This document shows, one piece after another, positions 1 through 37,192 of a stretch of DNA of 37,192 bases (position 1 is its first letter; the number at the start of each line of letters is the position of its first letter). The translations under genes and the position numbers were made by a program. The stretch lies in the IMG/VR virus record IMGVR_UViG_3300023178_004086, positions 1 through 37,192 of that record. One strand, 5' to 3'. The notes under the pieces are model-generated. The model worked only from the letters and a program-made list of their open reading frames with translations, was not told the DNA's origin and did no database searches. Origin of the DNA: a virus.

Positions 1-2450
1 CACCACCAGTAGCTACTGTAAGTGTGGTGCCATCAAAGGTAAGATTGGCTTCAGCGTTTAGGTCACTGTTTCCTGTCGCTGTTGTTATTCTGTTGTCAGC
101 GTCATTGGCAATGTTTACAGGAGCTACATAAGCTGACCCATCCTCTAATATATTGCCTGTAAAGTTTATATCGCCAGTAACATTTAGCGTAGTACCGTCA
201 AAGGTAAGACCACTTTCTGCTTGTAGTGTGCCGCTACCTGTGGCAGTTGTTATATAATTGTTTGTATCACTAGCAATCAAACCAGAAGTAGAAGTAAGAT
301 TTACTGTGCCTGCATATATCGTTGACCATCTTAACAGAGTGGTTCCTAAGTCACTGGTCAATGTAACTTCGGGAGTGATTGTTCCACTTTCCAATGTGCC
401 TGAAATATCAACATTGCCTGTTATGCTAAGAAGTGTTCCGTTGAATGTCAGTTCTGAATGAGCCGCTAGTGTTCCATTACCAGTAGATGTGGTTAGATAA
501 TCAGCTGTATCATCAGCAATCAATCCTGTAATACCACCAGAAATTGTTATATTGTTTATATAAGCGTTATTCCAATATAACAATGTTGTACCAAGGTCGT
601 GAGTCAAGGTGCTGTTAGGTGTTATGTTACCTGTAACATTCAACACACTTCCATCAAATGTCAAAGCTGATTCAGCATTAAGAGTGCCACTGCCTGTAGA
701 TGTTGTTATGTAATTGTTTGTGTCATTAGCAATCAAACCGGAAATGCCGTTTGTGATTGTTATATCATCAACATAAGCATTAGCCCATCTTAACAAGTTA
801 CTACCCAAGTCGCTTGTGCTATCAACTTCTGGTGTTATAGTTCCAGATTCTATTGTGCCAGAAACATCCAAATTTCCTGTTAGGTTTAGGAGTGTCCCGT
901 CAAATGTTAGATTAGCTTCGCCGTTTAATAACCCACCGCCAGCAGATGTAATAATTCTGTTATCTGTTTCGTTAGAAATCAAACCAGTAATACCACCTGC
1001 TCCGATTGTAATTCCATTTGTAACAACAACATCATCAACATAAGCGTTAGCCCAACGCAACAATGTGGTGCCTAAGTCGTGAGCAGAATCTGCAACAGGA
1101 TTGACATTACCTGTAATGGTCAAAGCACTTCCATCAAAAGTGATACCACTCTCTGCTTGTAATGTGCCGTTGCCTGTAGCAGTAGTTAGGTAGTTGTTTG
1201 TATCACTAGCAATTAGTCCAGCTATTCCATTTGTGATGGTTATGTCATCAATATAAGCATTAGCCCATCTTAGTAGGTTTGATCCTAAATCGCTAACGCT
1301 ATCTACTTCAGGAGTAATTGTTCCTGATTCTATTGTTCCGCTTACATCAACATTACCTGTGACATTCAATACACTTCCATCAAAGGTAAGATTAGCTTCA
1401 CCGTTTAGTGAATTAGAGCCAGTGGTTGTCGCTATATAATTGTTTGTGTCATTTGTTATAGATGGCACGTTAGCGTTTGTTACTGCTGTATCGGCATAAG
1501 CTGTGGTCGCGACCTTTGTTGAATTGTCAGCTGCTGTTTGTGTTGTGGCTGTAACACCATCAGAAATCACAGAGGTTGCGCTCAATGTAGCAGTCAAATC
1601 ACCACCAGCAATAGTCAATGCGTTGGCGCTATGTGTTATTGTTACATCACCTGTAGCGTAATCAAAAACATGACCAGTAGGTAGGTTTATGGTTGTTGAA
1701 GCTATGTCTAATGATTGACCAGTATCTCCGATAGAATCTACATAAAGATTACTCCAACGTAACGATGAAGATCCTAAACTATATGTTGAGTCAACAGAAG
1801 GAATAAGATTTCCTGCAACATTACTACCTATTGTTATTCCGTTGGTTATAGTAATATCATCTATATAAGCATTGGCCCACCTTAATAAATTAGTACCCAA
1901 ATCGCTAGTTGAGTCAACTTTTGGTGAAAGTGTGCCTGAGACATCAATACTTCCGGTTACATCCAATGTAGTGCCATCAAATGTTAGATTGGTTTCGGCG
2001 TTTAAGTCTCCACTACCAGTTGCTGTTGTTATTCTATTATCAGCATCATTAGATATAAGGCCAGTTATACCACCACCACCACCTAATGTAAGACCGTTAG
2101 TTACGGTGATATCATCTGTGTATACATGAGACCATCTGTCAGTATTTGTCCCTAATTCATAAGTGCTGTCTGCTGCAGGCACTATGGCTTGTGAAGTAGT
2201 TGCTGCAGCTATTGTTAGTGTAGTTCCAAATGTTAGATTCGCCTCGGCGTTGAGTGTGCCGTCAGCATTTGTAGTGGCTAATCTGTTGTCAGCAGCATTA
2301 TTAACAAAATCGACACCATTCTTTTGTAAGGTGCCTGTGTAATTTATGTTTCCAGTTACGTTCAACAAAGTGCCATTGAATGTTAAGTTTTGTTCTCCAC
2401 TAACTTTACCAGCACCTGTGGCTGTAGTTACATAAGTAGAAACATCGTTG
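1..2450 (-). repeat. Protein and DNA repeats in the giant fibre, NLTFDGT / LRWANAY family
   Basis: Two alternating modules recur here. One reads roughly ITTATGSGTLNAE then NLTFDGTLLNVTGN, seen about ten times in this interval and once more near 5110-5230. The other reads LGSNLLRWANAYIDDITI, seen about eight times, for example near 320, 570, 790, 1050, 1265, 1755, 1870 and 2125. DNA copies are close to identical over 20-30 nt, yet differ mostly at third codon positions. This suggests duplication followed by selection on the protein. Beta-structured shaft segments are likely. Confidence 0.75.
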
Positions 2451-5400
2451 TCGATGTTGCTAGCCGCATTTATTGGAACACCACCATTCAACACATCTGT
2501 TGATTGTGCTAACTGTTCAATAGCAGTTGAGCCACCAAGGAAGTAGTGAGGAGCAGCACCAGAATCCATAGAGGTAATATCGGCATGGTTTAGTGTGCCG
2601 CCTGGGCTTGCATCTATGTTGTATATATCACCACTCTTAGCATCAATTATATTTGCTATGTTGTCGTTTGTAACAACAATAGCATAACCACCCTTACTGT
2701 CTACAGAAATTTGTTTTACATTGTCTGTGGATAGGACGCTTGTAGAAGAAGCAAGTCCTGCTCTCATTCTTTTATATTCAAACGCTATATCTTCTTTTCT
2801 GTATGGCACATCAGATACGTATACGTTTGCTATCTCTCCATAAAAACTATTGGGTGTTGAAGCTAATAAAAATTGATCAAGAGCTAAGGTGCCACCACTA
2901 TTCGTTATAGCTACTTTACCAACGTGTTGACCGTCAACATACATATAGTAATTTGTTGTATCTTCTTGTATTGTCCCAACATAAACATGATGCCAGTTGC
3001 CATCATGCAAATCTGTTATAGATGTGATACTATCAGTAGTCGAGTTGTTATCATCTGACCAAGTAGCATTTAGAAAACCATTACTATCTGTGAATAGCTC
3101 TATTCTACCTGTTGACACCCCATTAGAAAGTTTTATTATTTCTTCTTTTAATACAGGGTTTATGTCGTTGTCGGCTTTGAGAAACAAAGATATGTTTCTT
3201 GCTTCGCCCAACGAAACACTGGTGTTTGACAAATAGCCACCAGTAAATTCTGCTGTTGGTATTCCGAAAGGTGATGTGCCTGTGAAAGCGACGGGCCCAG
3301 CGACTGTCAATGTAGTAGATGAGCCACCAAAAGATCTGTCATTCAAATCGTTTAATGGAAACGCTACTTTTCTACCTTCATTCATAAAAGGTGTAGTGAA
3401 AGATCCTGTTGTAAAAATTTCACCGGATAGAGAGTGTCTTATGGATAATCCGTCATCAGTACCAATCAAAACAACTTCAGATCCAGCAGATCCATCAATC
3501 GTCGCAACATCGTTAATGTTACTACTCCATGCTGCAATTTGGTAATCGCTTTGAGTTGGGTTGATATCGGAATTCTCTGCCCAACCTCCACCAGTTATAG
3601 CTGTAAAATCTCTAGTAACTCTTAGTGAAGCATTTGCTCCTTGCTCCCCAACAACAATAGTTTCATTTATGAAAGCAACCGCTGCGCCTGTGTTTGCATT
3701 AGCGTTATGATAAATAACATCATCGTCATCGTTGCTTGGTTTATATAAGCTTTCACCGGCTGTATCTGTAATGACCCAATAGTGCAATGGTCTTGTGTAA
3801 TTATCTTGATTAGCAAATGGATCTCTAACGACATCAAAATCAGAATTATTGTTGCTTTGTATGCCAATGCTGTTTATTCTTGTGTATCCAGATGAAGCGT
3901 TTCTGTTGAATACATTGCTATTATATTTGTATGTTCCATTGTTGGCATACATATAAGCTGTATCATCAAGAAGGTCAATAACATATAAAACATCAGCAGC
4001 AAGAGCATAAAGTTTGAAATCTAAGAATTTAATTTCTTTGATATTGCTTTGTAACATATTTCCAGCTGCAACATCAAATCTTAAATAATCTGTAAAATAT
4101 GTAGCGCCATCAATACCAAACGCTCTATCTATCCACCAAACCACATCTTGAGAAGCATCGACAATAACTGCGCCGTGAGTTGGTGGAAAGTCTTGCTCGA
4201 TAAACCAAGATTTATTTCTCATCTCTCTCTTGGCGTAATTCCAATCCCAAGTTGTTTCCACATTTTGAATATCGTTAAAATTTATTCTGTGAGAATCATA
4301 TAGGTTTGATGTATATTGAGGCCAGTTTACAGAAAATGCTGTTAGGTCCAAGTCTGGTATAAGAGGAATGCCATTAATACTATAAACCTGTCCCAATTCC
4401 AAGTCAAGACCAGAATAATCAAAAGTGGCAAGTAATAAGTCATTACCTTTTATTTGCAATGGTGTATTAGATACTGTGCCTATAGAAGCGGTAGTAGCAT
4501 CAGAGGTTAGTCTAAGTGTTGTGCTGTCTGTTGTGTTAGTTAGTGTAAGGCTCGTTACACCAGCTTCTTCAATGTCTAAAATAGTTGTAGGATTATTTGT
4601 GCCAATGCCAACATAACCTGTAGAAGCTATTCTCAGTTTTTCATCAGCAGCAATTTGCCATATTATATTAGCCGTATTCTGTGTAGCGTCATGGATTATA
4701 TCAGCAACTGCTCCATCACGGTAAATGTCATAATGGTTAGTAGCATCAAATCCAACTCGTAGGTGAGCAGATCCACTAGAATCATTGTTGAAAGAGACAA
4801 TGCTTGTGTCGCCCGCATGGTTATGTGTTACATCTAATTCATATTGTGGGTCACTTGTTTGAATACCAACATTTGATAATCTATATACATCAGGACCATC
4901 GGTGTTCCAGTAACCTAATTGCAAACCACCTATCAAATACGAGCCGGATATGTTAACATCGCCGCTTACATCCAAAGCGTATTGCGTGTCAGGAACTTTG
5001 TTTACACCCACGCTATCATCGCTAACAGCGACATATAATGTGTCCGTATCCACTGCCAAATTAGAAGTGTTAACAGTATCCCCTGTAATTGTTTGAGAGG
5101 CTGTAATATTTCCTGTTACATCAAGTAGAGTGCCGTCAAATGTGAGATTAACCTCACCATTCAAGGTTCCAGCACCTGTGGCTGTCATTACATAGTTGTT
5201 TGTGTTGTTTGTTACAAAACTATTACCACTATATTTCAACTCACCTGTGAAGTTTATATCACCAGTAACATCAAGTCTATGTTGTGGGTTTGAGTTATTT
5301 ATACCAACTAGTTGTGCGTCATCTACATGAATAGCTTCTGTATTGTTTGTAATAAATGATAAATAACCAGCTGCTGTTGAGCCTAACTGAAAACCCGTCG

Positions 5401-7621
5401 TTGTTTCAGAAAGTATATTGGTCAAACCGGTTCCTGTAAAAGTAAGCTCATTGATAGTATCATTTTCTATAATAACTGTCCCATCAACATGAAGGGTGGC
5501 TAATGGGTTTATTTGATTGATACCAACTTGACCAGCAGTATTTATTCTTACCCACTCACTTCCGTCAGTATATAGTCCAAGTGTGTTTCCCGCCCCTACA
5601 GCTCTAAATGTTGCGCTTCCATTATTTTGTTGTATTAAAGTATATCGTGAATTCGCACTTTCTTCTATTCTTATACTAGAAGCTGTGCCACCAGCTCCTT
5701 TTATATGTAGAGGACTATCTGGTGTATCCTCGTTTATACCAACATACCCACTAGAGTTTATTCTTATGTGCTCTGTGCTAGCTAAGCCGATGCGATATTG
5801 ACCAGACTCATATTGAAACCAATTTGTGTTATTATCAAAATAAAGTGTAGATGTTGTTCCAGTGTCAATTAGTATGTCACCAATAACTTGCAGCTTTTCT
5901 GTTGGGACTTCTATGCCAATACCAACGTTTCCACCATTGAAATAAGTATTGCCATTTGCCTGTATGTCTACATTTATAGTAGCACCAGATTTTATTTGAT
6001 AACGGCCATCATCAACTGCGTTGGTTGTAAAAAAGTGAGTGTCATGACCTTCAGTATTTGGTGATAAACCAACGGCACCATTTACATCAAGCATGTGTCC
6101 AGGATTTTCTGTGTTTATGCCAACTTGACCTGTATCGTCCACTATGACTCTTTCAGCACCGTTTGTTACTATCTCTAGCTCTTCACCCACAAGACGAAGA
6201 TTTATGTTGTTGTCAGCAGCGTCATTTACAGCATCAACAACAAACACACCAGCACTATTGTAAAATCTTAGATTGCTGTTTACATCTCTTATGTGAAATT
6301 TCTGTTGTGGGTCTGCTACACCAATACCGACGTTAGACATTCTGTATATGTCACCTGCATCATCAGTCCACATACCCATAAGCACATCATTTTGGTATAG
6401 TCTGCTTGTGTAGTTTATGTCACCGACAATATCTAATTTGTATTGGGGGTTGTTTAGTCCTATACCAACCCTGTCAGTAGAAGCGTCTGTAAAAAGAAGA
6501 TTCGCATCTGTTTGACCCTCAACTCTAAAGTCAAAGTCAGCTCCACCATCGTTAAATATAACACCTCCTCTTACATCAAGTAGAGCAGTAGGAGCTACAT
6601 TATTTGAGCCGATAGCTACATTACCATCTATATCTATGGCAAGTGCTTTAACTTGATTTTCTAAACCATATATATAGAAGCCTTTTGTTGTTGAAAGGTC
6701 ACCACTAGTATCTGCCTTACCTATCTGCCAACCAAAATCTGTATCAACATTACCACCAAAATTTATATATTGATATTCAGCATCATAACCAGCAAGGTCT
6801 TTACCTATTTGTATGATGCCACTACCATTACCTTCTATGACTTGTAGAGTTGCTTCTGGATCAAGACCAGCAGTTCCTATGCCTACTTTTGAATCTCTAA
6901 AAGCGTCATTAGTGTTTGCTGTTTCAAACCAATAAGCTAAAACATTACCACCTTGAGCTTGACTGCCTATAAGATTTATGTCACCATCAACAGTAAGAGT
7001 ATAAGATGGGTCGGAAGCTGTGCCGATACCTACATTACCATCAGTGCCCACATAAATGCCATCTACGTCATTTGCAAATAATCTCAAAGGTGTGTTTGAT
7101 TTGGTACCTACTCTGCCAACTCCAGTACCAGCTTCTAATCTAACATCAACGTTTGTGGCGTTATTAAACATTCTCAAAGAAGCAGAAACGGAATCGAAAG
7201 CTTGCACGTCGAGAGTAACATCTGTCGCGGGGCTTTCTGTACCTATACCAATTCTGCCATCAGTCTGCATTGTGAGGGCATAAAAAGGAGAAGCAAAATC
7301 TGTCTGCCAAGAATCGTTTATAAATTGTAAGCTATCTGAATGGGCACCATCAAGTGTCATATTCCAATTGATGTCGCTGTCGTTATTTAAAAATAAACTT
7401 ACTTTGCCATCTGTGTTGACAGAATGAAAGGTCGCTGTTACATCGTTAGAAGAATATGCTGTAAAAATACCTTCGGGGGTTATATTTGCTCCGACACCTG
7501 CGTCTGTAGTGACCAAATATGATGTGGCAGTTAAGCCTGCGGCACTAAAGTATTTTTCCGTATCTAACTTTATGGGTGTTAAACTATTATTTGCAAGTTG
7601 TAAATTGGCAGCTAACGACAT
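1..7621 (-). CDS. Giant multidomain tail-fibre-like protein, 3' end beyond the window
   Basis: The frame stays open from an ATG at 7621 to the left edge: 2540 codons without a stop, so the C-terminus is missing. The start follows a GAGAGAAA Shine-Dalgarno-like run 11 nt after the previous stop. Reading from the N-terminus: about 14 modules of the type DGNVGIGTxxP followed by a short beta stretch such as LDVxGDI (residues about 120-1020); a region rich in Trp, Tyr and Asp that may be a propeller-like fold (about 1050-1400); a LamG/concanavalin-like lectin domain (about 1430-1590), marked by GNWHHVYVG and YYMYVDGQHVG; then a second repeat family combining TATGSGTLNAE, NLTFDGTLLNVTGN and LRWANAYIDDITITNG (about 1725 to the edge). 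GIGT-type repeats are common in phage tail fibres. Adsorption to a glycan is the likely role but is inferred. A C-terminal chaperone of the endosialidase type would be expected further left. Confidence 0.8.
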   Translation of the reverse strand, partial: MSLAANLQLANNSLTPIKLDTEKYFSAAGLTATSYLVTTDAGVGANITPEGIFTAYSSNDVTATFHSVNTDGKVSLFLNNDSDINWNMTLDGAHSDSLQFINDSWQTDFASPFYALTMQTDGRIGIGTESPATDVTLDVQAFDSVSASLRMFNNATNVDVRLEAGTGVGRVGTKSNTPLRLFANDVDGIYVGTDGNVGIGTASDPSYTLTVDGDINLIGSQAQGGNVLAYWFETANTNDAFRDSKVGIGTAGLDPEATLQVIEGNGSGIIQIGKDLAGYDAEYQYINFGGNVDTDFGWQIGKADTSGDLSTTKGFYIYGLENQVKALAIDIDGNVAIGSNNVAPTALLDVRGGVIFNDGGADFDFRVEGQTDANLLFTDASTDRVGIGLNNPQYKLDIVGDINYTSRLYQNDVLMGMWTDDAGDIYRMSNVGIGVADPQQKFHIRDVNSNLRFYNSAGVFVVDAVNDAADNNINLRLVGEELEIVTNGAERVIVDDTGQVGINTENPGHMLDVNGAVGLSPNTEGHDTHFFTTNAVDDGRYQIKSGATINVDIQANGNTYFNGGNVGIGIEVPTEKLQVIGDILIDTGTTSTLYFDNNTNWFQYESGQYRIGLASTEHIRINSSGYVGINEDTPDSPLHIKGAGGTASSIRIEESANSRYTLIQQNNGSATFRAVGAGNTLGLYTDGSEWVRINTAGQVGINQINPLATLHVDGTVIIENDTINELTFTGTGLTNILSETTTGFQLGSTAAGYLSFITNNTEAIHVDDAQLVGINNSNPQHRLDVTGDINFTGELKYSGNSFVTNNTNNYVMTATGAGTLNGEVNLTFDGTLLDVTGNITASQTITGDTVNTSNLAVDTDTLYVAVSDDSVGVNKVPDTQYALDVSGDVNISGSYLIGGLQLGYWNTDGPDVYRLSNVGIQTSDPQYELDVTHNHAGDTSIVSFNNDSSGSAHLRVGFDATNHYDIYRDGAVADIIHDATQNTANIIWQIAADEKLRIASTGYVGIGTNNPTTILDIEEAGVTSLTLTNTTDSTTLRLTSDATTASIGTVSNTPLQIKGNDLLLATFDYSGLDLELGQVYSINGIPLIPDLDLTAFSVNWPQYTSNLYDSHRINFNDIQNVETTWDWNYAKREMRNKSWFIEQDFPPTHGAVIVDASQDVVWWIDRAFGIDGATYFTDYLRFDVAAGNMLQSNIKEIKFLDFKLYALAADVLYVIDLLDDTAYMYANNGTYKYNSNVFNRNASSGYTRINSIGIQSNNNSDFDVVRDPFANQDNYTRPLHYWVITDTAGESLYKPSNDDDDVIYHNANANTGAAVAFINETIVVGEQGANASLRVTRDFTAITGGGWAENSDINPTQSDYQIAAWSSNINDVATIDGSAGSEVVLIGTDDGLSIRHSLSGEIFTTGSFTTPFMNEGRKVAFPLNDLNDRSFGGSSTTLTVAGPVAFTGTSPFGIPTAEFTGGYLSNTSVSLGEARNISLFLKADNDINPVLKEEIIKLSNGVSTGRIELFTDSNGFLNATWSDDNNSTTDSITSITDLHDGNWHHVYVGTIQEDTTNYYMYVDGQHVGKVAITNSGGTLALDQFLLASTPNSFYGEIANVYVSDVPYRKEDIAFEYKRMRAGLASSTSVLSTDNVKQISVDSKGGYAIVVTNDNIANIIDAKSGDIYNIDASPGGTLNHADITSMDSGAAPHYFLGGSTAIEQLAQSTDVLNGGVPINAASNIDNDVSTYVTTATGAGKVSGEQNLTFNGTLLNVTGNINYTGTLQKNGVDFVNNAADNRLATTNADGTLNAEANLTFGTTLTIAAATTSQAIVPAADSTYELGTNTDRWSHVYTDDITVTNGLTLGGGGGITGLISNDADNRITTATGSGDLNAETNLTFDGTTLDVTGSIDVSGTLSPKVDSTSDLGTNLLRWANAYIDDITITNGITIGSNVAGNLIPSVDSTYSLGSSSLRWSNLYVDSIGDTGQSLDIASTTINLPTGHVFDYATGDVTITHSANALTIAGGDLTATLSATSVISDGVTATTQTAADNSTKVATTAYADTAVTNANVPSITNDTNNYIATTTGSNSLNGEANLTFDGSVLNVTGNVDVSGTIESGTITPEVDSVSDLGSNLLRWANAYIDDITITNGIAGLIASDTNNYLTTATGNGTLQAESGITFDGSALTITGNVNPVADSAHDLGTTLLRWANAYVDDVVVTNGITIGAGGITGLISNETDNRIITSAGGGLLNGEANLTFDGTLLNLTGNLDVSGTIESGTITPEVDSTSDLGSNLLRWANAYVDDITITNGISGLIANDTNNYITTSTGSGTLNAESALTFDGSVLNVTGNITPNSTLTHDLGTTLLYWNNAYINNITISGGITGLIADDTADYLTTSTGNGTLAAHSELTFNGTLLSITGNVDISGTLESGTITPEVTLTSDLGTTLLRWSTIYAGTVNLTSTSGLIASDTNNYITTATGSGTLQAESGLTFDGTTLNVTGDINFTGNILEDGSAYVAPVNIANDADNRITTATGNSDLNAEANLTFDGTTLTVATGG
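4565..7265 (-). repeat. GIGT-type repeat array in the giant fibre
   Basis: About 14 copies of a unit whose core is a small residue then VGIGT or VGINT, two or three variable residues, a Pro, and a short hydrophobic strand such as ALDVSGDV. Examples are VGIGTNNP near 4600, VGINTENP near 6120 and IGIGTESP near 7240. Spacing is irregular, from about 110 to 350 nt, because unrelated beta segments lie between units. This repeat is well known from phage tail fibres and bacterial surface proteins. Confidence 0.75.
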
Positions 7622-7632
7622 ACTTTTTCTCT

Positions 7633-8439
7633 CTAATTTTTAAATCTATTCACAAAATCGTCAAAAGATTCCTCGTCCCGTGCGTATTCTAAAGCGTCAG
7701 AAACTTTTGTATCAAAAGTAATCTTTGTAGATGTTCTCTCTATAATTATCTGGCTTTGGTCAAAAATATAACCATTTACAATCATATTAAAACTATTTCT
7801 TATTATTCTTTCTTCATCAGTAAAAGTTTCTATGTTGCTTTCATTTGAAGAATCTTTTATTTCGCCGTGAAAATAATGACCAGCATATTCTAAATCTGGA
7901 AAATCATGTAGTGGCCACAACATATTATTAAAAGAATTAGCGTGTTTTATGTAAGAAGACCAGAAAGTAATTGTATACGGTATAGTCAAATACTCTGGAA
8001 ATGGCAATCTTTGTATTTCATAAACAGGATTATCGCTTTTCTTACCTGTCGGCGTATTATAATTATAATTGTATTGGACTCTTCTATCTTTGGAAGGCCC
8101 GTTAGCTACTTTTTTAATTATTTTTATTGAAGGCTCGCCTTTAGCGGTAATCTTTTTATACATTTGGTCATTGGTGCTAATATCACCTCTCTTTATAGAG
8201 ATAATAGGCAATCTCAACATACCCTTTTTGTCCCGAAGAGAATTTAGGTTGTTGTCATCTCGTGTTTCGTGCATTTGAGCGAAACGTTCCCATGCACCAA
8301 AAATGACAGGCACCTGCCTGCCCTTTATTTTTGTTGGGTGTTTGACGTTGAACCATTCATAGACAGCTTTATCTATTGTGAGTAAATCGACACCAGCAAC
8401 ATCGATTACTCTAGTCCTGTCGTCCTTCCTATCGGCCAT
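7633..8439 (-). CDS. Probable tail-sheath stabiliser / tail completion protein, T4 gp15-like
   Basis: This 268-residue protein has no membrane segment or signal peptide. Its layout resembles T4 gp15 (272 residues): an early VPVIFGAWERF strand (residues 43-53), a LRLPIISI strand (75-82), a central FPEYLTIPYTITFW strand and helix leading to WPLHDF (147-180), and a late NSFNMIVNGYIF strand (215-226). T4 gp15 has matching VP, LPRINL, YELSIFTRYEDD and FEVNGWMYPP elements in the same order. In T4, gp15 caps the contracted-type tail and joins it to the neck. The call is from remembered motif order, not an alignment. Its ATG overlaps the stop of the upstream gene by one base (TAATG), so translation is probably coupled. 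If right, it places a contractile tail in this virus although no sheath gene is in the window. Confidence 0.5.
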   Translation of the reverse strand: MADRKDDRTRVIDVAGVDLLTIDKAVYEWFNVKHPTKIKGRQVPVIFGAWERFAQMHETRDDNNLNSLRDKKGMLRLPIISIKRGDISTNDQMYKKITAKGEPSIKIIKKVANGPSKDRRVQYNYNYNTPTGKKSDNPVYEIQRLPFPEYLTIPYTITFWSSYIKHANSFNNMLWPLHDFPDLEYAGHYFHGEIKDSSNESNIETFTDEERIIRNSFNMIVNGYIFDQSQIIIERTSTKITFDTKVSDALEYARDEESFDDFVNRFKN

Positions 8440-9116
8440 TATATATCTCTAACGCTTGATATTAATTTCTTATTAGATATTTTATTTATCTCTTCGGTTT
8501 TGAGTGAACGATATGATTTCTTAGGCTCTTGTTTGAATATTTTTGCGTATGTTGCTTTTACTCTACTTGTAACTTTCTTTGGTGTTCTTGGAGCAATCAC
8601 AGGCTCTTGCTCCACTATCTTTTTAGGTGTTTCTTTTTTATCTAATGTATATTTACGACCTTCTTCTTCTTTTGGTTTTTCTTCTACAATCTTTTCCTTG
8701 TTGTCAACCTCAACAACATCTTCTACCACACCAGTATTTGATTTTTTAGATATAGATGCAACTTGAATAGGTGGCTTGTTATCTTCACCACTCTTTACGA
8801 TAGCAGCTTCAACTCTTATACTCTTTTCAAAATTTACTACACCATTCCAAGCAGGAAAATATCTGTTATTACAAATTACTTCCAGTGTGCAATTCTTATC
8901 ACCTGTTTTCATTTTATCTTCCATTACTGGAATTTTTACAGCATACCCACCTTCTTCTTTTTGTCTTGCATTAAAAGTATAATTAAACCCGCCATCTTCT
9001 ACAATAAAACGCACACGCACATTTTTTTGCTCTTCTATGCTATTAGAAGAAACATTTATAGAGATGTCAAAATCTAATTCTTCTTGCTCGTCAATTCTTA
9101 CAGAAATATCACTCAT
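8439..9116 (-). CDS. Unknown protein: N-terminal beta domain with a charged flexible tail
   Basis: I do not recognise this 225-residue protein. Residues 1-100 look like a beta-sandwich, with alternating strands such as VRVRFIVED, GGYAVKIPVM and CTLEVICNNRYFPAW. From about residue 105 it becomes Lys/Glu/Pro rich and probably disordered (KIVEEKPKEEEGRKY, APRTPKKVTSR), ending in a basic segment. The gene overlaps its upstream neighbour by 8 nt and its downstream neighbour by one base, so it belongs to the same translational unit as the gp15-like gene. A small virion or assembly protein is plausible from position alone. Confidence 0.75.
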   Translation of the reverse strand: MSDISVRIDEQEELDFDISINVSSNSIEEQKNVRVRFIVEDGGFNYTFNARQKEEGGYAVKIPVMEDKMKTGDKNCTLEVICNNRYFPAWNGVVNFEKSIRVEAAIVKSGEDNKPPIQVASISKKSNTGVVEDVVEVDNKEKIVEEKPKEEEGRKYTLDKKETPKKIVEQEPVIAPRTPKKVTSRVKATYAKIFKQEPKKSYRSLKTEEINKISNKKLISSVRDI

Positions 9117-9480
9117 CGGCTACCTCAGATTCTTCCAAAACTTCTCTTCTCTTTACAGATTTAACTTCCACTTTATAAATATCATCGTAGATTACATTAG
9201 CATCTTTCATATCTATTTTTATATTTTGCTTCTCGTCATATTCTATCATGTTTTTGTAATTTATTTTTTTACCAAACAAATTTGTTTTTATTTCCCAATG
9301 TTCTACGCCATCATAAAATTCTTTCGGGTCAAATGGTTTAGACCTTCTTGCCCTACGACGACCTGTGTTAGCACCACCACCTTTAGGTAAATTAGCACCA
9401 TATCCATAAGTGACAACTCTACTATCTGGACCTAAACCCATTGTCACAATGCTGCTTTCTAATAATTCAGATAATTTCAT
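9109..9480 (-). CDS. MKL-family small basic protein, unknown function
   Basis: There are two tandem ATG codons, at 9483 and 9480. I choose 9480 because it gives the N-terminus MKLSELLESS, matching six other proteins in this window, and because the resulting TGATG is a one-base stop-start overlap with the giant coiled-coil gene. The 123-residue product carries L-L-E followed by Ser at residues 6-9, a possible prohead-protease site. Then come a Gly-rich stretch (VVTYGYGANLPKGGG), an Arg cluster (GRRRARRSKPF) and a charged beta-rich C-terminus. I recognise no fold. It lies about 17 kb downstream of the next nearest family member, among tail and fibre genes. Head-internal location is inferred only from the N-terminal peptide. 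Confidence 0.75.
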   Translation of the reverse strand: MKLSELLESSIVTMGLGPDSRVVTYGYGANLPKGGGANTGRRRARRSKPFDPKEFYDGVEHWEIKTNLFGKKINYKNMIEYDEKQNIKIDMKDANVIYDDIYKVEVKSVKRREVLEESEVADE

Positions 9481-12400
9481 CATACAGGCACCCTTAAGAA
9501 AACTCTTTCTGCGTTTGGTTGACCATTTTCATCTTTCAAATCAAACTCAACTATTGGCGTTGAGCCGTCTGTATCATAAATAAATAGTTTTTGCTCTGAT
9601 GGGTCTACCTGCCATTTACCAATTTGTGTTTGTAGTATGGTGTTTGCGGTATTAACATTTTGGTCTACTTTTGTCAACAAGCTATCAAGCTTCTGATCCG
9701 CTGTTGTCAAGTCATCAGTTGCTAGTTCAGCTGTGACGCTCACCATGTCAAGGTCAAGTTTATCTATTTTGCTTTCAATACTAATAGTGTCTGACTCTAT
9801 TCTATCAACAATTAGTTTTGTTGTATCGACAATGGTTTCTATGTTGGCAGTTTCAGATTTAATATCATCTACCACTGTATCTATTGTAATAATATTTGCG
9901 TTTGCCGTATCCAATTTAGTTTCAATATTATCTGTATCAACCTGTATGCTGTCCACCACTGTATCAACTGTGTCAACTTTTCCTTCTATGTCCGTTACTC
10001 TGCTAATAATATCATCAAGCTTCTGGTCAGCAGTTGTTAAGTCATCTGTTGTTAGCTCTGCTGTAATAGAAACAACATCAAGGTCAATCTTATTAATTTT
10101 TTGTTCTATGCTTACAAAGCTTGTTGACTGTCCGTTGATTAGAGATGTTACATCAGCAGCGATATTTGTAATCTTGTCATCCAATGTTTCTGCATCATAG
10201 GAGCCAATCTCTGCTGTGACAGAAACCATATCAAGATCCAGTTTATCAATCTTTGTCTCAATGCTTGTAGTATCGACCTGCATAGCATCTACTTTGGAAA
10301 TCAAACTATCAAGTTTCTGGTCTGCTGTGGTCAAATCGTCTGTTGCTAATTCGGCAGTAACAGAAATCATATCAAGATTTATTTTATCAACAACATTATC
10401 AACAGTATCAATCTTTCCTTCAATAGCTTGTGTGTCTAATAGAATGTCATCTACATTGCTATCAATGGTTGCTAATGAGTTTATAATAGTTGTATGGTCT
10501 GTTTGTAGTTGTGTTATGCCAGCCTCAATGTCTGTGCCTTGTGTACCTAACCCACCAACATCGGCTTGAATAGAATCAACAATACTATCAATGGTTACAA
10601 TATTTGTATTGGCAGTGTCAACTTTGGTTTCGATAGTGCCAACAGAAGATAGTAGACTGTCCAACTTTTGATCTGGTGTTGTTGGGTCGCCAACTGCCAA
10701 CTCCGCTGTTAGACTTACAACATCGGTATCAATCTTTGTATTAAGATCTATGATACTTGTTGTGTCTATTTTTAAGTCATCAACTTTATTCTCAATGCTT
10801 ATAGTATCAACTTCAATATTATCCACCACTGCATCTATTGTGTCAATTTTACCATCCAATGTAATTATGTTGGTGTTAGCAGTATCAATCTTGGTTTCTA
10901 TAGAATTTGTATCTACTTGAATTGCGTCAGCAATAGTATCTATGGTGTCAACCTTGCTATCCAATGTAGTTATGTTTGTATTAGCAGTGTCTACTTTTGT
11001 TTCAATACTATTCGTATCAACTTGAATAGAGTCAACCACAGAATCTATTGTGACAATGTTAGCGTTTGCTGTATCTAGTTTAGTTTCGATATTGTCCGTG
11101 TCTAATTGAATGCTGTCAACAATGTTGTCAATAGTTACAATGTTTGTGTTTGCTGTATCTACTTTTACTTCTACACTACCAACCGAAGCAATTATACTAT
11201 CAAGTTTCTGATCTGTTGTTGTTAAGTCATCAGTCACAAGCTCTGATGTTACGCTAATCATATCAAGGTTTATTTTGTTTGTATCAACTATAATATTTTC
11301 TGTATCAAGTTTTACAGCATCAACCTTCGATTCAATGCTTGTAGTATCAACTTCTATTCTATCTACTGTGCTATTTATTGTGTTGATTTTGCTGTCAATA
11401 CCAGTTATATCGGCAGCGCTACCCAAAACTGTTGTCTCTATAGTATCTACTTTGGTTTCTATGCTATTTGTATCGATTTGAATATTATCAACTATGTTAT
11501 CTACAATATTTAGTTTAGCCTCTATATTGTCTGTATCAATTTGTATGCTATCAACTACATTGTCAATAGTAATAATATTAGCATTTGCTGTATCTATCTT
11601 TGTCTCAATGCTCGTAGTATCTGTTTCGATTCTAGCTGTTGTATCTCTAACCACTTGCACATCTAACATATGGTTGTCAACTTTGATGTCTATGGTTGAG
11701 ATATCCGCCTGCACCGCATCGACCTTTGCTTCTATGTCAGAACTGTCTGATAGAGAAGCATCTATTTTTGTATTTAGGGTATCTACCTTTGTATCAATTG
11801 TGTTAATGGTGTTGGTCAAAGACGATAGGTCTCCATTGCCATCAATCTTTGACTCAATACTAATTGTATCAACTTCTATTCTATCAACTACAGTATCTAT
11901 AGTATCTATCTTCGCCTCTAGTGTAGAAAAGTCTGTGGGGGTGATGTTTGAAACATCAACTGTCAAATCATCAACCTTAGTCTCTATACTGTTTGTGTCA
12001 ACTTGAATACTATCAACAACGGTATCAACAATATCAACCTTAGTATCTAATAATCCAATTGTGTTAATCAAACTATCAAGCTTCTGGTCGGCAGTCGTCA
12101 AATCATCAACAGCTAATTCTGCTGTTACAGAAACTACATCAATATCAATCTTGTCAACTTTTGTATTAACGTCGTCAATAACATTATCTATTGTGTTTAA
12201 TTTAGTATCCATCAACGTAGTAATAGATTGTATATCATCAACTACTGTATCCACGGTATCTATCTTGCCATCCAATGTGCTCATTGAAGCAACCAAGCTA
12301 TCAAGCTTCTGGTCTGCTGTCGTTAGGTCATCCGTAGTTAATTCAGCAGTAATAGAAATAACATCAGCATCTATCTTGTTTAATATGTCGTTGTTGTTTG

Positions 12401-15400
12401 TTATATTAGATGTATCAACCTTGATACTATCAACCACTGTGTCGATTGTATCAATCTTGCCTTCAACAGCATTTACATCAACCTGTATAGCGTCTACGAT
12501 ATTGTCAATGCTATCTATCTTACCATCGACAACACCGATGCTTGTGCCCAACGAAATAACACCACCATCAATGTCATCAACTTTTGTTTCTATGCTTATA
12601 GTATCAGCTTCAATTCTATCAACCACCGTATCTACTGTATCAATCTTGCCGTCCAATGTATTGACAGAAGATATAAGAGCGTCGAGTTTCTGGTCAGCAG
12701 TCGTCAAATCGTCTGTGGCAAGCTCGGCAGTTATAGATATAACATCATCACCCAACTTTGTTACTGCAGCATTTAGAGGTAATAGAGAAGTCAGATTGAC
12801 ATCCATGCCATCAACTATGCCATCAATAATATCTATCTTAGCCTCAAGCCCAGCTGTGTTGGTGTTGATGGTACTTAATTGAGTGTCTAAATTGCTGGTG
12901 TTAGTGTTAATGGTATCAACAACACCGTCTAATGTTATTATGTTTGTATTAGCTGTATCAATCTTGGTTTCGATAGAGCTTGTATCAACCAAAACAGAAT
13001 CCACTTTTGTTTCTATAGAAGTTATAGCGTTGCTATCAACCTGTATAGCGTCAACCTTCCCATCAATAACATCAACTTTTGTTGTTAGTGCGTCTGTTTT
13101 AGTTTCTATACTGTCAGTGTCTAACTGAATACTATCCACCACATTATCAATAGTTGTTATGTTTGCATTAGCAGTATCTATTTTTGTTTCAATGCTATCT
13201 GTATCAATTTGAATGCTATCAACGATATTGTCAATGGTGGCGACATTTGTATTTATAGTGTCAGCTTTTGCATCTATTGATGATGTGTCTAGTTTTATAG
13301 AATCAACTACACTGTCTACTGTATCAATTTTTGTTTCAATATTATTTGTGTCAATTTGAATGGTGTCTACAACCGTATCAACAATATCTATTTTTGTCTC
13401 TACGTTACCCATAGATGTAATTAAGTTATCCAGCTTTTGGTCAGCAGTAGTTAGGTCATCTGTTTCCAACTCTGCTGTTATAGACACAACATCAACATCT
13501 ATTTTGTCTATTTTGGCAACTATATCGCTGTTGTCTAAGTCAAGGTCATTAATATCTGATAATATGTTTGTGGTGTCAATCTTTATATCGGATATTATAC
13601 TTCTGATTGTTGTAGTGTTATAAGAATCAATAGCAGAAGTTATGCTCACGACATCTGCCATAGATTTTGTATGGTCATCTAATAGTATATGAGTATCAGT
13701 TTCGATTCTGGATACTGTGTCATCTATCAAAGATAGTTGTGTGTCAATATTTCCGGTATCAATTAATAAGTTGGTAGTGTCAACAATCACAGTATCTATT
13801 TTAGCATCAGTAGCAGCAATATCCGATATTGCTGTGTCAATCTTTGTTTCTATGGAAATCGTGTCTGTTTCTATTCTGCTTGCTATATTTTCTATGTTAG
13901 TGTTTTGTACGCTCAAAGAATCAACAGATAATTGCACTGTTGCAACATCATTAGTTAAAGATGTGATGTTTGTATTAGTTGTGTCAACTTTTGTTTCTAT
14001 AGAAACTGTATCAGCCTTTACTAAGCCTATGTTTGTGTTGATCGTGTCTACTTTTGTATCTACCAAAGAAATATCACTGCTTATATTAGATAGTGTTTGA
14101 ACTGTTGTGTTTAGGTCGTATGTGTCTAAATCAGCAGTAACAGAAATCATATCTGCATCAAGCTTCACTAATTTATCATCCAGCGATTGTATGTTGTTAG
14201 TCGTGTTTCCTTGACTAATGCTCAAAGAAGATATGTCAGATATTATAGTATCTACTTTAGTATCTAATGTTGTTAGGTCGTATGCACCGATTTCTGAAGT
14301 TACAGAAACCATGTCGGCATTTATTTTGTCTAAAGAAGATGGGATACTGTCTGTGTTGTTGTCTATTTCTTCGACAATGTTTCTTAGTGTAATTACATTG
14401 TAAGAATCTATGCTCGCTGTTACGCTTTCAATATCTAGATTAGATTTATCTACTTTATCGTCTATAATGTCAATCTTTGAATTTAGGGTGTTGTTTTGAA
14501 CATCCAACTCAGCTAAGTCATCTAAAATATCATCAAGTTTTGTGTTAACGCCACCAGATCCTAATTCAGCGGTAACTGTTACAACATCAACATCTATCTT
14601 GTCAACAACCGTATCAATAATATCTACCTTTGCTTCTATGTTGTCGGTATCAATCTGTATGCTGTCTACAACATTATCAACAACGTCAATTTTGTTATCC
14701 AAAGTGGCTATATTTACTTGAATATTATCGACATTAGCGTCAATAACATCTATTTTGTTTTCCAAGCCAGTGCTGTCAAATGTTATATTGCTCACATCAA
14801 CTGTAAGTGAATCAACTTTTGACTCTATGCTAGTTGTGTCTACTTCAATTCTATCTACTACGGTGTCAATATCTACAACCTTAGTCTCTACATTACCCAT
14901 TGAGTTCAACAAGCTATCAAGCTTCTGGTCGGCGGTTGTTAGATCGTCTGTTGATAATTCAGCAGTTATGCTTACTACATCAGAATCTATTTTATCTAAT
15001 GCATCTTGAATAGCTGTGCCGCCAGTGTTGAATGATAGGGTGTCTACTTTTCCCTCAATAGACACAGTATCTACTTTTATAGAATCAACCACTGTGTCGA
15101 TTGTATCTATCTTTGTCTCTATGCCAGACAAATCAGTAGTGGGAATGTTTGCGACATCTGTTGTGAGAGAATCAACCTTGCCTTCAATGCTAGTTGTGTC
15201 AACCTCAATTCTATCAACAACTGTATCAATGGTATCTATTTTTGTCTCAAGGCCAGAAAGATCAGTGGTAGGTATGTTGCCAATATCAGTAATGGCTGTA
15301 TCTACCTTACCTTCGATGGAAATAGTATCAACCTCAATTCTATCAACTACCGTGTCGATAATATCAAGTTTAGCTTCTACAGTAGATAAATCAACATTAA

Positions 15401-16556
15401 CATTCAGGTTATCTATTTTGTTTTCTATGCTAATTGTATCAACTTCAATACGATCTACAACGGTGTCAATGGTGTCTATTTTAGCTTCAATACCAGATAA
15501 GTCAGTAGTGGGAATGTTACCAATATCAGTAATAGCAGTATCGACTTTTGTTTCTATGGCTATAGTATCTACTTCTATTCGATCTACTACTGTATCGATA
15601 GTGTCGATCTTTGTTTCTAATCCGCTCAAGTCTGTTGTTGGAATGTTAGCAATATCATTATCCAAATCATCTACTTTAGCAATTAAGCTGTCAAGCTTCT
15701 GGTCTGCTGTAGTCAAATCATCAGTAGCTAATTCAGATGTAACAGAAACTACATCTAAATCTATTTTGTCAAGATGCTCTACTATGTCTCCAGAGGCACT
15801 AAGCACATCTCCAGATACACCAAGCACCATCGTTGATGTGGTCCATAAGTCAGTAGCAATACTAGAAAGGTCTGTAATTACAGTGCCTATTCTATCAAAT
15901 ATGGTTTGTAGATTTTCAGTGCCACCTTGCAACGTATCTTGAGCATTAGTGATAGCTGTTTGGATATTTGTTATATCACCAATAGAGCCACCAAGATTTC
16001 CTAACACATCACCCCTAACAGAAGTTATGCCTTGACCGAAGGAACCTTCAACCGTGTGTTCGCTGCGTAATGAAGACCAAACTGCAGTTGCCATTGATTG
16101 AATATCTTCATCAGTTATTGTGTTGACACCATCAACGATGTTAGACCTAACAAGAGAAATTGTTACTCCAGGAACGGGATTAACAACGTTTCCACCTGTC
16201 TCTCTTGTAAAAATATTCCCAACTACATTTAAAATGTATTGACCATTCCATGGCTGAATACGCCATCCGTTTTCTAAGAAGAATGTGCTACCTACAAATA
16301 ATCTATCTGTGATGGGGTCACCACCAACCACAGACATCGCTTGCACAAATCGAGAGTTATTGTAATAGGACGCAGCTACCCAAGATTTCCAACCTTCGTA
16401 AATATCCTCCCTAACATCTAAATCCGTAATTCCTTCAGCAACCACTATAAGTTTGTTAGGTCCATCAAAGGCAACTTTAGTGTCACCAAAAAATAAAGGC
16501 GGATCGTAATCTTCCCAAAAGGCCCAGTGGCCGTAATTCAGCGTCAAGTAGGGCAT
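9480..16556 (-). CDS. Giant coiled-coil fibre protein (2358 aa)
   Basis: Residues 1-150 form a globular N-terminal domain with EDIYEGWKSWV, VGGDPITDRL, FFLENGWRIQPW and VRSNIVDG, a module I know from virion proteins of many tailed phages. MATAVWSSLRSEHTVEGSFGQ-like sequence follows at about 155-175. From about residue 220 to 2300 the chain is almost wholly coiled coil, with Ile/Val at 3-4 spacing and Asp/Thr/Ser between, for example KIDTIDTVVDRIEVDT. It is broken by short Pro/Gly turns (NIPTTDLSG) and by 17 inserted modules ending in DLTTADQKLDSLI or variants. The last 50 residues (GKWQVDPSEQKLFIY, FLRVPV) form a small beta cap that normally pairs with the AVW-GSFG motif. The ATG immediately follows the upstream TAA. 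A trimeric whisker or long fibre is the likely product. A tape measure is less likely because of these end domains. Confidence 0.8.
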   Translation of the reverse strand: MPYLTLNYGHWAFWEDYDPPLFFGDTKVAFDGPNKLIVVAEGITDLDVREDIYEGWKSWVAASYYNNSRFVQAMSVVGGDPITDRLFVGSTFFLENGWRIQPWNGQYILNVVGNIFTRETGGNVVNPVPGVTISLVRSNIVDGVNTITDEDIQSMATAVWSSLRSEHTVEGSFGQGITSVRGDVLGNLGGSIGDITNIQTAITNAQDTLQGGTENLQTIFDRIGTVITDLSSIATDLWTTSTMVLGVSGDVLSASGDIVEHLDKIDLDVVSVTSELATDDLTTADQKLDSLIAKVDDLDNDIANIPTTDLSGLETKIDTIDTVVDRIEVDTIAIETKVDTAITDIGNIPTTDLSGIEAKIDTIDTVVDRIEVDTISIENKIDNLNVNVDLSTVEAKLDIIDTVVDRIEVDTISIEGKVDTAITDIGNIPTTDLSGLETKIDTIDTVVDRIEVDTTSIEGKVDSLTTDVANIPTTDLSGIETKIDTIDTVVDSIKVDTVSIEGKVDTLSFNTGGTAIQDALDKIDSDVVSITAELSTDDLTTADQKLDSLLNSMGNVETKVVDIDTVVDRIEVDTTSIESKVDSLTVDVSNITFDSTGLENKIDVIDANVDNIQVNIATLDNKIDVVDNVVDSIQIDTDNIEAKVDIIDTVVDKIDVDVVTVTAELGSGGVNTKLDDILDDLAELDVQNNTLNSKIDIIDDKVDKSNLDIESVTASIDSYNVITLRNIVEEIDNNTDSIPSSLDKINADMVSVTSEIGAYDLTTLDTKVDTIISDISSLSISQGNTTNNIQSLDDKLVKLDADMISVTADLDTYDLNTTVQTLSNISSDISLVDTKVDTINTNIGLVKADTVSIETKVDTTNTNITSLTNDVATVQLSVDSLSVQNTNIENIASRIETDTISIETKIDTAISDIAATDAKIDTVIVDTTNLLIDTGNIDTQLSLIDDTVSRIETDTHILLDDHTKSMADVVSITSAIDSYNTTTIRSIISDIKIDTTNILSDINDLDLDNSDIVAKIDKIDVDVVSITAELETDDLTTADQKLDNLITSMGNVETKIDIVDTVVDTIQIDTNNIETKIDTVDSVVDSIKLDTSSIDAKADTINTNVATIDNIVDSIQIDTDSIETKIDTANANITTIDNVVDSIQLDTDSIETKTDALTTKVDVIDGKVDAIQVDSNAITSIETKVDSVLVDTSSIETKIDTANTNIITLDGVVDTINTNTSNLDTQLSTINTNTAGLEAKIDIIDGIVDGMDVNLTSLLPLNAAVTKLGDDVISITAELATDDLTTADQKLDALISSVNTLDGKIDTVDTVVDRIEADTISIETKVDDIDGGVISLGTSIGVVDGKIDSIDNIVDAIQVDVNAVEGKIDTIDTVVDSIKVDTSNITNNNDILNKIDADVISITAELTTDDLTTADQKLDSLVASMSTLDGKIDTVDTVVDDIQSITTLMDTKLNTIDNVIDDVNTKVDKIDIDVVSVTAELAVDDLTTADQKLDSLINTIGLLDTKVDIVDTVVDSIQVDTNSIETKVDDLTVDVSNITPTDFSTLEAKIDTIDTVVDRIEVDTISIESKIDGNGDLSSLTNTINTIDTKVDTLNTKIDASLSDSSDIEAKVDAVQADISTIDIKVDNHMLDVQVVRDTTARIETDTTSIETKIDTANANIITIDNVVDSIQIDTDNIEAKLNIVDNIVDNIQIDTNSIETKVDTIETTVLGSAADITGIDSKINTINSTVDRIEVDTTSIESKVDAVKLDTENIIVDTNKINLDMISVTSELVTDDLTTTDQKLDSIIASVGSVEVKVDTANTNIVTIDNIVDSIQLDTDNIETKLDTANANIVTIDSVVDSIQVDTNSIETKVDTANTNITTLDSKVDTIDTIADAIQVDTNSIETKIDTANTNIITLDGKIDTIDAVVDNIEVDTISIENKVDDLKIDTTSIIDLNTKIDTDVVSLTAELAVGDPTTPDQKLDSLLSSVGTIETKVDTANTNIVTIDSIVDSIQADVGGLGTQGTDIEAGITQLQTDHTTIINSLATIDSNVDDILLDTQAIEGKIDTVDNVVDKINLDMISVTAELATDDLTTADQKLDSLISKVDAMQVDTTSIETKIDKLDLDMVSVTAEIGSYDAETLDDKITNIAADVTSLINGQSTSFVSIEQKINKIDLDVVSITAELTTDDLTTADQKLDDIISRVTDIEGKVDTVDTVVDSIQVDTDNIETKLDTANANIITIDTVVDDIKSETANIETIVDTTKLIVDRIESDTISIESKIDKLDLDMVSVTAELATDDLTTADQKLDSLLTKVDQNVNTANTILQTQIGKWQVDPSEQKLFIYDTDGSTPIVEFDLKDENGQPNAERVFLRVPV
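9650..15800 (-). repeat. Coiled-coil repeat array, 11 canonical plus 6 diverged modules
   Basis: The unit K-I-D-x-D-V-V-S-V-T-A-E-L then DDLTTADQKLDSLI occurs in near-canonical form 11 times, near 9690, 10020, 10315, 10665, 11205, 12080, 12305, 12690, 13430, 14930 and 15690. Six shorter variants that keep the VSVTAE part but replace the second half lie near 10190, 13630, 14130, 14300, 14410 and 14580. Between them run many copies of the IDTVVDRIEVDTISIETKVD type. Copies share 20-nt stretches of DNA but vary at third codon positions. Confidence 0.8.
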
Positions 16557-19175
16557 TTACTGTATTCTTTCCTTCCATCTCATTACTGTTCTAACATTTG
16601 TGTCATGTGTTGTTTCGTGCAAGTGTCTAACCATAAATGTCCAAGCAGGTTGAATTGGTGTAGGTCCATACAATCTATTTTCGTTTGATATTGAGTCAGA
16701 TGAAGTTCCCCAGCCACTACTATCAACAGCTAATAAAGATGTTTTATAATCCAAATCAAATGTCGTTCTTTCATCGCTTTCATCCCAAGTGCCGCCACCG
16801 ATACCACCCCAACTACCTATTCTGTCTGATGACTTAGTAACACCACTAACAGTAAAAGCTGATGTGTTTATTGTTCCTGTATATCCATCAAATGCTGCAT
16901 TGCTTCTGGCTTCTACTCCTAAATAAAAGTTTCCACCATCTACATATATAGCTTTTGCTACCGCAGTATGTCCACCAGTATCTAATGTCACCGTATCACC
17001 CACAGCTATTGTTCCTGTTGGGTCTGCGTTAAGTTGTAACACTCTTACACTTCTATCATCATCAATGTCAGCTTCACTATTATACAACCACGCTTCATCT
17101 CTATCTAATAAAGAGAGGTAATACCAAGTGCCATCATTACCAGTATCATTCGTAAGTAAGTCGTGTGTTGTTGTAAATCCTGTTAGATTTTGAGACCCAT
17201 CATCTGCTCTAAAAATAACTTTTCCTTTATCATCAAAATAATGAATTGTCGTGCCATATATTGGGTGTGAATCATCTTTTATAGTTATTCTTACTCTTTG
17301 CACACCAGTTGAATATTTATCATCATCACCTTGTATAAGCTCTAATGATTGAGAGTTACGAGCAAAAGATTGGTCAGATGTGTTATATACAGCACCCCAT
17401 TGAATATTGTCTGATAAATCATCAAAGCTATATAAAACTCTATCCTCTGCTAAAAATCTTGCAATTTCAGGACCGTGAGCTAAGTGGTCACCGTATGTAT
17501 CAACCTCTGTCGTAGTGAAATTGACAGCTGAGAAAGAAACACCTCTCATTATACATTTTGCAAAAATTCTTATTTCAACGTGTGGTTCACTGTATTGAGT
17601 ATCCATATTTTTTATTTGCCCGTGCGTTTCAGCGGCTTGAATAGTTGTGTTAGATACTCTAAATGTGGTGCTAGTAGGAGTGTCAAAAACTACAAACCTA
17701 CCATTGTAGTTATTTGTATGAAAAACTTCCGCCTTATCATTCGACACTAGATAATGATCTTGTTGTGTTTCAAAAGTCCAATAAGTTCCATCTGAAGTGG
17801 CGTTTTGCAAGTGAAGTGTCATATGTCTTGTTGAGTGAGGATAGACATCCATAGATGTTGGGGCATATATTGTATGATTTTCTTTATCAGACCAAGGTAA
17901 TGATAATTGTGGTCTAAGCGTATACATATATGTTGTAGAAATTGAGTCATGATCCAACTCAAAAGAGCTATTATAATAAGCAACCTCTTGTGAATGTTTC
18001 ATCGGGTCGTATGTATCGTCTGTGTATACTGCAGCTCCATAAGCAAAGAAGTCTTTACCACCCGCTGCAGTTGGACCTAACATAGCAGGCTTTGCAATTG
18101 CCCAACAAATAGGTCTTGCAGGATTAGATAATGGTTGGTGCGTTGCCTCGTTGTTAGAATACATCTGATGACATACTATTCTTTCACCTTGATAGAAAAC
18201 ACCCCATCTTGTTTTTCCGCCACCAGAAAATTGGAAGTCAATCCAGTAATTATTTATTTTACTAACATCCAACAACATACCAGAAGGATTTCTACCACCA
18301 CCGGTTCCATCCAATGTGTCTTGATTCCAATCAGATTGGTTGACTATCATTTCAGTTGTTGGGTTTCCATCTATTGTAAATCTATGTCGGACTTGAATAT
18401 TATTCTCTACCAATGCAAAAAAGTATCCATCAGTCGCGTCAAATGCGCCCCAAAACCTAACAGTTCCATCCGATGGGAATCCTACATCTCCACAACGGGC
18501 AGCTAAAACAAATAAATCAGAATTATTATTTGAAAAAGGATGAAATAAGTTTGATGTATGTGTTACTCTATCACCTTCTTTATCTATTGAAAGTCTATGA
18601 GCTCCAATTTCTGCATCATATTGTTTAGATCCCTCACCCTCAATAGAGTTTGCAAACTCACCTGTGTGGGGTGATTTTGCAAAATTATAATTGCTCAACA
18701 ATCTTCCGTTATTAACTTTTAAATGTCCAAATGAATCTATAACAGCCGGGCCTTCGCCAAACCTAATATTCATAGAACCAAATCTATCTATATCCACGCC
18801 ATATTCTGGGTTGTGATATCCTACGATATGATTTGAATTTACATAAAGATCTATAGGATCACCATTAATAATTGCTCTTGTAACATTATTAGAATCATTT
18901 ATGAGTTGATCATTAACAGCTGATATGTTTGCAAATGTAGAAACTGAATCATAATGACAATGTAATACACCTTCAGTATCAGAAATTTCTGATACATCAT
19001 GTATATGAATCATAATACTGTTTCCACCGCCACCCATTATATGATAAAAACCACCAACTTCCCATGCATAATCTACAGCTTTATTATCATATGGAATATC
19101 TACTGTATGTTTTAAATAAATCCTATCACCAGTGCTTTCTGGTGGTATTCTAGTAAACCTTCTTTCGCCTGCCAT
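16557..19175 (-). CDS. Large beta-rich virion protein sharing a domain with the gene at 25277-26647
   Basis: This 872-residue protein starts at an ATG behind a near-perfect AAGGAGGT ribosome site. Residues about 147-350 are a paralogous copy of a domain in the 456-residue protein further upstream: DSFGHLKVNN at 147-156, FWGAFDATDGYFFA at 241-254, WNQDTLDGTGG at 283-293, and YWIDFQF plus RWGVFY at 310-328. The N-terminal 140 residues contain a Gly-rich HIMGGGG stretch and many His. The C-terminal half has further beta modules, including VGDTVTLDTGGH near 735. No catalytic motif or coiled coil is visible. It lies directly before the giant coiled-coil fibre, with no spacer (TAA then ATG). A structural role in the outer virion is inferred from context. 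Confidence 0.75.
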   Translation of the reverse strand: MAGERRFTRIPPESTGDRIYLKHTVDIPYDNKAVDYAWEVGGFYHIMGGGGNSIMIHIHDVSEISDTEGVLHCHYDSVSTFANISAVNDQLINDSNNVTRAIINGDPIDLYVNSNHIVGYHNPEYGVDIDRFGSMNIRFGEGPAVIDSFGHLKVNNGRLLSNYNFAKSPHTGEFANSIEGEGSKQYDAEIGAHRLSIDKEGDRVTHTSNLFHPFSNNNSDLFVLAARCGDVGFPSDGTVRFWGAFDATDGYFFALVENNIQVRHRFTIDGNPTTEMIVNQSDWNQDTLDGTGGGRNPSGMLLDVSKINNYWIDFQFSGGGKTRWGVFYQGERIVCHQMYSNNEATHQPLSNPARPICWAIAKPAMLGPTAAGGKDFFAYGAAVYTDDTYDPMKHSQEVAYYNSSFELDHDSISTTYMYTLRPQLSLPWSDKENHTIYAPTSMDVYPHSTRHMTLHLQNATSDGTYWTFETQQDHYLVSNDKAEVFHTNNYNGRFVVFDTPTSTTFRVSNTTIQAAETHGQIKNMDTQYSEPHVEIRIFAKCIMRGVSFSAVNFTTTEVDTYGDHLAHGPEIARFLAEDRVLYSFDDLSDNIQWGAVYNTSDQSFARNSQSLELIQGDDDKYSTGVQRVRITIKDDSHPIYGTTIHYFDDKGKVIFRADDGSQNLTGFTTTHDLLTNDTGNDGTWYYLSLLDRDEAWLYNSEADIDDDRSVRVLQLNADPTGTIAVGDTVTLDTGGHTAVAKAIYVDGGNFYLGVEARSNAAFDGYTGTINTSAFTVSGVTKSSDRIGSWGGIGGGTWDESDERTTFDLDYKTSLLAVDSSGWGTSSDSISNENRLYGPTPIQPAWTFMVRHLHETTHDTNVRTVMRWKERIQ

Positions 19176-19259
19176 AAGACCTCCTTAAATTCTATTATAT
19201 ATCTTATTTTAATAACTATAACATAATAAATATATAATAAAATTACTAAAAAAAATATA

Positions 19260-19436
19260 TTATTTTTTTAAATCTGGCCCCACATTATATTGGGACATAA
19301 TATTTCTTAATATATTATAATGCATTATTAAATCCATTGGTTGAATACCCTCTATTTGTTCACTAACAACCTTATTTATAAAACTATCAAAATACTCAAC
19401 TGTCTCATTAATTTGTTCTGGCGTTAAAGACTTCAT
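19260..19436 (-). CDS. Small helical protein (58 aa), unknown function
   Basis: An ATG at 19434-19436 lies behind TGGAGATCACAC, a GGAG Shine-Dalgarno at good spacing. The frame runs 58 codons to TAA at 19260. The product starts MKSLTPEQINETVEYF and ends QYNVGPDLKK. It looks helical and acidic, with no Cys and no membrane segment. The TPEQINE start resembles a helix-capping motif. It is the only gene in the otherwise empty 355-nt gap between two large structural genes and lies just downstream of a strong stem-loop. I do not recognise a family. The good ribosome site and lack of in-frame stops support it, but its shortness keeps confidence moderate. Confidence 0.6.
   Translation of the reverse strand: MKSLTPEQINETVEYFDSFINKVVSEQIEGIQPMDLIMHYNILRNIMSQYNVGPDLKK
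19373..19380 (-). promoter_or_regulatory. Possible T4-type late promoter core TATAAATA
   Basis: The minus strand reads TATAAATA exactly, the core of T4 late promoters. It lies inside the 58-codon gene, about 200 nt before the start of the 872-residue gene and after the strong stem-loop, where a new transcript would make sense. AT-rich DNA gives such octamers by chance, and another exact match lies deep inside the coiled-coil gene at 13250-13257. I saw no gp55-like sigma gene in the window to support late-promoter use. Confidence 0.2.
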
Positions 19437-19469
19437 GTGTGATCTCCATATAGTGATAATGATAAGGTA

Positions 19470-19495
19470 AAGGGGTGGGTTTTACCCCACCCCTT
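19470..19495 (-). terminator. Strong GC-rich stem-loop, probable terminator or transcript-end stabiliser
   Basis: A perfect 10-bp stem (AAGGGGTGGG with CCCACCCCTT) encloses a 6-nt loop, GTAAAA on the minus strand. It stands out in a very AT-rich gap, 35 nt after the stop of the 952-residue gene. A classic U-tract is missing: the minus strand continues TACCTTATCATTATC. It may therefore terminate poorly, or may mainly protect the 3' end of the upstream message. Confidence 0.5.
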
Positions 19496-19530
19496 CATTG
19501 TTAAGACATAATTAAAATATATTATTAAAA

Positions 19531-22389
19531 TTATGCGTTTGAGTAGTTTCTTTCTAGAGGAGCAACGAGTGAGATAGTAGCACCTGTATTAGTTATAGTC
19601 GCGCTTGACTTCACATACTGACCGGAACTAAGACCAATAGCTACTGTTGTTACATTAACATCAGCACCGGGTGTTCTACCTGCTGTTGCATCTTCTTCGT
19701 AACCATACTGGAACTGATAGGATTGAGCTGCAGATATAGCGTTGTTAACATCTGATCCAACATCACCACCATCAGCTTTCACAACCTGTGTGGCTTGTGT
19801 AGCTGAGAAGTCCTGTGCTCCATAACCAGATCCGGATCCGTCACTGTAATACATATAGAAAACAGCGTCACCGTCAGCTTGCAAGTTATCGTTGAAGTCA
19901 ATTCTAACTGTAACTGTAAGAGGATATTTGAGACCAGATCCACCTAAATAGGTTGTCCCAGCACCAACATTAACACCACCAACTGTAGCTTCTGTGAATG
20001 ACACATTGTTCTGGTCAGTAGAAGCAATACTATCAATAAATACGCCGGGTTGTGTTGTTAGTGTAGGACCAACGAATGTTACAAGACGATCAGCAATGTT
20101 ACCAACTCGCTGCTCGTTGCCTGTTGCACCTTCGTTGATTAAGCCTTGATCAATGGCGGCCCCATTACCAACTCTTCTCAACGCCCACTGGATAAATAAG
20201 TATACGTTTGAAGCAGAAGTATTGTTATTAGGATCTACGTAAGGTGAACCAGCGTTTGCATGGGTATCATTTGAGTCAACTATAACTGTAAAAGCATAGT
20301 ATACACCAGAAATTTCTCTTTCACCCTCATAAGCTGCAAGAACTGCAGTTGATAAAGTATATCCGGCGAAATTACCAGTGCCACTAGTAGTGTTAACATC
20401 ACCAGCTGTAGTGACTTTAAACCAGCGACCATCGCCGTCTTTATATACCTCACCAACAGAAACAGAAATAGCTGATCCTGATTCAATTGCACCCTTAATA
20501 TCGTATGAAACACCGGCAGATGATTCAAGATATTCAATCTGAATATCATCATATGGGTTAACATCAGCGGGTAATGCGGCTGTTATACCGCCTGAATCAA
20601 TTGAATCATCTTCAATAGATGCAGGAACATCAGCATCAGATGAGTTGGTTACAGGGAAACGATACACGATGTAAGTCATTTCAGACACACCGATGTCGTC
20701 CAAGTCAGCGTCAGCGAATGTTTTACCAAGTTCTCTAACGAAGATTTTGAATGTGCCAGAAAAATCAGCTTCAATAAGAGCTGATCCAGTTGTTTGATCG
20801 GTAGCTCCAAATGTTGATTTTGTAGTAATACCAGTAGAACTAACAGCTGAGATTTCGTGTAATACACCAGTAATATCAGCCGCTGTTACGCTTGCATCTG
20901 TTATTTCAATAAAATCACCTACTTCAAAAGCTGTCCAATCAATTTTTGTGCTTCCGGTGCCTCCGTCTTCTATTATTGTGCTTGCTCCGGCTGCAGCTGT
21001 ATAATCAATGGTGACATTGGCTGCTGAGGATCTTGCATCAGCAACTGAACGAATTCTAACACCTTCGTTAGCAGGTCCAGAATACTTAGTGTCATTTGTT
21101 CCAGCTGTTAAAGCATCTCTCTGAACATAGTAAGGAGTATCTGTTTCATCTACCAATGTTCCCAATGTGATTACACCAGAATAATAAAGCTTCTGATATG
21201 ACCCCTCCTCGTTTTGAACTGTCCAACCAGCTGTTCTGATTAGATTAGAAGGTGTTACGTTAACTACTGTGTCAACAGATGTTATTGTATCAGCTCCTGT
21301 GCTACTAAAAATATTACTTCCAGTTACTGTAACAGTGTATACACCTGTTGCTCTAATATAACCAACAGAGTCAACTACCGCATCGGTGCCCGCATTGTTT
21401 CCACCTTGAATTGTAATATTATCACCAGCCTGCAATTTTCTAAGATCAACATCGGATACACTAGAAGTAAATGTAACTTCATCGGTAAAATTAACAGCGA
21501 AGTTTGAGCTAGCTAGCACTAGTTTTTGATTTATTGTTGAAGCATCATCAAGATACCAGCTATTAATAAATTCAAACTGTTCGTTCGTGATAGACAGCAT
21601 TGGGAAGTCGAACTGGGTTATTGATTGAACGTTCTTCCATAGGAACTTGAAGTATGAATATAATGCCTGACCGGTAATACCAGTTCCAGCATTTTCAAGC
21701 GCACCACCTGCTGTAAGGTTGAACTTAATTGTTTTGGTTTTTGTATTATCAGGCTGAACAGCTATAACTGTAATCTCAGAAGTTCTATAACTACCTCTGA
21801 TAAGAGCATTACCGCTAGCGTCTGATTTAAAAATAGTAAAATCAGATGTTGCGGAAGATAGTGCGGGAGTAGCACTGGACGCGAATGATAATACATCAGT
21901 AGACACTGCGGTAACTGAAAATGTTCCGTCATCCACTGATGTGCCATTTGCGCCGGATATTGTTACGAAATCACCAACACCTACATCAATTGCTGCTACT
22001 TGACCTGCGCCAAGTTCTAATGTATCATTTGTGTCATTAGGTGTTCCAGCACTGACTACTTCGGAAAGTGATTCTTCAACAATTAGGCCGGGCTCTAAGT
22101 CACCGACACTTGCTGCCACTCCTGTTGTTGCGGCTGATCCAACAGCGGATCTAGTTAGACCACTTATTGTAAAGTTGGTTGAATCATCAACTACACCAAC
22201 TTGATATCTACCATTGTAGCTACCGCTATCGTTAGCGATATTAACTATGTTAACATAATCACCTACTTTTAACCCGTGGGCGACAGATGTTGTATATGAC
22301 GCACTGGTTGTTGTTGATGAAACGGATGACACTGGTGTCATCAAATCATCAAGATCTGAGTAAGCTGTTAATAAATTAGTTATTGCCAT
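19531..22389 (-). CDS. Large beta-module virion protein ending RNYSNA
   Basis: I place the start at the ATG at 22389, because GGAG lies 8 nt before it. The in-frame TTG five codons upstream overlaps that ribosome site. The product has 952 residues, beginning MAITNLLTAYSDL and ending APLERNYSNA. Several short beta modules of the type GLKVGDYVNI or VGVGDFVTISG followed by a strand-turn-strand occur through the chain. A central part carries GQALYSYFKFLWKN, FDFPMLSITNEQFEF and AGWTVQNEEGS, sequence I associate with large structural proteins of marine tailed phages. The neighbour upstream shares both its first residues and its ending. A tail spike, fibre or head-decoration role cannot be separated from sequence alone. 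Confidence 0.75.
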   Translation of the reverse strand: MAITNLLTAYSDLDDLMTPVSSVSSTTTSASYTTSVAHGLKVGDYVNIVNIANDSGSYNGRYQVGVVDDSTNFTISGLTRSAVGSAATTGVAASVGDLEPGLIVEESLSEVVSAGTPNDTNDTLELGAGQVAAIDVGVGDFVTISGANGTSVDDGTFSVTAVSTDVLSFASSATPALSSATSDFTIFKSDASGNALIRGSYRTSEITVIAVQPDNTKTKTIKFNLTAGGALENAGTGITGQALYSYFKFLWKNVQSITQFDFPMLSITNEQFEFINSWYLDDASTINQKLVLASSNFAVNFTDEVTFTSSVSDVDLRKLQAGDNITIQGGNNAGTDAVVDSVGYIRATGVYTVTVTGSNIFSSTGADTITSVDTVVNVTPSNLIRTAGWTVQNEEGSYQKLYYSGVITLGTLVDETDTPYYVQRDALTAGTNDTKYSGPANEGVRIRSVADARSSAANVTIDYTAAAGASTIIEDGGTGSTKIDWTAFEVGDFIEITDASVTAADITGVLHEISAVSSTGITTKSTFGATDQTTGSALIEADFSGTFKIFVRELGKTFADADLDDIGVSEMTYIVYRFPVTNSSDADVPASIEDDSIDSGGITAALPADVNPYDDIQIEYLESSAGVSYDIKGAIESGSAISVSVGEVYKDGDGRWFKVTTAGDVNTTSGTGNFAGYTLSTAVLAAYEGEREISGVYYAFTVIVDSNDTHANAGSPYVDPNNNTSASNVYLFIQWALRRVGNGAAIDQGLINEGATGNEQRVGNIADRLVTFVGPTLTTQPGVFIDSIASTDQNNVSFTEATVGGVNVGAGTTYLGGSGLKYPLTVTVRIDFNDNLQADGDAVFYMYYSDGSGSGYGAQDFSATQATQVVKADGGDVGSDVNNAISAAQSYQFQYGYEEDATAGRTPGADVNVTTVAIGLSSGQYVKSSATITNTGATISLVAPLERNYSNA

Positions 22390-22492
22390 TAGATTTTTCT
22401 CCAATGAATTATGAGAAGGTTAATAAAAGGGAAAGAGGTTCATCCCTCTATTATAATTATAATTATAACATGAAAAAAAATAAACTTTTTCG

Positions 22493-25024
22493 TTATGCGT
22501 TAAAATAATTTCTATCTATTCGTTGAACTATAGGAAATGATTGATTTGTAGCTAATAAAGACACACCCTCATCTAAACGTTCATATTCATACTGAAGGGC
22601 TATAAAAACAGCATATACATCAATATCAGCCGCATATGTATATGTAAAAGAAAATGTTTTATCGTTTGAAGGACCAGAAACACTAGATGATCCAACTGGA
22701 AATAAATCCGTTCCTGTTCCAGTAACATCTTCTACACCAGCTATAAGTGATCCATCTGCAGAATTATGTATTCTAACCTCTGTTCCGTCTTTAATACCAG
22801 TAAAAGATATTGTGTAGCTAGCTGGTGGGATATATTGATCGCCATTATCAGAAGTAAAATACTCCAAGGTTCCACCTTTTGTAGAATTTACTATTATAAC
22901 ACCATCTGTTCCAGATCTTTCAGTAAAAAAATTATTTCCATCATAATAAAAAGCTCTTCCTTGGTTTCTATTACCCCATTCATGGATTAATTCACCATCC
23001 GCAGACAATGTTGTTTGAGATGTTAATGCAGCTAAATAATCATATATAGTTTGATAGCTTGTAGAGTTTCCATCCACAAAAACAGAAAATTCATAGAAAT
23101 CAGATGCTGCCGTTGATGTTGTTGCCCCCCAACTAGTAGATGTAGCTGTTGTTCCTGTAGCTATAGCTGTGGCATTTCTATCTTTTAAAAAAACAACAGG
23201 ATCTGAGGATGTTCCTGTCCCATCAACAAACTCTACAACCACTCCAGTAGCACTACCCACAGTAACAGTATCCCCAACAGATAATGTTCCAGTAGCACTG
23301 GTGAATGTAATCAAACTTCCGGGGTTTGTTTGTTCGTTCCAAGTTATTCCACTACCAGCAGTTATTGCTCCAGCTTGAGTTTGTGCGTTTGTTAGGTTGT
23401 TATCAACATTAAGCGTTGTTGTTCCTTCTATTTTAGAAGTTGATGTTTGAGCAGTTACAAAAGGTAAATAACCCCATGCATCAACTCTAAAAGCGTGATT
23501 ACTATAAGTTGTTGTTGTTGCGGCCGCTGTGCCAGATTTATCAAAAAATCTGTAATTAAAAACACCACTGGCCTCGCCATTAGCATCAGTAAATGTTTCT
23601 AAAACTAAATCATCTAATTGAGTTCCCTCATATATTATCACATTAGCGTCGGGTATCAATGTTGAATCTGTTTTACTAACAACAACATCAACACTTCTTT
23701 GATCACTAACTGATGATCCTGTGGTTGAACCGAAAGCTATATCCGAAGCGGTTGTTACCGTCCATATAGGATTTATAACAAACCAATCTTTATCATTTTC
23801 TAATGTTATAAAATTAGCATTAGAGACAAAGTTTATATCTCTAACTGTTATTGATTCACTACCCGTATTATTTCCATTCGTTGTTCCAGATGTATTAGTT
23901 AAAGTGATATTAGTAGCTGTTGTGCTCTCATAGAGTCTTATAAATTCATTTGTTCCATCTCTACCACTTATATTTACATTTTCTAGCAAAACTTGATAAA
24001 GAAATAAATCATCCGTTCCAGATATTATCTTTGTGTTTTTAATTACACCTTGAGCACCGGGAGTTCCGTTTTGAAAATCTAAAGGTAATGAAACTCTTTG
24101 TGACCATATAACAGAGTCATATATTTCCCACCTGCCTCCACTATCTACTTGTGCCCAGTTTTCTCCACCCTGTCCACTTACATTATTAGTAGCTGTTATG
24201 ATAGCTCCAGATTGTGAGCTTCCTTGAATTTCAAAACCTACTAAAAAGAAGGCGTTATTGTAAACTTGAAGAGATAATCCTGTGCCTTCGTCAGAACATT
24301 CTAGATATTGACTATCTGTTAGTTGCAATCCAGCTGGGTCGTTAGTAGTGGTCCCAACACTAAGCTTACGAGAAACTTCATAAGCTCCAGATTTAGAGTT
24401 TAAGTTAACAGTTTGACCAACTGCACCATCAATATCATCAATAGTATAAAAAACATCGGCAGTAAAACTTTTTTGAACGCTAAAAACTATACCTGTCCCA
24501 TCTGCTGTAACTGAACCTGCATCATTTCCAAAAGTAATAGTATCTGTGGTAGAGTTAACAGCTGTTATTTCATAAGTTCCATTAACAACAGATCCAGTAG
24601 CTGAACTGATCGTTAATAAATCGCCAACAACTAAACCAAGAGCAGATAAGGTAGTTGATGTTATTTCTATTTCGTTGGTGGTATCAGTTGTATTCGCGGT
24701 TACTGAGGTTACTGTTGTGTCTGGTGTTGTATCCCAATCTGCTTCCAGTGTAACTATAATAGTTGTTCCTGTTCCGGCTGTTTCAGATGACGCTCTTCTA
24801 ATCTCTTCTGTGGGAAGACCTACATTTTTAATAATTAATCTATTAGTATACAAACTATCATTTAAATCCCCACCTGTAGTTTGATTACCGGTAGACACAT
24901 CCACATTATCTTCAAATGTTATTTGATTGTTTCCAGTGTTTTGAGATTGTGATGGTAAAGAAGTAGTAGATAAAGCATAACTTGTAATTCTAACACCATC
25001 ACCTGCAGAGTTTGTTATTGCCAT
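22493..25024 (-). CDS. Large beta-rich virion protein ending DRNYFNA
   Basis: The 843-residue product begins MAITNSAGDGV and ends QRIDRNYFNA. An early module around residues 100-165 (LGLVVGDLLTISSATG, GTYEITAVNST) matches the beta modules of the next gene. The middle (about 215-420) has short repeated strands such as FFLVGFEIQGSS and KNTKIISGTDDLF that suggest a right-handed beta-helix. About 440-520 resembles a carboxypeptidase-regulatory-like beta-sandwich (LIPDANVIIYEGTQ, FTDANGEASG). The last 120 residues carry ASYTISFTGIKDGTEVRI and an ADIDVYAVF strand, an ending I associate with marine phage structural proteins. It starts one base after the stop of an 83-residue gene. A spike or fibre role is inferred. 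Confidence 0.75.
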   Translation of the reverse strand: MAITNSAGDGVRITSYALSTTSLPSQSQNTGNNQITFEDNVDVSTGNQTTGGDLNDSLYTNRLIIKNVGLPTEEIRRASSETAGTGTTIIVTLEADWDTTPDTTVTSVTANTTDTTNEIEITSTTLSALGLVVGDLLTISSATGSVVNGTYEITAVNSTTDTITFGNDAGSVTADGTGIVFSVQKSFTADVFYTIDDIDGAVGQTVNLNSKSGAYEVSRKLSVGTTTNDPAGLQLTDSQYLECSDEGTGLSLQVYNNAFFLVGFEIQGSSQSGAIITATNNVSGQGGENWAQVDSGGRWEIYDSVIWSQRVSLPLDFQNGTPGAQGVIKNTKIISGTDDLFLYQVLLENVNISGRDGTNEFIRLYESTTATNITLTNTSGTTNGNNTGSESITVRDINFVSNANFITLENDKDWFVINPIWTVTTASDIAFGSTTGSSVSDQRSVDVVVSKTDSTLIPDANVIIYEGTQLDDLVLETFTDANGEASGVFNYRFFDKSGTAAATTTTYSNHAFRVDAWGYLPFVTAQTSTSKIEGTTTLNVDNNLTNAQTQAGAITAGSGITWNEQTNPGSLITFTSATGTLSVGDTVTVGSATGVVVEFVDGTGTSSDPVVFLKDRNATAIATGTTATSTSWGATTSTAASDFYEFSVFVDGNSTSYQTIYDYLAALTSQTTLSADGELIHEWGNRNQGRAFYYDGNNFFTERSGTDGVIIVNSTKGGTLEYFTSDNGDQYIPPASYTISFTGIKDGTEVRIHNSADGSLIAGVEDVTGTGTDLFPVGSSSVSGPSNDKTFSFTYTYAADIDVYAVFIALQYEYERLDEGVSLLATNQSFPIVQRIDRNYFNA

Positions 25025-25025
25025 T

Positions 25026-25277
25026 TTATTTTACCCTATTTATTTCTACTTTTATTTGATCCAATATATTTTTTATATTTAAATCATTTTGCTTACATAT
25101 GACATTATGTTTTTTATTTATTTTCTTCTCTATTATATTTTCACCAACTTTTAAAAACCAAGTTTCAGTAAACCAATTATCTTCTATATGTTGATTTAAC
25201 CACTCTCTTGCACGTTTACTTCTTTTACCACCAGTAATATGACGATGAATATCATCCCAAATTAATAATAATCCCAT
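25026..25277 (-). CDS. Small unknown protein (83 aa)
   Basis: The ATG overlaps the stop of the upstream gene as TAATG, so it is probably translated by coupling. The product starts MGLLLIWDDIHRHITGGKRSKRA in part basic, part aromatic sequence, has a WLNQHIEDNWFTETWFLKVG centre and a Lys/Asn/Ile-rich tail. No membrane segment, Cys pair or known motif is visible. Its place between two large structural genes suggests a small connector or chaperone for one of them, but this is position-based only. Confidence 0.65.
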   Translation of the reverse strand: MGLLLIWDDIHRHITGGKRSKRAREWLNQHIEDNWFTETWFLKVGENIIEKKINKKHNVICKQNDLNIKNILDQIKVEINRVK

Positions 25278-26647
25278 TATCTAATCTCAGCCCAACTTAA
25301 AGAAGCTAATACAGAGGTTTCAGCAGCCGCTGTTGAAGCTCTTTGTATTGTTATAGTTATAGATTCCGCCTCATCAGCGTTATTATAAGTTATAGATTGT
25401 TTATTAGCACTAAATATGTTTTCTAGGTTTATAACTTCACTTTGGCCATTGTATACGATATAAGATGATATTAAAAAACTATTAGCATCAGTAGTAAATG
25501 CAGTAGCAGCAGTATCATATTGAATAGAACTTTGATTATTCGGCATTGGAGTAAAAGAAGAGTTAGTCAGCGTATCTACATTTTTCCATATTCTTATTAT
25601 TGCAGGTTTTCCATCAGCAGCTATTGATAAGTTTTGTGGAACCACCTCTACTTTATTACGCAATGCATTAACTGTTGCCTTAGATTGTATAGATAAAATA
25701 GGTCTTTCAGCAGCACTATTTGTAGATATAAAATCTGGTGTTTGAATACTTTCAAATATAGTATATAAAGCCTCTCTACTACCTTCTGAGTTTACCGTAG
25801 CACATAAAACATTTATTCCACTATTACCGACAGTTACTCCAGTATTTACACACTCATAATTCAATGGTAAAATAGCCGTATCCATATAACTATATATATT
25901 CTGATTGGCGTTCTCAAACACATGAGCAACTATAAACTCACCAGATGGAGAATAAACACCAAATTCAACTATACCTACACCCAAAAACTGAAATGATATC
26001 TGATATATATTGGCTTTGGTTAAATCAATACTAAAACCACTACCTCCATTACCATTTAATGTATCACGATTAAAACTAGTTTGTGGTATAAATGTGTTTT
26101 GTGTTCCACTTCTTATAACAACACCAAAAACACCACCCTCTATTGCAAAAAATAAACCATCATTATCATCAAAATAACCCCAACGCCTATCACAGTTTGC
26201 TTCTGTTGGATTTACAACAGATAACGTTTGCATTATCAATTGACTTTTACCGGGGCTATATCTAAAGTTTTTCTTTGTTAATAACTTTGCAGAAGATGTG
26301 TTTTGAGTATCTGTAGAAAGTTGTATAGATGCATCAGCTGTTGAATGTGTTACAGAACCACCTAATACTTCATTTTTTACCCAAATAGATTTATCTATAT
26401 CATATCTACTAGTTGTTTCAAATAAAGGATATAGATTTGATACTCTTAATCTACCAAATGAATCGCCAGCTGAACCGTTGACTTGACTAATGTTTATTTT
26501 GTAAGGATTATTAGGAGTTGCTAAATCACCATTCTCATCAACAAGAGCCACAGCTTGAACATACGTCCCGTCATCATCAAGAAAAGCTTTTATTTCATCA
26601 CCACTAGGGTCTATATGTCTTGTTACACTATTATCTGTTAATGGCAT
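25277..26647 (-). CDS. Beta-rich virion protein sharing a domain with the gene at 16557-19175
   Basis: This 456-residue protein has an N-terminal segment of about 60 residues (GTYVQAVALVDENGDL) followed by the domain it shares with the 872-residue protein: DSFGRLRVSN at 62-71, WGYFDDNDGLFFA at 156-168, FNRDTLNGNGGSG at 192-204, and IDLTKANIYQISFQF at 207-221. The C-terminal 180 residues form another beta region (KPAIIRIWKN, INLENIFSANKQ) ending ASLSWAEIR. Start choice is supported by GGTGG ahead of the ATG. It stands right after the head-protease group, where T4 has its scaffold and capsid genes, but it does not resemble a capsid protein. A head-attached or outer virion protein is a guess. 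Confidence 0.75.
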   Translation of the reverse strand: MPLTDNSVTRHIDPSGDEIKAFLDDDGTYVQAVALVDENGDLATPNNPYKINISQVNGSAGDSFGRLRVSNLYPLFETTSRYDIDKSIWVKNEVLGGSVTHSTADASIQLSTDTQNTSSAKLLTKKNFRYSPGKSQLIMQTLSVVNPTEANCDRRWGYFDDNDGLFFAIEGGVFGVVIRSGTQNTFIPQTSFNRDTLNGNGGSGFSIDLTKANIYQISFQFLGVGIVEFGVYSPSGEFIVAHVFENANQNIYSYMDTAILPLNYECVNTGVTVGNSGINVLCATVNSEGSREALYTIFESIQTPDFISTNSAAERPILSIQSKATVNALRNKVEVVPQNLSIAADGKPAIIRIWKNVDTLTNSSFTPMPNNQSSIQYDTAATAFTTDANSFLISSYIVYNGQSEVINLENIFSANKQSITYNNADEAESITITIQRASTAAAETSVLASLSWAEIR

Positions 26648-26648
26648 T

Positions 26649-27017
26649 TTATCCCACCTTTATCTTTTTAGTTTTCCATAATCTTTTTATGAAATTCTCC
26701 AAACTAATTTGATGTGGGATTTCTCCAGAAGTAACTTTACCAATTAACATTTGCAGGAAATGTCTTTTTATCTTCTTATCTTTAACTAGTTCTGGATATT
26801 CATCATATAATATATCAATAGCTCTGTCTATTAACTGAGCTTCGATATCTGCATCCAATGTTTGTGTTAGTTTGTCATCAACATTATTGCCGGGTGTAGG
26901 TCTGTAACCAACGTTATAGGCAGAAAATGATGCTGGATTTCTGCCATGATAGTTGGAATGAGGTTCTGCTTGTGGAACATAAAAATCCGCCTCTTTTAAA
27001 ACATCTCTAAGTTTCAT
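26649..27017 (-). CDS. MKL-family protein next to the prohead protease (122 aa)
   Basis: The N-terminus MKLRDVLKEADF includes L-K-E followed by Ala at residues 7-10, a textbook gp21-type cleavage site. A loop-rich, aromatic middle follows (NYHGRNPASFSAYNVGYRP), then a helical C-terminus (DADIEAQLIDRAIDILYDEY; HFLQMLIGKVTSGEIP; FIKRLWKTKK). It lies one base after the protease stop. In T4 the position after the protease is held by the scaffold gene 22, but this protein is too short and not Glu/Lys-rich enough to be a standard scaffold. Head-internal protein is my preferred reading. Function is unknown. Confidence 0.75.
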   Translation of the reverse strand: MKLRDVLKEADFYVPQAEPHSNYHGRNPASFSAYNVGYRPTPGNNVDDKLTQTLDADIEAQLIDRAIDILYDEYPELVKDKKIKRHFLQMLIGKVTSGEIPHQISLENFIKRLWKTKKIKVG

Positions 27018-27018
27018 T

Positions 27019-27630
27019 TTATAGCCCTAATATTTCGTCTAACACACCTTCAATTTTCAAATACTTGTTTTGTTTTATTAGTGTTCTATAAACAGCACTT
27101 TCCTGTAAATGCATATATGCATTACTTGTTGAGGGGTTACTAACCATATCGTAACATACTAAGTTAAAGTCATCCTCTACAATATCGTATCCTTCATGAT
27201 TTCTACTTACACTACCAAGACCTCTTGAAGAAATACCTAACTTAACATTTCTTTCTACTAACTTACCAAGTATCTGACCTTTAGGTGTATCCAATACTTC
27301 TATTTCACCAACCAAGTTTTCACCATCCCATCTTGTTTCAGTTACTAAGTGAGAAACATTCTCTAACTGAACTATGGGGCTATCGGGGTGATCTAATTCA
27401 CCTAAAGCTCTTCTATCCTTAACTAATTCTTGATATTTTTGATCTTCTCTTTCTAAAACTTGACGAGGGTAAATTCTATTATTTGCGTTTGGTTTACCAG
27501 CTGCTTGAATAATACCCTTCATTTTAAGTATACCATCACTAGATTTTGATGGCTTAACATCGTCATACTCAAATAAAAGAAAAGAATGAATTAAGTTTGG
27601 GGATGCATTATTGTTAATAATCTCTGTCAT
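27019..27630 (-). CDS. gp21: Prohead protease, T4 gp21-like
   Basis: At 203 residues it has the size of T4 gp21. The conserved parts are in order: an N-terminal strand region with GKPNANNRIYPRQVLE (45-60); the catalytic His in GELDHPDSP (H81); WDGENLVGEIEVLDTPKG (101-118); the catalytic Ser in LGISSRGLGS (S134 or S135); and VCYDMVSNPSTSNAYM (158-173). These are the marks of the phage prohead serine proteases. The enzyme is built into the prohead, cleaves scaffold and inner proteins after (L/I)-x-E, then digests itself. Its position downstream of the portal matches T4 order. A GAGA ribosome site precedes the ATG. The 30-residue C-terminal tail may be trimmed autocatalytically. Confidence 0.92.
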   Translation of the reverse strand: MTEIINNNASPNLIHSFLLFEYDDVKPSKSSDGILKMKGIIQAAGKPNANNRIYPRQVLEREDQKYQELVKDRRALGELDHPDSPIVQLENVSHLVTETRWDGENLVGEIEVLDTPKGQILGKLVERNVKLGISSRGLGSVSRNHEGYDIVEDDFNLVCYDMVSNPSTSNAYMHLQESAVYRTLIKQNKYLKIEGVLDEILGL

Positions 27631-27632
27631 TT

Positions 27633-28109
27633 TTAATCTCTTTCTTCTTCCTCACCATCATCTTCGCGACGATTACTTATTTCATAAATTTGATTGATTA
27701 AAACATCTAAGTCATCTACTAATCTCTTAACATGACCTAACTCTGTCTTAGCTCTACGAAAACTTAACTTCTTTGCTTTATCTAATTCACCCATCTTTAA
27801 ACCGTCAGTAATGAATGTCTTAGTATATCCCATACTAACACCCATCTGCTTATTAATACCTTCAAAAAGCGACATTATATAACCTATCTTTTCTTCGTTC
27901 TTACTCTCTAAAAGAATATTAAATATTGTATCTCTTACAACCTCATGCGATTGCTCATCTACTTTGTTGTATGGAACTTTTCTAGATGCCTTCTTCTTCA
28001 TTGATTTTCTCTTTCTTTTTATATTCTTCCTTATGGGTGCGCCAGATAGAGGAGCAGTAAAACCAGCTACTGCTCCAACTACCGATGTTTCATTTTTCTT
28101 ATTCATCAT
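27633..28109 (-). CDS. Unknown helical protein with a basic N-terminal segment (158 aa)
   Basis: Residues 1-45 include VVGAVAGFTAPLSGAP and a very basic run (IRKNIKRKRKSMKKKASRK). The rest is helical (ESKNEEKIGYIMSLFEGIN; ELGHVKRLVDDLDVLINQIY) and ends in an acidic tail. Two tandem ATGs (28109 and 28106) have no good ribosome site, only an A-rich run, so the start is uncertain. It sits between the portal and the protease, the place of the small prohead-core genes 67 and 68 in T4. A core or scaffold role is possible by position and by its charged helical make-up, but I see no sequence match. Confidence 0.7.
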   Translation of the reverse strand: MMNKKNETSVVGAVAGFTAPLSGAPIRKNIKRKRKSMKKKASRKVPYNKVDEQSHEVVRDTIFNILLESKNEEKIGYIMSLFEGINKQMGVSMGYTKTFITDGLKMGELDKAKKLSFRRAKTELGHVKRLVDDLDVLINQIYEISNRREDDGEEEERD

Positions 28110-28134
28110 TTTTTTAGGTCTAAACTATTTAATG

Positions 28135-28773
28135 TTATGAAGCGCCGCCGCTGCCGGTCCCGAAATTATTTACATAATTTGTATACGCGTCGTCGAGGTT
28201 TGTAATGCCTTGAATCTCAAAACCAAGAGATGTTTTCCAATCGTCAAATGTTAATGGATCGGCATTTGAACCTTGTATGTTTGCCGAATCTGTTGACACA
28301 TCGCCTCCTGTGGTTCCTGTGGCTCCTGTGGTTCCTGTGGTTCCTCCTGAAGTGTCATAATCAGCTTTCACGGCTGTTTCATCATAACCAATACCAGTTA
28401 TACCTCTAGCGAAGCCGGGCTTATAATCACCGTCAATATTGCCAGCAAAATGATGTATATATCCAGTTCCATCATTTGAACCTTCAATAATTGAACTTCT
28501 TCCATCATAGGTCGTTTTGCCGAAATTTGTATTTATCAGACTTTGGCTTTTCATTTCCACATCAGTATCCGCAGTTGGTATGTTTTGATCTTGAAAATAC
28601 TGTCTTTCTATTTCATCAATATTAACTAAAGTTGTCGCGACAACCCCGGCAACTGGGTTAGGTCTTTTGGGGTTATTGTGTGGCTTATAATTTTTTTCAT
28701 CTACTGCTGTTAAATTTCCAACATTAAAATTATGCCCAGATACTTTTTCTCTCCACAAATCAATTAATGCCAT
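28135..28773 (-). CDS. Unknown protein with a short collagen-like repeat (212 aa)
   Basis: An ATG behind GGAG gives MALIDLWREKVSGHNF, a good structured start. Residues 20-140 are polar and loop-rich (YKPHNNPKRPNPVAGVV; YIHHFAGNIDGDYKPG). Around residue 145-155 a Gly-Thr-Thr run forms four collagen-like triplets. The C-terminus (FDDWKTSLGFEIQGITNL) is followed by a Gly/Ser tail. No known family. Located between portal and protease, it is probably a head protein, perhaps exposed at the surface given the collagen-like linker, but this is inference. Confidence 0.7.
   Translation of the reverse strand: MALIDLWREKVSGHNFNVGNLTAVDEKNYKPHNNPKRPNPVAGVVATTLVNIDEIERQYFQDQNIPTADTDVEMKSQSLINTNFGKTTYDGRSSIIEGSNDGTGYIHHFAGNIDGDYKPGFARGITGIGYDETAVKADYDTSGGTTGTTGATGTTGGDVSTDSANIQGSNADPLTFDDWKTSLGFEIQGITNLDDAYTNYVNNFGTGSGGAS
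28307..28342 (-). repeat. Four tandem 9-bp repeats encoding Gly-Thr-Thr
   Basis: The plus strand reads four copies of CCTGTGG(T/C)T in a row. On the coding strand they give Gly-Thr/Ala-Thr triplets. Copy-number change by slippage would keep the frame and lengthen or shorten the linker. Confidence 0.85.
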
Positions 28774-28791
28774 TATTATTCTCCAATAATT

Positions 28792-29625
28792 CTACAGGTT
28801 ATCACAAAGTTCTACAAATAACAAAACTTCAACGATATTATCACTGTTAATTTCTTTTATATTTTTTAATCTTTCTACAGCTAATTCTAACTTTGTTCGT
28901 AACCCTTCGTTTTCAACGACAATTTTTTCTGAGGATATATCATTTACCATACCATCAATTTCTTTCATAACCCACTTATTAAATGATTTTGAATTCATAG
29001 AATAAAAATTTATTAGGTATTGTATTTGATTTTCTGTTAATTTGCCGCGGAAACTCTTCTTAAAATTATTAAAAGCAATAGCCATTGCTATTTTATCAAT
29101 CTTTTGTTGTTCTTTGGGGTATTCTTCAACAACAATATTATTTTCACTAAGTTTCTTCAACTCCTTATTGTTAATAAGGTGTTCCATAATAAACTGTTCT
29201 AAATTAGTTTGATTTTTAGAAGATAAATAAGTATTTTCCTTCAATGAACATATCTGAAAACTTGAAAATAGTTTGTAATTAGGAATTTTTGTATTAAGAA
29301 CTTCTTTCAAATTAAAATTTTCTTTAATTTGTCTTTTCATATTAGATATTTCGGCATTTAATACCTTATCATCAATACGATTATACTCTTTTCTTAAATT
29401 ACTATAAAACCTACTTGCATGAAAGTAGTTTATTGCCTCTGTATACAAAAGTTGTGAAAATACGTTATATGCTTCAGATATTGTTGTCTTTTTCATGAAA
29501 TTATTTCTGATTATCTTCATCATTTGTGAAGCTTGAGTAGTTTTACCCTCAGAAACTAATCCCATAGTATAGTGAATCATTGATTCAAACAAAACACCAA
29601 TATTTCTATACTTATTATGTTTCAT
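28792..29625 (-). CDS. Helical, Lys/Glu-rich protein after the portal; scaffold candidate
   Basis: This 277-residue protein begins MKHNKYRNIGVLFESMIHYTM and is predicted almost fully helical by eye, with high Lys, Asn, Glu and Leu. There is no membrane segment and no enzyme motif. Its size equals T4 scaffold gp22 (about 270 residues), and it lies between portal and protease. Eight (L/I)-x-E sites are present (for example I-S-E-A at about residue 50 and L-T-E near 197), which a gp21-type protease could cut. However, such sites also arise by chance in Leu/Glu-rich helices. The N-terminus recalls small proteins seen beside portals of other marine T4-like phages. I leave the function open. Confidence 0.7.
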   Translation of the reverse strand: MKHNKYRNIGVLFESMIHYTMGLVSEGKTTQASQMMKIIRNNFMKKTTISEAYNVFSQLLYTEAINYFHASRFYSNLRKEYNRIDDKVLNAEISNMKRQIKENFNLKEVLNTKIPNYKLFSSFQICSLKENTYLSSKNQTNLEQFIMEHLINNKELKKLSENNIVVEEYPKEQQKIDKIAMAIAFNNFKKSFRGKLTENQIQYLINFYSMNSKSFNKWVMKEIDGMVNDISSEKIVVENEGLRTKLELAVERLKNIKEINSDNIVEVLLFVELCDNL

Positions 29626-29685
29626 AAATTTAACCCCAAAATTATATTATTAGTCTAGTATAAATATAGCTAAAATAAGAGAAAA

Positions 29686-31473
29686 TCAATCTTTTGATAC
29701 AAAATATACCTTTCCTGTATTAGAAAGTTTATTATTTTTCATATCTTTTCTAATATTATCCATAATTTTATTCGATTCTTGGTCAAAACGCATTATTTCT
29801 GTAATGGTTTTATTAAAAGAATCTGTTCTAGATTTTCTTCCTGTTTTCTTCTTGATAATGTCTTTTTTCTCTATATCACTTGTTATTTGATCTATACTAC
29901 TCTCAAAATTTCTCTCAAAAGAATCAAACTTAGGATATCCCTCCAACTCATCAGTTCCCAGTGGGTCATATGGAGTAACATTTTTAAATGATTTAAATTT
30001 ACTATCTTCCTCAACATCACTCTCATTATCACCTTCTTGATCGTTTGGATTTTCTTCTACTGGTTGCTGCATAGCAGCTGGTTCTTCTTGTGCACCCATC
30101 TTAACTTGTTCTATAGTATATTCATTAGAAGCTTCTTTTACTCTATCGTTCTTTATTTCAACGATATCATCCATAGATAACTGTAATACTTCTTTTTGTA
30201 TATACTCTTTAGAAAGAAGTGGGGATTCTGACATTTGACTTGCTACATTAAATCTCTTATCCATTAAGTCAAGATTCATCATCTCTGTGACGGTTGATGG
30301 ATTAGCTAACTTCAAATCAAAATTATATATATCACTTTCATCATACCCTCTTAAAAACAAATGAACCAACCCAACTTTTGCCAACTCACTGACTACTATC
30401 TTTTGTATTCTTTGAATTGTTCTTGCAAACTTTATATCTTCTTGTGCCAATGTTCCCTTACCAGCTAAATCTTCTTCTGCTGTTAAGTATGATTTAGGAA
30501 CACCAAGTGATATAAAAAGTTTATTCTGCAAATACTGAATGTCTTCAATAGCAGCGGCGTTTTCACCACCGGGTAATGTCTCTATTCTACTTCCTCTCTC
30601 ACCCCTAATAGGAATAAAGAAATCTTCTAATATTGATTCTGGGTTGAATCTCATATCTTGATTACCAGTCTGTTGATTAACCATTGGTGTTCTTTTTAGT
30701 TTATCTCTGGCTTGCATCAAATATGTGTCAACTTGTGCTGGTGGTATATTACCTACATCAATATAAAAAACCCTTCTTTCTGGCGCTCTGGTGATACGAT
30801 ATATTAACATAGCATCTTCTGCCATTAATAATTGTTTGTATACCTTACGACCAGAATCCAAAATACTTCTTCCATATGGTAAAAACTTATCATCACCAAG
30901 TATTCTTAAGTGAGATACTTGATAATTTTGAAAAGAAGTGTTTCCTTGACCAACCCAATTAAACCTAAGAGAGTTAGGATCATTGTCATAACCCTCTTCT
31001 CTTGCTATTTCCTCAACTGGTAAAGCTATAGAACCTAAAACACCTTCACCTTCAACTAAATCTAAAAGATTAAAATGATCTCCATATTTAACCATGTTTC
31101 TAATCCATGTCCATAAGTGAAAATCAATATCTAATCTCTCATAATAAAGTTCTTCTAACTCTTCCTTGATTTTCTGATCTTCTGAAAATATATTTAGTAT
31201 ATTTCCATCAATACCATAAACCATAGAATCATCAGCATAAATATCCAACGCTCTTGATATCTCTGGGTAATGGTCCATCTCATTATACTCTCTATACCTT
31301 TCTGATCTTTCTATACCACCCGCCAAACCTTGCTGATATATAGAAGACGCTGCTTTTTGAAAAGTATCGAAAACATTTCTTTGTGTTCTCATTGATGGAC
31401 GCTCTGTTGGAACCTTATATTGTGCAGAACCACCATTCAATAACTTTTTAAGTGTATCAAATTTACTTGCCAT
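29686..31473 (-). CDS. gp20: Portal vertex protein, T4 gp20-like
   Basis: The 595-residue protein matches gp20-type portals: YPEISRALDIYADDSM (69-84), FLPYGRSILDSGRKVYKQL (198-216), AEDAMLIYRITRAPERRVFY (218-237), DVGNIPPAQVDTYL (239-252), a long helix, NPESILEDFFIPIRGERGS (277-295), ETLPGGENAAAIEDIQYL (298-315) and NKLFISLGVPKSYL (317-330). The portal forms the dodecameric ring through which DNA is packaged, and nucleates the prohead. An extra charged C-terminal tail of about 120 residues (acidic run near 475-495, then Lys-rich helices) makes it longer than T4 gp20 (524). An AGAGG ribosome site precedes the ATG. It is two genes downstream of the terminase. Confidence 0.95.
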   Translation of the reverse strand: MASKFDTLKKLLNGGSAQYKVPTERPSMRTQRNVFDTFQKAASSIYQQGLAGGIERSERYREYNEMDHYPEISRALDIYADDSMVYGIDGNILNIFSEDQKIKEELEELYYERLDIDFHLWTWIRNMVKYGDHFNLLDLVEGEGVLGSIALPVEEIAREEGYDNDPNSLRFNWVGQGNTSFQNYQVSHLRILGDDKFLPYGRSILDSGRKVYKQLLMAEDAMLIYRITRAPERRVFYIDVGNIPPAQVDTYLMQARDKLKRTPMVNQQTGNQDMRFNPESILEDFFIPIRGERGSRIETLPGGENAAAIEDIQYLQNKLFISLGVPKSYLTAEEDLAGKGTLAQEDIKFARTIQRIQKIVVSELAKVGLVHLFLRGYDESDIYNFDLKLANPSTVTEMMNLDLMDKRFNVASQMSESPLLSKEYIQKEVLQLSMDDIVEIKNDRVKEASNEYTIEQVKMGAQEEPAAMQQPVEENPNDQEGDNESDVEEDSKFKSFKNVTPYDPLGTDELEGYPKFDSFERNFESSIDQITSDIEKKDIIKKKTGRKSRTDSFNKTITEIMRFDQESNKIMDNIRKDMKNNKLSNTGKVYFVSKD

Positions 31474-31482
31474 TTTTTACCT

Positions 31483-31710
31483 CTAATTTATATTTAAAAT
31501 CTTTAACCCCATAAATATCCCAATAGGAACAGCTGCTCCCGCTAACCCCCAAATACCAGATTTGACTTTTAAAGAAGATATATCAACATTAACCTTTTCT
31601 AACTTATTATCCATCTGTAACAATAAAGAGTTATGTCTCTCTAACTCACTTAAAACTAATTTTTGATATTCGTGCCAATCACCTTTTTGAGCTTCAGAAT
31701 ATTTAGCCAT
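31483..31710 (-). CDS. Small coiled-coil protein with a C-terminal membrane segment (75 aa)
   Basis: Residues 10-50 form an amphipathic helix or coiled coil (YQKLVLSELERHNSLLLQ, NKLEKVNVDISSLKV). A hydrophobic stretch of about 20 residues follows (IWGLAGAAVPIGIFMGLKIL), then NIN at the end. This layout resembles the XhlA-type phage membrane proteins and some holin-associated proteins. It lies between terminase and portal, which is unusual for lysis genes, so a head or injection role is equally open. TATAAGGA precedes the ATG, a fair ribosome site. The upstream spacer of 81 nt contains a large AT-only hairpin. Confidence 0.7.
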   Translation of the reverse strand: MAKYSEAQKGDWHEYQKLVLSELERHNSLLLQMDNKLEKVNVDISSLKVKSGIWGLAGAAVPIGIFMGLKILNIN

Positions 31711-31766
31711 TTTATAATTCCTTATAGTAATCCCAATCTTTATAATATAATAAAAATCAAGAAGGC

Positions 31767-31796
31767 TATAAAATAAATATAAACATTTATTTTATA
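31767..31796 (-). terminator. Perfect AT-only stem-loop at the end of the terminase gene
   Basis: Twelve bases (TATAAAATAAAT) pair with a perfect inverted copy (ATTTATTTTATA) around a 6-nt loop. One arm contains the terminase stop codon, at 31792-31794. With only A-T pairs the helix is weak and not followed by a long U-tract. It may be a transcript end, an mRNA-processing site or a protein-binding palindrome. Position at a gene end argues for the first two. Confidence 0.35.
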
Positions 31797-33441
31797 ACAA
31801 CCATCTTAAATCTTCAACCTGTTCTTTATTTACTTTCATAGAATAAGATTCATTACCAACAGAATTAGAATTACTACTTATTCCGAACTCATAAGGAACA
31901 GGGTTAAAAGAAAGGTTAGACATTAAATGTTGAGTTATATCATTATCAGCATTAGTAAACTTTATAGTTGTGTTTCTTACATACATACCAATAGCTAAAG
32001 ACATTACTAAATCATCATTGTATCCGTCCAAAGCTTGTGGCTTACCATTATGAAAGATAAAAGTTTCTAATTCTTTCATAGTTCTTTGTGAGTGTAAAAT
32101 AAACTCATGTTGCCTTAAATCCTCTTCCAGTCGAGCTATCGCTGCTGGCCTTGTTCTTGAAGACATTGTAAATCCGGGAACTGCATTTTTAGGAGGATTG
32201 TATGGGTCATAAAATAATTGATCTCTTGCATTACTTTCGTGTAATTTAGCTAAATCTTTTATTGTCCAATACACGTTCTTATATTCCATCTCTACAATCT
32301 TCATTACTGTATGATGACCCATTGATGCATTTTCAACTACTATAAAAGCGTTGTTATATTGAACAGCTGTGTTGTGTATTAGGTGAGCATAAACATCTGT
32401 AGCTACCTTACCCTTATATTCAGCCACTTGCTCATAATTTTCAATATCTATGACATGAAAAGCTGAATAATCTTCTCCATCACCGCGAGCAACATCTGCA
32501 GATATAATATATTTTTTGGTATAATCCGGATATTTCCAAACCCACAAACCCTTATCAACCCAAGTTCTTTCTAATGGTTCCCTAACGAATGGACGATAAC
32601 CATCGTCAAGTGTCTCTTGTTCTGTTGGATGCTCTAGATACCACTCCAAAGCCTTAAGTGAAATAACATTACTACCAGATTGAACAAAGTCACAATCATG
32701 CTCTTGAGCAAAAGCTTGATCCCCAATCTTCTTGCGTGTCTCTCTCGCCCAATCATCATCGTGGTCTGGATGAACCGACCAGTGTAATTTTATTGGATTG
32801 AACCCTACTATCTTATTACCTATCTTTTCTGTAATACCAGCCTCCGCCTCATTATATATCTTGTGAAACCAGTTACCAACTCCATTAGGTGAAGATAATG
32901 CTATACAATCACCACCAGTTGCTAGTGTAGGTTGAGCTGCTATCCATATACTATCCATCTTATTAATAAAAGCTGCCTCATCAACAATGAGCAAACTTAA
33001 TGCCTCTGAACGAGCCGCATCTGGTGTGGAAGCCGATGCTTTTATTTTAGAACCATTATTTAATTCTAAACTTTGTTTATTATCAGTAATAAAATCTGCT
33101 CTCATCCACTCCGGAATACCCTCTAAAAAAACTCTTACTTTATCAACCATATTTTGAGCAGTATCTCTTTTTGTAGCAAGAATATATATTTCTTTGTTCT
33201 TAAAAAAGTTTGACAACCAAGCAGCATATCCAGCTACTAATGTGGATATACCCAACTGCCTACCCTTGAGAACTATGTTATATGAATTGTCTAAAAAATG
33301 CTGAAGTGTGTGTTCTTGGAAATCCCATAACTCAAAAGATATAATTCCCCTTAATGGATGCCTAATTCTGCCGTATTTTTTCATAAAGTAAGAAGGATTC
33401 TTTCTGCACTCTATGTATTCAGCTGTTTGTTGTTTATCCAT
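31792..33441 (-). CDS. terL: Terminase large subunit, T4 gp17-like
   Basis: The 549-residue packaging motor carries all expected parts. ATPase: Walker A GRQLGIST (60-67), Walker B LLIVDEAA (150-157) and coupling motif SSPNG (183-187). Nuclease of RNase H fold: ADVARGDGEDYSAFHVID with Asp316, IVVENASMG with Glu370, and GYNDDLVMSLA with Asp476/Asp477. It pumps DNA into the prohead through the portal and cuts the concatemer. It is a little shorter than T4 gp17 (610 residues), mostly at the N-terminus. Its ATG overlaps the upstream stop by one base (TAATG), so its translation is coupled to the WYL-like gene. No small-terminase gene is recognisable immediately upstream. Confidence 0.97.
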   Translation of the reverse strand: MDKQQTAEYIECRKNPSYFMKKYGRIRHPLRGIISFELWDFQEHTLQHFLDNSYNIVLKGRQLGISTLVAGYAAWLSNFFKNKEIYILATKRDTAQNMVDKVRVFLEGIPEWMRADFITDNKQSLELNNGSKIKASASTPDAARSEALSLLIVDEAAFINKMDSIWIAAQPTLATGGDCIALSSPNGVGNWFHKIYNEAEAGITEKIGNKIVGFNPIKLHWSVHPDHDDDWARETRKKIGDQAFAQEHDCDFVQSGSNVISLKALEWYLEHPTEQETLDDGYRPFVREPLERTWVDKGLWVWKYPDYTKKYIISADVARGDGEDYSAFHVIDIENYEQVAEYKGKVATDVYAHLIHNTAVQYNNAFIVVENASMGHHTVMKIVEMEYKNVYWTIKDLAKLHESNARDQLFYDPYNPPKNAVPGFTMSSRTRPAAIARLEEDLRQHEFILHSQRTMKELETFIFHNGKPQALDGYNDDLVMSLAIGMYVRNTTIKFTNADNDITQHLMSNLSFNPVPYEFGISSNSNSVGNESYSMKVNKEQVEDLRWLL

Positions 33442-33770
33442 TAAAATATCCTAGGGGTAAATTCTCTTCTTTGTTTATTTGCAGATAATATGTTTTCTAA
33501 TAAAAAGGACTTTATACTTCTTGTTCTACCAGTAGTATCATATGCATATAAATAAACCTTACCATCTTCTTCTTTTAACTCATAAGGTTCTATTATACGA
33601 GTTATAACTCTATTTGTTTCTAGCTTTCGATAAATGATCCTTACTAAAACCTTTTGTTGGATTGATTCTATTATCGTCTTGTTTGTCCTCTTTACCATTA
33701 AGTTTGGAGCTTCTCTTATCAAATCTATCACTCGACTTGATCTCTTTAGTTTTGACCGATTGTTCAACAT
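33441..33770 (-). CDS. WYL-like mini-protein translated just before the terminase
   Basis: I take the ATG at 33770, preceded by AAAGGA four bases upstream. An ATG at 33698 is possible. The 109-residue product has a basic N-terminal arm (NRSKLKRSSRVIDLI) and, from about residue 40, one compact beta domain: VLVRIIYRKLETNR, ITRIIEPYEL, GKVYLYAYDTTGRTRSI and FLLENILSAN. The pattern of an early Arg/Tyr strand, a Pro-Tyr strand, then VYLYAYD and R-x-R-S-I-K resembles the WYL ligand-binding domain, here without the usual helix-turn-helix. WYL domains bind nucleic acids or nucleotides in regulators. The first 161 nt also code for the end of the preceding gene in another frame. It overlaps terL by one base. 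The assignment is from motif pattern only. Confidence 0.55.
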   Translation of the reverse strand: MLNNRSKLKRSSRVIDLIREAPNLMVKRTNKTIIESIQQKVLVRIIYRKLETNRVITRIIEPYELKEEDGKVYLYAYDTTGRTRSIKSFLLENILSANKQRREFTPRIF

Positions 33771-34344
33771 CAAATCCTTTTATTTTATCTACACCATAGT
33801 CTGGTTGTAGTTCTGATTCTATTTCGTTAGGCTTAGCCATTGTTTTAATCTTAACCAAAATCTTGAGATCTATAACCTCACCTGCCGCTCCTGCTGATGC
33901 TATCTTTGATACGGGCATTTTTTTATATCCCAATATTTTATGACCGTTAGATACTAAATCATATTTTAATTTCTTAACTAATTCTTCTTCATTTTTATTT
34001 GTTGCAAAAGGAACAGAAACAATCATCTTATATGTATAAACATTATTTTTATTTATATCTTGATCTGATAACTTCCATCTGGTAATAAACTTTGTTGCTT
34101 CTTTTTCGTTGTTGATTAAGGTTAATTGAGACTTCATTTTTAAAAGAGTATTTCTATCAAAGCCAAGGCTTGCTAATCTTGGAAAAAGAATACCAAAATA
34201 TTTCTCTGCTTTTTTTGTGTTTCCACTTGATTGAGCATCTAAAATAGAAAACACTATATCTTCTACGTTTGAGGTTTCTTCTTTTAGAAGTTCTAGTATT
34301 TCTTCCTTAATAACTTCTTTAAATTCTTTTAAATTATTGTTCAT
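33610..34344 (-). CDS. Unknown protein upstream of the terminase (244 aa)
   Basis: I start it at the ATG at 34344, which has GAGAG at good spacing. The in-frame ATG eight codons upstream (34368) has only a T-rich leader. Residues 1-90 are helical and acidic (EVIKEEILELLKEETSN; KKAEKYFGILFPRLASL). Residues 110-185 form an alpha/beta domain (YTYKMIVSVPFATN, LVSNGHKILGYKKM, IDLKILVKIKTM). The last 55 residues are polar and probably disordered, encoded in DNA shared with the WYL-like gene. No motif of a small terminase (helix-turn-helix) is visible, although the place upstream of terL would fit one. Function unknown. Confidence 0.7.
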   Translation of the reverse strand: MNNNLKEFKEVIKEEILELLKEETSNVEDIVFSILDAQSSGNTKKAEKYFGILFPRLASLGFDRNTLLKMKSQLTLINNEKEATKFITRWKLSDQDINKNNVYTYKMIVSVPFATNKNEEELVKKLKYDLVSNGHKILGYKKMPVSKIASAGAAGEVIDLKILVKIKTMAKPNEIESELQPDYGVDKIKGFDVEQSVKTKEIKSSDRFDKRSSKLNGKEDKQDDNRINPTKGFSKDHLSKARNK

Positions 34345-34401
34345 TTTTACTCTCTTATTAAAAGTCATAATAAATATAATAAAAAAACATTTTTTTGTAT
34401 A

Positions 34402-34671
34402 TTATTTTTTATTTCTTTTGTTATATTTTGACCAAGCAATTTGATAAGGTATTTCTGAATCTTTACCAAACCTATCTTTTAAATGTTTTACCATACGTTT
34501 ATAATTATCACCGGGGGGAGAATCTTCTTCTACATCACTACTATTAACTTCTTCTTTGTCTGAACCGCAAGATGATTCATCCTGTTTATCAAGAAGATTT
34601 TTTAACATCATTATGGTGCTCTTCTTAATAATTTTTTCATCAACCTCATTAATCAAATCGCCTAATTTCAT
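34402..34671 (-). CDS. MKL-family small charged protein (89 aa)
   Basis: It begins MKLGDLINEVDEKII, with I-N-E at residues 7-9 as a possible protease site. A helix (TIMMLKNLLDKQDE), an acidic Ser/Asp/Glu stretch and a basic C-terminus (KHLKDRFGKDSEIPYQIAW, then KYNKRNKK) follow. The C-terminal part recalls short phage motifs where a Lys/Gly segment precedes a YAIA-type helix. An AAGGA ribosome site precedes the ATG, in a 57-nt AT-rich gap. No function known. Head-internal location is inferred from the shared N-terminus. Confidence 0.75.
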   Translation of the reverse strand: MKLGDLINEVDEKIIKKSTIMMLKNLLDKQDESSCGSDKEEVNSSDVEEDSPPGDNYKRMVKHLKDRFGKDSEIPYQIAWSKYNKRNKK

Positions 34672-34681
34672 TTTATCTTCC

Positions 34682-35338
34682 TTATTTTTTTATTACTATT
34701 ATACAATTTAGAGCAAAAACAACACTCATAATATATTCCTGTATTACTTGAGGTATAAACTGTTCTCTATAAATTTTACTATTTTTATTATTAATACCCT
34801 CAACAACACCTTTAAAAATTTCAACAGTTGATCCGTTTGACCCAACACCATAATTCATTGAATTGCCATAAAGTTTTCTACCAGCAGTCCAGTAAGAAGT
34901 TTCAATATCTTCTATTATATATAAACCACCATTTTCTAATCTAGGAAATAAATTATTAAAGGTTTCTATTTGATGTGGTGGGTAATGAGATGCGTCGTCA
35001 ATAACTATACGTAACTCTGGAATATCCAGTTTATCAAGGTGATCAATATTTTCACCTTGCTTTATATTACTTAATAATGTTAGTCTATCTAGATTATCAC
35101 CTTGTTTTTGAATATCGCTTATTGAGTAATTATCCATATCAACACCATATATATTCATATTTTTAAAAAGCTCATGCCACATTCTTAATGATTCACCTTT
35201 TTGAATACCTATCTCAAGTAAAGAACCAGATTGATTATATAAGCTTTGAAAAAAGAAATCATATATTAAATGATATTTATGTAAAGAAATCTTATCTGTT
35301 GAATATTTTTCTCCTATCTTATGCATATGGTTTGACAT
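34682..35338 (-). CDS. SAM-dependent methyltransferase, MycE/MycF-like
   Basis: The ATG at 35338 follows GGAG at good spacing and gives 218 residues. Visible parts: an N-terminal GEKYSTDK with HKYHLIYDFFF (9-30); the SAM-binding glycine loop LLEIGIQKGES (40-50); YGVDMD (64-69); IVIDDASHYPPHQ (111-123), giving Asp115 and His118; and ENGGLYIIEDIETSYW (135-150), giving Glu143 and Asp144. This D-x-x-H ... E-D arrangement and the GEKY-TDK opening are typical of metal-dependent sugar O-methyltransferases of the MycE/MycF type, often found with polysaccharide genes. Substrate could be a host or virion glycan or a small metabolite. It has no MKL peptide although surrounded by MKL genes. The C-terminus ends in a hydrophobic strand (VFALNCIIVIKK). 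Confidence 0.8.
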   Translation of the reverse strand: MSNHMHKIGEKYSTDKISLHKYHLIYDFFFQSLYNQSGSLLEIGIQKGESLRMWHELFKNMNIYGVDMDNYSISDIQKQGDNLDRLTLLSNIKQGENIDHLDKLDIPELRIVIDDASHYPPHQIETFNNLFPRLENGGLYIIEDIETSYWTAGRKLYGNSMNYGVGSNGSTVEIFKGVVEGINNKNSKIYREQFIPQVIQEYIMSVVFALNCIIVIKK

Positions 35339-35339
35339 A

Positions 35340-35618
35340 TTAAGACTCCATTATATAAATAATAAGATTTTTTTGTGCATTACTGCCTATAATTAACCTA
35401 TGATAAAAATTTTTTGGAATATAAAATTCAGAATTTTCTGTTAGTTTTTCTGGCATTTTATTATCCATCTGTATATACCAATCGTCAGATTGTTTTACTA
35501 AAACTGTTCTGTCTTTTCTATCTCTGTGCCATACTAACTCATCCGAATCAACATCAGCTGAAAATTCTCTTTTAATATATTTTAACTTTCTTTGTTCTAT
35601 ATATGGTTTATCTACCAC
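35340..35618 (-). CDS. Small cupin-like protein (92 aa)
   Basis: Two tandem GTG codons (35621 and 35618) could start it. I prefer 35618 because GGAGG lies six bases before it and only three before the other. The product is all beta: DELVWHRDRKDRTVLV, DWYIQMDNKMPEKL, EFYIPKNFYHRLI and NLIIYI. The His in WHRD and the later YHR fit a compact single-domain cupin barrel. Similar short proteins occur in marine T4-like phages. Metal binding is possible but the classic first cupin motif is incomplete. It lies one base before the methyltransferase gene and may act with it on the same sugar or metabolite (inference). Confidence 0.65.
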   Translation of the reverse strand: MVDKPYIEQRKLKYIKREFSADVDSDELVWHRDRKDRTVLVKQSDDWYIQMDNKMPEKLTENSEFYIPKNFYHRLIIGSNAQKNLIIYIMES

Positions 35619-36199
35619 CACTTACCTCCACCAGATAGACCTAATGACTTTGCATATCTAGGAAGTCTACATGCCCAATATGAAGCTTTTGTCTTATCTT
35701 TAGCTTGTTCGCAATTATGTCTTGAAGCAAAAGCCTTCTTAGCTTTTGGATCTTTAAGTTTTACAGATAGAGATCCCCCACCACTCTTAGCACCAAAACT
35801 TACTTTCTTTACATTTCCAGTTTTAGGGTTCTTTACATAAACATAAAACTTTTTACTACCACCTCTTTTAGGTTTACCTAACTGAACCTTCTTGCCTTGG
35901 TATTCTGCTTCGTCAATTTCTTCAGATACATCAACCATTATTGGGCAATCAAGAGGAACTTTATTGCCTTCAAATTCTGCAAACTCACCAATATCTGTTT
36001 CCAATATTTCCATATCTTCTGCAGTAAGACCTTCTAATTTGCCATCATTATATTGTTTTCTAGCTTCTCTATATAAGGAGAAATAATTCTCACTTCCATT
36101 TCTAAAAACACTTTCTGAAAGAGGAATAGAATCTTTTTTATGAAACTTTATAGCTTCAGTAATAACTTTTTCTTTTTTTATTATTGTAGATAATTTCAT
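35612..36199 (-). CDS. MKL-family basic protein with a Lys/Gly-rich C-terminal domain (195 aa)
   Basis: It begins MKLSTIIKKEKVITEAIKF, with I-T-E followed by Ala at residues 13-16, a good gp21-type site. Residues 20-90 are acidic and helical. Residues 95-195 form the recognisable part: EYQGKKVQLGKPKRGG, KKFYVYVKNPKTGNVKKV, a Gly-rich turn, then FASRHNCEQAKDK and ASYWACRLPRYAK, ending GGGKWW. The same domain occurs in many marine T4-like phages as an uncharacterised protein. One His and two Cys (RHNC ... YWAC) might bind metal. Strong positive charge in the domain suggests DNA contact. The ATG overlaps the upstream stop as TAATG. Its last codons contain the ribosome site of the next gene. Confidence 0.8.
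   Translation of the reverse strand: MKLSTIIKKEKVITEAIKFHKKDSIPLSESVFRNGSENYFSLYREARKQYNDGKLEGLTAEDMEILETDIGEFAEFEGNKVPLDCPIMVDVSEEIDEAEYQGKKVQLGKPKRGGSKKFYVYVKNPKTGNVKKVSFGAKSGGGSLSVKLKDPKAKKAFASRHNCEQAKDKTKASYWACRLPRYAKSLGLSGGGKWW
35625..35629 (-). promoter_or_regulatory. GGAGG ribosome site that sets the GTG start of the cupin-like gene
   Basis: The minus strand reads GGAGGTAAGTGGTGG. The GGAGG sits inside the codons for the C-terminal Gly-Gly-Lys-Trp-Trp of the upstream gene. Spacing is six bases to GTG at 35618 and three to GTG at 35621, which favours the former. Confidence 0.6.
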
Positions 36200-36402
36200 T
36201 ATTTCTTATCTCCATCCATATAATTGAAAACTGATTGCACATAATCCAGTGCTTTTGTAATCTTAGATTGTGTCCATGCTGGTAACTCATCGCCATCTTC
36301 TATTTTATCTAACAACATTGATGCTATCTTGGCAGTTCTTTTTAACTCACTTCTTGCCATAGATCCTTCATCATCACCTTCAAGTAAGTTTTTTAACTTC
36401 AT
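36199..36402 (-). CDS. MKL-family small helical protein (67 aa)
   Basis: It begins MKLKNLLEGDDEGS with L-L-E followed by Gly at residues 6-9, a possible protease site. The rest is a two-helix protein (MARSELKRTAKIASMLLDKI, then LPAWTQSKITKALDYVQSVF) ending NYMDGDKK. The second half, with a Pro-x-W-x-Q-x-K-I-T-x-A-x-D-Y pattern, is a small conserved domain that I know from many marine T4-like phages, usually also with an MK-type N-terminus. GGAG precedes the ATG. Function is unknown. Packaging inside the head is inferred. Confidence 0.75.
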   Translation of the reverse strand: MKLKNLLEGDDEGSMARSELKRTAKIASMLLDKIEDGDELPAWTQSKITKALDYVQSVFNYMDGDKK

Positions 36403-36403
36403 A

Positions 36404-36484
36404 CTAATCTCTCCAAGATGTATCTAACTCATCCACCTTTTTTATTCTATTAAATATTTTCTTTATCCATCTAAGTATACACAT
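36404..36484 (-). CDS. Possible 26-codon peptide gene
   Basis: An ATG at 36484 opens a frame to TAG at 36404, one base before the next gene's start. The peptide MCILRWIKKIFNRIKKV continues ELDTSWRD. It is an amphipathic basic helix with an acidic tail. It lacks a clear ribosome site, having only AAAAGTAGAA upstream. It fills the 89-nt gap exactly, which is suggestive, but a chance frame of this length is common. Confidence 0.35.
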   Translation of the reverse strand: MCILRWIKKIFNRIKKVDELDTSWRD

Positions 36485-36491
36485 AATAATT

Positions 36492-36803
36492 CTACTTTTG
36501 CATTATAGCTTTTTTCTTAGGTCTACCCTTACTACCGTAATGTTTTCTTTTTCTTGCTACAGCATTCTTCTTATCTTTCTTAGACATACTTGCAGCAACA
36601 GACTTCTTACGGCACTTAGGATAAGCTCTTTGACCACCCTTACGAGACTTCTTACCGGCAGATGCTCCACAAGGCGGGTGACTACCGTCTTTGTTCTTAC
36701 GACTAACATCGACCCATTTTTCTCCAAACCATTTACCTAGTCCGGAATTCTTATAAACTTTTTCACTTAAATAAAGTGTATCCAACACTTCTCTTAGTTT
36801 CAT
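36492..36803 (-). CDS. MKL-family very basic Cys-containing protein (103 aa)
   Basis: It begins MKLREVLDTLYLSEKVYK; L-S-E at residues 12-14 is a possible protease site. The mature part would start with SGLGKWFGEKWVDVSRKNKD, then GSHPPCGASAGKK, a basic Gly-rich run, AYPKCRKKSVAASMS, and a final Lys/Arg tail. The W-V-D-x-S-R ... P-C-G ... Y-P-K-C-R pattern is a small family I know from T4-like marine phages. About a third of the residues are Lys or Arg, so DNA binding is likely, and two Cys might hold a metal. The ATG overlaps the upstream stop by four bases (ATGA). A nucleoid-like head protein is a reasonable inference. Confidence 0.8.
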   Translation of the reverse strand: MKLREVLDTLYLSEKVYKNSGLGKWFGEKWVDVSRKNKDGSHPPCGASAGKKSRKGGQRAYPKCRKKSVAASMSKKDKKNAVARKRKHYGSKGRPKKKAIMQK

Positions 36804-37192
36804 CCCTTAGATCTCCAAGATCCGCCATTCTTCTTATAATGTTTTGCTGCCCATGCGTTTGCATATGCTGAAGGATACACTTTGAACTTTCTCTTAGCTG
36901 CAGCTACAGAAGCCGCCCACTTCTTTTTATCTGTAGGTGTATTCTTTTCTGTAAAAAGTTTCACCTCAGCCATTTCTTTGCGAGTTATTCTTGGTTTATA
37001 ACCTTCTTTTTTTAACTCTTCTTCATCGCTAACGTGTGCATCATCAACATCATTAAAGAAATCATCTTTTTCATCATCCTCTAAGTCATCTATAGAATCA
37101 ATACCGTGTTTAGACATCATATCTCTAAACTTTTGTTGGTATTCGTCTTTATCACCCTTAGCTTCTTTTTTTAATAAATCTGTTAGTTTCAT
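36800..37192 (-). CDS. MKL-family protein with an AYANAWAAKHYKKNGGSW motif (130 aa)
   Basis: The ATG lies at the very edge of the window, but the MKLTDLLKKEAKGD start matches the family, so I take it as complete at the N-terminus. Residues 15-60 are acidic and helical (DMMSKHGIDSIDDLEDDEKD). Residues 85-130 are basic (KKWAASVAAAKRKFKVYPS, then AYANAWAAKHYKKNGGSWRS). This last motif is recurrent in small uncharacterised proteins of T4-like marine phages. Here the Glu after the MKL peptide sits in K-K-E-A, which does not fit the (L/I)-x-E rule as well as in the other six. The upstream ribosome site is outside the window. Confidence 0.75.
   Translation of the reverse strand: MKLTDLLKKEAKGDKDEYQQKFRDMMSKHGIDSIDDLEDDEKDDFFNDVDDAHVSDEEELKKEGYKPRITRKEMAEVKLFTEKNTPTDKKKWAASVAAAKRKFKVYPSAYANAWAAKHYKKNGGSWRSKG

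Follow-up and report, generated by a model that had tools for sequence, protein, structure and literature searches.

A short N-terminal peptide of the form M-K-L-x-x-[ILV]-[LI]-x-E, carried by otherwise unrelated proteins of a T4-like phage and its relatives, is best explained as a capsid-targeting propeptide like those of the T4 internal proteins, a reading to which we assign a probability of roughly three in four. During assembly of the prohead core, the peptide (perhaps as a short helix) would dock the attached protein to the core; a gp21-type protease would cleave after the glutamate and remove the peptide, and the mature protein would remain in the head beside the packaged DNA and probably enter the cell together with it. 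The peptide would act as a portable label, present on small basic proteins and likely enzymes. On sequence grounds, packaging and cutting of the tagged proteins are probable and their injection is plausible; for the phage of the window itself, we infer docking, cutting and packaging as well as injection.

The phage and its tagged genes

The window, i.e. the whole stretch of DNA analysed (37,192 bases), comprises an entire virus record and represents a fragment of a T4-like phage known from environmental DNA only; its genes are read along the minus strand. Judged by the portal protein, its closest annotated isolates are Microcystis phage Mel-JY01 and Flavobacterium phage immuto (41-45% identity over 70% of the portal), IMG/VR yielded 57 related loci, and the relatives suggest an aquatic habitat. 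No major capsid gene was recognised within the 37,192 bases. The landmark genes and the tags with their genes are given below (slash, predicted cut position; L numbers, related loci):

27019-27630, minus strand: gp21-type prohead core protease (Peptidase_S77, Pfam 1e-27; PHROG head maturation protease, 5.6e-50)
29686-31473, minus strand: gp20-type portal protein (phrog_213, 2.7e-72)
31792-33441, minus strand: terminase large subunit, gp17-type (phrog_2, 4.1e-51)
26649-27017, minus strand: tagged 122-aa protein (single Pfam match far under the cut-off; no PHROG)
26991-27017, minus strand: tag MKLRDVLKE/A, adjoining the protease gene on its downstream side (5 of 7 family members tagged)
34402-34671, minus strand: tagged 89-aa protein, function unassigned by Pfam/PHROGs
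34645-34671, minus strand: tag MKLGDLINE/V (from the translation; score 19.0 in the leader matrix described below)
35612-36199, minus strand: tagged 195-aa protein with phrog_7595-like C-terminal domain (first ten residues of low confidence in the model)
36155-36199, minus strand: long tag MKLSTIIKKEKVITE/A on gene 35612-36199 (junction Glu in 28 of 42 aligned relatives)
36199-36402, minus strand: tagged 67-aa protein, function unassigned by Pfam/PHROGs
36379-36402, minus strand: tag MKLKNLLE/G (MKLTNLLEG in the relative L011)
36492-36803, minus strand: tagged 103-aa basic protein (DUF5872-like, below the Pfam cut-off; phrog_23735)
36762-36803, minus strand: tag MKLREVLDTLYLSE/K (in relatives MKLQDVLNE/K, MKLQDVLTE/K and MKLSEVLAQIDE/K)
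36800-37192, minus strand: 130-aa ORF with basic KVYPSAYANAW C-terminal domain
37163-37192, minus strand: tag-like MKLTDLLKKE/A on the contig edge (in L011 the start of a gene of its own, in L005 inside an ORF)
9457-9480, minus strand: tag-like MKLSELLE/S on gene 9109-9483, an outlier for which the compared proteins of the close relatives gave no match

Seven of the 27 called genes of the window start with MK[LI]..[LIVM][LIVMF]. The original prediction had listed seven MKL-type N-termini, all of which are present in the translations (e.g. MKLRDVLKEA at 27017, MKLSTIIKKEKVITEA at 36199 and MKLREVLDTLYLSEK at 36803); (L/I)xE occurs, as had been stated, in six of the seven leaders, the exception being 37192 with L-K-K-E. 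The gp21-like protease that had been placed in the window was recovered as the Peptidase_S77 match at 27019-27630, and its product is presumed to be the cutter of the tags.

The leaders at 37192 and 9480 are weak examples among the seven. The ORF start at 37192 coincides with the final base of the contig, and the ORF may represent only the 3' portion of a longer gene: Its counterpart in the near-identical L005 extends upstream to give a 384-aa protein with its own start MKLYRIIEE, in which the methionine of MKLTDLL is internal and preceded by GAAGGAAATAAC, whereas in L011 MKLTDLLKEA is an independent gene start with a ribosome-binding-like AGAGGA. The 9480 gene, for which an alternative start lies one codon earlier (MMKL), is situated some 22 kb away from the terminase and well apart from the other six; in the comparison with the close relatives, its family had a single member.

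Occurrence of the leader in related phages

The pattern of the relatives, M-K-L-x-x-[ILV]-[LI]-x-E, is stronger than that of the window. The motif M-K-[LI]-x-x-[LIVM]-[LIVMF]-x(0,2)-E was tested in three groups of sequences. Group A consisted of 48 sequences (the window, L002-L046, L050 and L066; eleven more distant loci were excluded), whose 572 called genes were reduced to 251 representatives at 70% identity; the calls came from a home-made caller, and some starts may be wrong. The motif was found at 31 of the 251 N-termini compared with 1 of 900 internal methionines, and 300 column shuffles yielded a mean of 1.7 and a maximum of 6. These 251 proteins fell into 121 families, 18 of them with a tagged member and 14 with all members tagged; when one protein per family was drawn (300 draws) in order to remove shared descent, 15.7 were tagged on average (minimum 14), compared with a mean of 1.07 and a maximum of 5 in the per-family column shuffles. 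The expectation of the original prediction that further cargo would be encoded elsewhere was thus borne out in the relatives, where more tagged families were recovered (18 of 121 in group A).

Group B (thirty-four loci) had been found with the tagged kinase, one search pattern being the kinase's own leader, and its count of 17 tagged among 284, versus none of 1366 internal methionines, is therefore biased toward tagged kinases. Among the far terminase relatives of group C, the strict motif was present in 6 of 582 versus 2 of 3375 internal methionines. Several searches for relatives cover the best 80 matches of more, and one pattern began with the junction glutamate.

With regard to position, [LI]xE in group A was enriched 9.3-fold over background with the glutamate at residue 9 (reversed triplet 1.2-fold); the corresponding values at residue 10 were 5.5-fold in group B (reversed 0.7-fold) and 6.0-fold in group C (reversed 1.2-fold). 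Leu or Ile stood two residues before the glutamate in 40 of 48 tagged representatives. Further peaks in group A ([LI]xE 5.8-fold at residue 5 and 4.9-fold at residue 14; reversed triplet 7.8-fold at residue 16) may stem from related proteins remaining in the set; these peaks, like the bias in how group B was assembled, slightly weaken the propeptide reading.

Position of the tagged genes along the contigs

The tagged genes are concentrated near the terminase and head genes: On five contigs (the window and G001-G004, none a complete genome), an interval from -10.5 to +13.5 kb around the terminase start contained 165 genes, of which 22 carried the strict tag, compared with 1 of the 100 genes elsewhere (p = 2e-4, an optimistic value because the interval was fixed once the contigs had been inspected). 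The sole tagged gene outside this interval is the window's 9480 gene, and the looser MK[LI] starts were distributed similarly (43/165 inside, 2/100 outside). By eye, the genes outside resemble those of primase, SbcCD-like, PhoH-like and other proteins. On these incomplete contigs the leader is hence not equally frequent on non-virion genes. One tagged family adjoins the terminase (the tag occurs in 3 of its 10 members, not in that of the window) and may represent a packaging protein rather than cargo.

The junction glutamate as candidate cut site

In the family of the tagged kinase, the leaders vary from 6 to 52 residues and differ in sequence between phages, whereas all 22 aligned sequences retain a glutamate where the domain begins. 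This residue occupies one of 11 invariant columns, alongside those of the P-loop; it is followed by glycine in 19 of the 22, and the position two residues before it is [LIV] in 19 and Phe in three. A comparable arrangement was observed in the family of gene 35612-36199, where the junction glutamate is kept in 28 of 42 distinct sequences and the preceding sequence varies (BLAST set of 83 matches, reduced to 42 after removal of the fused proteins of more than 320 aa; an earlier pattern with 13 matches had been too strict and was replaced by this set). In the structural models of the kinase and of the 35612-36199 protein, the first ten residues had a mean pLDDT of 53 and 48 compared with 86 and 85 in the next block; both models draw the N-terminal residues as helix.

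A similar site was present in the major capsid proteins of the relatives: Of 20 distinct N-termini, 19 contained [LIV]xE[ASGET] near the propeptide end and the remaining one was truncated (the pattern is permissive and was sought over residues 46-100; the close relatives among these sequences are L050, L039 and G003 only). T4 gp23 loses a propeptide of 65 residues (excerpts of PMC9026906), which places the cut at FLTE/A in the T4 record.

These observations bear on the best-surviving of the alternatives, a peptide that docks to the core and is never cut: It would bind the scaffold, the proteins would act or be held in the prohead, and the glutamate would be part of the docking motif. The tight placement of this residue (residue 8, 9 and 10 in 9, 34 and 5 of the 48 tagged representatives, respectively) would suit such a role, as would the fact that some tagged genes stand among assembly genes. 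However, the kinase glutamate stays beside the domain while the leader is rewritten, which fits a cut site better, and the site at the end of the capsid-protein propeptide likewise argues for processing; docking alone is consequently regarded as unlikely.

Nature of the tagged proteins

According to the core motif, groups A and B contained 57 tagged representatives in 23 body families; the former number includes repeats because the two groups share contigs, whereas the family count is less affected. Indeed, the claim that the leader is common to otherwise unrelated proteins is upheld by this diversity. Among the tagged bodies, a P-loop kinase matched AAA_33 and Zeta_toxin (E 3e-8, above the curated Pfam cut-offs); in a comparison of its model with the PDB, a bacterial polynucleotide kinase was the best match, followed by zeta toxins (modest TM-scores of 0.46-0.53 by query). 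A cytidylyltransferase-like protein (Pfam E 0.009) and a HAD phosphatase-like protein (Pfam E 0.02) remained below the cut-off, as did the resemblance of a tagged 107-aa protein (L151, 11550-11873) to rifampin ADP-ribosyltransferase (Arr-ms; E 3e-4, below the curated cut-off). For bodies of less than 260 aa, the net charge per residue was 0.065 in tagged and 0.019 in untagged proteins (46 versus 369 proteins, p = 2e-5).

For the seven proteins of the window, Pfam and PHROGs indicated no function beyond the weak DUF5872 resemblance and unnamed PHROGs; NCBIfam and PADLOC, both queried with the same four of the seven, gave no match, and no fold matched the model of 35612-36199 with an E value below 0.89.

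Fused cargo proteins and cyanophages

In other phages, the cargo domains occur alone or fused in many orders, and cut sites at each joint were therefore proposed. Such a polyprotein cut at its domain joints was not supported: (L/I)xE was present in 19 of 88 joints and the reversed motif also in 19 of 88. As 41 of the 88 represent a single cyanophage joint with neither motif, the ratio in the other 47 was 19 to 19; in one fusion type (PAWTQ-type), the site was found in 1 of 9 distinct joints before the 35612-gene domain. Because the joints show no excess of cut sites, the site marks N-termini and not every domain.

The cyanophage protein concerned, the cytidylyltransferase T4-GC190 of S-SM1, starts with MKKFSAFLNE/A and was ranked 2nd of 230 S-SM1 genes by the leader matrix (see below). 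Its presence in purified S-SM1 virions was reported from mass spectrometry (Sullivan et al. 2010, PMC3037559, in excerpt). Of 80 loci (the best-scoring ones of a larger number), 63 contained the anchor pattern, and in these the leader was kept, in 22 distinct versions. The N-terminal domain of T4-GC190 matches tagged L013 (BLAST E 1e-6, with S-SM1 proteins only searched), and a profile of this domain retrieved the 384-aa protein of L005, the near-identical relative of the window. It differs from the proteins of the clade studied here by its FSAFL-type leader and its fusion to a nucleotidylyltransferase domain; before the latter, no gp21-type site was present at the joint in 41 distinct versions. 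A genome-wide [LI]xE peak was detected neither in S-SM1 nor in immuto, and the strict MKL leader was absent from immuto, which repeats other leaders (MKKSQLRxIIKEE; M.NFDLKKFLVENKLT).

Further alternatives and appraisal

The original prediction had described codon 2 as AAA or AAG and codon 3 as CTA, TTA or CTT, and had concluded that the protein but not the DNA is conserved. The codons are as described; the conclusion did not hold in full, since codon 3 of the tagged proteins is CTA in 16 of 31 compared with 14% among all Leu codons, and some nucleotide-level bias is therefore present too. Together with the Lys-2 codon, which is AAA in 25 of 31 compared with 60% overall, this would be in line with a shared effect of translation initiation or N-terminal composition, in which AAA second codons, common MKL starts and a late-gene initiation context produce the resemblance. 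We consider this very improbable, as it explains neither the glutamate at residue 9 and the joint motif (judged by the column shuffles) nor the near-absence of the leader from other genes of the same contigs, nor the kinase junction. Equally improbable is a docking or addressing peptide common to late proteins and unrelated to the capsid (cytoplasmic phage assembly or a host factor), which the enzyme-like character of several tagged proteins, able to work in the cytoplasm, would permit, but against which stand the proximity of the tags to head genes, their layout, which resembles that of T4 internal-protein leaders, and a cyanophage protein of this leader type whose presence in virions was reported (PMC3037559, in excerpt).

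The capsid-targeting propeptide that had been proposed from the window, with cutting of the gp21 type, is favoured by the enrichment of the leader, the further tagged families in relatives, gene location, the kinase junction glutamate, the low-confidence N-termini of the models, the capsid sites, the ranks of T4 substrates (see below), the basic character of the tagged bodies and the reported virion protein of S-SM1. Counted against it were the low ranks of other T4 substrates, the null result at the joints, those in S-SM1 and immuto, the CTA bias and the terminase-adjacent family.

More tentatively, and with somewhat less than even confidence, a wider picture can be drawn, in which a distant T4-like lineage would load a large, exchangeable set of proteins via one leader, serving as a first-strike kit before phage gene expression; leaders would be swapped between lineages while the glutamate adjacent to the cargo is kept. 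Likely enzymes of such a kit are the zeta/polynucleotide-kinase-like kinase, an NMN-type nucleotidylyltransferase and the ADP-ribosyltransferase-like protein. If the propeptide reading is true, a nine-residue rule would forecast from the sequence alone which proteins are carried in the head, among them enzymes that are otherwise liable to be mistaken for auxiliary metabolic genes or toxins; the role of many uncharacterised small phage proteins would become testable, and the leader would constitute a natural, shorter packaging tag. In the literature searched (mainly open, mostly brief entries), no description of an MKL-type leader in such phages was recognised.

Comparison with T4 and other phages

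The T4 capsid-targeting sequence was defined on IPIII, where the ten N-terminal residues are enough for packaging; of these, residues 4 and 7 serve targeting, residues 8 and 10 processing, and gp21 cleaves after L/I-x-E (all from excerpts of PMC9026906, which already raise the possibility that T4-like phages use the leader to load a variety of proteins). The T4 internal proteins carried in the head counter host defences (PMC9391042, in excerpt). In the T4 record, the leader of IPII and IPIII reads MKTYQEFIAEA. The leaders of the clade share with these two (and with IPI) the MK start, the hydrophobic residues before x-E and the (L/I)xE followed by a small residue, and, as in the T4 internal proteins, one leader is found on unrelated proteins. 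In contrast to T4 with F-I-A-E at residues 7-10, the clade has [ILV]-[LI]-x-E at residues 6-9, i.e. one residue shorter, and Leu at residue 3; its cargo spans more families and includes likely enzymes.

A leader matrix was derived from 35 tagged proteins of groups A and B; it was trained without T4 and permits one or two extra residues, which was set in the knowledge that the T4 leader is longer. Its count of 37 of 251 in group A is circular because the matrix was trained on groups A and B. Among the 279 called genes of T4, it ranked Alt 5th, IPIII 10th, IPII 11th and gp24 15th, whereas other substrates ranked low (IPI 87th, gp67 131st, gp23 169th); taken together, ten gp21 substrates (from excerpts of PMC9026906 and the T4 record) outranked the other T4 genes (one-sided p = 8e-4). 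None of the 737 genes called in T4, S-SM1 and immuto reached a score of 8, and the MKL form is therefore particular to the clade among the phages compared.

T4 Alt, a virion-packaged ADP-ribosyltransferase with an N-terminal propeptide of 7 residues (PMC9026906, in excerpt), provides a precedent for a head enzyme with a short, cut leader; the tagged protein of the clade set beside it here is weakly Arr-ms-like, its cutting is predicted, and it is much smaller (107 aa versus 682 aa in Alt). The ejection proteins of SPN3US-type phages offer a further parallel, many head proteins there being reportedly cut by a prohead protease; these phages belong to a different, giant group. Layout and site of the clade's peptide are thus shared with the known T4 leaders, while its shorter form with Leu at residue 3 and the unusually broad cargo set it apart from them.

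Leader-bearing proteins, associated genes and other leaders

The 279 called T4 genes were ranked with the leader matrix of this clade, which had been trained without T4, and gene 61.1 (L355:18966-19130) took rank 1. The N-terminus of its hypothetical protein reads MKTFKEFIKE-D; 61.1 could be an unrecognised internal protein. Recurrent leaders of other types were observed in the Flavobacterium phage immuto (MKKSQLRxIIKEE and M.NFDLKKFLVENKLT) and in contig G001, one of those mapped around terminase (MKIRKSELKELVQEVLDEA); they appear to form second classes of capsid leaders.

Features considered:
L061:2294-18931 and L345:10224-13001, other recurrent leaders (immuto, contig G001)
Window 35340-35621, small VWHRD protein, overlapping the tagged 35612 gene at its end
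Loci L298, L310, L311, L332, L333, L295 and L064, fusions of small basic domains

A VWHRD-like protein also comes directly after the 35612-gene homologues in immuto (101829) and phage Melnitz (16902), and the two genes apparently form a conserved pair. The small basic domains, which are separate tagged genes in the window's clade, are joined in many orders in other phages, one fusion partner being a nucleotidylyltransferase. The 2358-aa protein at window 9480-16556 contains near-repeated stretches, among them VSVTxELATDDLTTADQKLDSL close to both ends.

The tagged 107-aa protein at L151:11550-11873 resembles rifampin ADP-ribosyltransferase, under curated cut-offs, and is a possible parallel to T4 Alt, the virion-packaged ADP-ribosyltransferase with a short N-terminal propeptide.

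Follow-up and report, generated by a model that had tools for sequence, protein, structure and literature searches.

WYL domains have been described almost exclusively as ligand-sensing parts of bacterial transcription factors. The mycobacterial DNA-damage regulator PafBC is a large wHTH and WCX protein that senses ssDNA, and BrxR and CapW, which regulate BREX and CBASS, are wHTH-WYL-WCX repressors found in bacterial defence loci. Binding of ssDNA by PafBC is abolished when R211 and R214 are both changed to Ala, or by R181A or Y196A, while the effect of R208 was examined together with R181 and R204 in a triple mutant (PMC11804915). According to the CapW paper (PMC9122588), members of PF13280 generally differ at the ligand site. 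In Thermotoga elfii, the WYL domain of Pif1 is an accessory module of a DNA motor and binds ssDNA (PMC9964779, citing Andis 2018). Stand-alone phage WYL proteins are also already on record, since BFVD holds short uncultured Caudovirales entries named "WYL domain containing protein" (A0A6J5RNM4, 90 aa; A0A6J5M9T1; A0A6J5R1I3). What appears to be new at the locus described here is the conserved pairing of such a protein with a second one, the product of a gene we call X, in the packaging module of one phage lineage. In the full text of ~5.4 million open papers, WYL domain and terminase occur together in nine, and, judging by their titles and by passages of three of them, none reports a link between the two.

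The window, by which we mean the whole 37,192-nucleotide stretch of viral DNA that was analysed, carries a portal gene, a T4-type (gp21-type) prohead protease gene and a T4-type terminase gene, and the types of these three genes place it in a T4-like myovirus lineage. By TerL, the nearest named phages are Flavobacterium phage immuto (45%) and Microcystis phage Mel-JY01 (44%). The WYL gene is present as the earlier note on this DNA had claimed; it lies on the minus strand, although no strand was named there. Its coding part spans 33444-33770, with the ATG at 33770 and a TAA stop at 33441-33443, and the stop does share one base with the start of terL, as the note had pointed out; the junction reads TAATG. 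The features at this locus are as follows.

33610..34368, minus strand: gene X, 252 aa, with a helical N-half and a ferredoxin-like C-half, the usual neighbour of WYL (ORF, relatives, AF2)
33610..33770, minus strand: C-terminal tail of X, in another frame over the WYL start and absent from the X of relatives (alignment A2)
33775..33780, minus strand: Shine-Dalgarno-like AAAGGA, 4 nt before the WYL ATG and inside gene X (sequence)
33441..33770 (stop included), minus strand: free-standing WYL-domain gene, 109 aa (ORF, PF13280, AF2/Foldseek, purifying selection)
33480..33680, minus strand: WYL (Sm-type barrel) domain proper, residues 31-97 (Pfam alignment range and own-record search)
33449..33452, minus strand: Shine-Dalgarno-like AGGA, 7 nt before the terL ATG and inside the WYL gene (sequence)
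31792..33441, minus strand: terL, large terminase (packaging ATPase/nuclease), 549 aa (phrog_2, E=4e-51; PF03237, E=5e-17)

The profile search returned the WYL match on which the earlier assignment depended: PF13280 matched the 109-aa protein with 36.9 bits (E=3.7e-9; Pfam gathering cut-off 21.8) and also matched 15 of 17 aligned relatives at E<=0.1. The AF2 model made from the 17-sequence alignment (pLDDT 85.6) shows a helix at residues 17-39 followed by five strands, with residues 1-30 forming a disordered or helical N-terminus. When this model was compared with the PDB using Foldseek, the best matches were all WYL proteins, namely PafBC (E=5.9e-5), CapW and BrxR, followed by DriD. VIA Z scores were mostly 11-13 against WYL structures, compared with ~7 against Hfq, and reached ~12.5 for the PafBC WYL domains (PDB 6sj9, 9fnd), which have the same fold, as do BrxR and CapW. 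Since the Pfam score, the model and the structural matches agree, we regard the protein as a genuine WYL/Sm barrel. The free-standing BFVD entries are similar to it in size and predicted fold, at ~14-18% alignment identity. All 17 WYL proteins in alignment A3 are basic (pI 9.0-10.4).

The phage protein differs from the described systems in what surrounds the barrel. Pfam found the WYL domain alone above its cut-off, and neither Pfam nor AF2 indicated an attached HTH, WCX or enzyme domain, in agreement with the view that the domain stands free of any DNA-binding partner; regulators of the wHTH-WYL(-WCX) type begin with a DNA-binding domain and often end with a WCX domain, neither of which is found here. 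Thus, in contrast with the multidomain PafBC, the phage protein is a solo barrel that carries Leu90 and Asn93, and in contrast with the BrxR and CapW repressors, it is encoded by a head-module gene without HTH or WCX. The T. elfii Pif1 domain is fused to a helicase and uses an arginine pair, whereas the phage domain is encoded by a separate gene and lacks this pair. The idea that the gene is a broken piece of an HTH-WYL regulator was rejected, as no HTH-like remnant was recognised upstream and X shows no relation to HTH families.

The read-on of X into the WYL gene bears on whether the WYL frame is the correct one. The X tail runs over the first 161 nt of WYL, a read-on of ~53 codons that brings X to 252 aa, compared with ~200 aa in most relatives, in which X mostly terminates close to the WYL start. 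This frame is also open in L001-L005, which are separately assembled contigs of the window's own virus. The overprinted X tail of the window virus arose through loss of a stop codon. Of the two overlapping frames, that of WYL is the conserved one, and because X of relatives stops near the WYL start, the overlap is read as a lineage-specific read-on of X and not as a sign that the WYL frame is wrong. A spurious WYL ORF was ruled out by the Pfam match, the homologues and the dN/dS values. A single frameshifted X-WYL protein was rejected on other grounds: X usually ends near the point where WYL begins, and an ATG and a ribosome-binding site of its own serve WYL, so we treat the two as separate genes.

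The X family gave no Pfam or PHROG match of weight. In the AF2 model of one X orthologue (L017; pLDDT 80.5, pTM 0.53), the N-half is helical and the C-half has a ferredoxin-like beta-alpha-beta fold, and matches in the fold search were confined to the latter half (ribosomal S6/ACT-like, VIA Z 7.5-9.7). This fold is too common to point to a function. In L151, X is cut down to an MKL-type N-terminus and the ferredoxin-like half, which marks the latter as the constant piece of the protein.

Relatives were collected from IMG/VR by two TerL searches, with separate searches for WYL and X; the counts are limited to contigs from the TerL searches that extend 1.2 kb or more upstream, and the sets were de-duplicated by contig name. 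The WYL gene was found in 32/32 distinct contigs whose TerL is >=55% identical to that of the window (27 from the first TerL set, five of which are other assemblies of the window's own virus, and 5 from the second), and X was found in every such contig reaching far enough upstream. Among contigs with TerL <=48% identical, WYL or X was found in 0/30 and 0/49 (~79, although the sets may share a few). This distribution makes the WYL gene a marker of one phage lineage, and the gene is old in this uncultured T4-like lineage. The expectation that it would be conserved near terL therefore held within the lineage, in which no sufficiently covered member with terL lacks WYL.

The order X-WYL-terL was seen in the window branch, the L006/L100 branch, the L132 branch, L147, L148, L151 and L153 (TerL 55%), and gene order persists in five or more diverged branches. 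In most of the subclade with TerL at 70%, which includes L024, L026, L031 and L109, a gene that weakly resembles family-2 glycosyltransferases (PF00535 in L109, E=0.0016, below cut-off) splits WYL from terL (~780-860 bp). X is parted from WYL, by an 82-codon ORF, in L130, L133 and L134 only. The steadier partner of WYL is X rather than terL. The earlier note had held that WYL is made in ratio with the terminase; this claim is not supported, given the insert gene and the terL ribosome-binding site, since terL can start from its own site and strict ratio control is not implied.

Searches beyond the lineage gave no further relatives. Pfam found no WYL domain anywhere in the complete records of Immutovirus, Microcystis phage Mel-JY01 and LR756508, and no X was found in them either; absence by Pfam counts for little here, as the model misses G002 and G011, which are clear members of the 70% clade. 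For the same reason, database annotation will under-report phage WYL proteins. A tblastn search with WYL proteins of four branches against 50,697 phage records gave no convincing match, so that collection contains no known cultured member. The GTDB genomes scanned with the WYL profile, using strict search patterns, yielded no relative, and a cellular origin is unsupported. Locus L007 proved to be a chance match (28 residues antisense to a larger ORF).

We aligned the phage protein with PafBC to compare their ligand grooves, with PafB numbering inferred from the RxFRLDR motif. R58, Y73 and K87 align with PafB R181, Y196 and R208, so that this part of the PafBC site is kept, while the R211 and R214 positions are occupied by Leu90 and Asn93. 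BrxR also has Leu at the R211 position. Throughout the deep WYL alignment, R58 and K87 do not vary. Most members have Asn at the R214 position; invariance of this Asn was considered and then dropped, as the deep members L148, L151 and L153 carry Gly, Arg and His, respectively. Because the R214 equivalent is mostly Asn, classic WYL ssDNA binding may have been lost. Ligand binding by the groove is plausible from the aligned residues, but it would probably not be quite the same as that of PafBC or DriD.

Within branches, Nei-Gojobori dN/dS for WYL was mostly 0.07-0.3, which indicates purifying selection; between-branch values rest on near-saturated dS. Both X and WYL change much faster than the terminase, with dN in the window branch of 0.26-0.47 compared with 0.02-0.07 for TerL. 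When L015 (732-2378) was compared with the window (31795-33441), identity was 0.73 at the terL start and 0.99 past the terL end, with ~0.6-0.7 across X and WYL; dS was 1.45 in WYL and 0.70 in terL. This pattern suggests a past exchange between the two lines, with a breakpoint that probably lies near the terL 5' end, and X-WYL would thus be separable from the body of terL.

Our preferred reading, to which we assign a probability of only about 40%, is that WYL binds nucleic acid and acts together with X as an accessory of the head-filling (packaging) module. The single Sm-type barrel, with its basic surface, would bind nucleic acid or a nucleotide-like ligand, and it would work as a unit with X, with which it may pair physically. 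The unit could then act on packaging, for example by presenting DNA to the terminase motor or by tuning the motor, in the way that other phages' small terminases do, or that the Pif1 WYL domain of T. elfii does for its helicase. We count in favour of this accessory role the WYL fold, the X-WYL-terL synteny, the lineage-wide presence, the purifying selection, the basic charge, the invariant R58 and K87, the T. elfii Pif1 precedent and the fact that no small terminase (TerS) was recognised among the window genes scanned. Against it, adjacency to terL is not universal because of the insert gene, the arginine at the PafB R214 position is mostly replaced, X and WYL change at a much higher rate than TerL, as would not be expected of a core motor part, and the relatives with TerL <=48% have neither gene beside terL, with both genes also missing from three complete phage records in this group. 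A conserved stand-alone WYL protein in a head module would extend the WYL family to virion assembly or packaging, and X and WYL form a compact two-protein unit that is directly testable with purified TerL.

A bolder version, in which X and WYL are a new type of packaging regulator that replaces the small terminase in genome recognition and motor control, strikes us as quite unlikely. WYL or X would recognise the genome and the pair would stimulate TerL. The two genes do lie directly before terL, at the position of gp16 in T4-type phages, and WYL is a basic protein with the fold of a nucleic-acid binder. Like WYL, T4 gp16 is small, and its gene directly precedes that of the large terminase; it consists of an HTH, a coiled-coil ring and a C-terminal domain and raises the terminase ATPase 50-fold or more (PMC9958956), and we found neither sequence nor fold resemblance between the two. 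The AF2 models of X and WYL do not show the coiled-coil ring architecture of TerS: that of WYL has neither HTH nor coiled-coil core, and that of X has a helical N-half. As the earlier note had remarked, no small terminase is seen, for PHROGs recognised none among the window genes scanned, with no TerS match for WYL, X or their neighbours. This absence is uninformative, however, since TerS is not obvious at the terL locus of relatives with TerL 43-48% identity either, which lack X and WYL, so that a TerS missing beside terL is nothing special. The window is also a 37-kb fragment, and the glycosyltransferase-like gene intervenes in one subclade. Were this reading true, a WYL domain would for the first time be known from a viral machine for packaging DNA, and a different fold would solve genome recognition in T4-like phages. 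Unlikely, though less so, is that X and WYL are head-internal proteins that enter the prohead, are perhaps trimmed by the protease and are ejected with the DNA, the barrel binding DNA or host nucleotides. Their fast evolution would fit, as would the start of X in several branches with an MKLxxLLxE-like peptide that resembles T4 capsid-targeting sequences (MKLHKVLLSEQ in L109, MKLQDVLKEE in L151); the same kind of start is seen in six other window ORFs, and the window also encodes a gp21-type protease. In the window branch, WYL carries a conserved [LV][IV]xEA stretch near its N-terminus, but WYL of other branches lacks it, and X has no clear MKL start in the window branch or the L006 branch.

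Anti-defence genes usually vary, in our judgement, whereas WYL is conserved among head genes in every lineage member covered, which speaks against a regulator that senses a nucleotide or ssDNA infection signal and tunes late transcription, or that blocks host WYL regulators through mixed dimers. PafBC, CapW and BrxR are WYL proteins that act as regulators, but the phage protein has no DNA-binding domain, no WCX dimerisation domain and a partly changed ligand site, and we hold this role to be improbable. Least credible to us is a pure protein-protein adaptor, in which the Sm barrel no longer binds a ligand and is a structural component attached to X: the ligand-site arginines are partly lost and X and WYL are nearly always neighbours, yet the groove residues R58 and K87 never vary and the protein remains strongly basic.

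Several further observations concern the remaining window genes. Six otherwise unrelated ORFs, all on the minus strand, start with an MKLxxLLxE-like peptide: 36800-37192 (MKLTDLLKKE), 36199-36402 (MKLKNLLEGD), 35612-36199 (MKLSTIIKKE), 34402-34671 (MKLGDLINEV), 26649-27017 (MKLRDVLKEA) and 9109-9483 (MKLSELLESS). T4 capsid-targeting sequences are N-terminal propeptides of 10-20 residues (PMC7411985), and since these starts resemble such sequences, which the prohead protease cuts, the products may be capsid-internal. Between terL and portal, a 75-aa ORF without a family match and with a C-terminal hydrophobic stretch lies at 31483-31710 (minus strand); similar small ORFs that share an LKVKxGxWG-like stretch occupy the same place in L006, L100, L109, L130 and L132. 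The head-gene region also contains a methyltransferase gene (34682-35338, minus strand; phrog_21658, E=6e-25; PF13578). Finally, a 2358-aa protein encoded at 9480-16556 (minus strand) consists largely of IDTVVDRIEVDTISIETKVD-type repeats and is perhaps a coiled-coil-rich tail or fibre protein.
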